49,506 nucleotides of DNA. Origin: Acidimicrobiia bacterium (lineage in GTDB: Bacteria; Actinomycetota; Acidimicrobiia; Spongiisociales; ZC4RG35). This document shows, in pieces, positions 1 through 49,506 of this stretch. Position numbers and translations under genes: made by a program. The stretch spans positions 1 through 49,506 of the forward strand of contig JAICGW010000006.1 of NCBI GenBank assembly GCA_025922945.1, given 5' to 3'. How positions within the stretch are numbered: position 1 is the stretch's first letter; each line of letters starts with the position of its first letter. The notes under the pieces were generated by a model. The model searched no databases, had not been told where the DNA came from, and saw only the letters and a program-made list of their open reading frames with translations.

Positions 1-1
1 C

Positions 2-400
2 GGTCCCATGAACTCGATCGGCTGGATGGTGGGCCACCTGGCCTGGCAAGAAGAGCGCTATTGGTTGCGGCGCGCTCGTAACACGATCTTGATCCCTCGG
101 CTTGACGAAGAGTTCGCCTACGGCAAACCGGCGACGGTGCCCGTGCTGACCGAGGTTTGGGAGTTGTGGGACCAGGTCATCGCCGCGGCCGACGAGTGGC
201 TCATCGACCTCGACATGGAGCGATTGGCGCAGCCGCTCGCGGAGGGCTTCTCAAGCGTGGGGACGTTTCTTCTCCGCAATACCTATCACTACTGGTACCA
301 CCTGGGCGAGGGTATGGCCGTGCGACAGGCCCTCGAACACCAAGGCCTTCCCGACTTCGTCGGCGACATCGACACCCAGGCTCCCTGGCGCCCCTTTTGA
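2..400 (+). CDS. DinB-like (DUF664-type) four-helix protein, 5' end cut by window
   Basis: The reading frame is open to the window edge. The first ATG (position 8) lies directly before a segment, SIGWMVGHLAWQEERYWL, that in DinB-like proteins sits in the first helical region, so some N-terminal residues are probably missing. Family knowledge: DinB/YfiT/DUF664 proteins are about 150-180 residue helical bundles, often metal-binding through histidines and linked to thiol-dependent or stress reactions. Candidate metal ligands here are the His in GHLAWQEE and the later YHYWYHLGEG pair. The exact substrate cannot be told. The stop is followed after one base by the first copy of a 52-bp intergenic element. 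Family assignment is fairly sure, function is not. Confidence 0.7.
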   Translation, partial: GPMNSIGWMVGHLAWQEERYWLRRARNTILIPRLDEEFAYGKPATVPVLTEVWELWDQVIAAADEWLIDLDMERLAQPLAEGFSSVGTFLLRNTYHYWYHLGEGMAVRQALEHQGLPDFVGDIDTQAPWRPF

Positions 401-401
401 C

Positions 402-453
402 GCGAACCCAGGGTTGGTAGGGCGGCTCTGCCTATCTACCAGCCCACAGAACG
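402..453 (+). repeat. 52-bp dispersed intergenic element, copy 1
   Basis: This stretch matches 16670-16721 on the opposite strand at 46 of 52 positions with no gaps. It starts one base after the stop of the DinB-like gene and ends 8 bp before the -10 (TACGCT, 462-467) of the cation transporter. It opens with GCGAACCCAGGGTT and contains the shared block GCCTATCTACCAGCCC. In this copy GGTAG (416-420) can pair with CTACC (436-440), with GGC/GCC extending the stem. Function is unknown. Confidence 0.85.
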
Positions 454-474
454 CATCCTCCTACGCTGCCGGTA

Positions 475-1398
475 ATGCAGCAGGGTTCCAAGAAGGCGAT
501 CGTCGCCGCGCTGGTTGCCAACTTCGGAATTGCCATCGCCAAAAGCGTGGGCTTCGTCTTGACCCGTTCGGCGGGGATGCTGGCCGAAGCCGGTCACTCC
601 CTTGCCGACACCAGCAACCAGGCGCTGCTGTTGCTCGGTGGTCGGCGGGCAGCCCGAGAAGCCGACGAGACGCATCCCTTCGGCTACGGCCGCGAGCGCT
701 ATTTCTGGGCCTTCGTCGTCGCCCTGGTGCTCTTCAGCATGGGCGGGCTCTTCGCTCTCTACGAGGGCATCGAGAAATTGCGACATCCTCACGCCACTGA
801 GAGCCTGGCGATCGCGATCGGGATCCTGATCGTCGCCATCATCCTCGAGACGTTCTCGCTTCGAACTGCGGTCCGCGAAGCCAACCACGTCAAGCCCGCT
901 GACGTTTCTTGGTGGAGATTCATTCGCACTTCGAAGTCGCCCGAACTGCCGGTGGTTTTGCTGGAGGATGTCGGGGCCGAGATCGGTCTCTTCCTCGCCT
1001 TGATCGGTGTCAGCCTGGCCGCCGCCACTGGTGACCCGCGCTGGGACGCGGTGGGGTCGATTGCCATCGGCATCTTGCTGGTGGCGATTGGCATCGTCCT
1101 CGCCATCGAAACCAAGGGACTGTTGCTCGGTGAGACGGCGTCACAAGATGTCATCGCCGCCATCTCGGCCAGCATCTCCGCCCAGCCCGAGGTCACGAGT
1201 CTCATTCACTGCCGCACCCAGCACATGGGGCCCGACGAGCTACTGGTCGGGGCGAAGGTGGAATTCAAACGCGAACTCGACTTTGCGGAGCTGGCGGCGG
1301 CCGTCGACCGAGTGGAAGGAGCCATTCGCGAGGCGGTGCCGAGCGCGGTGACGATCTATGTCGAGCCGGATCTGCGGCGAGCCGCCGGGGGCGAATAG
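475..1398 (+). CDS. Cation diffusion facilitator (CDF) family transporter
   Basis: A 307-residue inner-membrane protein of the usual CDF length. Family members export Zn2+, Fe2+, Mn2+ or similar ions in exchange for protons. An N-terminal hydrophobic block (about residues 8-32) is followed by AGHSLADT, whose His and Asp match the HxxxD metal-site motif of TM2. Further hydrophobic segments lie at about 80-105, 115-135, 160-185 and 190-215; a cytoplasmic C-terminal domain with a beta-alpha fold follows (about 220-300). The second site reads LLEDVGAEIG, acidic rather than His-containing, so Zn2+ preference is unsure. The -10 hexamer TACGCT (462-467) ends 7 bases before ATG and no Shine-Dalgarno sequence is present, so the mRNA is probably leaderless. 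The last 43 bases overlap the convergent thioesterase gene. Confidence 0.85.
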   Translation: MQQGSKKAIVAALVANFGIAIAKSVGFVLTRSAGMLAEAGHSLADTSNQALLLLGGRRAAREADETHPFGYGRERYFWAFVVALVLFSMGGLFALYEGIEKLRHPHATESLAIAIGILIVAIILETFSLRTAVREANHVKPADVSWWRFIRTSKSPELPVVLLEDVGAEIGLFLALIGVSLAAATGDPRWDAVGSIAIGILLVAIGIVLAIETKGLLLGETASQDVIAAISASISAQPEVTSLIHCRTQHMGPDELLVGAKVEFKRELDFAELAAAVDRVEGAIREAVPSAVTIYVEPDLRRAAGGE

Positions 1399-1790
1399 TT
1401 GCCGTGCGCCTGGGCAACCAGGCGAGCTTCATCGCCTTCCAGCCACATGTCGATCTGCCCATAGATGCGGGTCGACCCCACTCGCAGGAGCTGGGCTCGA
1501 CCGAGGACTGACGCTCCCACCGCGGGACGGAGGAACGAGATGGCGAGATCCGACGTGACCGCCATCGGCTCTAGCCCTACGACGGTGAAAGTGGCGAACC
1601 AGAGGGCGATGTCCGCCAACCCGAAAAGGGTCAGGCCCGAGACATACCCACCGGGGCGGAGGACGGCAGGATCGTGCTCCCAGCGAGCCAGGGCCGTGCG
1701 CTCGCCCAGTTCGATGCATCGGTACCCGCTGGAGTAGGCGGCCGGGAACTCCGACTCCACCAACTTGTTCACTTCCCCCGGCGAAATCAC
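1356..1790 (-). CDS. PaaI/DUF4442-like hotdog-fold thioesterase
   Basis: A 144-residue protein with the layout of single-domain hotdog thioesterases: RPGGYVSGLTLFGLADIALW is the hydrophobic central helix, followed by AVTSDLAISFLRPA and a strand-rich end. Family members hydrolyse acyl-CoA esters; the substrate here is unknown. I chose the GTG at 1790 rather than a longer start at 1820 because it forms a GTGA overlap with the stop of the upstream SDR gene and has GGGAG a few bases before it. It is the third gene of the coupled pgsA-SDR-thioesterase unit. Its 3' end overlaps the cation transporter gene by 43 bases. Confidence 0.7.
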   Translation of the reverse strand: MISPGEVNKLVESEFPAAYSSGYRCIELGERTALARWEHDPAVLRPGGYVSGLTLFGLADIALWFATFTVVGLEPMAVTSDLAISFLRPAVGASVLGRAQLLRVGSTRIYGQIDMWLEGDEARLVAQAHGNYSPPAARRRSGST

Positions 1791-2740
1791 ATCACTCCCT
1801 CTTTCTGCGCCCACTCCCACAAGCGGCCAAAGGTGACATCGGCCGATGTGTATTTGAGTCCTAGCTCGCGGCTGGCACGGGATCCGTCATACAAGTGTCC
1901 GTGCAGTATCGCTTTTGCCGATTCCCCGCAGATGGGGGCGGTCCGCCGAAGAACGCTGAACAACCCACCCACCACGAAACCGGCGATTCTCACCAAAGGA
2001 GGCGGGATATACGACACCCGGAGCGGTTGCGCAGTCACCGACTCAATCACCGATACCGCTTCCTGCGTCGTCATCGAGAACGAGTTGAGGACGTAGCGCT
2101 TTCCGGGCTCGCCACGGCTTCCGGCGAGCAGATGTCCGGCGGCGCAGTCATCGATGTCGACGATCGAGATCCGGGTGTCGACGATGGTTCGCAGCTTTCC
2201 GCTCATCAACTTGAGGAGGAGCCTCCCCGTTCCCGTGGCCCTGCCTGGACCCTGCACCGACGAGGGATTGACGATCACCACGGGCTGTCGGCCAAAGAGC
2301 TCCGTGAGCTGCTGCTCGGCCCGCCATTTGGATGCGGCGTAGCGACTGGGTAACGGGGCCCGCGGCACGGAGCTCTCATCGCCGATCTCGCCCTCGGCCT
2401 CCCCCAGCACGGCCGCCGAAGAGGTGTGGACTAGCAGTGCTCCGGCTTCGTAGGCGGCATCAGCGACGTTGCGGGTGCCGTCGACGTTGACTCTTTCCAT
2501 CAACGCGGGGTCGGAGCTACACATCTGATTCACCCCGGCGACATGGAAAACCGTTGTCACCCCATGGAAGGCCCTTCGCAGCGACGCCGGGTCGAGTACG
2601 TCGCCGGGGGCACGCTCCACCTCCGGAGGCAAGCCCTTGTCCGACCGAACCAACGCTCGGACCCTCCTTCCGTCAGCCAGGAGATGTCGCAAGACGGCGC
2701 CACCCACCGCGCCGGTCGCCCCGGTGATCGCAACCGTCAT
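1787..2740 (-). CDS. NAD(P)-dependent epimerase/dehydratase (extended SDR)
   Basis: A 317-residue extended short-chain dehydrogenase. TGATGAVGGAVLRHLL is the Rossmann dinucleotide-binding motif (GxxGxxG), and RYAASKWRAE supplies the catalytic Tyr and Lys (YxxxK). VVIVNPSSVQGPG matches the conserved segment after the active site. Length and motifs fit NAD-dependent epimerase/dehydratase or 3-beta-hydroxysteroid dehydrogenase-like proteins; the substrate cannot be assigned. The start codon overlaps the pgsA stop as ATGA, and the stop overlaps the thioesterase start, so the three are probably translated from one mRNA. The link to phospholipid synthesis is by position only. Confidence 0.85.
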   Translation of the reverse strand: MTVAITGATGAVGGAVLRHLLADGRRVRALVRSDKGLPPEVERAPGDVLDPASLRRAFHGVTTVFHVAGVNQMCSSDPALMERVNVDGTRNVADAAYEAGALLVHTSSAAVLGEAEGEIGDESSVPRAPLPSRYAASKWRAEQQLTELFGRQPVVIVNPSSVQGPGRATGTGRLLLKLMSGKLRTIVDTRISIVDIDDCAAGHLLAGSRGEPGKRYVLNSFSMTTQEAVSVIESVTAQPLRVSYIPPPLVRIAGFVVGGLFSVLRRTAPICGESAKAILHGHLYDGSRASRELGLKYTSADVTFGRLWEWAQKEGVM

Positions 2741-3300
2741 CTACTGGTGGCGTCCGTACGGCTCCCGATCACCATCTTGGAGAATGCTCCGAAGTAGCCC
2801 CAGGCGGAGGCGATCGTCACCAACACCGCCACCCACATCACCCACTGGTCGAGAAAGAAGGGTCCCCATCGATCGGGGAGGCGCATAAAGGCAAGGGCGA
2901 TGGCTCCATACTGGGCGGTGGCTTTTATCTTTCCCCAGGTCGAGGGCTTCACCATCCCCCCGCCGAGAGCGACCAACCCCCGCAGCCCCATGACGGCGAA
3001 CTCGCGCATCATGATGACCAGGGCCGCCCAGATGGAGACCCGCCCGATCGAGGTGAGGGCGAGGAGGGTGCCGGTGACGAGGAGCTTGTCGGCCGTGGTG
3101 TCGAGGAATGCGCCGAGGACCGACTCCACATGCCAGCGCCGAGCCAGATAGCCGTCGAGAAAGTCGGTGATCGCCGCCACGGTGAACAGGGCGGCGGCGT
3201 ACCCGAGGGCGTGTTCGATTCGATCCTGGGACCGGGTCAGGGCCATGATCGCAGGGACCACTAGAACCCGGCCAACCGCCAACCAATCGGGGAACGAGAT
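2737..3300 (-). CDS. pgsA: CDP-diacylglycerol--glycerol-3-phosphate 3-phosphatidyltransferase
   Basis: Makes phosphatidylglycerophosphate, the committed step to phosphatidylglycerol and cardiolipin, in the membrane. The full CDP-alcohol phosphotransferase signature is present: DGYLAR, eight residues, then G-x3-D-x3-D in GAFLDTTAD. Several hydrophobic segments follow, as in the family. The only standard start in frame is TTG at 3282, but it would remove the conserved amphipathic lead (ISFPDWLAVGRVLVVP), and no Shine-Dalgarno sequence precedes it. An AAGGAG at 3311-3306 lies 5 bases before the ATC at 3300, which I list as the likely start; the frame closes at TAG (3357-3355) with no ATG, GTG or TTG between. 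It overlaps the next gene (ATGA) and diverges from glpD. Confidence 0.85.
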   Translation of the reverse strand: MSFPDWLAVGRVLVVPAIMALTRSQDRIEHALGYAAALFTVAAITDFLDGYLARRWHVESVLGAFLDTTADKLLVTGTLLALTSIGRVSIWAALVIMMREFAVMGLRGLVALGGGMVKPSTWGKIKATAQYGAIALAFMRLPDRWGPFFLDQWVMWVAVLVTIASAWGYFGAFSKMVIGSRTDATSR

Positions 3301-3370
3301 GAGGGCTCCTTGCGCTTGCTGCCGGGCGGCGATCTTACCGAACGACCTCGATACCTAACCTTTTCGCCCG

Positions 3371-4960
3371 ATGCTCGCCCCCTCCTGGACCCGTGCCGAG
3401 CATCGCCGTCGACTGAGTGAGGCCGACTCTTTCGATGTCGCGGTCATCGGTGGAGGAGTGATCGGCTGCGGTGTGGCCCTCGACCTCATAACCCGGGGGT
3501 TTCGGGTGGCCCTTGTCGAGCAGGCCGATTGGGCCTCGGGTACGTCGGGGCGCTCCACCAAGCTTTTTCATGGCGGTATCCGCTACCTCCCCCATTTCCG
3601 CTTCCAGCTGGTCGCGGAGGGGCTGCGTGAACAGCGGGTGCTGGCCCGGATCGCCGACTACTTGTTTCAGACCCTCGAATTCGTGGTCCCGGTCTATGAC
3701 CAGCACGGTCTCGCCGACGCCCCCGCCTGGGCGGCCCGCGGCCGGCGAGCGTCGATTGCCCTCGGCGCCGGGCTCGCCATCTACGACCTCTTGGGAGGTT
3801 TCAATCGGCCCGGTGAACGGCATCGCCGGCTTGCGTTGTCGGAAGTTCGCCGCGCCGCTCCGCTCCTGCGCACCGAGGGCTTGCGGGGAGGCTTCGCCTA
3901 CTCCGACGCCCAAACCGACGACGCCCGACTGGTCATCGCCCTGGCGAGGACGGCGGTGCGTCACGGTTGCACGGCCGTCAATCGAATGCGGGCCCACCGA
4001 ATCGAGCCGGCTGAGGGCGGATTCGAGGTGGATCTAGTCGACGTGCTCAATGGTGAGCCCCTTCGGCTCCGAGCCCGGGCGGTAGTGGGAGCCACCGGTG
4101 CCTTCCGCCCTCCACCGCTGGGGGCGAAAGTGCAGCCGCGTTTCGTCCTCTCCAAGGGCGCTCATGTGATCCTGGCTGCCGAGTCGGTCGGGCTGGTCGA
4201 CCGGGCGATTGTGCTGCCCAAGACCGATGATGGGCGGGTTCTCTTTCTCATTCCCTGGGCCGGCCAAGCTCTGGTGGGAACCACCGACACCGCTTATGTG
4301 GACTCCCCCGCCCGCCCCGTTGCCACGGCCGATGACGTTGCATATCTGCTCGACCATATCCGGCGCTATCTGAGCGTCGACACCCTCAGTCCCGTTTCCA
4401 CTTTCGCCGGCCTCCGAGCACTGGCCGATGATGATGCCGACTCGACCGCCGAGGCTTCTCGCGAGCATGTGATAACCGAGCCCCAGCCCGGATATCTCGT
4501 CGTCGCGGGCGGAAAGCTCACGACCTACCGGCGCATCGCCGCCGAGGTGGCTGACACCGTCACTCGGCATCTCGATTCAAGGTCTAAGTCGCGAACGAAG
4601 AACGTGCTCCTGGTGGGTGCCGGAGGAAAGCCACGGGCGGGTGGGCTCGTCAATCGGTACGGATCTGAGGCCAGCTCGGTCGAGAAGATTCTCGGTGAAG
4701 TCAAAAAAGGCGACACCCTGCTGGGCGACGGAGTGACTTTCCTCGGAGAGGTGGGTCAAGCAGTTCGCCACGAATCCGCCGTTTCGATCGGCGATTTCGC
4801 CCTGCGACGGACCCGCTTGTCGCTGCTCTCGCGCGATCACGGTCGTGATGATGCGGCTGCCATTGCCGACGCGATGCAGGTGGAGCTGGGGTGGTCGGAG
4901 AGCGAGCGCGATCACCAGCTTTTGGCTTTTCAGCGCGAGCTCGAGGCGGAAGGGCTCTGA
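3371..4960 (+). CDS. glpD: Aerobic glycerol-3-phosphate dehydrogenase
   Basis: FAD enzyme that oxidises sn-glycerol-3-phosphate to dihydroxyacetone phosphate and feeds electrons to quinone at the membrane. 529 residues, normal for GlpD. VAVIGGGVIGCGVALDL (residues about 20-36) is the FAD Rossmann motif; ASGTSGRSTKLFHGGIRYL is the strongly conserved GlpD segment after it; GTTDTAY and VVAGGKLTTYR are the substrate/FAD-binding motifs toward the C-terminal domain. TAACCT (3356-3361) stands 9 bases before ATG with no Shine-Dalgarno sequence, suggesting a very short or absent leader. The stop codon abuts that of the convergent glpK with no base between, so the pathway's two enzymes face each other instead of sharing an operon. 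Confidence 0.95.
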   Translation: MLAPSWTRAEHRRRLSEADSFDVAVIGGGVIGCGVALDLITRGFRVALVEQADWASGTSGRSTKLFHGGIRYLPHFRFQLVAEGLREQRVLARIADYLFQTLEFVVPVYDQHGLADAPAWAARGRRASIALGAGLAIYDLLGGFNRPGERHRRLALSEVRRAAPLLRTEGLRGGFAYSDAQTDDARLVIALARTAVRHGCTAVNRMRAHRIEPAEGGFEVDLVDVLNGEPLRLRARAVVGATGAFRPPPLGAKVQPRFVLSKGAHVILAAESVGLVDRAIVLPKTDDGRVLFLIPWAGQALVGTTDTAYVDSPARPVATADDVAYLLDHIRRYLSVDTLSPVSTFAGLRALADDDADSTAEASREHVITEPQPGYLVVAGGKLTTYRRIAAEVADTVTRHLDSRSKSRTKNVLLVGAGGKPRAGGLVNRYGSEASSVEKILGEVKKGDTLLGDGVTFLGEVGQAVRHESAVSIGDFALRRTRLSLLSRDHGRDDAAAIADAMQVELGWSESERDHQLLAFQRELEAEGL

Positions 4961-6439
4961 TCAGACCCAGTCGAGCGTGCGCCTGACCGCCTGCCGCCAG
5001 CGGTCGACCAGGGCCTGGCGCCGATCCTCGGCCATCTCCGGCTCGAAGCGACGATCGACCTCCCAATTGGAGTCCAACTCCGAGACCGAGCTCCAAACCC
5101 CCTCTGCCAACCCGGCGGCGTAGGCCGCACCCAGGGCGGTGGTCTCCGCCACCACCGGTCGCACCACGGGTATCCCCAAGATGTCGGCTTGGAACTGCAT
5201 GAGGAGGTCGTTTCGCACCATGCCCCCGTCGACCCGCAGCTCCTGGAGAGCGATGCCCGAGTCAGCCCGCATCGCTTCCGCCACCTCCTGAGTCTGAAAG
5301 GCCGTGGCCTCCAAAGCAGATCGAGCGATGTGCCCACGAGTGGCGAAGCGGGTGAGACCGACGATTACGCCGCGGGCATCCGGACGCCAGTGGGGGGCAA
5401 ATAGCCCGCTAAATGCGGGCACGAGGTAGACGTCACCGTTGTCTTCAACCGAAGCGGCCAGTTTCTCCACTTCGGTCGCAGACTCGATCAGACCGAGGTT
5501 GTCCCGCAGCCACTGCACGAGTGAGCCGGCCACCGCCACCGATCCCTCGAGGGCATAGATCAACGGTCCCTCTTCCAGCCGGAAGGCGGCGGTGGTGAGC
5601 AATCCATGTTGAGAGGGGACCGGCGAGGCTCCGGTGTTGAGAAGCAGGAAGCATCCGGTCCCGTAAGTGTTCTTCGCCGCTCCCGACCCGAACCCGAGCT
5701 GGCCGAACAGTGCTGCCTGCTGATCGCCGAGGACGCCACTGATCGGGACCCCTTCGAGGGGTCCCGAGCCGAGGCCAACTCGCCCCGAGGAAGAAACAAT
5801 CTCCGGTAGCGAAGACGCCGGGATCTCCATGGCCTCACAGATCTCCTCGCTCCACGCCGCTGCGCCGAGCTCCATCAGGAGAGTCCGGGAGGCATTGGTG
5901 ACATCGGTGACATGACGACCCACCAGGTTGGAGACAATCCAGGCATCGATGGTGCCGAAGGCGAGGGCCCCGGACTTGGCGGCAGCGGCGACTGCCGGAA
6001 CTTCCTGCAAAAGCCAGGCGAGCTTGGGGCCCGAGAAGTAGGTGGCGAGGGGAAGGCCGGTGATCGGACGGAAGCGATCGGGCCCGTTCCCTTCCGCAAG
6101 CGCTCTGCAAATCGCGGCCGTGCGCGTGTCCTGCCAGACGATGGCATTGTGGAGGGGCAAGCCGGTCCGACGGTCCCAAGCGACCGTCGTCTCCCGTTGG
6201 TTGGTGATGCCAACCGCGGTGAGATCCTTCGCCGTCAAGCCTGCGTCGGCGAGGGCGCGCCCGATCACGCGCCAGATGCTCTCGATGATCTCGCCGGGGT
6301 CGTGTTCGACCCAACCCGGTCGCGGGAAGATCTGACGGTGCTCTTCCTGGCTCTGACCGACGATACGCCCGGAGTCGTCGAAGATGATGAATCGACTGCT
6401 GGTTGTGCCCTGGTCGATGGCGCCGACCAACGCGGTCAC
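4961..6439 (-). CDS. glpK: Glycerol kinase
   Basis: Phosphorylates glycerol with ATP to glycerol-3-phosphate in the cytoplasm, the substrate of the neighbouring GlpD. 492 residues, standard for the FGGY kinases. [16 protein letters not shown] is the N-terminal phosphate-binding motif; [20 protein letters not shown] and [20 protein letters not shown] are the two FGGY signatures; [11 protein letters not shown] belongs to the ATP site. The GTG start overlaps the stop of the upstream VOC gene as GTGA, with AGGAG about 10 bases before it. It is the last gene of rplY-pth-VOC-glpK. A perfect 10-bp inverted repeat with a 3-base loop lies inside the gene (5744-5766). Confidence 0.96.
5744..5766. repeat. 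10-bp perfect inverted repeat inside glpK
   Basis: CGGGACCCCT (5744-5753) and AGGGGTCCCG (5757-5766) are perfect complements around a TCG loop. The stem is GC-rich and lies within coding sequence, where it encodes part of the stretch Gly-Pro-Leu-Glu-Gly-Val-Pro. No T-run follows on either strand, so a terminator role is not supported; it may only reflect codon choice. Confidence 0.6.
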
Positions 6440-6837
6440 GCCGGAGGTTGCTCCTGGGGTGCAAACAGGTCGAAGTGGTTCCCATCGGGGTCGGCGATCG
6501 TCGCGTACCTCATCGACCAGGGAGCATCGAAGGGGGCTATCACGGTGGTTCCACCGATTCCGACCAGGAGGAGGTGGAGTCGATCTACTTCCGCCGGGCT
6601 CTCGCAGAGAAACGCGAGCGAGGTTCGTTGGCTCCCCCCGTGGGGTCGCTCCCAGTCAGAGAACGATTTCATCATGTCCTCGGTGTCGAGCATCACGCGA
6701 ATTCCACCGGGGGTCACGGCTTCGACGTGACCCTCGGTCTCCGAGCCAGCGGGAAAGTCGAGACCGAGGTGTCGGTAAAACGCGGTCGAGTCAGCCATCG
6801 AGGAAACCACTATTCCGATTGCATCGAGTCGGGCCAT
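6436..6837 (-). CDS. VOC-superfamily (glyoxalase/bleomycin-resistance-like) protein
   Basis: A 133-residue protein with the paired beta-alpha-beta-beta-beta modules of the vicinal oxygen chelate superfamily. [20 protein letters not shown] opens the first module and [16 protein letters not shown] closes the second, the latter carrying the usual metal-ligand position. Members include glyoxalases, extradiol dioxygenases and resistance proteins; nothing here settles which. It sits between pth and glpK, 15 bases after the pth stop, and its own stop overlaps the glpK start (GTGA), so it may influence glpK translation by coupling. Confidence 0.8.
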
Positions 6838-6852
6838 GGAGGGATTCTGGCA

Positions 6853-7422
6853 CTACCCGGGCCGGCGATGCGCGGCCAACTCCTGGGCCCGGGCCGGGTC
6901 TTCCAGCCAGCGCTCGGCTACGTCCGCCGCGTCCTCGACCAGAAGGTCGGCTTCGCCTCGTTCGGCCTTGGTAAAGGGGCGGAGGACGTGGTCAGCGGCC
7001 TCCCGGCTGCCAGGCGGTCGGCCCACTCCCAGCTTCAGCCGGGCGAAATCGGGGTGTCCGAGATGAGACTCGATTGAGCGGATGCCGTTGTTGCCACCGC
7101 TCCCCCCACCGATCTGGAGGCGCAATCTTCCCAAGGCGAGGTCGATGTCATCGTGGACCACGAGCAGATCGCTGGCCGCCACCTTGTAGTACGAGAGGAT
7201 TCCGGCCACCGCCCGTCCGGAGTCGTTCATGAACGTGAGCGGGGTGGCAAGAATCAGATCGCGACCGGACAATCGGGCGAGCTCGGCCCGTACCCGCAAG
7301 GGCCCCCGCTTGAGCTTTACATCAAAGCGTCGCGCCAGACTCGAGACGACCTCGAATCCCAGATTGTGACGGGTGCCGACGTAGGAGGCTCCGGGATTCC
7401 GGAGCCCACAGATGACCGGCAT
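6853..7422 (-). CDS. pth: Peptidyl-tRNA hydrolase
   Basis: Releases tRNA from peptidyl-tRNA that drops off the ribosome; an essential cytoplasmic enzyme. 189 residues, usual length. RHNLGF carries the catalytic His, TPLTFMNDSGRAV the conserved substrate-binding segment, and VVHDDIDLALG the Asp-containing motif; GGSGGNNGIRSI is also diagnostic. The N-terminal GLGNPG of most Pth proteins reads GLRNPG here. The ATG follows the rplY stop with no intervening base, and a GAGGAG at the end of rplY serves as ribosome-binding site, so the two are translationally linked. Confidence 0.95.
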   Translation of the reverse strand: MPVICGLRNPGASYVGTRHNLGFEVVSSLARRFDVKLKRGPLRVRAELARLSGRDLILATPLTFMNDSGRAVAGILSYYKVAASDLLVVHDDIDLALGRLRLQIGGGSGGNNGIRSIESHLGHPDFARLKLGVGRPPGSREAADHVLRPFTKAERGEADLLVEDAADVAERWLEDPARAQELAAHRRPG

Positions 7423-8097
7423 CTACTCCTCGCCGGGCTCGCCGTCTTCCTCGGATGCTGCTTCGGGAGCCTCCTCGCCTTCGGCCTCGGCACCTTCGCC
7501 TTCTTCACCCTCGACCGGCTCCGGCTCGGGCTCAGGCTCGGCAGCGGGAATCGAGACCGAGACCAGTAATTCGTCCGGGCTGTCGAGGATCGCTACCCCC
7601 TCCGCCTGGGGCAGGTCACTGACGTGGAGGGAATCGTTGATTCCCAATTCCGAGACATCGAGCTCGAAGGCCGAGGGGATCTCGTTTGGGAGGGCTTCAA
7701 CAGTGACATCGTTGCGGGCAGGAACGAGGATCCCACCTTCCTTCACCCCGATCGGGCTGCCAACGAAGTGGATGGCGACCTCGGCATGGACTTTGACGGT
7801 GAGGTCAACACGGACGAAATCGACATGGCGGATGAAAGGCTTGTAGGGGTGGCGATCGACCCCCCGGACCAGGGTCGGAATCCCCTCGGCGCCGTCGATC
7901 TGGAGGTTGATGACGACATTGGCCCCCGCGGGGGTGTGAAACGCCTGGGTGAGATCGTGGTGATCAACCGCGACATGAGTGGGCTCCGCCCCCCGGCCAT
8001 AAACCACGGCCGGTATCCGGCCGGTCTTCCGCAACCGGCGAGCCGCCCGACTGCCGGTGGCGCGACCGGTGTCGGCTTTGAGATTGACCTCAGCCAT
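7423..8097 (-). CDS. rplY: 50S ribosomal protein L25/general stress protein CTC
   Basis: A 5S-rRNA-binding protein of the large ribosomal subunit, in the long CTC form (224 residues) with an N-terminal L25 domain (about 1-92) and a C-terminal TL5/CTC beta domain (about 95-185). RKTGRIPAVVYGRG is the L25 signature. The last 35-40 residues are a low-complexity Glu/Pro/Ala tail, common in actinobacterial versions. AAGGAG stands 8 bases before the ATG. A perfect TATAAT (8147-8142) upstream gives a leader of roughly 40 bases. It heads rplY-pth-VOC-glpK; the rplY-pth pairing is widely conserved. Confidence 0.95.
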   Translation of the reverse strand: MAEVNLKADTGRATGSRAARRLRKTGRIPAVVYGRGAEPTHVAVDHHDLTQAFHTPAGANVVINLQIDGAEGIPTLVRGVDRHPYKPFIRHVDFVRVDLTVKVHAEVAIHFVGSPIGVKEGGILVPARNDVTVEALPNEIPSAFELDVSELGINDSLHVSDLPQAEGVAILDSPDELLVSVSIPAAEPEPEPEPVEGEEGEGAEAEGEEAPEAASEEDGEPGEE

Positions 8098-8141
8098 AAC
8101 TAATTCTCCTTGGGGAAAAGGGGGGCGAGGAGCCGCCGAGA

Positions 8142-8147
8142 ATTATA
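8142..8147 (-). promoter_or_regulatory. -10 element of the rplY operon
   Basis: TATAAT reads leftward at 8147-8142, an exact match to the housekeeping -10 consensus. No good TTGACA lies 17 bases upstream. The start codon of rplY is at 8097, so the leader would be about 38 bases and carries AAGGAG. Confidence 0.6.
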
Positions 8148-8193
8148 CGCCCTCGTTCTTGCGTAGGAATCGTGGCCACAAGCGCGGCGATTT

Positions 8194-8808
8194 CTACGCC
8201 AGAACGAATGCGAGCGTTTCCCGAGCCAGGAGTTCGACCGACTTCAGGCCCCCCAGAGAGTGATCCGCCTTGAGGTCGACCACCTTCACCTTTGGCAAGG
8301 AACGCACATGGCGATCGAAGAGATCGGATCGACTCAAGGCGTCGCGATCACCCTGGAAAAAGAGCATCGGTACCCGAATCGAGCCCAGGTGATCGATGCG
8401 AAGGCGGTCGGGCTTGCCCGGCGGATGAAGGGGGTAGCCGTAACAAATCACCCCTCGCACGTCGACGCCTTCGGCCGCCAGGTAGGTCCCCATCCTTCCC
8501 CCCATCGATCGCCCGGCCAGATACGTTCCCCCGGGGCTCCTATCCGCGAGTTTGGAAAGGGCGGCCCGGTGAGTAGCGAGAAGGCGTTCCGTGGCGTCCG
8601 GTCGAGTTCGGCCCGCCTCCGAGTAGGGATAATTGAAGGTCATCACGCGTACTCCGCCTGCTGCGAGGGCCGAGCGAGTGGCCACCATCACCGGGTGATC
8701 CTGATTGGTGCCCGCCCCATGGGCGAGGAGGACGCCCCGCTCTCCCACCCCTTCGATTTTCCCGCTGACCGCGTCGCCGTCGACCTTGATTTGCAGCGTT
8801 CGAGCCAT
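8194..8808 (-). CDS. Alpha/beta-hydrolase of the KANL3/Tex30-like type
   Basis: A 204-residue cytoplasmic hydrolase. GVLLAHGAGTNQDHP holds the oxyanion region (HGAG), LAGRSMGGRMGTYLA is the nucleophile elbow with Ser in GRSMGG, FFQGDRDALS supplies the acid, and VVDLKADHSLGG the catalytic His. These match the small bacterial hydrolases related to Tex30/KANL3, whose natural substrates are unknown. TAGCGT (8820-8815) ends 6 bases before ATG with no Shine-Dalgarno sequence. It diverges from the YeiH-type gene across only 29 bases. Confidence 0.8.
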   Translation of the reverse strand: MARTLQIKVDGDAVSGKIEGVGERGVLLAHGAGTNQDHPVMVATRSALAAGGVRVMTFNYPYSEAGRTRPDATERLLATHRAALSKLADRSPGGTYLAGRSMGGRMGTYLAAEGVDVRGVICYGYPLHPPGKPDRLRIDHLGSIRVPMLFFQGDRDALSRSDLFDRHVRSLPKVKVVDLKADHSLGGLKSVELLARETLAFVLA

Positions 8809-8814
8809 CGGCGC

Positions 8815-8831
8815 ACGCTAGGAGATAGCCT
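8815..8831. promoter_or_regulatory. Back-to-back leaderless promoters in a 29-base divergent spacer
   Basis: Leftward TAGCGT (8820-8815) is followed by 6 bases and the ATG of the hydrolase; rightward TAGCCT (8826-8831) is followed by 6 bases and the GTG of the YeiH-type gene. Only GGAGA separates the two hexamers. The spacer is an imperfect palindrome whose ends read GCGCAC and GTGCGC. Any -35 contacts would lie inside the other gene's coding sequence. Confidence 0.6.
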
Positions 8832-8837
8832 CCTTTA

Positions 8838-9800
8838 GTGCGCACCCGCCTTCCCGGCATTTCGATGGCGGTGGCACTGGGGGTGGGAGCGATTGCCCTC
8901 GGTCGGGTTTTGGAGCCGGTGTCGGCCCTGATCATCGCCCTCATCCTGGGGTTCGGCGTCGGCAATCTGGTTGGACACGAGCTCGGGCTCGGACCTGGCT
9001 TCCAACTCGTCGCTCGTCACCTGCTCCGGGCCGCGGTCGTCTTGCTTGGGGCCCGGCTCTCCTTCGGTGACCTCGCGGCGATTGGAGGACCGGGACTGGC
9101 GGTGGTGGCCGTGACGGTGGTGGCAACCTTCTTCGGCGCGCAGCTGCTTGGTCGGCTCCTCGGTGTCAGCCGCGATCTTTCGCTTCTGATCGGCACTGGC
9201 TACGCCATTTGTGGGGTGTCAGCCGTGGCCGCCATGAACGGTGTTGTCGCCGCCGAAGACGAGGAGGTCACCTACGCCATCGGTCTGGTCACCATGGCCG
9301 GCAGCCTCTCGATCCTGGCCCTGCCCCTGATCGCTCAGTGGCTGGGCATGGAGCCCGCCGCGTTCGGCAGCTGGGTAGGTGGCGCGGTCCACGACGTGGC
9401 CCAAACTGTGGCCGCCGCCTCGGCTGCGCCACCACCGGCGCTCGAGGCGGCCATTGTCGTCAAATTGACCCGAGTCGCCCTCTTGGCTCCCCTCGTGGTA
9501 GCGGTAGCAATCTCGAGACGGCGAGTCGGTTCCACGACCCGCCAGCCCCCCTTGCCCCTGTTTGTCCTCGGGTTTCTGGCGCTGGTGGCGATGCAATCGG
9601 CGGGGCTTCTCTCAGCCGCCGTGACCGAGTTGATTCGAAGCGTCGAGGTGACGGCGTTCACCATCGCCCTTGTCGGGGTTGGCGGCGGCGTCGACATCTC
9701 TCGGCTGCGCTCCCTCGGCGGCCGGCCATTGCGACTCGGCCTCTTGGCCTGGGTTTTGGTTTCGGCGGTTGCACTGGCAGCGGTCTCCCTGACCGCTTGA
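8838..9800 (+). CDS. YeiH/UPF0324-family putative sulfate exporter
   Basis: A 320-residue polytopic membrane protein. About nine to ten hydrophobic segments alternate through its length. LLRAAVVLLGARLSFGDLAA, GTGYAICGVSAVAAMNGVV and GSWVGGAVHDVAQTVAA are the conserved blocks of the YeiH/Cons_hypoth698 family, members of which have been proposed to export sulfate produced from taurine or cysteate; the role is not proven for most. No sulfur genes are nearby. The GTG start has TAGCCT 6 bases upstream and no Shine-Dalgarno sequence; an ATG at 8865 is a weaker alternative. Confidence 0.85.
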   Translation: MRTRLPGISMAVALGVGAIALGRVLEPVSALIIALILGFGVGNLVGHELGLGPGFQLVARHLLRAAVVLLGARLSFGDLAAIGGPGLAVVAVTVVATFFGAQLLGRLLGVSRDLSLLIGTGYAICGVSAVAAMNGVVAAEDEEVTYAIGLVTMAGSLSILALPLIAQWLGMEPAAFGSWVGGAVHDVAQTVAAASAAPPPALEAAIVVKLTRVALLAPLVVAVAISRRRVGSTTRQPPLPLFVLGFLALVAMQSAGLLSAAVTELIRSVEVTAFTIALVGVGGGVDISRLRSLGGRPLRLGLLAWVLVSAVALAAVSLTA

Positions 9801-9815
9801 AAAAATCCGGTTGCG

Positions 9816-10694
9816 CTAGTGGACCAGAGCCTGTCCTTGGTCCCGCACTCCTACCAGCCAGTCCCTCACCGTCAGCGCCTGGGGATGGATTGCCCGGGTT
9901 GCCCCAGTATCGGTCGAAACCGTGCCCATCCGCAGCCAGCGCCACATCGGGATGACGTCCCGTTTGGTAAAGCGGTCGAATAACCACATCGGCATTGGAA
10001 ACGTTCGCGGATCCTTTCCCATGATCTCGCGGTACAGAGCGCGGCACTCCCGAAGCGATCGCACATCGCCGGCCAGGGGCAGGTCCTGGCCGATGTAGAC
10101 CTCGGGCTGGGCCAAGACCGTCTGCGCAATGACGCCGACGTCATCGACCGCCAGCCAGGGGATGGGTCGATCCTCTCCGGTGAGCGGGGGCCAGATCCTC
10201 CAGGTCCCTACCGCTGGGTAGTAACCCTTGTCGGTCATTAGCTCCATGAACGCGCGGGGACGGAGGCTGGTGAAGGGCAAGTCGAGCCGCTTCATATGCT
10301 CCTCGACCTCGAGCTTGGCCTCCCAGGAAGGAATCCCGGTGCCTCTTTCACCGGTGCCGGCCGAGGCGTAGACCAGATGTCGCGCGCCGACCTCCTTGGC
10401 AACGTCGGCCACATTCCGCCCCTGTGCGACCTCGCGCTCAAAGCCACTGATGAGCCCGTTCTGGACGCTGAATATCGCTTGAGCACCCTCGAATGCCCTT
10501 CGCAGCGATGACGGATCGTCCATGTCGCTCCGAACCACGTCGGCCCCCAACCTGCCGAGGGCTCTTGCGGACTCTCGGTCCGGTCGCCGGGTGAGCGCCC
10601 GAACCTTCCAACCCGATCGCAGGAGCGAGCGCGCCACGGCGCCGCCCTGACGACCTGTGGCGCCACAGACCGCGACGATGTTCTCAGCCGGCAA
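9816..10694 (-). CDS. NmrA-like NAD(P)-binding atypical SDR
   Basis: A 292-residue protein. VAVCGATGRQGGAVARSLL is the N-terminal dinucleotide-binding motif with the GATGxxGG spacing typical of NmrA/HSCARG-type proteins. The Tyr/Lys pair of classical SDRs is not evident, again as in NmrA, whose members sense the NADPH/NADP state or act as reductases. SLRPRAFMELM and PWLAVDDVGVIA match conserved family blocks. The listed start is TTG with GAGGA about 10 bases before it; no ATG or GTG lies closer. It stands alone, convergent with the YeiH-type gene and divergent from the solute-binding gene. Confidence 0.8.
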   Translation of the reverse strand: MPAENIVAVCGATGRQGGAVARSLLRSGWKVRALTRRPDRESARALGRLGADVVRSDMDDPSSLRRAFEGAQAIFSVQNGLISGFEREVAQGRNVADVAKEVGARHLVYASAGTGERGTGIPSWEAKLEVEEHMKRLDLPFTSLRPRAFMELMTDKGYYPAVGTWRIWPPLTGEDRPIPWLAVDDVGVIAQTVLAQPEVYIGQDLPLAGDVRSLRECRALYREIMGKDPRTFPMPMWLFDRFTKRDVIPMWRWLRMGTVSTDTGATRAIHPQALTVRDWLVGVRDQGQALVH

Positions 10695-10753
10695 CGAGTC
10701 CTCGAGTAGCTACCGGGGCGATCGTAGCTTGCGGGTACCTACCATCTTTGGGC

Positions 10754-11680
10754 GTGAGCGGTTGGCGTGCGGGGTTGGTCGCCCTCGCCCTCGGCGGTGT
10801 GATCCTGGCTATTGGCTGGGTGATCGGGCGCGATGCTCCCACTCCCGGACCCGGCACCAGCGTCCCGGTGGCCGAAGCCGACGTGACCCTCGCCTGCACG
10901 CAAACCTTCTCACTCGTATGTGGCGAACTGGCCAGCCGGTTCGGTCTGGCCAGCACCAGCTACACCCTGGGCTCTGAGATCGCCTCCGACACGGTCGTAA
11001 TCGGCTTCGCCGGCGACCTCCCGGCCGAAGCGATTTCCTTCGCTCGGAGCCCGATCGCGATCGCGATTTGGGCCGAGAAGGCTCCACGTTTGCAGCAAGC
11101 CTGTGGGCTGGTGGATCCCGCTTGTCTGGTCGGCGAAGCCGGCACCAGCTGGGAGGAACTCGGAGGCTCCCCCGATTGGGGGACGTTGCGACTCGGGCTG
11201 GCAGATCCCGAGACGGGGATCGCCGACCTCGAAGCATGGAAGCTCATCGCCGACCAGCAACCTCCACCCGGCTTCCGCCAGTTCGTGCCCCTCACCAGCC
11301 AGGATGGCGGCAGCCTGCTGCGAGACCTGGTCCTCTTCTCCTCGCGGGCTGACGCGGTGGTGTCCTCTGAGGTCGCAATCGCCGCGCAGCTGGCCAATGC
11401 CCGGGCGAGGGCAGGCCGGCTTGAGGTTTACTACCCCGAGCCCACCCCCTATCTCCCGGTTGCCGCCCTCGGCGAGGGGCGGGCCGCCAACTCTTTCGTC
11501 GAAAGCTTGAGCGGTCCCGAAATTCAGGCTCTGCTCGGTAGCCTGGGTCTTCGCCCCCTGACCGGCGAGCCCATCGACCTGCTCGAAGACCTGGGTGAGC
11601 CCGGTACCGAGACGGCCGGGGCAAGCCAAGCAGAGAGACCCGCATTGGTAGCGAGTTGGGACACACTGATAGGAGCATGA
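10754..11680 (+). CDS. Membrane-anchored periplasmic-binding-like protein
   Basis: 308 residues. Residues about 4-25 (GLVALALGGVILAIGWVIG) form one transmembrane anchor without a lipobox Cys; a Pro/Gly-rich linker follows, and the rest resembles a type-2 solute-binding fold. ISFARSPIAIAIWAEKA is like the hinge segment of molybdate/sulfate-type binding proteins. Ligand unknown. I prefer GTG at 10754 over TTG at 10748 because TACCAT (10740-10745) lies 8 bases before the GTG. The stop overlaps the start of the next gene (ATGA). It opens the operon with the vWA lipoprotein, which carries its own binding-protein domain, suggesting the two extracytoplasmic proteins work together. Confidence 0.6.
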   Translation: MSGWRAGLVALALGGVILAIGWVIGRDAPTPGPGTSVPVAEADVTLACTQTFSLVCGELASRFGLASTSYTLGSEIASDTVVIGFAGDLPAEAISFARSPIAIAIWAEKAPRLQQACGLVDPACLVGEAGTSWEELGGSPDWGTLRLGLADPETGIADLEAWKLIADQQPPPGFRQFVPLTSQDGGSLLRDLVLFSSRADAVVSSEVAIAAQLANARARAGRLEVYYPEPTPYLPVAALGEGRAANSFVESLSGPEIQALLGSLGLRPLTGEPIDLLEDLGEPGTETAGASQAERPALVASWDTLIGA

Positions 11681-13461
11681 TGATCACTCGACGGGCGCGT
11701 CTCCGCTGGCCTCTGGCCTTGCTGGCCCTGGTAGCCGCGTGTACCTCCGGCGGCCCGCTGACAACCGACGGGTCCGGTGTCGTCGTGCCCGGCGGTTGCG
11801 AGGAGGTACCGATCGCCACCTCCCCCGAGAAGTTCACCTTGTTCACATCGCTCGCCGAAACATTCAATGCCACCGAGACCGAGTTCGAAGGCGAATGCGC
11901 GGTGATCACGGTCTACCGAGCGTCCTCAGGGGCGGCGGCTCGCATGCTGGCCGAGGGCTGGCCCGAGGATGGGTCTGCCGGACCCCTGCCCGTGATCTGG
12001 TCCCCTGCCGCCAGCACCTGGGGTGCGATCGTCAACGAGCGTCTTGCTGCCCGGGGCGAGGCGCCGATCGCCAACGACTTTCAACGGGTGATGATCACTC
12101 CTCTGGTCCTGGGGATGCCGCGCCCGATGGCAGAAGCCCTGGGCTGGCCGGAAACCGACGTGGGCTGGGCCGACGTCCTCCAGCTCGCCTCCGACCCCGA
12201 GGGGTGGGGAGCCCTCGGCCATCCCGAGTGGGGCGACTTCCGGCTCGGCAAGACCAATCCCAACTTCTCGACCTCGGGCCTGGCGGCCACCGCCGCGACC
12301 TACTACGCCGGCACCGGAAAGACCTCGGGGCTGACCATATCCGATCTCGATGATCCCGAAGTCCTCGAGTTCGTCCGCGGCGTGGAGGCAGCCACTGTCC
12401 ACTACGGCGACACCACCCTCACCTTTCTCGACAACATGTATCGCGCCGATCAAGAGGGCCGCGGACTGACCTACGCCTCGGCGGTGGCGGTGGAAGAAGT
12501 GTCGATCATTGCCTACAACCGGGGCGATCCCGCCGATACCGGCACCCCGGGTCCGCCGCCCCGGGTGCCCCTCGTCGCCATCTATCCGGTAGAAGGGACG
12601 CTCTTCTCCGACAATCCGGCCTACATCCTCGATGCCCCCTGGGTCACCGACGTCGCGCGCCAGGCCGCCACCGCTTTCCGCTCGTTTGTGATCGACGACG
12701 CCGCCAACCAGCAGCGAGTTCTCGAGTTCGGTTTTCGCCCGGGGAATCCGTCGGTGGCGATCGGGGATCCGATCAATTCGGCCAATGGCCTCAATCCCAA
12801 CAAGCCAGACACCGAGCTCGCCGTTCCCGATCCGGAAGTGCTCACCGCCCTGCTCGACAGCTGGGAGGAGAATCGCAAGACCGCCCGGGTGATCATGCTT
12901 TTCGACGTCTCCGGTTCGATGGCGGACCTCGCCGGAGGGGGGGACACCAAGCTCGCATTGGCCAAACAGGCCGTCCTCTCCGGCCTTGACAATTTCAAGC
13001 CCGACGACGAGATCGGCCTCTGGATCTTCTCGACCAACCTCGACGGCGACAACGACTACATCGAGGTGATCCCCCCGGCTCCCCTCGAGGACATTCGCCC
13101 GCAGCTCGAGGAATCCATCAACGGGCTCGTGGCCGACGGCGGCACCGGCCTTTACGACTCCACGCGGGCTGCGGTGCAGGCGGTCCGCGACGGCTTCGAT
13201 CAAACCAAGATCAACGCGGTGCTGTTGCTCACCGACGGGATGTGCGATGACAACCCGCCCGGCTGCGAGCTCGACCCGCTGCTCGGTTTTCTGGGATCGA
13301 ACGAGCGTGACGTCGTGCGAGTGTTTCCGGTGGCGTACGGAGAAGATGCCTCGGTGGAAGAGTTGACCGCCATCGCCAATGCGTCGGCGGCCCGCCTTTA
13401 TCAAGCGACCAACCCGCTAACCATCGAAGCGGTCTTCCAACAAGTGATCTCGAACTTCTGA
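11677..13461 (+). CDS. Lipoprotein with solute-binding-like domain and vWA domain
   Basis: 594 residues. The N-terminus MMITRRARLRW, a hydrophobic stretch and LVAAC form a lipoprotein signal, so the protein should be anchored outside the membrane. Residues about 40-370 look like an extracellular solute-binding domain (VIWSPAASTWGAIV; later YPVEGTLFSDNPAYILDAPW). Residues about 404-590 are a von Willebrand A domain with a complete metal site: DVSGS (D410, S412, S414), Thr in DGGTGLYDST, and Asp in LLLTDGM. Actinobacteria are known to have proteins with this architecture; their function is unsettled. AGGAG (11671-11675) precedes tandem ATGs at 11677 and 11680; either could be used. Confidence 0.8.
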   Translation: MMITRRARLRWPLALLALVAACTSGGPLTTDGSGVVVPGGCEEVPIATSPEKFTLFTSLAETFNATETEFEGECAVITVYRASSGAAARMLAEGWPEDGSAGPLPVIWSPAASTWGAIVNERLAARGEAPIANDFQRVMITPLVLGMPRPMAEALGWPETDVGWADVLQLASDPEGWGALGHPEWGDFRLGKTNPNFSTSGLAATAATYYAGTGKTSGLTISDLDDPEVLEFVRGVEAATVHYGDTTLTFLDNMYRADQEGRGLTYASAVAVEEVSIIAYNRGDPADTGTPGPPPRVPLVAIYPVEGTLFSDNPAYILDAPWVTDVARQAATAFRSFVIDDAANQQRVLEFGFRPGNPSVAIGDPINSANGLNPNKPDTELAVPDPEVLTALLDSWEENRKTARVIMLFDVSGSMADLAGGGDTKLALAKQAVLSGLDNFKPDDEIGLWIFSTNLDGDNDYIEVIPPAPLEDIRPQLEESINGLVADGGTGLYDSTRAAVQAVRDGFDQTKINAVLLLTDGMCDDNPPGCELDPLLGFLGSNERDVVRVFPVAYGEDASVEELTAIANASAARLYQATNPLTIEAVFQQVISNF

Positions 13462-13465
13462 GCCA

Positions 13466-14236
13466 ATGACCAACCGCCCCGGCAGCAGTCGCATGGGAAG
13501 CGTCTTCCGCTACAACCCGGTCACCCGGAAGAGCAGGCGCTTGCTCCGGGCGATGTTCAGCCCGGCCGGGGTCGTGGCCACGGCCGGATTAATCGGCGGC
13601 GGACTAGCCCTCGGTCTCTCGGCTCCGTTCGTGGCCGGGGCGGCGGTGGTCGGGTTTGTCGCCTCGGCTTTGATGCACCTTCGCGACCCCAAGCTCGCTG
13701 CTTCGATGGTGGCTCCTGAATTCGACCGGGACCTGAGCCGCCTCGACGCTGAGCACCTCCCGCTGATGGTGAGCGGCCTCGAAGCCCGGGACCGCCTGGA
13801 ACATGCCATGGAGTCTTGGACCGGGGGTGAGAACGAGGGAATGATGGCGCGGGTGACCGAGACTCTCCGCAAGCTCTACGACTCCGTTCTCTGGGTGCAG
13901 CGGGCGGACAAGTTTCTGTCGACCGTCGACGAGCGTCGCCTACTGGCAAGGCTCAGCGAGCTCTCGCCGGGACCTCTGCGCGAGGAGATGGAAGCCCAGG
14001 TTCGCGAGGTGACCAACATTCGCGCCCGTCGCGAGGAGGCCGTCTCGCGAGTCGTCGCCACGACGACTGGCATCGACACGCTGGCCGTCAAGGCACATTC
14101 GATAGCCCTCACTTCCACCGGACCCGATCAGACCACGGACGAAGTGGCCGCCCTTCGCGCCGAACTCAACGCCTACGCCCGCGGACTCGAAGAGATCGAG
14201 GAGCACCTGCAAGACGCCCTCCCCCAGATCTCGTGA
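13466..14236 (+). CDS. Membrane-anchored coiled-coil protein of unknown function
   Basis: 256 residues that I cannot place in a named family. A basic N-terminus (NPVTRKSRRLLRA) is followed by two close hydrophobic segments, about residues 34-50 and 53-68, that could form a hairpin in the membrane, then a long charged helical region (about 75-250) rich in Glu, Arg and Leu with heptad-like spacing, ending in LEEIEEHLQDALPQIS. It lies 4 bases after the vWA gene and overlaps pgl as GTGA, so it belongs to the operon. The architecture suggests a cytoplasmic helical rod tethered to the membrane, possibly the inner-face partner of the two extracytoplasmic proteins; that is inference. Confidence 0.6.
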   Translation: MTNRPGSSRMGSVFRYNPVTRKSRRLLRAMFSPAGVVATAGLIGGGLALGLSAPFVAGAAVVGFVASALMHLRDPKLAASMVAPEFDRDLSRLDAEHLPLMVSGLEARDRLEHAMESWTGGENEGMMARVTETLRKLYDSVLWVQRADKFLSTVDERRLLARLSELSPGPLREEMEAQVREVTNIRARREEAVSRVVATTTGIDTLAVKAHSIALTSTGPDQTTDEVAALRAELNAYARGLEEIEEHLQDALPQIS

Positions 14237-14919
14237 ACACCGTCGTCTTCGACGATGCTCGGGCTCTGGTTCATGGTGCCGCCGATCACCTGGCGGCTTT
14301 GATCACCGCCGCCCCTGGTCCCCGCGTTTCCGTGGGCCTGGCCGGCGGATCGACGCCGGCGGCGATCTACCTTCAGCTACGGCAACGCGAGGTCGACTGG
14401 AGCCGGGTCGACTTCTGGCTGTCAGATGAGAGATGGGTCCCCTGGCATGACCAGGATTCCAACGGGAAGATGGCTGAGGAGAACCTGGTGGGCCATGTCT
14501 CGGGCCGCTACCTGAGGCCGAGATGGGCTCCTTGGCTCGAGCCGGGCGAGTCGGCCACCCAATACGAGGATGAGTTGCGCTCGCTTCATACTGGCGAGCA
14601 TCCGCCGGACTTGATCCTCCTCGGAATGGGTGATGACGGTCATTGCGCTTCGCTCTTCCCCGGCACGGAAGCGCTCTCGGTGATCGATCGTTGGTTCGTC
14701 GCCAACTTCGTTCCCTCCCTCGATGTCTGGCGCCTCACCTCCACCTTTCCTCTCCTCGACGTCGCCCGGCAGATCGTCTTCATGATCGGAGGCGCGTCCA
14801 AGGCCGAAGCAGTCGCCCGGGTCGCCGGTGGTGAAGACCTCCCCACCACCCGGGTAAGCAAGGGATCGGCTCCAGTGACGTTCCTCCTCGACCGGGCGGC
14901 GGCTGCCCTCATCGCATGA
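14233..14919 (+). CDS. pgl: 6-phosphogluconolactonase
   Basis: Hydrolyses 6-phosphogluconolactone to 6-phosphogluconate, the second step of the oxidative pentose phosphate pathway. 228 residues, normal for the DevB/SOL type. VSVGLAGGSTPAAIYLQL is the phosphate-binding region, WLSDERWVPWHDQDSNGKM the active-site signature and LILLGMGDDGHCASLFPGT the second one with its His. The GTG start overlaps the upstream coiled-coil gene (GTGA) and the stop overlaps the next gene (ATGA). The other genes of this pathway, zwf and gnd, lie about 29 kb away. Confidence 0.93.
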   Translation: MNTVVFDDARALVHGAADHLAALITAAPGPRVSVGLAGGSTPAAIYLQLRQREVDWSRVDFWLSDERWVPWHDQDSNGKMAEENLVGHVSGRYLRPRWAPWLEPGESATQYEDELRSLHTGEHPPDLILLGMGDDGHCASLFPGTEALSVIDRWFVANFVPSLDVWRLTSTFPLLDVARQIVFMIGGASKAEAVARVAGGEDLPTTRVSKGSAPVTFLLDRAAAALIA

Positions 14920-15764
14920 ACCGGGCTTGGTGGCTGGGCCTGGTTTTGCTGTGGGCCTGCAGCGGCGAAGTCGATCCCACGACGACCACGATCACGGTCA
15001 CCACTTCCGGTTCGACCACCGCTGAGGCGGAATCCGAGTTCCTGCGCCGAATCGATTCCATCGGCGACTTGCCGGTGACCGTATACGCCCCGCCATCGGT
15101 AGGGCCATATCCGGTAGTGGTCCTCTTCCACGGAGGCGGCTGGTTTGGTGGTGCCCCGCTCTCGACTGCCCCGCTGGCCGAGTTCCTGGCTTCCGAGGGC
15201 ATCGTGGTCTTCAACTCGACCTACCGCACCCAAACCGGGGGTTATCCCGAGAGCTTCGACGACGTCGCCTGCGCGGTCCGATACGCCCGCGCCAACGCCA
15301 GCAACTACACGAGCGCCGAGGGGCCGGTCATCCTCGCCGGTCATTCGGCCGGGGCCCATCTGGCTTCGGTGGTAGCGCTGGCCGGTGACGAGTTTGGGAA
15401 CGGTTGTCCGGTCGAGGAGACGGCAACGGTGGATCGCTTCATCGGCCTCGCCGGCCCTTACGATCCGACCTTGTATCGACAGGTGCTGCCGGCGTTTTTT
15501 GGTACCCGTTTCGAGAACGACCCTGGCCCCTGGGAGGCTGGTTCGGCCTATTCGTATCTCGGCGACAACCCGGGACTCGAGATCCTGCTCATGCACGGCG
15601 AAGCCGACGAGTTGGTACCGATCAGCTCGACCCGGCTATTCGCCGATGCCCTGGCAGAAGCCGGGTACCGCGTCGAGATGGCCGCGGTGGCAAAGGCGCA
15701 TCATCAGGACCTGCGGGACCCCAGTGTCGTTGGAGACGCCGTCGTCAGATTCGTGAGTCAGTAA
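14916..15764 (+). CDS. Secreted lipoprotein alpha/beta-hydrolase (BD-FAE/HSL-like)
   Basis: 282 residues. MNRAWWLGLVLLWAC is a short lipoprotein signal with the lipobox Cys at 15, followed by a Thr-rich linker. The hydrolase domain has VVVLFHGGGWFGG (HGGG oxyanion motif of the hormone-sensitive-lipase class), AGHSAGAHLAS (catalytic Ser in GHSAG), LLMHGEADELVP (Asp) and AKAHHQDL (His). It should act on esters outside the membrane; the substrate is unknown. Its start overlaps pgl (ATGA), making it the last gene of the 10754-15764 operon, and its end overlaps the convergent glycosylase gene by 7 bases. Confidence 0.82.
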   Translation: MNRAWWLGLVLLWACSGEVDPTTTTITVTTSGSTTAEAESEFLRRIDSIGDLPVTVYAPPSVGPYPVVVLFHGGGWFGGAPLSTAPLAEFLASEGIVVFNSTYRTQTGGYPESFDDVACAVRYARANASNYTSAEGPVILAGHSAGAHLASVVALAGDEFGNGCPVEETATVDRFIGLAGPYDPTLYRQVLPAFFGTRFENDPGPWEAGSAYSYLGDNPGLEILLMHGEADELVPISSTRLFADALAEAGYRVEMAAVAKAHHQDLRDPSVVGDAVVRFVSQ

Positions 15765-16645
15765 GAAGCGAAAGAGCGCAGCGGCTGCCGGGGGCCAAAG
15801 GCGGGAGCATGACCAAGCAGTGAGATGAGGCGGGCGACGCGGCCCCGCTGAGGTCGGAACTGTTCGAGAAGATCAACCATTTCTTGGTCGGTGCCCCGTG
15901 GTCGACCAGTGAGGTGCCAGGCGATCATGTTCTTGAGGTGGTAGTCACCCACCGAGAGAGCATCGGGATCGCCGTGACTCACCGCCACCGTCTCGGCCGA
16001 AGTCCACGGACCGATCCCCGCAATTCGGTCCAGCCAGGCACTCGCCTCTTTCGGACCAACTGCCCCGAGGGCCTCGATGCGATCTGCTTGACGAGCCGCC
16101 CTCAGCAACGTGTCGGCCCGCCGTTTTTCGATTCCCAACGGGTGGAGGACGAAATAGGTTGCGCCGGCGAGCCGCTCCGGATCGGGGGGAAGCCGCAGCG
16201 GTGCACCTCCGGCAGGTGCGGGACCCGGGGCGAGATCGGAGAAGCGGCGCCGGAGCATCTTGAGACCGTGGCCCGCTTCCTTCCCCGTCACCTTCTGGGT
16301 GATGATGGCGTTCGTCAGCGCTTCGAAGACCGAGCCCGTCTTCCCCATCCGGAGCCCGGGGTGACTGCGCCTGAGTTCTGAGACCAGGGGATGGTCGGTC
16401 CGCAGATCTGCGGGCCGGTCGTCGCCGCCGAACAGTCCCCACATTGACTCGAGCGCCTTGCTGGCTCCGGGACCGAATGCCCGCCCTTCGACCCCCGCAA
16501 CGCTCCGGCGGATGTGGATCGTGGCCGGGCCCTCGTCGGTCCGCATCGGCCGCCACCATCCATCGGAACGAAAGTAACCGGGCAAATAGGAGAGGGTTCG
16601 CCGGAGATCGAGGCGGAACTCGATGGGAATCGTGAGCGCTTCCAC
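15758..16645 (-). CDS. AlkA-type DNA-3-methyladenine glycosylase (HhH-GPD)
   Basis: Excises alkylated bases from DNA in base excision repair. 295 residues with an N-terminal AlkA-like domain (about 1-95) and an HhH-GPD domain (about 100-290). FEALTNAIITQKVTGKEAG is the family start of the catalytic domain; LDRIAGIGPWTSAETVAV is the helix-hairpin-helix; LSVGDYHLKNMIAW carries the catalytic Asp. GTG start, with TAGCGT (16660-16655) 9 bases upstream and no Shine-Dalgarno sequence. The second copy of the 52-bp element lies just upstream. AlkD-like glycosylase is also encoded here (47729-48409), giving two alkylation-repair enzymes in the window. Confidence 0.85.
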   Translation of the reverse strand: MEALTIPIEFRLDLRRTLSYLPGYFRSDGWWRPMRTDEGPATIHIRRSVAGVEGRAFGPGASKALESMWGLFGGDDRPADLRTDHPLVSELRRSHPGLRMGKTGSVFEALTNAIITQKVTGKEAGHGLKMLRRRFSDLAPGPAPAGGAPLRLPPDPERLAGATYFVLHPLGIEKRRADTLLRAARQADRIEALGAVGPKEASAWLDRIAGIGPWTSAETVAVSHGDPDALSVGDYHLKNMIAWHLTGRPRGTDQEMVDLLEQFRPQRGRVARLISLLGHAPAFGPRQPLRSFASY

Positions 16646-16669
16646 GGCTCGACGACGCTAGCCCTCCTC

Positions 16670-16721
16670 CGTTCTGGGGGCTGGTAGATAGGCGGTACCG
16701 CCCTGCGAACCCTGGGTTCGC
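16670..16721 (-). repeat. 52-bp dispersed intergenic element, copy 2
   Basis: Read leftward from 16721 this matches 402-453 at 46 of 52 positions, without gaps. It begins directly after the stop of the truncated ALDH gene and ends 9 bp before the -10 (TAGCGT, 16660-16655) of the alkA-like gene, the same arrangement as copy 1. In this copy GCGAACC and GGTTCGC form a perfect 7-bp stem around CAG, and GGCGGTACCGCC is a perfect palindrome. Confidence 0.85.
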
Positions 16722-17588
16722 TTAAAGACCTTTGGGATGCCAGACGGTTTTGGTCTCGGTGAAGGCCGCGATCAAGTAGGGGGATTGGAGGTCGGTGTAG
16801 CCGTCGGTGCCCACCAGTCGCTTCACGTTGTGGACTGCTCCCTGCCTCACGCGCAAGCCCACCTCCGGCACCGCTCCGGCCAAGTCGACCGCGTTGACGT
16901 CCATATGGTCGGCCAGCCACGGGGCCAGCTCGGCCGGAAAACCGGTGAGGATGTTGATAACCCCTGGCGGCACGTCCGAGCTCTCGAGCACCTCGGAGAA
17001 AGTGATTGCCGGAAGGGGCTGGCTTTCCGAGGAGACCACCACGGCGGTATTCCCGGTCACGATCACCGGAGCCAGACGTGAGACCAGACCGAGCAAGGCC
17101 GGGGTTTCGGGAGCAATGATCCCCACCACCCCGGTCGGTTCGGGGGCCGAGATGTTGAAGAAGGGGCCGGCCACCGGGTTGAGGTTCCCGTAGATCTGAG
17201 AGAACTTGTCGGCCCATCCCGCGTACCAGACCATGCGGTCGACCGCCGCCGAGACCTCGGCGCGGGCCCGAGCCGGGGTGAGCCCTCCATCGCCGAGTTG
17301 TTCGGCAAAGACCGCTCCCCGATCCTCCATCATCTCTGCGATCCGGTAGAGAATCTGGCCACGGTTGTAACCGGATTTGGCGGCCCATTTCTCCTCCGCC
17401 GTGCGCGCGGCTCGCACCGCCTCGCGCAGGTCCTTGCGCGAAGCCCGCGCCACTCGCGCAAGGACCTCGCCTTCGCTGTCGCGAGCGACGTAGCTTCGTC
17501 CCGATTCCGATCGCGGGAATTCACCGTTGATATAGAGCTTGTAGGTCTTGCGGACGTCGAGCCGGCCAGCTCTCGATTGATTCACCAT
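16722..17588 (-). CDS. Truncated, catalytically dead aldehyde dehydrogenase domain protein
   Basis: 288 residues, about 200 shorter than a normal ALDH. It aligns by eye with the first half of its upstream neighbour: GVVGIIAPETPALLGLVSRL for GVAGQVIPWNFPLMMLAWKI, and PPGVINILTGF for PPGVINIVTGA. The catalytic Asn (PWNFP) is replaced by APETP, the NAD-binding Lys (LKPAE) by VSSES, and the whole region with the general-base Glu and nucleophilic Cys is absent. ALDH16 proteins are known to have a full ALDH domain followed by a truncated one lacking the Cys; this gene and the next upstream look like a split version. The ATG shares a base with the upstream stop (TGATG). Confidence 0.8.
   Translation of the reverse strand: MVNQSRAGRLDVRKTYKLYINGEFPRSESGRSYVARDSEGEVLARVARASRKDLREAVRAARTAEEKWAAKSGYNRGQILYRIAEMMEDRGAVFAEQLGDGGLTPARARAEVSAAVDRMVWYAGWADKFSQIYGNLNPVAGPFFNISAPEPTGVVGIIAPETPALLGLVSRLAPVIVTGNTAVVVSSESQPLPAITFSEVLESSDVPPGVINILTGFPAELAPWLADHMDVNAVDLAGAVPEVGLRVRQGAVHNVKRLVGTDGYTDLQSPYLIAAFTETKTVWHPKGL
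17428..17467. repeat. 14-bp perfect inverted repeat within the truncated ALDH gene
   Basis: AGGTCCTTGCGCGA (17428-17441) and TCGCGCAAGGACCT (17454-17467) are perfectly complementary with a 12-base loop. The repeat is inside coding sequence for an Arg/Ala-rich helix. No T-run follows, so it is not a standard terminator; it could slow ribosomes or protect the mRNA. Confidence 0.65.
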
Positions 17589-19057
17589 CAGCCCACGCCC
17601 TTGAGATAAGGCAGCAGACCATGACGGCCGCCTTCGCGCCCGAAGCCCGACTCCTTGTATCCCCCGAAGGGCGAAGCGGGGTCGAACTTGTTGTAGGTGT
17701 TGGCCCACACCACCCCCGCCTTGAGGCGATCGGCCATCCACAGGATCCGCGAGCCCTTGCTGGTCCAAACCCCGGCCGAGAGCCCGTACGGGGTGTTGTT
17801 GGCCTTTTCCACCGCTTCCTCGGGAGTGCGAAAGCTCAGGATCGACAGCACCGGACCGAAGATCTCTTCCTGGGCGATGCGATGGCTTTGGGAGACACCC
17901 GTGAAAAGGGTGGGACGGAACCAAAAGCCGTTGCGCGGCAGAACGCAGTCGGGCTGATACATCTCCGCCCCTTCCTGTTGGCCGGCCTCCACCAGTTCTG
18001 AGATTCGCGCCAGCTGTTCGGCCGAGTTGATCGCTCCGACATCAGTGTTCTTGTCGAGAGGATCGCCCACCCGCAGGGTCGAGAGACGTCGCTTGAGCTT
18101 CTCAACGAATCGATCGTGAATCGACTCCTGCACGAACAAGCGACTGCCGGCGCAACACACATGTCCCTGGTTGAAGAAGATGCCGTTGATGACGCCCTCG
18201 ATCGCTTGATCCATCGGGGCGTCGTCGAAGATGACATGCGCCGCCTTCCCTCCCAGCTCGAGGGTGAGGCGCTTTTTGCTTCCGGCGAGTGCGGTGGCGA
18301 TCTGCTTACCCACCGAGGTCGAGCCGGTGAAGGCGATCTTGTCGACATCGTTGTGTTCGACCAGAGCGGCACCGGTGGCACCAGCGCCGGTGACGATATT
18401 GATCACGCCCGGGGGCAAGCCGGCTTCGGAGGCCAGGCCGGCGAAGGTCAGAGCCGAAAGCGGAGTGGTCTCGGCCGGCTTGAGCACCACGGTGTTGCCC
18501 GCGGCCAGGGCGGGGGCGATCTTCCAGGCGAGCATCATCAAGGGGAAGTTCCAAGGGATCACCTGACCGGCCACTCCCAGCGGCTCGGGATCGAGGCCGG
18601 GAAAGGCGTACTCGAGCTTGTCGGCCCAGCCGGCGTAATAGAAGAAATGGGCGGCCACCAACGGCAGATCGACATCGCGTGACTCCTTGATGGGCTTGCC
18701 GCCGTCCAGGGTCTCGAGCACTGCCAGCTCGCGGGAGCGCTCCTGCACCATTCGGGCGATGCGGAAGAGATATTTGGCCCGCTCCTTACCCGGCATCTCG
18801 CCCCAGCCGTCTTCGAATGCATCGCGGGCCGCCTTGACCGCTCGGCCCACATCGGTGGCATTGGCCTCCGCCACCTCGGCGAGCAAGTCCTCGTTGGCAG
18901 GGTTGATGGTCGGGAAATACTTCTTCGAGGCCGGGGCGCGGAACTTGCCATTGATGAAGAGGCCGTAGCGCCGCTCCAGTTCGACGATCTCGCTCGCCTC
19001 CCGGCTCGGGGCATATGACCACTCGAGGGCGGGCGTGGCCGGCAAGTTGCGCGACAA
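17588..19057 (-). CDS. Aldehyde dehydrogenase, full catalytic domain (ALDH16-like N-terminal half)
   Basis: 489-residue NAD(P)-dependent aldehyde dehydrogenase. Key residues are present: Asn170 in VIPWNFP, Lys193 in VVLKPAE, the general base Glu267 in LTLELGGK and the nucleophile in NQGHVCCAGSR (Cys301/302). FTGSTSVGKQIA is the NAD-binding loop. The start is TTG, 2 bases after the deoC stop, with AAGGA ideally spaced inside the end of deoC. Position next to deoC suggests that it oxidises the acetaldehyde released by the aldolase. It is followed, with a one-base overlap, by the truncated ALDH gene; together (about 777 residues) they match the size of single-chain ALDH16 proteins. Confidence 0.9.
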   Translation of the reverse strand: MSRNLPATPALEWSYAPSREASEIVELERRYGLFINGKFRAPASKKYFPTINPANEDLLAEVAEANATDVGRAVKAARDAFEDGWGEMPGKERAKYLFRIARMVQERSRELAVLETLDGGKPIKESRDVDLPLVAAHFFYYAGWADKLEYAFPGLDPEPLGVAGQVIPWNFPLMMLAWKIAPALAAGNTVVLKPAETTPLSALTFAGLASEAGLPPGVINIVTGAGATGAALVEHNDVDKIAFTGSTSVGKQIATALAGSKKRLTLELGGKAAHVIFDDAPMDQAIEGVINGIFFNQGHVCCAGSRLFVQESIHDRFVEKLKRRLSTLRVGDPLDKNTDVGAINSAEQLARISELVEAGQQEGAEMYQPDCVLPRNGFWFRPTLFTGVSQSHRIAQEEIFGPVLSILSFRTPEEAVEKANNTPYGLSAGVWTSKGSRILWMADRLKAGVVWANTYNKFDPASPFGGYKESGFGREGGRHGLLPYLKGVG

Positions 19058-19059
19058 AT

Positions 19060-20022
19060 TCAGTCCTTCGTGAAGTAGTCAGCCGATTGATAGCGGCCGG
19101 TCTTGAGCCATCGGATCTGCATCAACACATCGTTGAGCAAAGTCGACGCCCCAAAGCGAAACCAGTCGGGCGTCATCCAGGCGGAGCCGAGCGTCTCGTT
19201 GAGGACCACCAGGTAGCGGATTGCGTCTTTCGAGGTTCGGATGCCTCCGGCGGGCTTCATTCCTACCTGAACCCCCGTCGCCAGGTAGAAGTCTCGAATT
19301 GCTTCGAGCATCACCAGCGTCACTGGCAGCGTGGCCGCGGGCTGGACTTTTCCGGTCGAGGTCTTGATGAAGTCGGCTCCCGCTGCCATGGCCAACATCG
19401 ATGCTCTCCGCACCTGGTCGTACGAACCGAGCTCGCCGGTCTCGAGAATCACTTTCAGATGAGCCTGGTCGCCGCAGACTTCCCTCACCCGTCGGATCTC
19501 GTCGAAGACCCGGAAATACTCACCGGAAAGGAAGGCCCCGCGATCGATGACCATGTCGATCTCGTGGGCTCCCATCTCCACCACCCGGGAGGTCTCAGTC
19601 ACTTTGAGCTTGGTGTCGAGCTGCCCCGAGGGGAAATAGGTCGCCACCGACGCCACCTTGACCGAGCTTCCCGCCACTGCCTCCAGGGCGTAGGGCACCA
19701 TCGCCGGGTAGACGCAGACCGCTGCCACCGACGGAACCGAGGGATCGGTGGGATCGGGCCGAACCGCTTTGGCCGACATCTGCGCCACTTTCCCCGGAGT
19801 GTCCTTTCCCTCGAGAGTGGTGAGATCCATCATCCGCACCGCCAGTCGTAGCGCCTCGCTCTTCGAGTCTTTCTTGATCGAGCGGGTCGAGAGCGAGGCG
19901 ACTCGCTCTTCCACTCCTACCTCGTCGGTGCTCGGCACCGAGCGGAGAAAGCCGGCCAGGCTGGCATTGGTAATCCGTTCCGGGAGCAAAGCGGCGCGGT
20001 CGGGAGCTACTGCGAGCGCCAT
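19060..20022 (-). CDS. deoC: Deoxyribose-phosphate aldolase (human DERA-like form)
   Basis: Cleaves 2-deoxyribose-5-phosphate to glyceraldehyde-3-phosphate and acetaldehyde in deoxynucleoside breakdown. 320 residues, longer than the roughly 250-residue E. coli enzyme and similar to animal DERA. ADFIKTSTGKVQPAATLPVT contains the Schiff-base Lys; VGMKPAGGIRTSKDA the second conserved Lys; FRFGASTLLND near the C-terminus is characteristic of the animal-like form. TAACCT (20035-20030) is 7 bases before ATG, with TTGACA at 20056-20051, and there is no Shine-Dalgarno sequence. Heads deoC-ALDH-truncated ALDH. Confidence 0.93.
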   Translation of the reverse strand: MALAVAPDRAALLPERITNASLAGFLRSVPSTDEVGVEERVASLSTRSIKKDSKSEALRLAVRMMDLTTLEGKDTPGKVAQMSAKAVRPDPTDPSVPSVAAVCVYPAMVPYALEAVAGSSVKVASVATYFPSGQLDTKLKVTETSRVVEMGAHEIDMVIDRGAFLSGEYFRVFDEIRRVREVCGDQAHLKVILETGELGSYDQVRRASMLAMAAGADFIKTSTGKVQPAATLPVTLVMLEAIRDFYLATGVQVGMKPAGGIRTSKDAIRYLVVLNETLGSAWMTPDWFRFGASTLLNDVLMQIRWLKTGRYQSADYFTKD

Positions 20023-20029
20023 GTCGACG

Positions 20030-20056
20030 AGGTTAGCGATGGCCCTTGATTGTCAA
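20030..20056 (-). promoter_or_regulatory. deoC promoter (TTGACA-N15-TAACCT)
   Basis: Leftward TTGACA (20056-20051) and TAACCT (20035-20030) are separated by 15 bases. The -35 overlaps the stop codon of the adenylate cyclase gene. The spacer is two bases short of ideal, but this is the only TTGACA match among the leaderless-type promoters here. Transcription would begin at or next to the deoC ATG (20022). Confidence 0.6.
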
Positions 20057-21465
20057 CTAGGCGCGGCGAGGGCGAGCAAACGGTAGGCCTCGACCGCCTC
20101 GGAACGACCTTTCACCACCAGGCGACCGAGTGACTCCACCTTCGCTCCCTCGATGCGGCGCAGAGTCTCGCCGGCGATCACAACCTCCCCCGGGCCAGCT
20201 TTGGCCTGGAGACGAGCGGCGACATTGACCGCATCGCCAATCACGGTGAAAGTGCGACCGCCGGCGGTCCCCAACACCCCGGCCACCACGAGTCCCGTAT
20301 TCACCCCGATTCGGAATCGGGGCCAGGTGGGATTCGCTCTTGCCACCTCGTGAGCGGCTCCCTGGATCGCAATCGCTGCTCCACAAGCCCGAAGAGCATG
20401 ATCGGGTTGATCGCCCGAGGCATTGAAGGTGGCCATGATCGCGTCTCCGATGAGCCGATCGATCTCACCGCCGTAGCCGTCCACCACCGGCGGGATGACC
20501 TCGTTGTAGAAGGAGTTGAGCATGTCCGCCACCAACTGGGGGTGGTGATGCTCAGAGAAGCCGGTGAATCCGTGCAGATCGGCAAAGACGACGCTCACCT
20601 CGCGTTCAGCAGCTGCAGTCTCGGGGAGGTAGAGACCGCTCCAGCGTTCGTCCCGCCACGAGCGCTGTGCCGCAACCGCCACGATGACGAAGGCGATCAA
20701 CATCAGTAGGTGCCATTCCCACCAGGACATGTGCCAGTTGCGCCCCCACGCCACCGCCACCATGGCTTCGGCCAGCAGCGTGAAGGCCGCTGCCATCGCC
20801 AGTGGAAGAAGCGACCCGTGAGAGCGAGGGACGCGGAGGTAGCGCCAGACGGCCACGCTATAAAGAACCACCCCTACGGCCGCCAGGAGCAGCAAGGGAC
20901 CCGACGCTCGCTCGGGAGCGGCCGGGTTGTCGAGGGGACCCCACCGGGCAAGCGAGGCGGCCGCCCACGCCAGCATGAGAGCAACCAGCGCTGCCCTGAG
21001 GACCCGGGCATTGCGAATGATGACGCCGGCCATCACCCGGTCGGGTTGGGCGCTCGAGGCCGCAGCCAGAAATGACGACACCACCAACCCGATCGGGGTG
21101 GCGAGAGCAAAGCCAGCGTTAGTGGTTTCCAGCAAGACCCCGGGCGTCGCCAGTGCGTGCAGACCGAGGAAACCGGCGGCGGAAAGAAATGAGAGCGAAA
21201 CGAGAAAAATGCGGGCGTCACCGCGACGGTGCGCGGCGCTGGCGGTGCCGTAGGCGAGAGCGGCATTGATCCCTCCCGCGGCGAGAACGAGCCAGAAGTG
21301 GGACGGGTGATGTTCCCAAACCCGGTCTAACTCGGGGCGGGCGATGAGTAGCGCCAGCCCGAGGAGGGGCAACGAGAGCAAGCTGGCGCCGAAACCGAGG
21401 CGACGCGGATCGATTGTCCCCGACCCGGCGTGGCTGCGCGGCGAGGAGGGGTCGGCGGCCGTCAT
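20053..21465 (-). CDS. Membrane-bound class III adenylate/guanylate cyclase
   Basis: 470 residues. The first about 265 hold roughly seven hydrophobic segments forming a membrane sensor of unknown ligand; a class III cyclase domain follows (about 285-465). VVFADLHGFTGFSE has the first metal Asp, RLIGDAIMATF the second, and FTVIGDAVNVAARL the transition-state Asn and Arg. The base-selecting Lys usually two residues before IGD is Arg here (EIDRLIGDA), so purine preference is uncertain. TACGTT (21477-21472) lies 6 bases before ATG without a Shine-Dalgarno sequence. It diverges from the LacI gene and is followed by deoC; any regulatory link to either is not shown. Confidence 0.88.
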   Translation of the reverse strand: MTAADPSSPRSHAGSGTIDPRRLGFGASLLSLPLLGLALLIARPELDRVWEHHPSHFWLVLAAGGINAALAYGTASAAHRRGDARIFLVSLSFLSAAGFLGLHALATPGVLLETTNAGFALATPIGLVVSSFLAAASSAQPDRVMAGVIIRNARVLRAALVALMLAWAAASLARWGPLDNPAAPERASGPLLLLAAVGVVLYSVAVWRYLRVPRSHGSLLPLAMAAAFTLLAEAMVAVAWGRNWHMSWWEWHLLMLIAFVIVAVAAQRSWRDERWSGLYLPETAAAEREVSVVFADLHGFTGFSEHHHPQLVADMLNSFYNEVIPPVVDGYGGEIDRLIGDAIMATFNASGDQPDHALRACGAAIAIQGAAHEVARANPTWPRFRIGVNTGLVVAGVLGTAGGRTFTVIGDAVNVAARLQAKAGPGEVVIAGETLRRIEGAKVESLGRLVVKGRSEAVEAYRLLALAAPS

Positions 21466-21541
21466 GGAATCAACGTATCACCACCACCGTCCGGGGTCCG
21501 AGGACGCGAAAAACAGGCTTGTGCGGGGCCGTCATAACCAG

Positions 21542-21576
21542 TTGAAAGGTTTCAAGATGCGTCTGAAACGTTTCAA
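21542..21576. promoter_or_regulatory. Tandem LacI-type operators upstream of the regulator gene
   Basis: TTGAAAGGTTTCAA (21542-21555) and CTGAAACGTTTCAA (21563-21576) are near-identical palindromes. Their centres are 21 bp apart, two helical turns, so two dimers could sit on the same face of the DNA. The inner TGAAACGTTTCA is a perfect 12-bp palindrome with the central CG typical of LacI-family sites. They lie just downstream of a possible -10 (TAACCA, 21536-21541) and 15 bases or more before the regulator's ATG, fitting autorepression of the whole operon. Confidence 0.8.
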
Positions 21577-21590
21577 GGCCGGAAGGGGTC

Positions 21591-22568
21591 ATGGGGCGCA
21601 GCACGATTAGAGAGGTGAGCGATCGGGCCGGGGTCTCGGTCGGCACCGTTTCCAACGTCCTCAACGCTCCCCATCTCGTCGCCGATCCCACCAGGGCCCG
21701 GGTCCTCTCGGCCATCAGCGAGCTCGACTACCGGCCCAATCGTGCCGCCCGTAGCCTCCAGGCCCGCCGCACCTATCTCATCGGTTACCGGCTTCCTGGC
21801 GCCGGCAAGAGCCCGGCCCTCGATGTCTTCCTCCATGCCCTGGTGGGGGCGGCTTCCGGTCATGGGCTCGAGATCGCCCTTTTCTCACCTCGCGCGGACG
21901 AGACCGAGCTTGATGCCTACCGCCGGCTGATCCGAGGCGGTGATGTGGACGGTCTGGTGCTATCGGAAACCAACTACCAAGACCCCCGCATCGCTCTCCT
22001 CACCGAGTCCGGAGTCCCCTTCGTCTCTTTCGGGCGGGCCCTCGACTCCCAACCCTTCCCATGGGTAGATGTGGACGGGGCGGCTGGCATGAGGTTGGTC
22101 GTGGACCATCTGGTGGCGGCCGGTCATCCTCAGATCACGCTGGCGGCATGGCCAGAAGGGTCTGAAAGTGGCGACGACCGGGTGCGAGGCTTTGGGCCTG
22201 GCCAGGATCGAGAGGTGATCCGAGTTCTGGGTGGTTTCGAGAATGGACGCCGGCTGGGACACACCCTGTTCGACCGCGCCCGCCCCCCCACGGCGGTGGC
22301 CGCGGTCGAAGACAGCCTGGCCCTGGGATTGATGGCGGCTGCCGCCGACCTGGGGTTGACCGTGGGCCGCGATGTGGCGGTGGCGGGCTTTGACGACTCG
22401 GTGGCAGCCGGGTTGGTGACCCCGGGCTTGACCAGCGTGCGTCAACCGATGGACCGGGTCGCCCGTTGCATGATCGATGGTCTGGTCTCGATCCTGGACG
22501 GCGGCCCCGTGCCCCATTCCCAGCTGCTCATGCCCGATTTGGTGGTTCGAGAAAGCACCAGTCGATGA
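21591..22568 (+). CDS. LacI-family transcriptional regulator
   Basis: 325 residues. The N-terminal helix-turn-helix reads STIREVSDRAGVSVGTVSNV, with the hinge helix motif NRAARSLQARRT at about residues 46-57, then a periplasmic-binding-like effector domain. AVAGFDDSVAAGLVTPGLTS is the usual C-terminal block. GGAAGGGG (21581-21588) precedes the ATG. Its stop overlaps the GH65 start as ATGA, and two palindromes upstream are the likely operators, so it probably represses its own operon until an alpha-glucoside or derivative binds. The exact inducer is not readable from sequence. Confidence 0.92.
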   Translation: MGRSTIREVSDRAGVSVGTVSNVLNAPHLVADPTRARVLSAISELDYRPNRAARSLQARRTYLIGYRLPGAGKSPALDVFLHALVGAASGHGLEIALFSPRADETELDAYRRLIRGGDVDGLVLSETNYQDPRIALLTESGVPFVSFGRALDSQPFPWVDVDGAAGMRLVVDHLVAAGHPQITLAAWPEGSESGDDRVRGFGPGQDREVIRVLGGFENGRRLGHTLFDRARPPTAVAAVEDSLALGLMAAAADLGLTVGRDVAVAGFDDSVAAGLVTPGLTSVRQPMDRVARCMIDGLVSILDGGPVPHSQLLMPDLVVRESTSR

Positions 22569-24697
22569 ATACCTGGTCCTTGGTCGAAAACCGATACGTC
22601 CCCTCCTTGGCTTCGGGACACGAGTCCCTCTTCACGACGGGCAACGGTTATCTCTCCACCCGGGGAAGCTTCGAAGAGGCTCACCCCGACGAGCAACGCG
22701 GGACCTTCATCCAGGGTTTGTGGGTCACGCCGCCCGGCGAGCTTCCGCTGCTCGGAGCCGTGCCCGATTGGACGGGCTTCGAGTTATTCATCGATGGAAC
22801 CCGTTTCAGCCTCGATCGTCCGCCGGCCGGTTACCGGCGCACTCTCGATTTTTCGTCTGGTGTTCTCACGCGCGAGATCCTTTGGCGGGGGCCCGAGACC
22901 GGCGCCTGCAAGCTTCGCTTCCGCCGGTTGCTCTCGCTTTCCGACCCCCACTTGGCGGCGATGGAAGTACAGGTGACTGCCCTCACCGACCCGTTCACTC
23001 TCCGAATCGAGACCGGGATCGACTGCTCCATCCCCTCGCCGGTGCAGCCGGTGTGGAACCCGAAGAAGTGGGTCCATAACCGTCCGGCGGCCATGAGACT
23101 CGACGCCGAGAGCATCGACGGCTCTCATCGGCTCGAGGTGAGATCGGTGCTGTTCGGACCCGGCATCGAAGGGGTCATCAAGGAGCCGCGCCGGCACCGC
23201 TGGGTTGGCGAACGTGACGTTGGGGTAGGAGAAACCGTCACCTACACCAAGTACGCCCAGTACCGGGCTCGGCGGGACGAGGGCTCTCTCCCCCCGCTGC
23301 CCGATGCCAGTCGGTCTTTTGATGACGAGTCCCGCGCCTGCGCCCGGCGCTGGAAATCGCGCTGGACGTCGTCGGGTCTGGAAGTGGGTGGCGACCCCCG
23401 GTCAGAGCAAGCCCTGCGCTTCGCCGCCTTCCAGCTCATGGCGGCCGCCGCCCGCAACGATCCGCAGGCGGGGATCGGGGCCAAGCTGGCCTCGGGCTTC
23501 GGATACCGCCACCACGTCTTCTGGGACACCGACATCTTCGTGATTCCGTATTTCTCGTTGAGCCAGCCTGATCTCGCCCGTTCCCATCTCGGCTACCGCT
23601 ACCAGGGCCTCGACGGTGCCCGACGCAAGGCCAAGAAGTACGGCCGTCAGGGTGCCTTCTATGCCTGGGAGTCAGCCGCCGACGGTTCCGAGGTGACCCC
23701 GGAGTGGGGCACGCCTCCGGTGGGGCCTCCGGTTCGAATCTGGACCGGGGAGCTCGAGGAGCACATCACCTCGGACGTGGCCTACGCGGTCAACACATAT
23801 TGGAAATGGACGGGCGACGACCGGTTCATGGTCGACCAGGGCATCGAGATCGTGGCGGAGGGGGCTACCTACTGGGCGAGCCGGCTCGAACTCACCGCCG
23901 ATCGCGCCCACCTGAGTGATGTCATCGGACCCGACGAGTACCACACCCACGTATCAGATTCATTCTTCACCAACGTTTCCGCCGCCTGGCACCTGCGGTT
24001 CGCCGCCGACCTGATCGACTGGGGACGGCGGAACCATCCGCGAGCGGTATCGGACCTGGCGACCCGACTTCACGTCGATGACGAGGTCGTCGAGAACTGG
24101 CGGGGCCTCTCCGCCCGGGTGGTCAAGAGGCGGGGCCGCAACCGCGTCTGGGAACAGCATCGCGGGTTCTTCGATCTGGAATCCATCGATCTCGCCGCGT
24201 TCGCGCCGCGGCGAACCGGCATGTTTGGTCTCCTCGAAGAGGAACGTCTGCAGAAGGCGCAAATCATCAAGCAGGCGGATGTGGTGATGGCCATCGCTCT
24301 TTTCCCCGACGATTGCGGAACTCAGGCCGACCACTTGCGCAACTGGAACTACTACCTGCCCCGCACCGACCATGGATCATCGCTCTCGCCCGCCGCTCAC
24401 TCCCGGGTGGCTTCCCAACTCGGGTTTAAGGGGCTCGCCTTCGAGTTCTTCCAACAGGCGATCGCCATCGACCTCGAGGACTCGATGGGCAACGGTCGCG
24501 ACGGCATCCATGCCGCCACTCAGGGAGGAATCCTGCAAGCGGCACTCTTCGGATTCGCCGGACTCGAGCTCAAAAGCAGCGGACCGCGGGTAAGCCCGCG
24601 CCTCCCCTCCCACTGGGACTATCTCAACTTCACAACCACCTTTCACGGCAAACGCAAGCAATGGGAAACGACCAACAGAAAGGGAGCTACATCGTGA
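22565..24697 (+). CDS. Glycoside hydrolase family 65 phosphorylase
   Basis: 710-residue intracellular enzyme. GH65 phosphorylases split alpha-glucosides such as trehalose, kojibiose, nigerose or maltose with inorganic phosphate to beta-glucose-1-phosphate. An N-terminal beta-sandwich (about 1-265) precedes an (alpha/alpha)6 barrel. HVFWDTDIFVIPYF is the conserved substrate segment, DVIGPDEYH has the catalytic acid Glu458, IIKQADVVMA and RTDHGSSLSPAAHSRV form the phosphate site, which favours phosphorylase over hydrolase. Substrate among the disaccharides cannot be chosen. No beta-phosphoglucomutase gene is adjacent. The start overlaps lacI (ATGA) and the stop overlaps the binding-protein gene (GTGA). 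Confidence 0.9.
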   Translation: MNTWSLVENRYVPSLASGHESLFTTGNGYLSTRGSFEEAHPDEQRGTFIQGLWVTPPGELPLLGAVPDWTGFELFIDGTRFSLDRPPAGYRRTLDFSSGVLTREILWRGPETGACKLRFRRLLSLSDPHLAAMEVQVTALTDPFTLRIETGIDCSIPSPVQPVWNPKKWVHNRPAAMRLDAESIDGSHRLEVRSVLFGPGIEGVIKEPRRHRWVGERDVGVGETVTYTKYAQYRARRDEGSLPPLPDASRSFDDESRACARRWKSRWTSSGLEVGGDPRSEQALRFAAFQLMAAAARNDPQAGIGAKLASGFGYRHHVFWDTDIFVIPYFSLSQPDLARSHLGYRYQGLDGARRKAKKYGRQGAFYAWESAADGSEVTPEWGTPPVGPPVRIWTGELEEHITSDVAYAVNTYWKWTGDDRFMVDQGIEIVAEGATYWASRLELTADRAHLSDVIGPDEYHTHVSDSFFTNVSAAWHLRFAADLIDWGRRNHPRAVSDLATRLHVDDEVVENWRGLSARVVKRRGRNRVWEQHRGFFDLESIDLAAFAPRRTGMFGLLEEERLQKAQIIKQADVVMAIALFPDDCGTQADHLRNWNYYLPRTDHGSSLSPAAHSRVASQLGFKGLAFEFFQQAIAIDLEDSMGNGRDGIHAATQGGILQAALFGFAGLELKSSGPRVSPRLPSHWDYLNFTTTFHGKRKQWETTNRKGATS

Positions 24698-25998
24698 GAA
24701 ACGTACGATGGTGGATCCTCATCGCCGTCATCGCCCTCGTGGCGGCGGCATGTGGCGATGGTGGAGCCGCAACCACAAGCGCAGGAGAAACACCCGCCAC
24801 GACCGCGGGCGAAGCCCCGGCGACGACGGCGGGAGAAGCGCCCGCCACCACCGGGGCCGGAACCGGGGACCTGGCGGGAGTCGAACTCAAGGTATGGGGA
24901 GGCTCATCGGGGACCGCCGAAGACGAGGCCCTGACGGAGCTGCTCAACCAGTTCAACTCGGAAACCGGCGCCAACGCGGTCTTCGAACCTCAACAGGACA
25001 TGACCACTGCCCTCAACACGGCCCTGGCCGGTGGAGATCCACCGGACGTCTTCTATGTCGACAGCAACAACCTGCCTGACCTGGCAGACGCCGGAGCCCT
25101 GGCCCCCATCCCTGAAGGTGCCCTCACGGAACCGGATGACATCTACCCCTCGCTGCGGGAGGCCTTCACCTACGACGGAACCTGGTACTGCCCACCGAAG
25201 GACTTCTCCACCCTGGGGCTGGTCTATGACCCCGCGGCTTTGGAAGCAGCCGGTGTCGCGGTGCCCACCACCTGGGAAGAGCTGGCCGCGGCGGCGGAAG
25301 CCCTGACCACCGACACCCAGGCGGGCCTGGCGATGGGGGTCGAGTATCCGCGCTGGGGGGTGTTCCTGTTCCAGGCTGGAGCTGACCTCACCAACCCCGA
25401 CGTGTCAGAGATCACGCTCGATACCCCCGAGGCCCGGGAGGCGCTCCAGTTCGTCGCCGATCAATACGCCTCCGGGAGCTTCGTCCGTCCCTCCGACGTC
25501 GATGCCGGATGGGCCGGAGAGGCCTTCGGTCAGGGAAAGGCGGCAATGACCATTGAAGGCAACTGGATCGTGGGATATCTCGACCAGACCTTCCCCGATA
25601 AGGAGTGGGCCGTGGCCGAGCTACCCGCCGGACCGGCCGGAGAAGGGACCTTCGCCTTCACCGTTTGCTACGGAGTAGCGGAGTCGGCCCCCAACCCGGA
25701 TGCGTCCTGGGCTTTGATCGAATACCTGACCAACTCCGAGGGTGCTCTCGCCTGGACGTCGGCGTTCAACGTGATGCCCGCCCGGGAATCGGTTGCCGAG
25801 ACGTGGCTTAACGATCATCCCGAGCTGGAAGCATTCGTCACGGGTGCCGACTACGCCCATCGCTGGGGCTTCGCGCCCGGGTTCGGCGACGTGATCGGGG
25901 TCTTCAACGAACAAGCGAACGCCATCGTCGATGGCGACGCCACCGTTGACGATCTGATCTCGGAGACGGTCAGTGCCGGAGAGGACGTCATCAGCTGA
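24694..25998 (+). CDS. ABC transporter sugar-binding lipoprotein (family 1)
   Basis: 434 residues. I use GTG at 24694, which overlaps the GH65 stop (GTGA) and has GGGAG 8-9 bases upstream; it starts a clean lipoprotein signal (RNVRWWILIAVIAL, then VAAAC). An Ala/Thr-rich linker made of repeated ATTAGEAP-like units (about residues 25-52) tethers the binding domain. ELKVWGGSSGTAEDEALTEL opens a family 1 solute-binding fold; GKAAMTIEGNWIVGYL is the typical later block. It should deliver an oligosaccharide, presumably the GH65 substrate, to the two permeases. A strong hairpin follows its stop. Confidence 0.9.
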   Translation: MRNVRWWILIAVIALVAAACGDGGAATTSAGETPATTAGEAPATTAGEAPATTGAGTGDLAGVELKVWGGSSGTAEDEALTELLNQFNSETGANAVFEPQQDMTTALNTALAGGDPPDVFYVDSNNLPDLADAGALAPIPEGALTEPDDIYPSLREAFTYDGTWYCPPKDFSTLGLVYDPAALEAAGVAVPTTWEELAAAAEALTTDTQAGLAMGVEYPRWGVFLFQAGADLTNPDVSEITLDTPEAREALQFVADQYASGSFVRPSDVDAGWAGEAFGQGKAAMTIEGNWIVGYLDQTFPDKEWAVAELPAGPAGEGTFAFTVCYGVAESAPNPDASWALIEYLTNSEGALAWTSAFNVMPARESVAETWLNDHPELEAFVTGADYAHRWGFAPGFGDVIGVFNEQANAIVDGDATVDDLISETVSAGEDVIS

Positions 25999-27101
25999 TG
26001 AACGTATCTGGGGGGTCGGGCAACCGACCCCCCAGATCGAACCTGGAGGAGGAGAAAACGTCGACGACGCTTAAACCCCCCGCCCTCGGGCGCGCACCCC
26101 ATCGGGCGCGTCTCGACAAGAGAGAACCCTTACTGGGCTGGCTGTTCAGCGCCCCAGCAGTGCTGGGCCTGATTGTCTTCCTGGTGATACCAATCGTCGC
26201 TGCGGTTTGGGTCAGCTTCCGTGATTGGAATGGAATCGCTTCGATCTTCGACTCGGAGTCGGTGGGATTGGCTAACTATCGAGAGTTGCTCACCGACGAT
26301 GGCGTCAGGCGGACCGACTTCGCCATCAGCCTGCGCAACAACCTCTACTACGTGCTCGGGGTGGTGCCGACTCAGACGATCATCGCCTTCATCCTCGCGG
26401 TGATCCTCAACCAGAAACTTCTGAAAGGAAAGGGATTCTTTCGCACGGCTTACTACTTTCCTTCGATAACGAGCTCGATCGCCATCACGCTGATCTTCGT
26501 CTTCTTGTTTCAGACCAATGGAGCGGTCAATCGAGTTCTTCCCTTCCAGGACATCGACTGGTTGGACAACGCCCGGGGGGTAATCCACAACTTCCTCGGC
26601 GTATTCGGAGTGGAGGGTCCGGCTTTCCTGACCGAGAACGAGTTCATGGGATTGGAGCTGTGGGATTGGCTGGCCGGGCCCAGCGTGGCGATGGTGGCGA
26701 TCATGATGCTGGTCACTTGGACCAGCGTCGGCACCTTTATGCTCATCTTCTTAGCCGGGCTGCAAAACATTTCGCCGTCCATCGAAGAAGCCGCGGTTGT
26801 TGATGGGGCCAGCTCGGTCCAACGGTTCTTCCGCATAACGATCCCGCTGATGAGGCCGACCATTTTCTTCGTCGTCACCCTGGGGCTGATCGGAACTTGG
26901 CAGGTATTCGATCAGGTCTACGCGGGCACTCAAGGTGGGCCTCGCAAGACCACCTTTACTCCCGCCTACCTGATCTACTTCCAGGCCTTTACCAATTCCA
27001 AAGCCGGGCTGGCGGCCGGCATAGCAGTGATTCTCTTTGCCATCATCATGTTTTTCACCTGGGTCAACCGCAAGGTGATCCGCGACACCGGGGACTTTTG
27101 A
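25998..27101 (+). CDS. ABC sugar transporter permease, MalF/ThuF-like
   Basis: Inner-membrane permease with six or more hydrophobic segments from about residue 48 on; the first is WLFSAPAVLGLIVFLVIPIV. EEAAVVDGASSVQRFFRITIPL is the EAA loop that docks the ATPase. The ATG at 25998 overlaps the upstream stop (TGATG), but it would place a 13-bp hairpin inside the first codons. A GGAGGAGGAG (26045-26054) instead points to ACG at 26058, giving an N-terminus TSTTLKPP; initiation there would need a non-standard start or a sequence error. No ATP-binding subunit is encoded nearby, so a shared MsmK-type ATPase is likely. Confidence 0.9.
   Translation: MNVSGGSGNRPPRSNLEEEKTSTTLKPPALGRAPHRARLDKREPLLGWLFSAPAVLGLIVFLVIPIVAAVWVSFRDWNGIASIFDSESVGLANYRELLTDDGVRRTDFAISLRNNLYYVLGVVPTQTIIAFILAVILNQKLLKGKGFFRTAYYFPSITSSIAITLIFVFLFQTNGAVNRVLPFQDIDWLDNARGVIHNFLGVFGVEGPAFLTENEFMGLELWDWLAGPSVAMVAIMMLVTWTSVGTFMLIFLAGLQNISPSIEEAAVVDGASSVQRFFRITIPLMRPTIFFVVTLGLIGTWQVFDQVYAGTQGGPRKTTFTPAYLIYFQAFTNSKAGLAAGIAVILFAIIMFFTWVNRKVIRDTGDF
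26007..26036. repeat. 13-bp hairpin with GCAA tetraloop between binding protein and permease
   Basis: TCTGGGGGGTCGG (26007-26019) pairs perfectly with CCGACCCCCCAGA (26024-26036) around a GCAA loop, a GNRA-type tetraloop. No T-run follows. In other sugar ABC operons a stem-loop after the binding-protein gene protects its mRNA from 3' decay and lowers permease expression; that role is likely here. Confidence 0.8.
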
Positions 27102-27102
27102 G

Positions 27103-27999
27103 ATGGCTGACATTGCCGTGACAAGAAAGCAAGTGGGTGTGCGGGAAAGAGGAGCCGGGCCCCTTCTCAAGCGATTGCTGGGCTATACCGCCCTCGTTTT
27201 CTTCGCACTGATCTTCATCATGCCGTTCGTGCTGTCGGCGGCGACCGCCTTCAAGTCGCTACCCGATATCCAGGCCAATCCGGTGAGCTTGGTGGCCGAT
27301 CCGGCCTACGGAGGCTGGACCACCGAAGGGGTGGAGGCGCTCAACAGTTCGCGGGTGAATCTTCCCCGCTGGACTTTCAACTCAGTTGTAGTGACTGTGT
27401 TCGTGGTCCTGTTGCGGATCACTTTCGGCTCCCTCGCCGGCTATGCGCTCGCCCGAATGCGCTTTCGCGGCCGCGGACTGATCTTTGCGCTCATCCTGGC
27501 GGTACAGGCCATCCCGGGCATTGTCCTCGCCATCCCCCGGTTCATGGTCATGAAGGAGCTTGGGATCATCAATACCTATACCGGGATGATCGTCCCCCTC
27601 GCCTTCGATGCCTTCGCCATCTTCCTGATGAAACAATTCTTCGAACAACTACCGCGCGAACTGGAAGAAGCGGCGGCTCTGGATGGAGCTTCGACCTTCC
27701 AGACTTTCACCCGGGTCATGCTCCCCCTCGCTGCCCCAGGATTGATCGCCCTCATCATCCTTTCCACGCAAGGGGCGTGGAACGAGTTTCTCCATATCCT
27801 GATTGCCCGTATTGGACGACCCGATCTGGCGACCCTCCCCGTGGGGCTGGCCGGCCTCACTGCGGCCTTCGGTCAGGCTCAACCCTGGAACACGATCGTG
27901 GCGGGGTCTTTGATCACCATCATCCCCATCGCCATCGTTTTTTTCGTCTTCCAGCGCTATTTCGTGCAGGGAGCGGCTGCCTCGGCCGTCAAGGGTTGA
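27103..27999 (+). CDS. ABC sugar transporter permease, MalG/ThuG-like
   Basis: 298 residues with about six hydrophobic segments. The EAA loop reads ELEEAAALDGASTFQTFTRV, the docking site for the cytoplasmic ATPase. SATAAFKSLPDIQ after the first membrane segment is typical of MalG-type proteins. The ATG is one base after the stop of the MalF-type gene. Together with the binding lipoprotein and the other permease it forms an importer whose ATPase must come from elsewhere in the genome. A perfect 11-bp hairpin just downstream marks the end of the operon. Confidence 0.93.
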   Translation: MADIAVTRKQVGVRERGAGPLLKRLLGYTALVFFALIFIMPFVLSAATAFKSLPDIQANPVSLVADPAYGGWTTEGVEALNSSRVNLPRWTFNSVVVTVFVVLLRITFGSLAGYALARMRFRGRGLIFALILAVQAIPGIVLAIPRFMVMKELGIINTYTGMIVPLAFDAFAIFLMKQFFEQLPRELEEAAALDGASTFQTFTRVMLPLAAPGLIALIILSTQGAWNEFLHILIARIGRPDLATLPVGLAGLTAAFGQAQPWNTIVAGSLITIIPIAIVFFVFQRYFVQGAAASAVKG

Positions 28000-28002
28000 A
28001 AA

Positions 28003-28028
28003 CCGCCGGGATCCCCCGATCCCGGCGG
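28003..28028 (-). terminator. Hairpin terminator between convergent genes
   Basis: CCGCCGGGATC (28003-28013) and GATCCCGGCGG (28018-28028) pair perfectly over a 4-base loop. Read leftward the stem is followed by TTTT (28002-27999), the layout of an intrinsic terminator for the DUF2383-type gene. It may also stop rightward transcription from the permease gene, but without a T-run on that side. Confidence 0.75.
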
Positions 28029-28040
28029 AACCTACAACCT

Positions 28041-28487
28041 CTAGTTGGAATCGCGCAGCGTCCGCACCTCGTCGTGGGCCGCCTTCACCGAGGCGTACTG
28101 GCGCTGGATGACATCGCGGAGATCAATCGAGAGCTCGTCGCTATCCAATGCCCGCTCATACTCGGCCACGGCGTGGTCCTCGCCCTGCTCGGCCACATCA
28201 AGCACCGCTCCGGCATCAGAGCCGGTGACAGCGTCTTTGACGGCCATCCAGCCTCGATGTAGAGCGGCAGCCGCGGAGCCCGACTCAGCGATGTCGTCCC
28301 CATAATTTTTCGCCATTGAGCGGAGCTCGTCTGCAAACTGCGCGCGCTGGTTCGAGAATTCGCGGAACTTGGAGGCGATTTGCGGACGATCGGATTCGGC
28401 CAGCTTCTCGGCCGCGGCCGCAAAGCCATTCTTTCCATCTTCGAGGGTTTCAATCAGGTCCTTGGTGACGGTCATATCTAATGACAT
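28041..28487 (-). CDS. PA2169/DUF2383-type four-helix-bundle stress protein
   Basis: 148 residues, all helical and charged, without signal peptide. KDLIETLEDGKNGFAAAAEK and VAEQGEDHAVAEYERALDSD resemble the PA2169/DUF2383 ferritin-like family; HAVAEYERAL and AHDEVRTLRD carry possible metal or packing residues. Function unknown; family members are often stress-induced. Of three nearby ATGs I choose 28487, which sits 6 bases after AAGGA; 28493 would directly abut it. A sigma-B-like promoter (GTTT-N16-GGGTAC) lies 31 bases upstream, and a T-tailed hairpin follows the gene, so it is a single-gene unit. Confidence 0.8.
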   Translation of the reverse strand: MSLDMTVTKDLIETLEDGKNGFAAAAEKLAESDRPQIASKFREFSNQRAQFADELRSMAKNYGDDIAESGSAAAALHRGWMAVKDAVTGSDAGAVLDVAEQGEDHAVAEYERALDSDELSIDLRDVIQRQYASVKAAHDEVRTLRDSN

Positions 28488-28518
28488 CAGCATTCCTTTC
28501 AATACGGATATCCCCTTA

Positions 28519-28544
28519 GTACCCGTCCGAGACGGCGGCGAAAC
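28519..28544 (-). promoter_or_regulatory. Sigma-B/sigma-F-type promoter of the DUF2383-type gene
   Basis: Read leftward, GTTT (28544-28541), 16 bases, then GGGTAC (28524-28519). This matches the actinobacterial stress-sigma pattern (GNNT/GTTT, 14-17 bases, GGGTAC/T). It starts 4 bases after the stop of the acetoacetyl-CoA synthetase gene. An identical arrangement stands before the gene at 48500. Confidence 0.7.
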
Positions 28545-28548
28545 CCGC

Positions 28549-30465
28549 CTAAAGAGAGCGAAGCTCCGACAGGCTTTCGGGGTTGGCCATTGCCCCGGGA
28601 TTGGCAACCTGGTCGATGGGCTGTCCTTGCAGGATCTTCTTGACCGGAAGTTCCATTTTCTTCCCCGATACGGTGCGCGGGATCGATCCGACGAAATGAA
28701 TCCGGTCGGGAACATGTCGTGGCGACAACTGCTCCCGCAAGGTCTTCTTGATGAGGGTGCCGAGCTGTTCTTGTCGCTCCTCGGCCACCACCAGCAGCAC
28801 CAGCGATCCGGCAGCTGAGCCGTCGTCAAGGTGAACGACGAGGCTGTCGAGCACCCCGGGAATGGCCTCCACCACCGAATAGAACTCAGAGGTCCCCATG
28901 CGGACGCCGCCTCGGTTGAGCGTGGCGTCGGAACGACCGGTGATTATGCAACTCCCCCGCTCGGTGATCTCGATCCAGTCACCGTGACGCCAGACGCCGG
29001 GATAGGTATCGAAATAGGCATCCCGGTAGGCGGAGCCATCGTCGTCGTTCCAAAAGCCCACGGGCATGGATGGCATCGGTTTGGTAATCACCAGTTCTCC
29101 GGTCTCTCCCACCACGGATTTGCCTTCCTCATCGAAGGCCTCGACCGCCATCCCCAGATAACGACAGCTGATCTCACCCTCCCACACCGGCACCAAGGCA
29201 CTGCCCCCGACAAAGGCCGTACAGACATCGGTGCCGCCCGACGTGGATACGACCTTCACCCGGGGACTGACCTCGTCTCGGATCCAGCGAAAACCTTCCG
29301 GCGGGAGCGGCGATCCGGTGGAGCCGAAGCATTGCAAAGTCCCGAGGTCATGGTGTTGGCGGGGCGAATAGCCGGCTCGCAAACATGACAAGACGTAACC
29401 GGCACTTGCCCCCAAGGTGGTGATCCCGAAGTCATCGACCATGGTCCAGAGGGTGCCGAGGTCGGGATACGAGGGATCGCCGTCGAGGACCACGACCGTT
29501 GAGCCCACCAGCAGCCCGGAGATGTTGAGGTTCCACATCATCCAGCCGGTGGTCGAGTACCAGGCGAATCGGTCCCCGGGGCCGAGGCCGTGCTGGAGAC
29601 CGAGCGCCTTGCAATGTTCGAGCGTGATCCCACCATGACCGTGAACGATGGGCTTGGGAAGTCCGGTGGTGCCCGATGAATAGAGGACGTAGAGGGGGTG
29701 GTCGAACTCGACCGGAAGAACCTCCAGGTCGGCCGTCCCCGCGATCAGCGACGGCCAATCGCCCCCGTCTTCCAGATAACCCACCTTGATGACGTGCTCG
29801 AGGCTGGGCAAAGCCGACACGATTTCGTCGACCTGCGAACGGCGGTCGACGGGCCGGCCCCGATGGCGGTACCCGTCGACGGCCAACAAGACCTTGGGCT
29901 CGATCTGACGAAAGCGATCGACCACGCTCCTGATTCCGAATTCTGGGGGACATGACGACCAGATGGCCCCGAGGGAGGCGCTGGCCAGAAAGGCCACAAG
30001 GGCCTCGCCGATATTGGGAAGGTAAGCGACCACCCGATCTCCCTTGCCGACCCCGAGGGCCCGGAGCCCGGCGGCGGCGGCCGCCACCTGCGAGCGCAGT
30101 TCCCCGGCGGTCAATACCAGGTCGTCCTCCCGGGTCTGGGAACGAGCGATAAATGCCACTGCCTCCGAATCCGGCCAGCCCAGGGCCTGGTCGACATAGT
30201 TGAGTCGCGCTCCGGCGAACCACTTGGCGCCCGGCATCGACTCGTTGTCAAGGACAGCGGCTGGTCCGCTCAACCCGATGGAGAAGAAATCGACCACCTC
30301 GGACCAGAGCTCGGGAAGGTGCTCGACCGACCACCGCCATGCTTCTTCGTAATCCGCAAACGAGATGTCGCGCCGTCGCTCGACACCGCGCAGAAACTTT
30401 CCGATGCGGCTCGTCTCCCAGGCGTCATCGGGAGGTTGCCAGAGAACGGCGGGCGTGCTCCCCAT
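28549..30465 (-). CDS. Acetoacetate--CoA ligase (acetoacetyl-CoA synthetase)
   Basis: 638-residue AMP-forming ligase that activates acetoacetate to acetoacetyl-CoA. The adenylation motifs are YVLYSSGTTGLPKPIVHGHG (P-loop-like), YSTTGWMMWN, STSGGTDVC, and RSDATLNRGGVRMGTSE; the catalytic Lys lies in SGKKMELPVKK near the C-terminus. The N-terminal WQPPDDAWETSRIGKFLR and the length match acetoacetyl-CoA rather than acetyl-CoA synthetases. I start it at ATG 30465 instead of 30477 because TATGGT (30478-30473) lies 7 bases before it. It diverges from the EamA gene with overlapping -10 elements. Role: ketone-body or short-chain-acid use. Confidence 0.88.
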   Translation of the reverse strand: MGSTPAVLWQPPDDAWETSRIGKFLRGVERRRDISFADYEEAWRWSVEHLPELWSEVVDFFSIGLSGPAAVLDNESMPGAKWFAGARLNYVDQALGWPDSEAVAFIARSQTREDDLVLTAGELRSQVAAAAAGLRALGVGKGDRVVAYLPNIGEALVAFLASASLGAIWSSCPPEFGIRSVVDRFRQIEPKVLLAVDGYRHRGRPVDRRSQVDEIVSALPSLEHVIKVGYLEDGGDWPSLIAGTADLEVLPVEFDHPLYVLYSSGTTGLPKPIVHGHGGITLEHCKALGLQHGLGPGDRFAWYSTTGWMMWNLNISGLLVGSTVVVLDGDPSYPDLGTLWTMVDDFGITTLGASAGYVLSCLRAGYSPRQHHDLGTLQCFGSTGSPLPPEGFRWIRDEVSPRVKVVSTSGGTDVCTAFVGGSALVPVWEGEISCRYLGMAVEAFDEEGKSVVGETGELVITKPMPSMPVGFWNDDDGSAYRDAYFDTYPGVWRHGDWIEITERGSCIITGRSDATLNRGGVRMGTSEFYSVVEAIPGVLDSLVVHLDDGSAAGSLVLLVVAEERQEQLGTLIKKTLREQLSPRHVPDRIHFVGSIPRTVSGKKMELPVKKILQGQPIDQVANPGAMANPESLSELRSL

Positions 30466-30472
30466 TCCCCCG

Positions 30473-30482
30473 ACCATAGAGT
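30473..30482. promoter_or_regulatory. Overlapping divergent -10 elements
   Basis: Leftward TATGGT (30478-30473) serves the ligase start at 30465; rightward TAGAGT (30477-30482) serves the EamA GTG at 30489. The hexamers share positions 30477-30478, so both promoters occupy ten base pairs. Both transcripts would be leaderless, and only one polymerase could open this DNA at a time. Confidence 0.6.
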
Positions 30483-30488
30483 CGGTTT

Positions 30489-31367
30489 GTGAAGGCCTGG
30501 TCCTACATCGTCGCCGCCGGATTCATCTTTGGCCTCGGGGGACCCGGCACCAAGTTCCTGATCGGCCAGGGCCTCGATCCGGTGTTTCTCACCGGCGTGA
30601 TCTTCGCCCTGGCTGCGGCGGCATCCCTGGCGTTGTACAAGCGCTTTGATGGGCTCCCGGCGAAGGGGTGGTGGTGGGCGATGTTGATGGGAATGGTGAG
30701 CGGCTCGGGGCCGGCAATCTTTTTCAATCTCGGGTTCCAACGCCTACCGGTCTCGATCACGACCGTGCTCATCTCTTCGGGTCCGATCTTTACCGCCGTC
30801 GCCGCTCATTACCTCGGGGCTGCTGATCGCTTCACCATCGTCAAAGGCCTCGGCCTTCTCCTCAGTATCGGTGGTGTTTTCCTGTTGGCTGGAACCCCGG
30901 CGGCGGCAGGGTCGCTGGCGGGCATTGCCCTCACTATGACGGGAGCTGCCCTGGCGGGGCTGAGCGGTCCGTTCGTCAAGCGTTTGGCAATGTTCTACCG
31001 ACCGTCCACCACCCTGGCGCCGATGATGACCGGTGCCGGGCTCCTGGGAATCACCGCCATTGCCGCCACGAGAACCTGGCAGACCCCCACCGTTGCCCAA
31101 TGGGGATGGATTCTCGCTCTGGGGATCACACTGGCCATCGCTTTCCGGGCGATCCTGGGCGCAAACGAACTCGCTCCGGCCAGCCAAGCCTCACTATTTG
31201 CCTACATCATTCCACTGGTGGGGGTCCTGATCGGGGTGCTGGTCTTCGACGAGCCAGTGGGCTGGCGACTAATCCTGGGGGGTTTCCTGGTTCTGGGCGG
31301 GGTAGTTCTGGTTGGATTCAGGACGGAAGTCCGAGAAGACCAAGAAGATGGAATGCCGGTGTCCTAG
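30489..31367 (+). CDS. EamA/DMT-family transporter
   Basis: 292 residues with ten hydrophobic segments in two EamA halves (about 1-135 and 145-280), the layout of drug/metabolite exporters such as RhaT, YdcZ-like and amino-acid exporters. FIFGLGGPGTKFLIGQG opens the first half; ELAPASQASLFAYIIPLVGV and LIGVLVFDEPVGWRLILGG are the diagnostic end of the second. Substrate unknown. GTG start with TAGAGT 6 bases upstream and no Shine-Dalgarno sequence. The 3' end overlaps the methyltransferase gene by 20 bases. Confidence 0.88.
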   Translation: MKAWSYIVAAGFIFGLGGPGTKFLIGQGLDPVFLTGVIFALAAAASLALYKRFDGLPAKGWWWAMLMGMVSGSGPAIFFNLGFQRLPVSITTVLISSGPIFTAVAAHYLGAADRFTIVKGLGLLLSIGGVFLLAGTPAAAGSLAGIALTMTGAALAGLSGPFVKRLAMFYRPSTTLAPMMTGAGLLGITAIAATRTWQTPTVAQWGWILALGITLAIAFRAILGANELAPASQASLFAYIIPLVGVLIGVLVFDEPVGWRLILGGFLVLGGVVLVGFRTEVREDQEDGMPVS

Positions 31368-32007
31368 CGATTACGAGGAGGTTTTCTCCGAGCGCGCCGC
31401 CCGAGCAACCGCGGCCCGCTTTCGTCGCCGGGGGCTGACCGGGACCAGCCGCACCATCGTCGCCCAGCTCACGGAGTTGGGAGTAAGAGGTTCCTCAGTA
31501 CTCGAGATCGGCGGGGGCCTGGGTGAGATCCAGGTGGTGCTGCTCGAACGAGGACTGGCGGACTTCGCCACCAACGTCGACCTGGCCGCTAACTGGGAAA
31601 GGGAAGCCTCGGCGCTGCTCGACCAGCGGGGCTTGCAAGATCGGGTCACCCGGGTGTGCGGAGATTTCGTGCAGCTTGCTCCCACGCTCCCGAGGTCGGA
31701 CCTGGTGATCTTGAACCGGGTGGTGTGCTGCTATCCCGATTGGCGAGCGCTTCTCAGCCACGCCAGCTCGCGAGCCGCGACCCATCTGGTATTCACGTTT
31801 CCGCGGCCATGGCTGCGACCCATCTTGTGGATCGAGAACCTCTTCCATCGGGTGCGGGGCCGACGGTTTCGAGCTTTCATCCATCCGGCTCCGGAGATGA
31901 TGGCCCTGCTGGAGAACGCCGACTTTCGCCCGATCGCCGATCATCGTTCGAGCGCCTGGCGAACGATGGTCGTGGCGCGACAGCCTTCTGTTCATCCGGT
32001 CACCTAA
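31348..32007 (+). CDS. Class I SAM-dependent methyltransferase
   Basis: 219 residues. SSVLEIGGGLGEIQVVLLER is motif I for S-adenosylmethionine binding, and RSDLVILNRVVCCYPDWRAL is motif IV with its following helix; HLVFTFPRPWLRPILWIENL fits the next strand. The N-terminus MECRCPSDYEEVFSERAARA has a CxCP pair of unknown meaning. The target cannot be assigned. The ATG at 31348 has AAGAAG just before it and lies within the last codons of the EamA gene, so translation is probably coupled to it. Confidence 0.8.
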   Translation: MECRCPSDYEEVFSERAARATAARFRRRGLTGTSRTIVAQLTELGVRGSSVLEIGGGLGEIQVVLLERGLADFATNVDLAANWEREASALLDQRGLQDRVTRVCGDFVQLAPTLPRSDLVILNRVVCCYPDWRALLSHASSRAATHLVFTFPRPWLRPILWIENLFHRVRGRRFRAFIHPAPEMMALLENADFRPIADHRSSAWRTMVVARQPSVHPVT

Positions 32008-32044
32008 AAGGCCAAAGCCGACAGCCCGGTAGCCTCCCGGCTTC

Positions 32045-33694
32045 GTGAGCCAGAACATCCTCGTCGCCGTCGCCTGGCCCTATGCCTCGGGCTCGCTCCA
32101 CCTCGGCCATCTCGCCGGCGCCTACCTCCCGGCCGATATCTTCGCCCGCTATCACCGCCTGGTGGGCAACAAGGTCCTGATGGTCTCCGGTTCCGACGGT
32201 CACGGAACCCCGATCACGGTCCGCGCCGACCAGGAAGGGGTGTCGCCCCAGGAAATCGTAGATCGCTACCACCCCGAGATCCTGGGTTACTGGGACTCGG
32301 TTGGGATCTCATTCGACCTCTTCACCACCACCCTGACCGAAAACCATCGCCAGGTGACTTGGGACATATTCCGCGCCCACCGGGCGAAGGGCACCATCGT
32401 CGAAGGCGAGAGCCTCCAGTTCTACGACCCCGAGGCGGAGCGGTTTCTCCCGGACCGCTACGTCGAAGGCACCTGCCCACACTGCGGATATCCCACAGCG
32501 CGGGGCGACCAATGCGACAACTGCGGCCGCACCCTCGACCCGACCGATCTCCTCAACCCCCGCAGCCGCCTTTCTGGGGCGACCCCTGTGCAGCGATCGA
32601 CCAAACACTGGTTCCTCCGGCTGGGGGCTTTCGCCGGCGAAGTCAAGGCATGGCTCGAGTCCAAGACCGGCTGGCGCCGCCATGTCAAGAACTGGGCCCT
32701 GGGGATGATCGAAGAAGGACTTCCCGACCGCGCCATCACCCGGGATCTCACCTGGGGGGTCCCGATCCCTCCCGAGGCCGACACATTGGGAGAGGGCAAG
32801 CGGATCTATGTCTGGTTCGAGGCTGTTATCGGCTACCTCTCGGCGGCCAAGGAATGGGCGGCGCTGCAGGGCACTCCGGAAGCATGGCGAGATTGGTGGC
32901 AGAACCCCGACGCCAAGTCGTATTACTTCGTCGGCAAGGACAACATCCCCTTCCATGCCGTGATCTGGCCGGCGATGCTGATGGGTTATGGGGAGCACAA
33001 CCTCCCAAGCGACGTCCCCGCCAATCAGTACGTCACCTTCAAGGGCAGCAAGGCTTCAAAATCGTTGGGAGTGGGACGCTCGATCGGGTGGTACTCCGAG
33101 CGGCTTGAGCCCGATGCCCTGCGCTTTGCCATCGCCTCGATCCTCCCCGAGCAAAACGACACCGATCTCACCGACGACGAGATCATCCGCCGCATCAACG
33201 AGGAGCTGGTCGCCACCTGGGGGAATCTCGTCAACCGGGTCCTCACGATCACGAGTCGCAACTTCGATCACCAGGTACCCGAACCCGGATCGCTAGACAA
33301 AGTCGACGAGGAAGTCATCGCCACGGTCGACACGGCGTTGACGGCAGTCGGGGAGCTGATCTCCGAAGTGGAACTGCGCGGGGGCCTGCGGACGGCAATG
33401 GAAGCCGCCTCCGCGGTCAACGTCTATCTCAACTCGACCGAGCCCTGGAAACTCCTCAAGTCCGACCGCGACCGTGCCGCCACCGTTCTCTACACCGCTT
33501 GCGCGGCGATCTCAGGCCTGGCGGTCGCCTTTACCCCCTACCTTCCCTTCACCTCCCCGCGGATCGCGGAGATGCTCGGAACCGGCCCAGGTGACGAGTG
33601 GTCCCGGCCCAAGCTGACCCCGGGCCGAGAACTTGGTGAAATCGCCCCTCTATTTGAGAAGATTTCAGACGACATACTCAACGAGGACGCATAA
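32045..33694 (+). CDS. metG: Methionyl-tRNA synthetase
   Basis: Charges tRNA-Met with methionine. 549 residues. VAWPYASGSLHLGHLAGAY contains the HIGH-type motif (HLGH); FKGSKASKSLGV is the KMSKS motif, here KASKS. A zinc knuckle reads CPHCGY and CDNCGR at about residues 146-164, inserted in the connective peptide. The C-terminal anticodon-binding helical domain has NLVNRVLTIT and LNSTEPWKLLK. There is no fused tRNA-binding domain. The GTG start follows TAGCCT (32030-32035) by 9 bases and has no Shine-Dalgarno sequence. It is probably followed by its own downstream promoter for the small membrane protein. Confidence 0.96.
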   Translation: MSQNILVAVAWPYASGSLHLGHLAGAYLPADIFARYHRLVGNKVLMVSGSDGHGTPITVRADQEGVSPQEIVDRYHPEILGYWDSVGISFDLFTTTLTENHRQVTWDIFRAHRAKGTIVEGESLQFYDPEAERFLPDRYVEGTCPHCGYPTARGDQCDNCGRTLDPTDLLNPRSRLSGATPVQRSTKHWFLRLGAFAGEVKAWLESKTGWRRHVKNWALGMIEEGLPDRAITRDLTWGVPIPPEADTLGEGKRIYVWFEAVIGYLSAAKEWAALQGTPEAWRDWWQNPDAKSYYFVGKDNIPFHAVIWPAMLMGYGEHNLPSDVPANQYVTFKGSKASKSLGVGRSIGWYSERLEPDALRFAIASILPEQNDTDLTDDEIIRRINEELVATWGNLVNRVLTITSRNFDHQVPEPGSLDKVDEEVIATVDTALTAVGELISEVELRGGLRTAMEAASAVNVYLNSTEPWKLLKSDRDRAATVLYTACAAISGLAVAFTPYLPFTSPRIAEMLGTGPGDEWSRPKLTPGRELGEIAPLFEKISDDILNEDA

Positions 33695-33705
33695 CGTCAC
33701 AGATC

Positions 33706-33993
33706 ATGCAAACCCCGGTAACTACAGACGAGGAAGTCAGGGAAGGGGCGCGACGCCCACTCCTAATCCGAATCGTGGCCGTCGTGGGCGGCACCATCAT
33801 GGTTCTGGCCGGCTTGATTGGTCTGCTCCTCCCAGTTGTGCCGGGATGGCTCTTGATATTCGCCGGGCTCGCCATCCTCGCCACTGAGTTCGTGTGGGCA
33901 CGGCGCCTCCTGGACACCGCCAAGGCCAAGGCCTCCAACATCAAGGAGAAGGTCGCAAAGCCCGGAGCCAAGAAACCCGGCGCCGCTGCTTAG
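33706..33993 (+). CDS. PGPGW-type small membrane protein (TIGR02611-like)
   Basis: 95 residues. Two hydrophobic segments flank VPGWLLIFAGLAILATEF, which matches the conserved core of the actinobacterial PGPGW/TIGR02611 small membrane proteins (here PVVPGW). A Lys/Ala/Pro-rich cytoplasmic tail follows. Function unknown. TAACGT (33692-33697), overlapping the metG stop, is 8 bases before ATG and no Shine-Dalgarno sequence is seen, so it may have its own leaderless promoter although it lies 11 bases after metG. Its end overlaps the convergent oxidoreductase gene by 4 bases. Confidence 0.75.
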   Translation: MQTPVTTDEEVREGARRPLLIRIVAVVGGTIMVLAGLIGLLLPVVPGWLLIFAGLAILATEFVWARRLLDTAKAKASNIKEKVAKPGAKKPGAAA

Positions 33994-35378
33994 CTGTCGA
34001 AGCCGAGACCCAATCGATCCAGGAGTCGCAACCAGAGGTTGCGCTTGCCGGTGCGATCCTCGTGCCCCAGCGCCCAACGCGTGGCCTGAATGCCCAAGAA
34101 ACGAAAAGGCTCCGGGGGAAAGGGCAGCGGCTTTTTCTGCACGAAGCGAAGGCTCGTGGCCTTTGTCTGGTTGCCGTCGAGGAGATCAAGCATCACTTCT
34201 CCCCCAAAGCGGGCCGCGGCCGCGCCTAGGCCGGTGTAACCCAGCGCGTATCCGACGCGCCGCGAAAGGGCCGTCCCCCAGAACACGGAAAACCGGGTAC
34301 TGGTGTCGATCGCCCCTCCCCATACGTGAGTGAACTTCGTCCCCTCGAGCTGAGGAAAGGTTTCGAAGAAGTGTTGGCTGAGAAGGGCGAAGGTTTCGGG
34401 ACGCTGCTCCAAGAGTGGGTTCACCTTTCCCCGCCAGTGATAGATGGCGTCATACCCGCCCCAGAGAATCCGGTTGTCCTCGGTCAAGCGGTAGTAATGA
34501 AACTGGTTGGCATAATCGGATAAGCCCTGGCGCCCTGACCATCCAATCTCGGCCATCTGGGAGGAACTGAGCGGTTCGGTGACCATCGCGTAGTCGTACA
34601 CGGGAACGATGTACCGGCCGATCCGTCGCAACAATGGCTTGAAAGCATTTGTGGCGAGCGCCACCTTTGTCGCTCGCACACCACCGAGCGGGGTCTTGAC
34701 CAGAACTCCGCCGCCATCCTTTCGCAACGCCGTCGCCTTCGAATCCTCATAGATCCGCACACCATGCGACTCGGCGGCCGCCTTGAGACCCCAGGCCAGC
34801 CGGGCCGGGTCGACCAGAGCTGCACGTCCTTTGCGCCAGAGTCCACCGCGGTATGTGGGCGAGTCGACCTGTTGACGCATCGCCTGCTCATCGAGCAGTT
34901 CGACATCCTGTCCCAGTACAGAAAGCAGGGCGAAATCGTCGGCGAAATCCACCACTCCCTGTTCGGAGGTAGTGACGTCTATGACCCCCGTGCGCTCGTA
35001 GTCGCAATCGATGCCGTACCGGCGGATGGCCGCCTCGATGGCGTCGAGGTTTTCTAAACCCAATTGCTCGAGCCTCCCCAGTTCGTCGGGAAACCTTGAC
35101 ATCCCGTTGGCGACACCGTGGGTCAGGCTCGATTCGAGAAATCCGCCATTGCGACCACTGGCCGCTGAGCCCACGGAAAAGGCGTCGATCAGGACGACGT
35201 CTCGAGCGGGGTTCCGCTCCTTGGCGATGATCGCGGTCCAGAGCCCGGTGTAACCCCCACCGACGACGGCCAGGTCACAATCCTCGATCCGAACCAGTGT
35301 CGAATTCGAATCCGGTTCATCGACGTCGTCGAGCCAATACGGATACGGGTCGGCGTCTGCAATGGCGTCGAGATACAT
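33990..35378 (-). CDS. FAD-dependent oxidoreductase of the DAO/PuuB-like type
   Basis: 462 residues. DLAVVGGGYTGLWTAI (about residues 34-49) is the FAD Rossmann motif; ASGRNGGFLESSLTHGVANG is the block typical of gamma-glutamylputrescine oxidase-like and related amine oxidases in the DAO family. DNRILWGGYDAIYHW and ALGYTGLGAAAARFGG match the late substrate/FAD regions. It probably oxidises an amine or N-methylated amino acid; the substrate is not determinable. GGAAG precedes the ATG by 8 bases. It is a single-gene unit on this strand between the small membrane protein and sodN, with no related catabolic genes beside it. Confidence 0.85.
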   Translation of the reverse strand: MYLDAIADADPYPYWLDDVDEPDSNSTLVRIEDCDLAVVGGGYTGLWTAIIAKERNPARDVVLIDAFSVGSAASGRNGGFLESSLTHGVANGMSRFPDELGRLEQLGLENLDAIEAAIRRYGIDCDYERTGVIDVTTSEQGVVDFADDFALLSVLGQDVELLDEQAMRQQVDSPTYRGGLWRKGRAALVDPARLAWGLKAAAESHGVRIYEDSKATALRKDGGGVLVKTPLGGVRATKVALATNAFKPLLRRIGRYIVPVYDYAMVTEPLSSSQMAEIGWSGRQGLSDYANQFHYYRLTEDNRILWGGYDAIYHWRGKVNPLLEQRPETFALLSQHFFETFPQLEGTKFTHVWGGAIDTSTRFSVFWGTALSRRVGYALGYTGLGAAAARFGGEVMLDLLDGNQTKATSLRFVQKKPLPFPPEPFRFLGIQATRWALGHEDRTGKRNLWLRLLDRLGLGFDS

Positions 35379-35453
35379 GCGATTCTTCCGAACCGACGAT
35401 TCATTCTGGGCGCCGGAGAGCAGCAGCGCCCTCTTCTCTACCGTGGGTTCGGG

Positions 35454-35888
35454 TCAGGCGGGAGGGTAGACCCCGCTTGCCTTCGATTCCTCGGTCTGCC
35501 AGAAGATGGCGGAGATCTCGTCGATGGCCTCGATCAGCTTCTCGGCCACCTTGGCGTCGTTCGACTTCTTCGCATCGCCCGCCGCCTTGATCGCCATCCA
35601 GAACTTCTCGTGGAGGTCGGGAAATGCCTCGACGTGATGCGGCTTGAAGAAATCGCTCCACAAAACCGAAAGGTGATGCTTCACCAAATCTGCCCGCTGC
35701 TCCTTGATGATCACTGCCCGATCCTTAAAGACCTCGTCATCGCTCGCCGCCAGCTTTTCACAGGCTTTGAGCACGGACATCGCCTCGATCTTTGCCTGAG
35801 CGGGGTCGTACACGCCACACATCAGGTCGCAGTGAGCATGCGCGACCTTGAGCTCGGAAATCCTTCTGATCGATGTGAACCAACCCAT
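35454..35888 (-). CDS. sodN: Nickel superoxide dismutase precursor
   Basis: Disproportionates superoxide in the cytoplasm. 144 residues with an 18-residue leader (MGWFTSIRRISELKVAHA) that must be removed to expose His1 of the nickel hook. The mature start reads HCDLMCGVYDPAQA: His1, Cys2, Cys6, Asp3 and Tyr9 are present, but the usual Pro5 is Met. KEQRADLVKHHLSVLWSDFF and EISAIFWQTEESK match the four-helix body. A strong AAGGAGGA lies 8 bases before the ATG and a TATGTT -10 (35950-35945) lies upstream. The maturation protease gene sodX diverges from it. Confidence 0.93.
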   Translation of the reverse strand: MGWFTSIRRISELKVAHAHCDLMCGVYDPAQAKIEAMSVLKACEKLAASDDEVFKDRAVIIKEQRADLVKHHLSVLWSDFFKPHHVEAFPDLHEKFWMAIKAAGDAKKSNDAKVAEKLIEAIDEISAIFWQTEESKASGVYPPA

Positions 35889-35944
35889 GGGGCAAATCCT
35901 CCTTCTCCTCAGGACGGGGCTAGTTGTGCGGCCCCGGGTAGTCG

Positions 35945-35950
35945 AACATA
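35945..35950 (-). promoter_or_regulatory. Probable sodN -10 element
   Basis: TATGTT reads leftward at 35950-35945, giving a leader of about 50 bases before the sodN ATG at 35888 that carries AAGGAGGA. It lies in the short divergent spacer with sodX (GTG at 35963). No clear nickel- or Nur-type operator could be recognised. Confidence 0.45.
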
Positions 35951-35962
35951 CTCGATCACCCC

Positions 35963-36373
35963 GTGCCGAGATTCGTCGTAGCCGATCGCTCGATGGAACC
36001 AGCCCTGGTCGACGGCGATCGCCTCCGGTGTACTCGCCTCCATGGCATCCCACCCCGAGGAGCGATCGCCGTCTTTGTCCACCCTCTCATACCCGACTTT
36101 TGGCTAGTCAAACGAGTGGTCGGTCTGCCCGGTGAGCGCATCGATCTCGACTTCGGAGAACTCCTCGTCGACGGCTGGCCCGGGCTCGACCGCTGGGGCC
36201 ATGGCGCGACATTCCCGGAGGGTCGCTGGCTTGTCGGTCCGGACGCCGCGTTCGTCCTGTCCGACAACCGGTCGCTCACCATCGACGACAGCCGCCGCTT
36301 TGGTCCGGTGCCGATAAAAGGGATGCTGATCGCTACTCGCCGCAGCCGGCGCCGCCGGACAACGCGTCGATGA
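35963..36373 (+). CDS. sodX: Nickel-type superoxide dismutase maturation protease
   Basis: 136 residues of the signal-peptidase S26 fold. VVADRSMEPALVDGDRL has the nucleophilic Ser (SMEP motif), and FWLVKRVVGLPGERIDLDFG the general-base Lys; FVLSDNRSLTIDDSRRFGPV is the conserved late box. No membrane anchor is seen, as expected for SodX, which trims the sodN precursor in the cytoplasm. The GTG start has no Shine-Dalgarno sequence. It diverges from sodN across 74 bases. The Arg-rich C-terminal tail (RRSRRRRTTRR) is encoded where the gene overlaps the convergent 36333-37055 gene by 41 bases. Confidence 0.9.
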   Translation: MPRFVVADRSMEPALVDGDRLRCTRLHGIPPRGAIAVFVHPLIPDFWLVKRVVGLPGERIDLDFGELLVDGWPGLDRWGHGATFPEGRWLVGPDAAFVLSDNRSLTIDDSRRFGPVPIKGMLIATRRSRRRRTTRR

Positions 36374-37055
36374 CCGAGTCATCCGCGACTCCGGTCGCCG
36401 TCCCCCATAGATACGAGGGATCGGTTCCCGTCACCTCCCAATAGGGACCGAAAGCTGGATCGTCACCGACGACGACTGCATCGCCGTAGGCCGATTTCAA
36501 CTCAGCGATGGTGCTGCCGATTCCGATCTCTTTCTCCGTACGGAGATCGAGATACTCGCCACCTCCCGCGGCCAGAGATTGCCCGTAGTGGAAGAAGTGA
36601 GGCTCGTTGGCCCAGGCGGTCTCGCCATTGGTGAGGAATATCTGCAGGCTCGACCAACGGACGATTCGTGATTCCGTTCCGGGACAGGTTCCGAGGCTCG
36701 ACGTCCAATCGGTGTCGTCGTCAGGGAGGCCCAATGTCGCCGACAGCTGAGTGATGGCAGTCTCGGCCGCCGTGCCCAATCCAATCTCGCCAATGCCATC
36801 GCCAGCCAGGAATAGGGAGTCGAGTGGGTCGGCCAGGGTTGTTGCGATGACCGTGGATGTGGTGGAGGTGGCAATCGTCGTTGGAGTCGACGTGGGAGCG
36901 ACCGTGGACGTGCTGAGGGCGACGGCGAGGGTTGTGGGCGTCTCGGCCTCGCCGCCTCGCAGAGCCAGGATGATCGAAACCACGACGGCCAGACCGGCGA
37001 TCACTGACAGCACGATTCCGAGAGGCGGGCTCGGTTGTTGATGCCGGCCGGGCAT
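36333..37055 (-). CDS. Secreted or membrane-anchored protein with duplicated motif, unknown function
   Basis: 240 residues, not recognised. One membrane segment near residues 12-33 (LGIVLSVIAGLAVVVSIILA) is followed by a Thr/Ser-rich linker (about 38-76) and an extracytoplasmic domain. That domain shows two similar blocks, IGEIGLGTAAETAITQL and EKEIGIGSTIAELKSAYGD, suggesting an internal duplication. Two or three Cys (in GTCPG and GAGCGE) may pair. I start at ATG 37055, which follows TAGGGT (37067-37062) by 6 bases; a TTG two codons earlier is possible. The 3' end overlaps sodX. Confidence 0.65.
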   Translation of the reverse strand: MPGRHQQPSPPLGIVLSVIAGLAVVVSIILALRGGEAETPTTLAVALSTSTVAPTSTPTTIATSTTSTVIATTLADPLDSLFLAGDGIGEIGLGTAAETAITQLSATLGLPDDDTDWTSSLGTCPGTESRIVRWSSLQIFLTNGETAWANEPHFFHYGQSLAAGGGEYLDLRTEKEIGIGSTIAELKSAYGDAVVVGDDPAFGPYWEVTGTDPSYLWGTATGVADDSVIDALSGGAGCGE

Positions 37056-37123
37056 CCTCAAACCCTAGGGCCGGGCCGGGTGCGGAGGGCCCATCGGTTC
37101 CCAATCCGTACTAGGTTTTCGTC

Positions 37124-37522
37124 ATGACCGAGTTTGTGGTCCGCATGGACAACAGGCCGGGGCGGCTGGCCAGCCTCGCTGAGGTTCTGGCCCAAGCCGG
37201 CGTCAACATCGAAGCTCTCACTGCCTTCGGTTTCGATGGTGAAGGCCTCATCAGAATCATCGTGGACGATGCCGATCGTGCCCGCCGGGCTCTTGACAGC
37301 GCTGGAGTGGCGGCCGACGAGTATCAGGTGCTCAAAGCGGTTGTGCCCAACTCCCCGGGAGAGTTTGCGGCTATTGCCCGCAATCTGGCAAATGCCAACA
37401 TCAACATCGACGCCGTCTACACCCTCCATACGACTCCCGCCGAGACCGAACTGGCCATCGTCGTCGACGAGCCCGAAGGTGCCTTACCCCACTTGCCGGT
37501 GCAGGGAAGCCTCAACCGCTGA
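37124..37522 (+). CDS. Double ACT-domain protein
   Basis: 132 residues made of two ACT domains: VVRMDNRPGRLASLAEVLAQ (about 4-23) and VVPNSPGEFAAIARNLANAN (about 74-93), each with the ligand-binding Gly between strand and helix. Stand-alone ACT pairs bind amino acids or similar small molecules and often regulate amino-acid metabolism; the ligand is not known. TAGGTT (37112-37117) is 6 bases before ATG, with no Shine-Dalgarno sequence. It diverges from the secreted-protein gene across 68 bases and precedes the DUF3048 lipoprotein, which has its own promoter-like hexamer. Confidence 0.82.
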   Translation: MTEFVVRMDNRPGRLASLAEVLAQAGVNIEALTAFGFDGEGLIRIIVDDADRARRALDSAGVAADEYQVLKAVVPNSPGEFAAIARNLANANINIDAVYTLHTTPAETELAIVVDEPEGALPHLPVQGSLNR

Positions 37523-37589
37523 GCCCAGGTCCCGATCGGCCGGATGAGCTTTAGATAAACCGTCGCCAAGTCTTAGGATCGAACGGCGC

Positions 37590-38639
37590 ATGCGTCGCTT
37601 TCTCCTCCTTTCGGTTCTGATTTGTGTTGCCTGTGCGGGGTCTGGGGCCGAGACAACCACCCTGCCGACCGTCACCTCCACTGCCCCTACCACCACCGAG
37701 GCACCGACGACGACCGAGGCGGTCACGACCACCACGGAACCGCTTCCGACCTCGCCCATCAACGGCCTCCCGGTCGAAGATGTCGAGGCGCTCGAGCGGC
37801 GGGTGATCGCGGTCAAGATCGACAATCACCCCAACGCTCGTCCTCAATCGGGTCTCGATCTCGCCGAAGCGGTGATCGAGGTCCCGGTGGAGGGCCTGAC
37901 CCGCTTCATTGCCCTGTTCCACTCCACCGACGCCGAGTTTCTGGGACCAGTCCGCTCCGGCCGGCCCAGCGACGGCCGCCTCCTCAACCCTCTCAACGCC
38001 ACCATGGCGATCTCAGGTGGCCAGGACTGGGTGATCGCTGGCCTCCGCGCCGAGGTGGAAGGGATCATTGGCGAACTTCGTCCCGCCATGTTTCGCATCG
38101 ATGGCCGGCGGGCGCCCCACGACCTCTACACGAGCACAGAAGCCTTGCGTGAGATCGCCGATGAACGCGACTACTCCAATCAGCCCCCCACCGCCTGGTA
38201 CGTCTTCGACGACATGCCGAGGTCAGCCGAGCGCGCCTCGCAGGTGGTGATGAATTTCGGCAACAGCTTTCTCGTGACCTGGGAGTACAACCCAGTCGCC
38301 CGCAACTACGCACGTCTCTACGGCGGGAGCCCTTCTCAGGGGCTCGATCCCGACGGTGAGAGCTACGAGATAACAGCCGACTCACTGGTCGTCATCATTG
38401 CCCGGAGATACACCGAGCAGGCCCCTGCCGGCCAGACTTCCGTCCCGGCCATGGACACCGTTGGCACCGGGACAGCGTACGTCTTCTCTCAGGGCGGGGT
38501 ACTGGAAGGGACTTGGGCGCGGGAGTCGAGCGAGGACCATCTCATCCTCAGTGATTTGAACGGCGACGATATGGCGGTGCCGTCCGGTTATCTCTGGATC
38601 TCGATCGTTCCCGAGCAGAACGGGATCAGCTTTGAATGA
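37590..38639 (+). CDS. DUF3048 (YerB-like) lipoprotein
   Basis: 349 residues. MRRFLLLSVLICVAC is a lipoprotein signal (lipobox VAC, Cys15), then a Thr/Glu-rich linker (TTTEAPTTTEAVTTTTEP). PINGLPVEDVEALERRVIAV starts the first DUF3048 domain, and EVPVEGLTRFIALFHS, GPVRSGRPSDGRLL and ISGGQDWVIAGL are strongly conserved in YerB-like proteins. A second domain follows from about residue 225. The fold is known in Firmicutes and Actinobacteria but its function is not. TAGGAT lies 10 bases before ATG. Its last 8 bases overlap the amidase gene. Confidence 0.85.
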   Translation: MRRFLLLSVLICVACAGSGAETTTLPTVTSTAPTTTEAPTTTEAVTTTTEPLPTSPINGLPVEDVEALERRVIAVKIDNHPNARPQSGLDLAEAVIEVPVEGLTRFIALFHSTDAEFLGPVRSGRPSDGRLLNPLNATMAISGGQDWVIAGLRAEVEGIIGELRPAMFRIDGRRAPHDLYTSTEALREIADERDYSNQPPTAWYVFDDMPRSAERASQVVMNFGNSFLVTWEYNPVARNYARLYGGSPSQGLDPDGESYEITADSLVVIIARRYTEQAPAGQTSVPAMDTVGTGTAYVFSQGGVLEGTWARESSEDHLILSDLNGDDMAVPSGYLWISIVPEQNGISFE

Positions 38640-39894
38640 GGGTTGGTGGTCACCGGCTGAGTCCCTCGCTCGACTCGAAGAGCACCAGCATCTTCTCAAC
38701 GCCTGCACGCTGATCGATCATCGACCCCAGCGGGGGCGATCTGGCCCGCTCGAGGGCTTGGCTCTGGTGGTCAAAGACATCATCGATCAGGAAGGTCTTC
38801 CCACGACTTGCGGCTCTGGGTTCTATCGACGGATCCCCACCGCCGACGCCACCGTGATCGAGCGTCTCCGCCGGGCCGGAGCGAGCGTGGTTGGCCGGAG
38901 CGGCCTCCATGAGTGGGCTTACGGGTTCTCCTCCGAAAACCCGTGGTTCGGCCCTATCCGCAATCCCTGGGACCTCGCCACCTCTCCTGGCGGCTCCTCG
39001 GGTGGCTCGGCCGTGGCGGTCGCCGCCGGTCTGGTCCCGGCCGCCATCGGCACCGATACCGGCGGATCAATCCGGGTGCCCGCGGCTCTCACTGGCATCT
39101 ACGGGCTCAAGACGACTTGGGGGCGGGTTCCCACCGCCGGCAGCTTTCCCCTCGCCCCCTCGCTTGACACCATCGGGCCGATGGCGCGGGATGCGAAGAC
39201 CCTGTCCCAGGTGTACCTCGCCCTCTCTGGGATCGGACGCGAGCCCGAGATCCCGCCTCCCCTTCGCCTCGGAGTCCCCTCCGGGTGGGTGAGTCAGGCC
39301 CCGGCCGAGGAAGGGCTCGCCTACTGGTTTGGACGGGTTCGCGATGACCTGATTTCGCTTGGCATGGACGTGGTTGAGGTTGACGAGCCGATGCTGGTGC
39401 CCTGGGGGAAAACCGTCGAGCTGGCGGGATTCGAGGCAGCTGCGGTGCACCGACCGTTTCGCTCGGAAGGAAAGCCCTACGGACCCGAAGTCGGCCTCCG
39501 CCTGGAAGCAGCCGAACAAGTGAGCGGCCTCGATTATGCCGCCGCTCACCGTTGGCGAGCTGGGCTGGTCGAAGCCTTTGTCTCCGCCTTCGAACGGGTT
39601 GACCTCCTGATCACGCCGGCGGTGGCGGCCCGGCGCAAGGTGATCGGTGACGACCGCATCGGCGAGCGCCACTACCGAGGGGTCCTTTCCTGGTTCTCCT
39701 CATTGGTCAACCACGCCGGCCTACCTGCCATCGTGATCCCCCTGACCATGGGGGACGAGGCGTCGCTTCCACCACCCTCTTTGCAGGTCATTGCTCCCTG
39801 GTGGCGCGAGAGGGCGTTGCTGGCTCTCGCCGACCGCCTCGAAGGTGAGGGGATGGCTGGTCTGAGGCTGCCACCCCACCACATCGTCAGTTGA
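38632..39894 (+). CDS. Amidase-signature family amidase
   Basis: 420 residues with the complete Ser-cisSer-Lys triad: Lys in ALVVKDIIDQEG, cis-Ser in SPGGSSGGSAVAVAAGL, nucleophilic Ser in GTDTGGSIRVPAALTGIYGL. The family hydrolyses amides, including glutaminyl-tRNA intermediates, allophanate and nitrile-derived amides; a stand-alone gene of this length, without gatB or gatC, is more likely catabolic. The start is TTG at 38632, inside the last codons of the DUF3048 gene; the next in-frame start candidate would lose conserved residues, and the ATG at 38636 is out of frame. Translation is therefore probably coupled. Confidence 0.88.
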   Translation: MNEGWWSPAESLARLEEHQHLLNACTLIDHRPQRGRSGPLEGLALVVKDIIDQEGLPTTCGSGFYRRIPTADATVIERLRRAGASVVGRSGLHEWAYGFSSENPWFGPIRNPWDLATSPGGSSGGSAVAVAAGLVPAAIGTDTGGSIRVPAALTGIYGLKTTWGRVPTAGSFPLAPSLDTIGPMARDAKTLSQVYLALSGIGREPEIPPPLRLGVPSGWVSQAPAEEGLAYWFGRVRDDLISLGMDVVEVDEPMLVPWGKTVELAGFEAAAVHRPFRSEGKPYGPEVGLRLEAAEQVSGLDYAAAHRWRAGLVEAFVSAFERVDLLITPAVAARRKVIGDDRIGERHYRGVLSWFSSLVNHAGLPAIVIPLTMGDEASLPPPSLQVIAPWWRERALLALADRLEGEGMAGLRLPPHHIVS

Positions 39895-39918
39895 CGCCTA
39901 CGTAAATCAAAGCGGCCC

Positions 39919-40039
39919 TAGGATGCTTGGTGGGGATTGTGTGGCTTCGAGCTGAATCTTTCGCCTCGACCAGCCGAAGATTCCCGAAGAAGAAAAGACG
40001 ACCGACCGATGAAGCACCAACGTCTAGCAAGAAATCAAA
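39919..40039 (+). promoter_or_regulatory. Probable korAB promoter and leader
   Basis: TAGGAT (39919-39924) is the best -10 candidate in the 145-base gap before korA and would give a leader of about 108 bases. The leader holds a hairpin, GAATCTTTCG pairing with CGAAGATTC (39954-39983) with one bulged base, followed by an A/G-rich stretch. No known riboswitch class is recognised and korA's GTG has no clear Shine-Dalgarno sequence. Confidence 0.4.
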
Positions 40040-41935
40040 GTGGAGACCATTGCCCCGCCTCTCGAGGCTGATAAGAACCAGACCGACCACCCCAACGACC
40101 GACTGACCGTAGACAAGATCGTGATCCGTTTTGCCGGAGACTCCGGCGACGGCATGCAAGTGGCCGGAGGCCGTTTCACCGACGCTTCCGCCTACTTCGG
40201 CAACGATCTCTCCACATTGCCGTCGTTTCCGGCCGAAATCCGCGCCCCGGCGGGCACGCTGCCCGGTGTCTCCTCCTTCCAGGTGCAAATCGCCGACTAC
40301 GACATCCTCACCGCCGGCGACGCCCCTGACTGCCTGGTGGCGATGAACCCGGCCGCCTTGCGAACCAATCTCAATGACCTGCGACCGGGCGGAACCCTGA
40401 TCGTCAACACCGAGGCCTTTGACGAGCGCAACCTGGTCAAAGCCGGTTACAAGGAGAACCCGCTCGAATCCGACCTTGCCCAGGTCTACCGGCTGATCGA
40501 GATCCCCATGGACACCCTCACCAAGGAGGCGGTCAAGGACAGCGGCGTCAGCGGTCGCGACGTTCTTAGATCGAAGAACTTCTTCGCCCTCGGCCTCCTC
40601 GCCTGGCTGTTCAACCGACCCCTGGAACCGACCATCGATTGGGTCGAGACCAAGTTCGCCAAGAAGCCATCGGTGGTGGCGGCCAACATCTCCGCCCTGA
40701 GGGCGGGCTGGAACTTCGGCTTCACCACCGAGGCCGCCAAGACCACCTTCGAGGTCCGGCCGGCCGCCCTGCGCCCCGGCACCTACACCAACGTCACGGG
40801 GAACACTGCGCTGGCGTGGGGACTTATCGCCGCCGCCCAATGCGCCAAGCTCCCCCTCTTCTACGGCACCTACCCGATCACCCCCGCCTCCGACATCCTT
40901 CACGAGCTGTCGATGCATAAGAACTTTGGGGTGCGGACGTTCCAGGCCGAGGACGAGATCGCTGCCATCGGCGCCGTGATCGGTGCCGCCTTCGCCGGCA
41001 ACCTCGGCGTTACCGGCACTTCCGGGCCTGGCGTAGCTCTCAAGAGCGAGGCCCTGTCGCTCGCCCTCAACACCGAGCTTCCGCTCATCCTGGTGGACGT
41101 GCAGAGGGCGGGTCCTTCCACCGGCATGCCCACCAAGGTTGAGCAGTCAGACCTCTTTATCGCCATGTTTGGACGCCACGGGGAAGCCCCGCTGCCGGTG
41201 ATCGCGATCCCGACCCCGGCCGAAGCCTTCGATCTCGCGATCGAGGCGGCCCGGATCGCCATCAAATACATGACGCCGGTGATTCTGATGTCCGACAACC
41301 ACGTCGCCAATTCGTCCGAGCCGTGGTTGCTCCCCGACGTCGAATCCCTGCCAGACATCTCGATCCCGTTTGCGGTCTCTTCCAACGGAGGGGGCCATTT
41401 CCTCCCGTACGAGCGCAACTACGAGACCTTCGCCCGGCCCTGGGCAGTTCCCGGGACCGCGGGTCTCGAGCATCGAATCGGGGGGTTGGAGAAGGAAGCG
41501 GTAACCGGGAACGTGTCGTACGACCCCGACAACCACCAACTGATGACCGACACTCGGGCATGGAAGATCGCCAACATCGCCTCTGACATTCCTGCCCTCG
41601 AGGTCAAGGCCGACCCTGGAGCCGAGATCCTGGTGCTCGGGTGGGGCTCCACCTACGGAGCGATCCGGGCTACCGCCAACCGGCTCCGCAATCGGGCCAA
41701 GCCGATCGCCATCGCCCACCTTCGCCACCTCAATCCCTTCCCCGCCAACCTCGGTGAGGTCCTGGCCTCCTACCGGACTGTTCTCATACCCGAGCTCAAC
41801 AATGGTCAACTGCGGAAGTTGATTCGCGCCGAGTACCTGATCGACGCCAAGGGTCTCAACAAAGTCGCCGGCGAACCGTTCAAGGTCGCAGAAATCGAAG
41901 CCGCCGTTCTCGGACTGATGGAGCAAGCCTCATGA
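40040..41935 (+). CDS. korA: 2-oxoacid:acceptor oxidoreductase, fused gamma-alpha subunit
   Basis: 631 residues. The gamma domain (about 25-205) starts VIRFAGDSGDGMQVAGGRFT; the alpha domain (about 220-625) has FYGTYPITPASDILHELS, TFQAEDEIAAIGAVIGAAFA and GPSTGMPTKVEQSDLFIAMF. This fused form is typical of the two-subunit 2-oxoglutarate:ferredoxin oxidoreductases of Actinobacteria, which turn 2-oxoglutarate and CoA into succinyl-CoA, CO2 and reduced ferredoxin and can replace the dehydrogenase complex in the TCA cycle. Related enzymes use other 2-oxoacids, so the substrate is likely rather than proven. The stop overlaps the korB start (ATGA). Confidence 0.92.
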   Translation: METIAPPLEADKNQTDHPNDRLTVDKIVIRFAGDSGDGMQVAGGRFTDASAYFGNDLSTLPSFPAEIRAPAGTLPGVSSFQVQIADYDILTAGDAPDCLVAMNPAALRTNLNDLRPGGTLIVNTEAFDERNLVKAGYKENPLESDLAQVYRLIEIPMDTLTKEAVKDSGVSGRDVLRSKNFFALGLLAWLFNRPLEPTIDWVETKFAKKPSVVAANISALRAGWNFGFTTEAAKTTFEVRPAALRPGTYTNVTGNTALAWGLIAAAQCAKLPLFYGTYPITPASDILHELSMHKNFGVRTFQAEDEIAAIGAVIGAAFAGNLGVTGTSGPGVALKSEALSLALNTELPLILVDVQRAGPSTGMPTKVEQSDLFIAMFGRHGEAPLPVIAIPTPAEAFDLAIEAARIAIKYMTPVILMSDNHVANSSEPWLLPDVESLPDISIPFAVSSNGGGHFLPYERNYETFARPWAVPGTAGLEHRIGGLEKEAVTGNVSYDPDNHQLMTDTRAWKIANIASDIPALEVKADPGAEILVLGWGSTYGAIRATANRLRNRAKPIAIAHLRHLNPFPANLGEVLASYRTVLIPELNNGQLRKLIRAEYLIDAKGLNKVAGEPFKVAEIEAAVLGLMEQAS

Positions 41936-42942
41936 CGACTCCCACCTACACACGGGCCGACTTCCAAACCGACCAGGAGGTCCGCTGGTGCCCGGGCTGT
42001 GGCGATTACACGATCCTGGCGGCCGTGCAAGGCTTCATGGCCGGGATGGGCGTGCCCCGGGAGAAGATCGTCTTCGTATCCGGGATTGGCTGCTCGTCGC
42101 GCTTCCCCTACTACATGAACACCTACGGGATGCATTCGATTCATGGCCGCGCCCCCGCGATTGCGTCGGGCATCGCCGCCACCCGACCCGATCTCTCGGT
42201 GTGGGTGGTAACCGGAGACGGAGACGCTCTGTCGATCGGTGGAAACCACCTCATCCACGCCCTTCGTCGCAACTTCAACCTCAAGATTCTTCTGTTCAAC
42301 AATCAGATCTACGGGTTGACGAAGGGCCAGTACTCACCGACTTCCGAGGTGGGCAAGCAGACCAAGTCGACCCCCATGGGATCGGTCGACTACCCCTTCA
42401 ACCCGATCAGCCTGGCGCTGGGGGCGGAGGCCTCGTTTGTCGCCCGCACGATCGACATGGACCGGACGCATACAACCGAAATCCTGAAGGCAGCCCATGA
42501 GCATCAAGGCACCGCTTTCATCGAGATCTACCAAAACTGCAACGTGTTCAACGACAAAGCCTTCGTCGCTCTCACCGGCAAGGACGAGCGAGCGATCAAC
42601 CGCATCGATCTCGTCCACGGAAAGCCGATCACGTTCGGCCCCGCCGGTGAGCGAGGGGTGATCTTTGACGATGGCCGCGCCCAGATCGTGGAGACTGCCG
42701 CAGTCGATTCGAGCCGGATCCTGGTCCACGATCAGCACCGGGGAGACCCAACGATCGCCTTTGCCCTCTCCCGGCTCTCGCACGGTCCTTACGGGCCCAC
42801 CCCACTCGGCATCTTCCGCAGCGTTCGCCGCCCGACATATGAGACGGTGATGAGCCAACAGCTCGCCGACGCCCAGGGCCGGCGAGGACCCGGCGATCTC
42901 GCCCAGCTCATTTCCTCGGCGGGAACCTGGCAGGTCAACTAG
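41932..42942 (+). CDS. korB: 2-oxoacid:acceptor oxidoreductase, beta subunit
   Basis: 336 residues. WCPGCGDYTIL and GIGCSSRFPYYMNTYGMHSI supply Cys ligands of the 4Fe-4S cluster, with a further Cys in IYQNCNVFND. VTGDGDALSIGGNHL to LLFNNQIYGLTKGQYSPTS is the thiamine-diphosphate motif (GDG...NN). It partners the upstream gamma-alpha subunit as a cytoplasmic heterodimer or dimer of dimers. The ATG overlaps the korA stop, ensuring equal amounts. No dedicated ferredoxin gene is adjacent. The stop is 16 bases from that of the convergent phosphatase gene, with no visible terminator. Confidence 0.94.
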   Translation: MTTPTYTRADFQTDQEVRWCPGCGDYTILAAVQGFMAGMGVPREKIVFVSGIGCSSRFPYYMNTYGMHSIHGRAPAIASGIAATRPDLSVWVVTGDGDALSIGGNHLIHALRRNFNLKILLFNNQIYGLTKGQYSPTSEVGKQTKSTPMGSVDYPFNPISLALGAEASFVARTIDMDRTHTTEILKAAHEHQGTAFIEIYQNCNVFNDKAFVALTGKDERAINRIDLVHGKPITFGPAGERGVIFDDGRAQIVETAAVDSSRILVHDQHRGDPTIAFALSRLSHGPYGPTPLGIFRSVRRPTYETVMSQQLADAQGRRGPGDLAQLISSAGTWQVN

Positions 42943-42958
42943 CCAATCCGCGGCGAGG

Positions 42959-43534
42959 TTACTTCTCCCCGGCGACCTCGTTCCAGAGGAGGATCGCCGG
43001 CGTCTCTCGTTCGTATCCGAGGATTGATATCGAGGCGGTAGATAAGACCAACCGGGCGCCAAAGCCCGGGTCCTGACCCAGCCATCGCGCCGCCAGCACC
43101 CGGAGGGCATGGGCGTGGCCGAACACGGCGACATCGCCTTCTAGTCGCCTGACGCGGGCAACCACCCGATCGCAGCGCTCTCCGAGATGCTCCAGGCTCT
43201 CCCCGCCGATGATTTCGTGGGTCCACACCGACCAACCCTCGATCGCCTGGCGGGTATCGACAGTCCGGGTGCCCTCATATTGGCCGTAGTCCCATTCCCA
43301 GAGATCGGGATCGGCGATGGCCGATGCACCAAGGCCGGCAATGCTGGCGGTTTCGTGGGTTCGCAACGCAGGGGAGGTCAGGACCAGCTCGAACTCGAAG
43401 ACCAATAGACGTCGACCAAGGATCCGGGCCTGCTCACGTCCGTTCTCCGTCAGAGGGATATCGGATCGTCCGGTGTGGCGATGGGTCATCGTCCATTCGG
43501 TTTCGCCGTGCCGGACCAACACCACCCTGCTCAT
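42959..43534 (-). CDS. Histidine phosphatase (phosphoglycerate-mutase-like)
   Basis: 191 residues. VVLVRHGETEWTMTHRHTGR carries the RHG catalytic motif with its phospho-accepting His, and AVFGHAHALRVLAARWLG the second His. SDIPLTENGREQA is the usual connecting block. Such small GpmB/SixA/CobC-like enzymes remove phosphate from sugars, nucleotides or cofactors. I start it at ATG 43534, which shares its A with the zwf stop (TGATG). It is the third gene of gnd-zwf-phosphatase, so a sugar-phosphate substrate is plausible but unproven. Confidence 0.85.
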   Translation of the reverse strand: MSRVVLVRHGETEWTMTHRHTGRSDIPLTENGREQARILGRRLLVFEFELVLTSPALRTHETASIAGLGASAIADPDLWEWDYGQYEGTRTVDTRQAIEGWSVWTHEIIGGESLEHLGERCDRVVARVRRLEGDVAVFGHAHALRVLAARWLGQDPGFGARLVLSTASISILGYERETPAILLWNEVAGEK

Positions 43535-44925
43535 CAATCCGAAACCTTCTCGCCCGCGTGCCAGTGGTGGTTGTGTCCCACGAGATAGGTGGCGGCCGGT
43601 GGTCCCCACGAGCCGACGTCGTAGACCTCGGGTCGGCCCGGGTTTTCGATCGCGGCTTCAACGATGCGCCAAGCCTCCTCCACCGAATCCTCCCGGGCGA
43701 AGAGGCGTTGATCCCCTTCGAGAGCGTCCCCAAGCAACCGCTCGTATGCCTCCTTACCCTCGATTCCGATCTCCCGTTCGGTCTGCACGTCGAGGTCGAC
43801 GCCGTGTGAAACCAGCTTTTCTCCCGGACGCTTGGCCTGAAGGCTGAGCCCGATGAGATAGTCGGGATTCATCCGGAAATGGAGAGTGTTGGCGTGGGGA
43901 ATTCGATTGTCGGCGGCGAAGAGCATGTGGGGTGGTGACTTGAACTCGACCACCGCCTCAGTCAGCGTGGTGGCCAGGCCCTTTCCTGCCCGAACGTAGA
44001 AGGGCACTCCTGCCCATCGCCAGGAGTCGATTTCGAGCTCAAGGGCGACGAAGGTTTCGGTGGTCGAGTTGGGGGCGACGCCGGGCTCGTTCTGATAACC
44101 CCGGTATTGGCCGCGAATGATCTGCTCGGGACGAAAGGTGGTGACGGTTTTGAGGACCTTCACGGTCTCGTCCCGAAGAGCGTCAGCCTCGTCAGATATC
44201 GGCGGTTCCATGGCCAGGAGGCTCACGACTTGCAGGAGATGGTTTTGGACGACGTCTTTTAACGCTCCGACCCCGTCATAAAAAGATCCCCGGCCGTCCA
44301 CACCGAAGGACTCGGCGAGGGTGATCTGGACGTTGTCGATGTAGTGACGATTCCAAACCGGCTCCAGCAGAGCGTTGGCGAATCGAAACACAATGAGGTT
44401 GAGAACCGGTTCCTTGCCGAGAAAGTGATCGATGCGGTAGATGGATTTCTCGTCGTAGGACTCGTGGAGGAGGAGGTTAAGGGCGTGGGCGGAGGCGCGA
44501 TCGCGACCGAAGGGCTTCTCGACCACCACCCGCCCCCGGTTGAGCCCGACCGACGTAAGGCCGTGGATGACGGTCCGAAAGAGAGCGGGCGGGATCGCCA
44601 GATAGGCCACCGGCATTTCGGTCTTGCCGACGCAATCCGCCACCCGCTCGTAGATCTCGAGGTCCTCGTACTGACCCGCCACGTAGTGCAGCCGGTTGCA
44701 GAGGTCGGCCAGGACGTCTTCGTCGATCTTCTTCGCCGCACTTTCGAGCGACTCGCGAGCCCGCCGGCGGAGATCGTCGTCGGTCCAGTCCGTCGCTGCC
44801 ACTCCGACTACTGGGATATTGAGGTGCCCGGAGGCCTGGAGGTCGTAGAGGGCCGGAAAAAGCTTCTTCTTGGCGAGATCTCCAGAAATGCCGAAGAGGA
44901 GGAGGGCGTCGGCGGCTTCAGCCAC
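43534..44925 (-). CDS. zwf: Glucose-6-phosphate dehydrogenase
   Basis: Oxidises glucose-6-phosphate to 6-phosphogluconolactone with NADP or NAD, the entry step of the oxidative pentose phosphate pathway. 463 residues. [20 protein letters not shown] is the coenzyme-binding motif, and [11 protein letters not shown] the active-site signature with catalytic His and Lys; [10 protein letters not shown] is also conserved. I start it at GTG 44925, which overlaps the gnd stop by 8 bases; a frame open further upstream lacks family similarity. Coenzyme choice is not clear from sequence. Followed by the phosphatase gene. Confidence 0.95.
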
Positions 44926-45946
44926 CGGCGGGAACCTCAACGTGTCCCCCGAACTGCTTGCGCATGGCCGAGAGGGCCCGGTCGGCAAAGTCCCCCTCAT
45001 CGCGGGAGGCAAAGCGCTGATGCAAGGCGGCGGCGATCACCGTGGCGGGCACACCGAGGTCCACCGCCGCCTGGACCGTCCACCTCCCCTCGCCGGAGTC
45101 GGAAACGTGTCCCGTGAAGTCGGAAAGATCGGGATCCGCAGCTAGGGCCTGGGTGGTGAGGTCGAGCAGCCAGGAGGTGACGACGCTCCCCCTTCTCCAC
45201 ACTTCGGAGATGGCGGCCAGGTCCATCTCGTACTGATACCGCCAGGCATGGCGGAGGGGGGCGGTTTCGGCATTCTGACGGCGATGTGTCGATCCGAGGT
45301 CCGCCCGCTCGAGGATCGCCAGGCCCTCGGCGTAGGCAGCCATGATTCCGTACTCGATCCCGTTGTGAATCATCTTGACGAAGTGTCCGGCTCCAGTCGG
45401 CCCGCAATGGAGGTAGCCCATCTCCCCGGGGCCGGGCTCTCCGTTTTTCCCCGGAGTGCGGCTCGCCGCGTCGATCCCTGGAGCCAGCGTCTTCCAGATC
45501 GGCTCGAGACGGCGAACAGTCTCGGTATCCCCACCGATCATCAGGCAAAAACCCCGGTCGAGTCCGTAGACCCCTCCGCTCGTTCCGATGTCGAGATAGA
45601 CGATCTCTCGTTCGGCCAGACGCTTCTGACGGGCGATGTCGTCTTCGAAAAAGCTGTTGCCGCCGTCAATGACGACGTCGCCGGGATCGAGCAGCGCGGC
45701 GAGCTCGTCGAGCGTTGAGTCGACGAAGGCGGCCGGGATCATGATCCAGACGGTGCGTGGGGAGCTGAGCTGGTCGATAAATTGCGCTAGCGAGTCAGCT
45801 CCTCTTGCCCCTTCGCCCACCAGTTCGGCCACCGGCTCCGGATTGACGTCGTACACCACACATTCGTGGCCGCCGCCCATCAGCCGACGCACCAGGTTTG
45901 CTCCCATTCGACCGAGCCCGATCATTCCCAGCTCCATCTGTTTCAT
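44918..45946 (-). CDS. gnd: 6-phosphogluconate dehydrogenase, short decarboxylating form
   Basis: Converts 6-phosphogluconate to ribulose-5-phosphate and CO2. 342 residues, the short form common in Actinobacteria, against about 470 for the E. coli-type enzyme. [20 protein letters not shown] is the coenzyme-binding motif, [12 protein letters not shown] and [20 protein letters not shown] the substrate region, and [14 protein letters not shown] holds the catalytic Lys and the conserved His-Asn pair. The short form is often NAD-preferring. GGGAAG lies just before the ATG. It leads gnd-zwf-phosphatase; pgl lies 30 kb away. Confidence 0.93.
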
Positions 45947-46002
45947 TCTTCCCTAGAGAGCCCGGTGTAGGGGCGCCAAATCACGCAAGAATCGAAGCGA
46001 AG

Positions 46003-47190
46003 TCAGGCGATGGTCCCGGGTTCGGGCGGAGTCGCCCCAGCTGATTCGTACCAGCTAAACATGTAGTCGGGATTGGCGATCGTCTTGGCGAACGTTCCGA
46101 GCCGGAGTGGCCGAAACGTGTCGCACATGACTGCCAGCTCCTGGGTGCTGGCGGCGCCGAGCGCCTTCTCGGCCAGACCGGGCTGAGGTCCGTGGGGTAT
46201 CCCGTAGGGATGAAGCGTGATCGATCCGACCTCGATGCCCTTGCGGCTCTCAAAGTTGCCCGACACGTAATAGATCATCTCGTCTGACTGCAGGTTCGAG
46301 TGGTTGTAGGGAATAGGGACCGCCTCCGGATCCCACTCCAGACGTCGCGGGCAGAAAGAACATATGACAAAGCCCGGTCCCTCGAAGGTTTGATGGGCCG
46401 GTGGCGGCTGATGGAGGCGACCCGACTTGGGCTCGAAATCCGCCACGTTGAACGTCCACGGGTAGACGAAGCCGTCCCAGCCAACGACGTTGAAAGGGTG
46501 ATAGTCGAGAACGTACCTCTGCAGGCCTCCCCGTACTCGAACCGTCACTGTGAACTCGCCCTGCTCCTCGTGCGTCACCAGCTCGGCTGGACCATGGAGG
46601 TCGCGGTGGTAATAGGGGGCGTGTTCGAGGAGGTTGCCGTATTCGTTGCGGTACCGGCGCGGGATCTCGATCTGACCAGGGGATACGAAGATCAGGTACT
46701 TCTGCTCGCCTTCCGGCACCAACCGGTAAGTGGTGCCCCGGGGGATGACGATGTAGTCCCCCTGTCGATAGGGCAGGTCCCCGAAGATGGTCTCCGCAAC
46801 CCCTCCCCCCTCATGGACGAAGATCACCTCGTCACCCTCGCCATTGCGGTAATAGCCGTCCTGAGGGGCCGCCGGACGGCAGAACCAGATTTCGACCTCG
46901 TTATTCCACATCAATAGCTGACGCCCGGCGATGAGGTCACCGCCGGCTGGCAGGTCGCCGGTAGAAAACAGCATGTGCTGGTGTTCGTCCGGGACCCACT
47001 CCTTCTTCGGGATCGACTCGAAGCCTCCCAATGCCATCACCCGGCAGGGGGTTTGCAGGTGATAAAGGATCGAATAGTTGCCCGAGAACCCCTCCATGCC
47101 CATCACCTGCTCGGTGAGAAGGCGGTCGTGGCGCCACATCTGGGTGTGGCGCTTGGGCGGGACGTCGCCCAGCCGGAGATACACAGACAT
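46003..47190 (-). CDS. hmgA: Homogentisate 1,2-dioxygenase
   Basis: Opens the ring of homogentisate to maleylacetoacetate in tyrosine and phenylalanine breakdown, using Fe2+ and O2. 395 residues, somewhat shorter than the roughly 430-440 of proteobacterial enzymes. The metal ligands are visible as His in PYNHSNLQSDEMIYYV, Glu in the same block, and His in LHPYGIPHGP. GDYIVIPRGTTYR belongs to the cupin-like first domain. I start at ATG 47190 because TAAGGT (47203-47198) is 7 bases upstream; a GTG three codons earlier would lie on the promoter. No maleylacetoacetate isomerase or fumarylacetoacetase gene is nearby. Confidence 0.9.
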   Translation of the reverse strand: MSVYLRLGDVPPKRHTQMWRHDRLLTEQVMGMEGFSGNYSILYHLQTPCRVMALGGFESIPKKEWVPDEHQHMLFSTGDLPAGGDLIAGRQLLMWNNEVEIWFCRPAAPQDGYYRNGEGDEVIFVHEGGGVAETIFGDLPYRQGDYIVIPRGTTYRLVPEGEQKYLIFVSPGQIEIPRRYRNEYGNLLEHAPYYHRDLHGPAELVTHEEQGEFTVTVRVRGGLQRYVLDYHPFNVVGWDGFVYPWTFNVADFEPKSGRLHQPPPAHQTFEGPGFVICSFCPRRLEWDPEAVPIPYNHSNLQSDEMIYYVSGNFESRKGIEVGSITLHPYGIPHGPQPGLAEKALGAASTQELAVMCDTFRPLRLGTFAKTIANPDYMFSWYESAGATPPEPGTIA

Positions 47191-47242
47191 CCTCGTCACC
47201 TTATCCGGGGAGCCGGGGAAGAAAAGGAGCTGCCGGTGGCGC

Positions 47243-47638
47243 CTATTCGGGGAGCAGTTGCCAGAAGGTCAGCCAGTTGCCGAGGTGATCCTCGACGGTG
47301 AACTCGCGCTGGCCCCAGGGGCGATCCGCGATCGGATCGATGATGCGGAGGTTCTCGTCCTGGTATTGGCGGTAGAGACCATCCACGTCGTCGGTTTCGA
47401 TGTAAAGGGCGTTCGGCGATTGCTGGCCGATGCGATTCTTGATGGCTGTGTTGTAGGTCTCGCCGTAGAAGTCGCGAGTTCCCTCCAGCATGATCTCGAG
47501 CCCCTCGAACGAGATGGCGATGTTGCCCTGCTGGACATCGCCCCGTTCGACTTTGAATCCGAGGCGATCGCGATAGAAGCCAACCGCCTCGTCCAGGTCG
47601 ACGAATCTGATCGTCGGCGTTACCGGTGAGTGATCCAT
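47243..47638 (-). CDS. VOC-superfamily protein (glyoxalase-like)
   Basis: 131 residues with two VOC modules: TIRFVDLDEAVGFYRDRLGF at the N-terminus and PWGQREFTVEDHLGNWLTFW at the end, the last with the usual metal-ligand positions. It resembles lyase or resistance-type VOC proteins and is too short to be hydroxyphenylpyruvate dioxygenase, although it sits just upstream of hmgA on the same strand. AGGAGG lies 2 bases before ATG, tight spacing, and TAAAAT (47675-47670) is a likely -10. Because hmgA has its own promoter-like hexamer, an operon with hmgA is not assured. Confidence 0.8.
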   Translation of the reverse strand: MDHSPVTPTIRFVDLDEAVGFYRDRLGFKVERGDVQQGNIAISFEGLEIMLEGTRDFYGETYNTAIKNRIGQQSPNALYIETDDVDGLYRQYQDENLRIIDPIADRPWGQREFTVEDHLGNWLTFWQLLPE

Positions 47639-47728
47639 CTCCTCCTGCCCGTTCCTGCTCCTGCCGCGAATTTTACGACGCCGTTCGGTGCCTGTGGGGT
47701 TCCCGAGTGGAGATTTCGCCTCGACGGA

Positions 47729-48409
47729 TCAGAGATGCTTGGCAGCTTCCCGATACGAAAGGCTCGATAGCTGTTGGCCGTGGATGCGAAGGAAGGTGCG
47801 CACTGCGTCAGGGTTGGTTCGAGCGTATTCACGCAGCGCCCAACCGATCGCCTTGCGAATAAAGAACTCGGTCTCCTCCGCCCGCCGGAGGCAGAAGTCG
47901 GAGAGCTGGGTCCAGTCGGTTTCCTGCTTATGTCCGTTGTGACAGATGATCGCGGCCCGCCGCAGCCACATCACCGGATTGTCGATCCACCGCTCCAGCA
48001 CCGGCCGCATTTGCTGGCGATGGTTGAGGATCACCCGGCTCACTATCGGGCTCGCGACCTCATCGACCAAATCCCACCAGGCGCCCTCAACGATCAACCT
48101 CTCGTACAGATCGATCTGAGCGAATTCGACGAAGTTGGGAAACTGGCGGGCGTAGCCAATCGCCAGATACTTCTCCTCCCGGTGCGGCAGGTTCCACAAA
48201 GCGAGCACGTTCTGGCGGTATCGGCTGGCATTGCCCGGGGGGAAGCGTCGTTTGATCTCCCGGGAAATTGTGACCCGCTCGGGCTTGGGAACGCCGTAGA
48301 AGGGCATGTCGGTCTTCATGTAGGCCGCCATCGGCTTGGCTCGGGCGGGATCGGCGAGAGCCCTCAGCTCGGACTGCACGAACTCAACGAGGGATTGGGC
48401 ATCGGTCAT
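47729..48409 (-). CDS. AlkD-like DNA alkylation repair protein
   Basis: 226 residues of HEAT-like helical repeats. AlkD removes N3- and N7-alkylated purines, often cationic ones, without base flipping. GVPKPERVTISREIKRRF matches the first conserved block, and IVEGAWWDLVDEVASPIVSR contains the Trp-Trp-Asp group used in DNA binding and catalysis; KAIGWALREYARTNPDAVRT is the typical late helix pair. ATG with TACCTT (48424-48419) 9 bases upstream and no Shine-Dalgarno sequence. It diverges from the sigma-B-type gene at 48500. An AlkA-like glycosylase is encoded at 15758-16645. Confidence 0.9.
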   Translation of the reverse strand: MTDAQSLVEFVQSELRALADPARAKPMAAYMKTDMPFYGVPKPERVTISREIKRRFPPGNASRYRQNVLALWNLPHREEKYLAIGYARQFPNFVEFAQIDLYERLIVEGAWWDLVDEVASPIVSRVILNHRQQMRPVLERWIDNPVMWLRRAAIICHNGHKQETDWTQLSDFCLRRAEETEFFIRKAIGWALREYARTNPDAVRTFLRIHGQQLSSLSYREAAKHL

Positions 48410-48447
48410 GGAACCGCGAAGGTACCGCGGGCCCCAAAACCTTCCGG

Positions 48448-48473
48448 GTTTGGTGGCAATCGTGGGCGGGTAC
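48448..48473 (+). promoter_or_regulatory. Sigma-B/sigma-F-type promoter of the 48500 operon
   Basis: GTTT (48448-48451), 16 bases, then GGGTAC (48468-48473), the same motif and spacing as before the DUF2383-type gene. The overlapping TACCTT (48471-48476) could also act as a housekeeping -10. The leader is about 20 bases and ends with AAGGAG before the ATG at 48500. Confidence 0.7.
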
Positions 48474-48499
48474 CTTCAGAGGACGGAGGTAAGGAGAGT

Positions 48500-48832
48500 A
48501 TGCCGCAGCAAGCCTGGAGCAAAAAGCGGGAACGGCAATACGAGCACATCAAGGAAGGCCTCCTAGATCGGGGGGAGTCCAAGGACAAGGCCGAAGAAAT
48601 TGCTGCCCGGACTGTTAACAAAACCCGCGCCCAAGAGGGGGAGGCCAGAGAATCCTCTCGGTTGTCGCGCGAGGACATGTCGCCGAGTCGCCGGGGTGGC
48701 CAACGCTCGCATAGCGGCCCCGGGGGCCGGACCCGCGATCAGCTCTATGAAGAGGCCAAGGACAAGAACATCAGGGGTCGCTCCAAGATGAGCAAGGCCG
48801 AGTTGAAGAAGGCCGTCGACTCCCGCTCGTAA
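48500..48832 (+). CDS. Small basic stress-type protein ('plasmid stabilization protein' family) with SAP-like end
   Basis: 110 residues, highly charged. The N-terminus QQAWSKKRERQYEHIKEGLL and DKAEEIAARTVNKTRAQEGE match a family labelled plasmid stabilization protein in databases, although most members are chromosomal and no partitioning role is evident. RGGQRSHSGPGGRTRDQLYE is a conserved linker and NIRGRSKMSKAELKKAVDSR looks like a SAP/Rho-N nucleic-acid-binding helix pair. AAGGAG precedes ATG by 3 bases. A sigma-B-like promoter and the following CBS gene suggest a general-stress unit. Confidence 0.78.
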   Translation: MPQQAWSKKRERQYEHIKEGLLDRGESKDKAEEIAARTVNKTRAQEGEARESSRLSREDMSPSRRGGQRSHSGPGGRTRDQLYEEAKDKNIRGRSKMSKAELKKAVDSRS

Positions 48833-48843
48833 AAGGAGACGTC

Positions 48844-49266
48844 ATGGGACAACAGATTGCACAAGTAATGACCAAGAACCCCTACGGGGTGATGACCACG
48901 GCGACGCTCAACGAGGCTGCCCAAATGATGCGGGATCAAGAGATCGGAGACGTGCTGGTGATGCGCGCCGACGGAACCCTCTGCGGTCTCGTCACCGATC
49001 GCGATTTGGTCGTGCGAGGTTTGGCCGAGGGCCTCGACCCCCGCTCAGCAACGGTGGAAGAGGTCTGCAATCACGACCCGGTCACCCTGGCTCCAGATCA
49101 ACCGGTTGAAGAGGCCGTCTCGACCATGCGCCAGTACAACATTCGCCGCCTGCCGGTGGTCGATGGTGACAACCTGGTGGGCATCGTCTCCCTCGGCGAC
49201 CTGGCGATCGAGAAGGATCCCTCGTCGGCCTTGGCGGACATCAGCAAGGCCCCTTCCAACAACTAA
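48844..49266 (+). CDS. CBS-domain pair protein
   Basis: 140 residues consisting of two CBS domains (about 8-62 and 74-130). GDVLVMRADGTLCGLVTDRD and IRRLPVVDGDNLVGIVSLGD are the paired core motifs, which form a Bateman module that binds adenine nucleotides or S-adenosylmethionine. Stand-alone pairs act as energy or stress sensors. Only 11 bases separate it from the upstream gene, and AAGGAG precedes the ATG, so both are probably transcribed from the sigma-B-type promoter. Partner proteins are not visible. Confidence 0.88.
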   Translation: MGQQIAQVMTKNPYGVMTTATLNEAAQMMRDQEIGDVLVMRADGTLCGLVTDRDLVVRGLAEGLDPRSATVEEVCNHDPVTLAPDQPVEEAVSTMRQYNIRRLPVVDGDNLVGIVSLGDLAIEKDPSSALADISKAPSNN

Positions 49267-49365
49267 CCCCCCTCGGCCCTTCGGGGAACCGAGAGAGAGA
49301 GAGAGAGTTTCCTCCCCCAAACGCAGTGAGGGTAAGGGGAGGTGTCGCCGCAGGCGACGGAGGGG
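49267..49365. repeat. Hairpin-rich intergenic stretch with (GA)8 tract
   Basis: Between the CBS gene and the end of the ABC-F gene lie a 17-base GA tract (49291-49307), an inverted repeat CCTCCCC/GGGGAGG (49311-49317 and 49336-49342), and a hairpin GTCGCC-GCA-GGCGAC (49344-49358). The sequence has the look of REP-like palindromes or a bidirectional terminator for the two convergent genes. No second copy is visible in the window. Confidence 0.5.
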
Positions 49366-49506
49366 CTAGGCGAGGGCGACGAGCTCGAGGAGGGAGTCGT
49401 CGAAGTAGTGGCTCTTCCCCTCTGGCATCAAGATGGCCCGTTCCGGCCCGAGCGAGGCGACGAAGTCGGTGTCGTGGCTAACGAGGATGATCGTTCCCTC
49501 ATAACG
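49366..49506 (-). CDS. ABC-F type ATP-binding protein, C-terminal fragment
   Basis: The last 46 codons of a gene that continues past the window edge. GTIILVSHDTDFVASLGPER contains the H-loop (SHD) that follows Walker B in the second ATPase domain, and LMPEGKSHYFDDSLLELVAL matches the usual end of ABC-F (Uup/EttA-like) proteins, which act on ribosomes or in antibiotic resistance and lack membrane segments. The subfamily cannot be told from this piece. It is convergent with the CBS gene. The stop is TAG at 49368-49366. Confidence 0.8.
   Translation of the reverse strand, partial: RYEGTIILVSHDTDFVASLGPERAILMPEGKSHYFDDSLLELVALA

Follow-up and report, generated by a model that had tools for sequence, protein, structure and literature searches.

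What kind of element recurs directly behind stop codons in this Acidimicrobiia-type genome? In the window (the whole analysed stretch of 49,506 nt), a sequence-only reading had pointed to two 52-base copies, at 402..453 (+) and 16670..16721 (-), identical at 46 of 52 positions without gaps and each placed right behind an upstream stop codon. Both observations were confirmed. Copy 1 lies between a DinB_2-like gene and a cation efflux gene and starts 1 nt after the TGA stop codon of the former (398..400, +; junction ...TTTTGA-c-GCGAAC). Copy 2 lies between the genes for an aldehyde dehydrogenase and an AlkA-like protein, the latter without a Pfam match at 1e-5, and follows the TAA of the dehydrogenase gene (16722..16724, -) with 0 nt in between (...CTTTAA-GCGAAC). 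The aldehyde dehydrogenase ortholog of the sister genome ends in TGA and has no element behind it. Searched with up to 3 mismatches, a 24-nt half-element matched exactly twice in the window, whereas 100 shuffles gave no match.

The hairpin element and its placement

The search of the genome and its relatives suggested by the earlier reading revealed a family, with about 70 copies in the 2.56-Mb home genome (a MAG, G000) and 58 in the sister genome (G001). The element is a fixed 51 nt in which the constant feet GCGAACCCA and ACAGAAC enclose a hairpin (43 aligned copies). Copy 1 (70.2 bits with model R1) consists of these 51 nt and a G at 453, which is common but not invariant; copy 2 scored 63.5 bits. 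The constant outer stem is formed by GGGTT and AGCCC, located at 411..415 and 441..445 in copy 1 (+) and at 16708..16712 and 16678..16682 in copy 2 (-).

The stem sequence varies yet covaries. Its covariation score was 0.353; shuffles gave 0.161 and slid partners no more than 0.116. The view that DNA sequence and not structure is conserved proved to be wrong: compensatory change preserves the stem, and a fixed sequence is found at the ends alone. As single sequences the two window copies do fold differently, as had been noted, but across the family the hairpin is retained by covariation. Because copy 2 has a degenerate upper stem, the fold forms at the 5' palindrome GCGAACCCAGGGTTCGC instead. 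We rejected GCGAACC/GGTTCGC as the conserved fold since its covariation was no better than that of shuffles. There was no Rfam match in the window that would place the element in an RNA family.

Nearly all copies are solo, with rare doublets at C1:30045-30097 and C126:2978-3064 of the home genome. The copies are found no more than about 10 nt from stop codons, in both orientations and with no link to promoters. The element had also been tied to a -10 hexamer 8-9 bp downstream, but this did not generalise: co-oriented genes stand on both sides of only 10 of 44 genomic copies, and 17 of the 44 have convergent genes on either side, a setting in which a promoter would not be expected. The gene orientation around the copies led us to reject the promoter or regulator reading. 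What survives of the earlier proposal of a regulatory or REP/MITE-like element is the multi-copy intergenic element placed behind stop codons, not the regulator site of the next gene.

Complete units and their nuclease gene

In the home genome outside the window, the element also occurs in inverted pairs that enclose one gene of about 300 amino acids. These units of about 1.05 kb consist of two outward-facing inverted copies and the single gene, one hairpin upstream of it and the second, inverted, downstream. Both window copies have the stem type of one such unit (C92). Bracketed homologs with the GCGAACCC end outward were found in about 12 genomes. The units are intergenic, being neither introns nor inteins, and no second gene was found between the hairpins, neither an AbiEii nucleotidyltransferase toxin nor a DDE transposase.

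The gene product combines an AbiEi-type DNA-binding (winged helix-turn-helix) domain and a Vsr-like PD-(D/E)XK nuclease in one polypeptide. PF18741 was detected in 24 of 24 homologs and PF13338 in 21, and the PADLOC AbiEi models matched all 24. The residues E204, D234, E245-x-D247, H252 and D261 are invariant among them. In profile comparisons the nuclease domain matched 3hrl (E 5.5e-6) and, weakly, the 'mobile intron protein' 3r3p (E 0.02). Homologs occur in 116 of 297 sampled genomes. Homologs on plasmids and two phages gave weak and partial matches only. An origin of the element from plasmids or viruses was also considered and rejected, since it was not found in plasmids or viral contigs.

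The outer stem contains a T13.G42 wobble, its T lying in the 5' arm (411..415 in copy 1), which is retained in 41 of 43 copies and also in G013. Nicking at this mismatch by the Vsr-like domain was rejected as a general mechanism, because the pair is C-G in G089 and G043 and some cognate hairpins are perfect (G114).

Cognate pairing, spread and turnover

Within each genome the solo hairpins pair with their own units and not with the units of the sister. All 41 unambiguously typed solos of the home genome match the stems of its units, and 33 solos of the sister genome match the stems of the sister's units. The stems of the orthologous unit C4/C84 differ between home and sister genome, and the solos of each genome correspond to its own version. 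Two orthologous positions carry the element in both genomes; the constant ends agree there and the stems are genome-specific.

The pairing recurs with unrelated hairpins. Long inverted repeats flank distant homologs at 24 of 55 loci and none of 293 shifted controls. In a blind search, 12 of 12 such hairpins were found only in the genome with the cognate gene, and 10 were also dispersed there. The nuclease family is not always part of a hairpin unit, because about half of the tested homologs have no detectable flanking hairpin. Across the phylum, the sequence comparison points to a nuclease-hairpin pairing of which we found no earlier description. Literature searches on the element sequence, on DUF559 with palindromes or transposition and on AbiEi with DUF559 gave no match (preprints and subscription journals lay outside their scope), and Vsr/hairpin/transposon/DUF559 returned one unrelated paper only.

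The copies turn over between the sister species, and home and sister genome have almost no element sites in common. The element is present in 35 of 99 relatives and its distribution is patchy, for example 27 versus 2 or 50 versus 12 copies inside one genus. Pairs of near-identical copies differ by 1-3 mismatches over 51 nt and have unrelated flanks; one near-identical solo differs by 1 nt from a unit's own end. In one case we observed a clean empty site in the home genome, TAG-cc-CTA with a 2-nt spacer, which is filled in the sister. No target-site duplication was visible at this one site; because the sister genome is only about 75% identical, it is uncertain exactly where the moved unit begins and ends. 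Among the draft MAGs, G095 has 13 elements and no nuclease homolog was found, and no unit was found for the sister's stem subfamily CCGTG/CACGG. The near-identical copies, the filled site and the turnover indicate that the hairpins are a mobile family spreading inside this actinobacterial genome.

Interpretation and relation to known systems

We consider it likely that the element belongs to a small mobile DNA hairpin family with a dedicated nuclease, similar to REP/RAYT but run by a PD-(D/E)XK enzyme. The nuclease is probably the hairpins' dedicated partner; that it mobilises them, where it would cut and how the DNA would be rejoined are parts of the model that we infer from comparison. The scattered solo hairpins, both window copies included, would be non-autonomous derivatives of the units. 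Acting on single-stranded or cruciform DNA, the protein may recognise its cognate hairpin through the stem sequence and then cleave close to the hairpin foot. Host repair or replication would copy the hairpin into a new site or overwrite an old copy, and the new copies that survive would be mainly those in the few bases past stop codons. PD-(D/E)XK hydrolases by themselves do not join DNA, which speaks against the model, as do the homologs that lack a flanking hairpin, the elements of G095, the sister's stem subfamily for which no unit was found and the lack of a visible target-site duplication.

Overwriting might even predominate. In this variant, which is compatible with the preferred explanation and which we regard as possible but somewhat unlikely, the nuclease cuts existing sites and gene conversion replaces them, with little transposition to new ones. 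The stems at the two shared positions, which are those of each genome's own unit, the species-specific stems of C4/C84 with the solos that follow them and the weak match to 3r3p are consistent with it. However, the gain at the empty 2-nt spacer and the near-identical copies at unrelated sites also need new insertion. It is less probable still that another, unrecognised transposase moves the hairpins, with the gene for the AbiEi-nuclease carried along as cargo or caught between two copies like the passenger of a composite transposon. The action of the nuclease is indeed deduced from comparison, some homologs lack hairpins and G095 has elements with no detected homolog. But at least 12 hairpin families that are unrelated to one another and come from different classes flank members of this one protein family, and each occurs only in the genome that has the cognate gene. 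A passenger would not follow such unrelated hairpins. Furthermore, the units carry only the nuclease gene and PF01797 (the Y1/RAYT transposase) had no match in the home genome, while 5 of 14 control genomes were positive.

AbiEi antitoxins bind inverted repeats to regulate their own expression (PMC7319586), and each unit has one hairpin upstream of the gene. The hairpins could be operators of the AbiEi-like protein; the dispersed copies would then form a regulon or serve as sites that organise the chromosome, and the nuclease domain would be incidental. We find this very improbable given the second, inverted hairpin downstream of the gene, the position of the solos past stop codons and between convergent genes instead of at promoters, the lack of conserved sites between the sister species and the invariant nuclease residues. 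The hairpin structure and the position behind stop codons and between convergent pairs would also suit bidirectional transcription terminators or 3'-end mRNA stabilisers, kept by selection and immobile. This we regard as slightly less probable still: no T-tract follows the stem, constant ACAGAAC being there in 43 copies, and in both genomes the element at C27:4828 is followed by what looks like a separate terminator, a hairpin plus T. Termination does not call for 51 nt of fixed sequence whose unpaired feet are constant, and the copies turn over and have genome-specific stems.

On a broader claim we are evenly divided: that transposable elements of a categorically new class occur widely in Actinomycetota, with an AbiEi-PD-(D/E)XK fusion that has stem specificity and no strand-transfer chemistry of its own as their sole enzyme, and that these elements seed genomes with non-autonomous hairpins. 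AbiEi-DUF559/MTES_1575 proteins are common in Actinomycetota, and their annotation is either antitoxin-like or unknown. Should they serve as enzymes of mobile hairpins, many genes and intergenic repeats that are now unexplained would share one explanation, and REP-like systems would have arisen at least twice with unrelated enzymes. How REP-like repeats spread would become testable by a simple assay of hairpin cleavage, and the pairing by stem would offer a natural series of nucleases with differing hairpin specificities.

Several known systems share features with this one. Type IV toxin-antitoxin AbiE has the N-terminal AbiEi domain, but its AbiEii toxin is absent from the unit and AbiEi is here fused to a nuclease. 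With Vsr-like homing endonucleases (e.g. 3r3p) the protein appears to share a distantly similar nuclease domain and may share the overwriting of sites, whereas the unit lies outside introns and inteins and carries its own hairpin ends. MITEs and insertion sequences with DDE transposases likewise combine short non-autonomous copies with a larger unit with inverted ends; the unit described here has no DDE transposase and target-site duplication was not seen. IS200/IS605 elements are mobile, with terminal hairpins and no obvious target-site duplication, but depend on a Y1 transposase, absent from the home genome, and have distinct left and right ends instead of inverted copies of one hairpin. CGTC-tagged REPs (PMC3733652) are similar hairpins with no known dedicated transposase, whereas our element has a candidate enzyme and neither CGTC nor GTAG at the hairpin foot in the 43 aligned copies. 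REP/REPIN systems with RAYT (Y1, IS200/IS605-like; PMC2817692, PMC3116915, PMC3733652) differ in their HUH enzyme, in place of AbiEi with a Vsr-like PD-(D/E)XK domain, in their GTAG tag and in their usual doublets (REPINs), compared with mostly singlets of a 51-nt element with constant feet and a variable stem. However, both are short extragenic palindromes in tens of copies, with inverted copies beside one dedicated gene, enzyme genes that are single-copy and diverged, and several gene/repeat groups per genome, each pairing with its own repeats only.

The hairpin family and its sites

The two window copies, at 402-453 (+) and 16670-16721 (-), are identical at 46 of 52 positions without gaps and have a stop codon 0-1 nt ahead of each, as the sequence-only reading stated. 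The 24-nt half of the element had no other match in the window at up to 3 mismatches (0 in 100 shuffles), and no Rfam family was matched. We searched all of the home genome G000 (2.56 Mb, 179 contigs) and found many further copies. The pattern search recovered the 3' half 10 times and the 5' half 64 times, the latter count including both strands and palindromes; at E<=0.1 the covariance model R1 gave 78 matches, which include a few palindromic double hits.

The element is exactly 51 nt long in 71 of the 81 copies aligned from two genomes. Its layout is GCGAACCC(A/T) GGGTT nnn, stem-loop-stem, nnn AGCCC ACAGAAC. Almost no variation occurs in the feet or in the GGGTT/AGCCC pairs, and the upper stem is variable with compensatory changes. 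Double-change cells numbered 52 in alignment A1 (25.7 in shuffles) and 105 after other genomes were added in alignment A2 (46.5 shuffled; covariation 0.353 vs 0.161). The outer stem includes a T.G wobble (R1 pair 13-42; window 411-415 / 441-445) that 41 of 43 copies retain though C-G is tolerated, and the A.C mismatch expected there on the bottom strand could set which strand folds. In one case, G000:C126:2978-3064 (L060), a complete copy directly abuts a truncated one that ends in CCTATCT, which looks as though the rest of one copy had been replaced by the other. Some relatives carry short tandem arrays with a period of ~60-70 bp (L080 90-197 and L067; JAMBLL01, JAMBLJ01).

Mechanical gene calls around 44 G000 copies placed 17 between convergent genes, 10 and 7 between co-oriented genes on the + and - side, and 8 between apparently divergent ones. 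Stop codons typically lie 0-10 nt from one or both element ends of these copies, and a stop triplet occurs within 10 nt ahead of 50/81 copies (background 14%). The spacing to the next promoter, also proposed from the sequence alone, is not general, since so many copies lie between convergent genes with stops close to their ends. In G000 and in its same-genus sister species, G001, the element is preceded by a loose C-W-W-W-Y-T, which may be part of the target or of the element.

R1 found matches in 35 of 99 relatives with patchy copy numbers: 58 in G001, 50 vs 12 within genus g21, 27 vs 2 within g33 and 0 in many. An exact-pattern scan of GTDB contigs gave matches in MAGs that, with few exceptions, are labelled Acidimicrobiia or actinobacteria.

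Nuclease units and their cognate solos

Inverted pairs of copies ~1 kb apart, with the GCGAACCC end outward, enclose a single gene of ~300 codons. G000 has three such units, named by contig (C4, C49, C92), and G001 has two, C84 and C96. The C96 gene is disrupted (G001:C96:56506-57556; L163, L207) by an in-frame stop and frame changes, and about ten solos (dispersed single copies) of its stem type persist in G001. The unit protein joins an AbiEi domain (PF13338) at its N terminus to a Vsr-type nuclease domain (PF18741) at its C terminus; E204, D234, E245-x-D247, H252, D261 and R277 show no change across 24 homologs, and its profile matches the endonuclease-like structure 3hrl (E 5.5e-6). Since C49 and C92 share only 63% and 60-61% protein identity with C4, they are long-standing lineages and not recent copies. 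The same bracketing is seen around homologs in other genomes of the order.

Within a unit, both hairpins usually have the same stem, which is specific to that unit. After false regex hits and one outlier were left out, the G000 solos could be assigned to the three units of that genome, 32 to type C92 (both window copies among them), 5 to C49 and 4 to C4. G001 solos were of type C84 (23), C96 (10) or a CCGTG/CACGG group, some of which were counted under C84 or the G000 C4 type. No unit was identified for this group (L150, L154, L156, L158, L160, L162, L165, L166, L176, L181); its gene may have been lost or be missing from the draft assembly. C4 and C84 are orthologous units (same place, proteins 65% identical) but their stems differ, and the solos track the unit stem of their own genome. 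At two orthologous sites with solos, conserved feet enclose stems that differ in type, each being specific to its genome. Judged by these stems, hairpins and their units are evolving in concert.

Turnover and unrelated hairpins at distant homologs

When about 55 G000 and 40 G001 sites were compared with their flanks, ~3 coincided. For both window copies, the orthologous genes in G001 lack the element. A clean empty site in G000, TAG-cc-CTA, has 2 nt between convergent stops, and G001 has the element between the same stops. Near-identical copies with unrelated flanks are present within each genome, and two G001 solos each differ by 1 nt from an end of unit C84. Window copy 2 follows an aldehyde dehydrogenase gene; behind the ortholog of this gene at L143 (G008:C87) stands a large, nearly perfect hairpin of unrelated sequence (CGTTTTCGCGCGGG...CCCGCGCGAAAACG), so more than one hairpin family has occupied this site.

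Distant homologs without R1-type hairpins were checked for any inverted repeat between their flanks. A score >=17 was reached at 16/27 loci within the order, 8/28 in other classes and 0/293 position-shifted controls. Most of these repeats fold into hairpins, some perfect, and their sequences are unrelated between units. For a blind search, twelve were combined in two queries, one run against 11 genomes and the other against 8; matches occurred only in the genome with the cognate gene. Distinct sites, unit ends included, numbered ~25 in G013, 11 in G015, ~25 in G050, 7 in G061, 18 in G114, ~40 in G231, 22 in G348, 17 in G327, 11 in G232 and 6 in G104; G010 and G048 had the bracketing pair only. 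Next to hairpins that are otherwise unrelated, at L204, L217, L259 and L267, the inner foot AGAAC is seen again (CAGAA, ACAGAACGG, ACAGAACGGG, ATAGAAC); it is perhaps a common recognition tag, like GTAG of REPs. At many full-length homologs from outside the order (L256-L258, L260, L264-L266, L268-L271, L273-L276 and others), no inverted repeat was detectable in the flanks; these homologs may therefore be domesticated or part of another system.

Possible mobilisation and comparison with REP/RAYT

In the simplest account, the AbiEi-nuclease would act on the hairpin cognate to it. Mobilisation would be by excision followed by reinsertion, by replacement as in homing, or by both. Insertion is favoured by the site that is empty in G000 and filled in G001, and conversion by the replacement of stems at old orthologous sites.

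REP/RAYT systems consist of dispersed palindromes with one diverged enzyme gene per repeat group, the enzyme being bracketed by its own repeats (PMC2817692, PMC3116915, PMC3733652). Dispersed hairpins with a bracketed, probably dedicated enzyme gene follow the same logic. However, the defining RAYT enzyme, a Y1 transposase, is absent from the home genome, and the defining tag is absent from the element. The element system is thus not a REP/RAYT member, though it works like one.

Follow-up and report, generated by a model that had tools for sequence, protein, structure and literature searches.

PspA is a protein that repairs stressed membranes, and outside Proteobacteria and Firmicutes the way in which systems built on it detect damage is mostly unknown. 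In mycobacteria the system comprises ClgR, PspA, PspM and PspN (Rv2745c–Rv2742c). In 13 of 13 genomes checked, the gene for PspM directly follows that for PspA. A solute-binding fold that serves sensing and not transport is known from the two-component system HptRSA, in which the binding-protein-like HptA senses sugar phosphates. The place of PspA in the ESCRT-III superfamily is discussed in PMC11237479 and PMC10936438; as far as the main text of the former goes (Ravi et al. 2024), PspA occurs with Vps4-like and other AAA+ ATPases and with chaperone-like and thioredoxin partners, and PspM is confined to mycobacteria and corynebacteria.

Here, we describe three adjacent genes of an Acidimicrobiia bacterium which, on the balance of the evidence, probably encode the extracytoplasmic sensor and the membrane adaptor of an actinobacterial envelope-stress system of the Psp type (PspA/ESCRT-III superfamily), split from the PspA gene. 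Most of the actinobacterial operons of this type that were sampled bring together what appears to be a receptor on the outside, a membrane adaptor, an ATPase and PspA; should this reading be true, the sensing step would be directly testable, and PspM-like adaptors would extend beyond mycobacteria and corynebacteria.

The gene set and its conserved unit

The window, that is, the whole stretch of 49,506 nucleotides that was analysed, belongs to an Acidimicrobiia metagenome genome (G000) of 2.56 Mb, which is 94.6% complete. Positions 10754–15764 hold five coupled ORFs, all on the plus strand and all showing coding-type GC periodicity. A previous reading made from the sequence alone had described them as one operon, and both the ORFs and their junctions are present as it gave them: SBP1 and SBP-vWA overlap by ATGA (11677–11680), as do pgl and the hydrolase gene (14916–14919), the hairpin gene and pgl overlap by GTGA (14233–14236), and a gap of four bases (13462–13465) separates SBP-vWA from the hairpin gene. 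Transporter subunits were seen nowhere among the called neighbours between positions 7.5 and 19 kb in the window, again in line with that reading, and its descriptions of the single proteins proved accurate as well.

SBP1 (P0001; 10754–11680), which starts with GTG at 10754 (TTG at 10748 is also possible), carries a single N-terminal TM segment (10769–10825; hydropathy peak at residues 8–26) and matches Pfam SBP_bac_11 (E 1e-6); it is a TM-anchored binding-like protein. It is a paralogue of the solute-binding domain of SBP-vWA (P0002), to which the SBP1 copy of genome G145 is 33% identical (E 7e-25), and it is degenerate: most of the pocket positions conserved in SBP-vWA are replaced, the MIDAS and the pocket motifs being strictly kept in SBP-vWA only. 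Because of these replacements SBP1 is unlikely to bind the same ligand as SBP-vWA, and its sequence makes a role as structural partner more probable than one as a second receptor for that ligand.

SBP-vWA (11677–13461) is a lipoprotein whose lipobox, LALVAAC, ends in Cys22 (11740–11742), as read from the sequence and an alignment of relatives; in two of them (L046 and L047) the cysteine gives way to a TM-like segment. The solute-binding domain (11797–12846; SBP_bac_11, E 9e-12) has the pocket-type motifs GKTNPNxST, HYGDTT, SAxAxEE and YPxEGT, invariant or near-invariant in an alignment of 28 sequences. In the vWA domain (12880–13458; VWA_2, E 3e-6) the metal site is intact: D410, S412 and S414 of the DxSxS motif (12904–12918), T490 (13144–13146) and D520 (13234–13236) are identical in all 28 proteins, each of which has the complete set of MIDAS metal ligands (DxSxS, Thr, Asp). 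Such domains are common mediators of metal-dependent protein contacts. The AF2 model (mean pLDDT 88.4) matches the folds of sugar-phosphate, sulfate and oligosaccharide binding proteins, and of vWA domains such as those of LapA and ArnB; closest to the solute-binding domain are the sugar-phosphate binders AfuA and VcA0625, a sulfate-binding protein is also found, and the matches include chain 6lkg, which we take to be HptA. With about 12% identity the matches of the solute-binding domain are too remote to name a ligand.

The hairpin protein (P0003; 13466–14236) has two adjacent hydrophobic, TM-like segments (residues 34–52 and 54–72; 13565–13681) and a helical rod (13757–14218). In its AF2 model (mean pLDDT 80.6) the C-terminal rod is confident and the N-terminal membrane part is of low confidence. 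Pfam gave nothing meaningful for this protein, the model had no fold match in the PDB (best E 0.18), and a profile search against the PDB returned generic coiled-coil matches only. The last two ORFs are pgl, encoding 6-phosphogluconolactonase (14233–14919; TIGR01198 above cut-off), and the gene for a secreted lipoprotein alpha/beta-hydrolase (14916–15764; BD-FAE type, E 4e-26, with a lipobox).

Among 149 related genomes, the window's own included, the hairpin protein is found in ten, and strong full-length matches to SBP-vWA (E below 1e-180) occur in exactly the same ten (Fisher 9e-16); in every one of these holders the three genes are direct neighbours in the order SBP1, SBP-vWA, hairpin. This survey of gene neighbourhoods, which the sequence-only reading had proposed as a check, establishes the first three genes as a conserved unit and leaves the other two outside it. 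pgl and the hydrolase gene lie downstream of the triad in two relatives (G001 and G005), are divergent from it in a third (G016), and are absent from its flanks in the others, one of which (L044) is a short contig; a hydrolase gene by the triad is conserved only within the window's family. The two are lineage-specific neighbours. pgl, with a linkage limited to three relatives, was rejected as a functional partner of the triad.

PspA-linked operons and the hairpin family

The search was extended to the phylum Actinomycetota with a profile of SBP-vWA (27 of 397 genomes; the taxon sampling is phylogenetically clustered). Loci were gene-called and scanned in six frames with family HMMs; PspA, AAA+ and MurJ were identified by Pfam/NCBIfam. 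Outside the window's order SBP-vWA is followed by a hairpin homologue in 16 loci, and in 15 of these, from nine families, PspA/IM30 is the first to third gene after the hairpin gene (L049, L119–L129, L131, L132 and L137; the exception is L134). A seventeenth locus, L130, stops at a contig boundary, and the same genome has a C-terminal vWA piece, a hairpin gene and PspA on another contig (L192). An AAA+ ATPase gene (SpoVK/CbbX/EccA-like) is found upstream in 12 loci, and MurJ is encoded between hairpin and PspA in 4 of the 16. As these sequences show, the full-length operon is AAA+ (SpoVK/CbbX-like), SBP1, SBP-vWA, hairpin, optionally MurJ, and PspA. Eighteen solo SBP-vWA loci lack a hairpin gene; PspA is nearby in none of them (0/18), and their neighbours include no recurrent partner. 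Beside one solo gene (L138) a Ser/Thr kinase is encoded.

A search with the hairpin family led to four operons (L187–L190) without binding proteins, three of them with an AAA+ gene: the order is AAA+, hairpin, MurJ, PspA in genomes G138, G256 and G299, and hairpin, MurJ, PspA in G425. Since hairpin and PspA genes stay together where the binding proteins are missing, theirs is the tightest link and forms the core; the binding proteins are, therefore, an added outside module. The sequence-only reading knew of no described function for the triad, and this much holds, the literature searched containing no account of the gene set; the triad is not an orphan, as its relatives share operons with PspA, a SpoVK-like AAA+ ATPase and, in some loci, MurJ.

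The hairpin proteins of the window's order are clearly homologous to those linked to PspA (P0003 against an HMM of the latter, E 4e-20, scaled to 4000 proteins; hhalign 99.6%). In the PspA loci they fit the small membrane partner encoded beside PspA (PspB/C, LiaI/F or PspM type), in the window by homology only. The PspM model (NF047839; curated cut-off 80 bits) has no match in P0003 and weak ones in 2 of 22 homologues (best E 0.023); in G469, from outside the window's order, the only match listed for this model is the hairpin gene next to SBP-vWA (E 0.003). When the family was compared, profile against profile (hhalign), with 13 true PspM sequences, the P values were 7e-5 for 22 hairpin sequences, 2e-5 for 33, and 1e-4 for the PspA-linked core; the scores were 39–43, those of the controls (reversed profiles, shuffled profiles and 72 unrelated families) at most 23.5, and the C-terminal helices are collinear in the alignment. 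For the subset from the window's order alone, P is 0.065 and below significance, which is why the hairpin protein is called PspM-like and not PspM. The family and PspM are probably related at a distance, by a moderate link that runs through the PspA-linked hairpin members only. The possibility that it is a paralogue of PspA was also considered and rejected (hhalign score 18).

The split form, a proposed mechanism and its alternatives

Of the nine triad genomes in the window's order, none has PspA next to the triad within the flanks fetched. A single PspA is encoded elsewhere in eight of the nine; in the window's genome it lies on contig C58, away from the triad. In G005 (78% complete) the triad is present and no PspA was detected. 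The PspA locus of this order has stable neighbours, typically genes for proline dehydrogenase, an Rv1476-like protein and an iron-sulfur reductase, and at L119 a homologue of the Rv1476-like gene lies next to the operon. The window's genome lacks the AAA lid family, and the AAA+ gene of the operon was not found there. Counted by genome, PspA is present in 9 of 10 triad holders versus 80 of the 139 relatives that lack the triad (p 0.04), an association that is weak because so many of the latter have PspA too; the functional case therefore rests on homology and on the way the operons of other lineages are built.

Since relatives of the triad share one operon with PspA, the set probably senses envelope damage and is not an importer, which fits the extracytoplasmic sensing or assembly complex that the sequence-only reading had preferred to an importer. 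The pathway we infer from the triad to PspA would begin outside the membrane, where SBP-vWA may bind a small ligand, anionic or derived from the cell wall, or an envelope component under stress. Through its metal-bound vWA site it would contact SBP1, the anchored and non-binding paralogue and the simplest candidate, or else another partner at the surface, and the complex would act on the two-TM hairpin protein. The cytoplasmic helical rod of the latter might recruit or release PspA at the inner face of the membrane, and PspA would then polymerise and so stabilise the membrane; in the window's genome the presumed partner is the PspA on C58. Where present, the AAA+ ATPase could remodel the PspA polymer as Vps4 does with ESCRT-III, a parallel drawn by analogy from the superfamily membership of PspA and its co-occurrence with AAA+. 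A more specific proposal, which we make only tentatively, is that the SBP-vWA receptor complex gates the PspM-like adaptor and thereby an ESCRT-III-like PspA polymer, a SpoVK/CbbX-type AAA+ replacing Vps4; membrane remodelling would then be gated by a ligand, with no two-component system involved.

The MurJ gene that eight loci carry between hairpin and PspA, the Rv1476-like gene beside PspA in the window's order together with its homologue at L119, and the general use of vWA domains in protein contacts would also suit a platform for assembly or quality control of a surface or cell-wall structure (e.g., lipid II or the peptidoglycan machinery); PspA would then be a membrane chaperone at the site and not a stress responder. 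However, MurJ is missing from most loci with binding proteins and from all loci of the window's order that were checked, and the remaining neighbours differ between lineages; we regard such a platform as unlikely. It is rather improbable that the triad was repurposed in the window's order, no longer working with PspA and serving its local neighbours instead, for example in sugar-phosphate sensing beside pgl. Such a change would agree with the loss of linkage to PspA and AAA+ in all nine genomes, with pgl following the triad in the window's family and with the sugar-phosphate binders among the closest folds; but fold matches at some 12% identity leave the ligand unfixed, pgl is found by the triad in three relatives only and divergent in one, the proteins are still strongly conserved (SBP-vWA is 66–82% identical within the order), and PspA is kept in eight of the nine genomes.

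There is little to recommend the view that the binding proteins serve an importer with permease and ATPase encoded elsewhere, or that SBP-vWA hands its solute to a transporter. The solute-binding domain is intact and has a fold like transport-type AfuA and the sulfate-binding protein, and Opp/Dpp-type ABC-like genes, so assigned by sequence, are divergent beside the triad in two of the ten holders (L043 and L045); yet in no lineage is an ABC subunit, and thus a permease with its ATPase, conserved with the triad, the stable partners are the TM hairpin, PspA and the AAA+ ATPase, and the pocket motifs are lost in SBP1. A tellurite/stress module of the TelA/XpaC or MoxR-vWA type, suggested by the vWA domain next to a membrane helical protein (XpaC, too, has an N-terminal membrane part), was rejected by family searches and can practically be dismissed, given that TelA (PF05816) has no match in the window's genome, that the XpaC model (Halogen_Hydrol, PF10112) matches 5 of 199 genomes, none among the triad genomes of the phylum-wide search, does not match P0003 at E up to 10 and is not among the 25 families listed for the 22-member hairpin family, and that the linked AAA+ is SpoVK/CbbX/EccA-like and not MoxR. 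The sequence-only reading had named as speaking against it a failure of the three genes to co-occur in relatives and a structural match to a known transporter or a TelA/MoxR system; the triad withstands these, as its genes do co-occur, TelA is missing from the genome, and transporter subunits are not conserved with it.

Comparison with known systems

With contexts described in PMC11237479, as its main text presents them, the operons reported here have in common a protein of the PspA/ESCRT-III superfamily next to an AAA+ ATPase and sometimes an extracellular binding protein. There, however, the company consists of Vps4-like or double-AAA+ proteins, ABC subunits and PBPB-OmpA proteins; in the present operons the ATPase is SpoVK/CbbX/EccA-like, the partners are SBP1 and SBP-vWA, and ABC subunits are not conserved. 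The main text does not mention vWA, MurJ or SpoVK; likewise, vWA, binding proteins and MurJ are absent from the body of a survey from 2022 (PMC9239133), although supplements and web tables may list such contexts.

SBP-vWA has the domain architecture of a protein annotated by NCBI as "substrate-binding and VWA domain-containing protein" (e.g., from a plasmid of Streptomyces sp. NBC_00564; 42.6% identity over 88%), for which the literature searched holds no described function; the solo versions sampled differ from the triad in being without hairpin and PspA neighbours. HptA resembles the proposed receptor in using a solute-binding fold as an extracytoplasmic sensor and not for transport, and differs from it in that the triad has a vWA fusion and no histidine kinase.

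The PspM operon as described in the main text of PMC11237479 contains no solute-binding protein, vWA domain or AAA+ ATPase, and while PspM follows PspA, the hairpin gene precedes it. The similarity of the hairpin protein to PspM is remote, and non-significant for members from the window's order alone. What the operons share with the mycobacterial system is PspA together with a two-TM protein of about 250–280 aa whose C-terminal part is helical, the hairpin family resembling PspM in its profile (P 2e-5) and in its layout.

Genes within and beside the triad and PspA loci

In one genome family, the AAA+ gene is separated from the triad (the binding proteins SBP1 and SBP-vWA and the membrane hairpin protein) by an oppositely oriented gene whose product joins a BamB-like beta-propeller to a Ser/Thr kinase domain (loci L120:3855-6167, L123:4064-6349, L130:3781-6105 and L191:9588-11891); among these loci, Pfam confirmed the kinase and beta-propeller domains in L120 only. 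In genome G145, two genes intervene between hairpin and PspA, one for a periplasmic binding protein of the amino-acid type and the other for a class III adenylate cyclase (L049:11411-13568). Genes judged by sequence to be Opp/Dpp-type ABC-like lie immediately beside the triad, divergently oriented, in two relatives only (L043:3755-10348 and L045:4752-10228).

In several genomes of the window's taxonomic order, an Rv1476-like (PF20381) membrane protein is encoded immediately upstream of PspA (PspA loci L111-L118); in G325, a homologue of it adjoins the triad-PspA operon in divergent orientation (L119:5303-6334).

Base composition of the window

GC content dips locally to 0.586 at window positions 26001-28000, the preceding bin having 0.646 and the following one 0.619; this low-GC bin spans two membrane-protein-like ORFs (25998-27999).

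Further hairpin homologues and PspA operons

Genomes of family f54 encode second, divergent hairpin homologues with no PspA nearby (L193, L194, L195 and L197), two of these loci also having a gene nearby that resembles corA by sequence.

The hairpin protein and MurJ also occur in PspA operons devoid of the binding proteins (L187-L190, from genomes G138, G256, G299 and G425), three of the four with a SpoVK-like AAA+ gene upstream; these operons represent a minimal version of the proposed Psp-type envelope-stress system.
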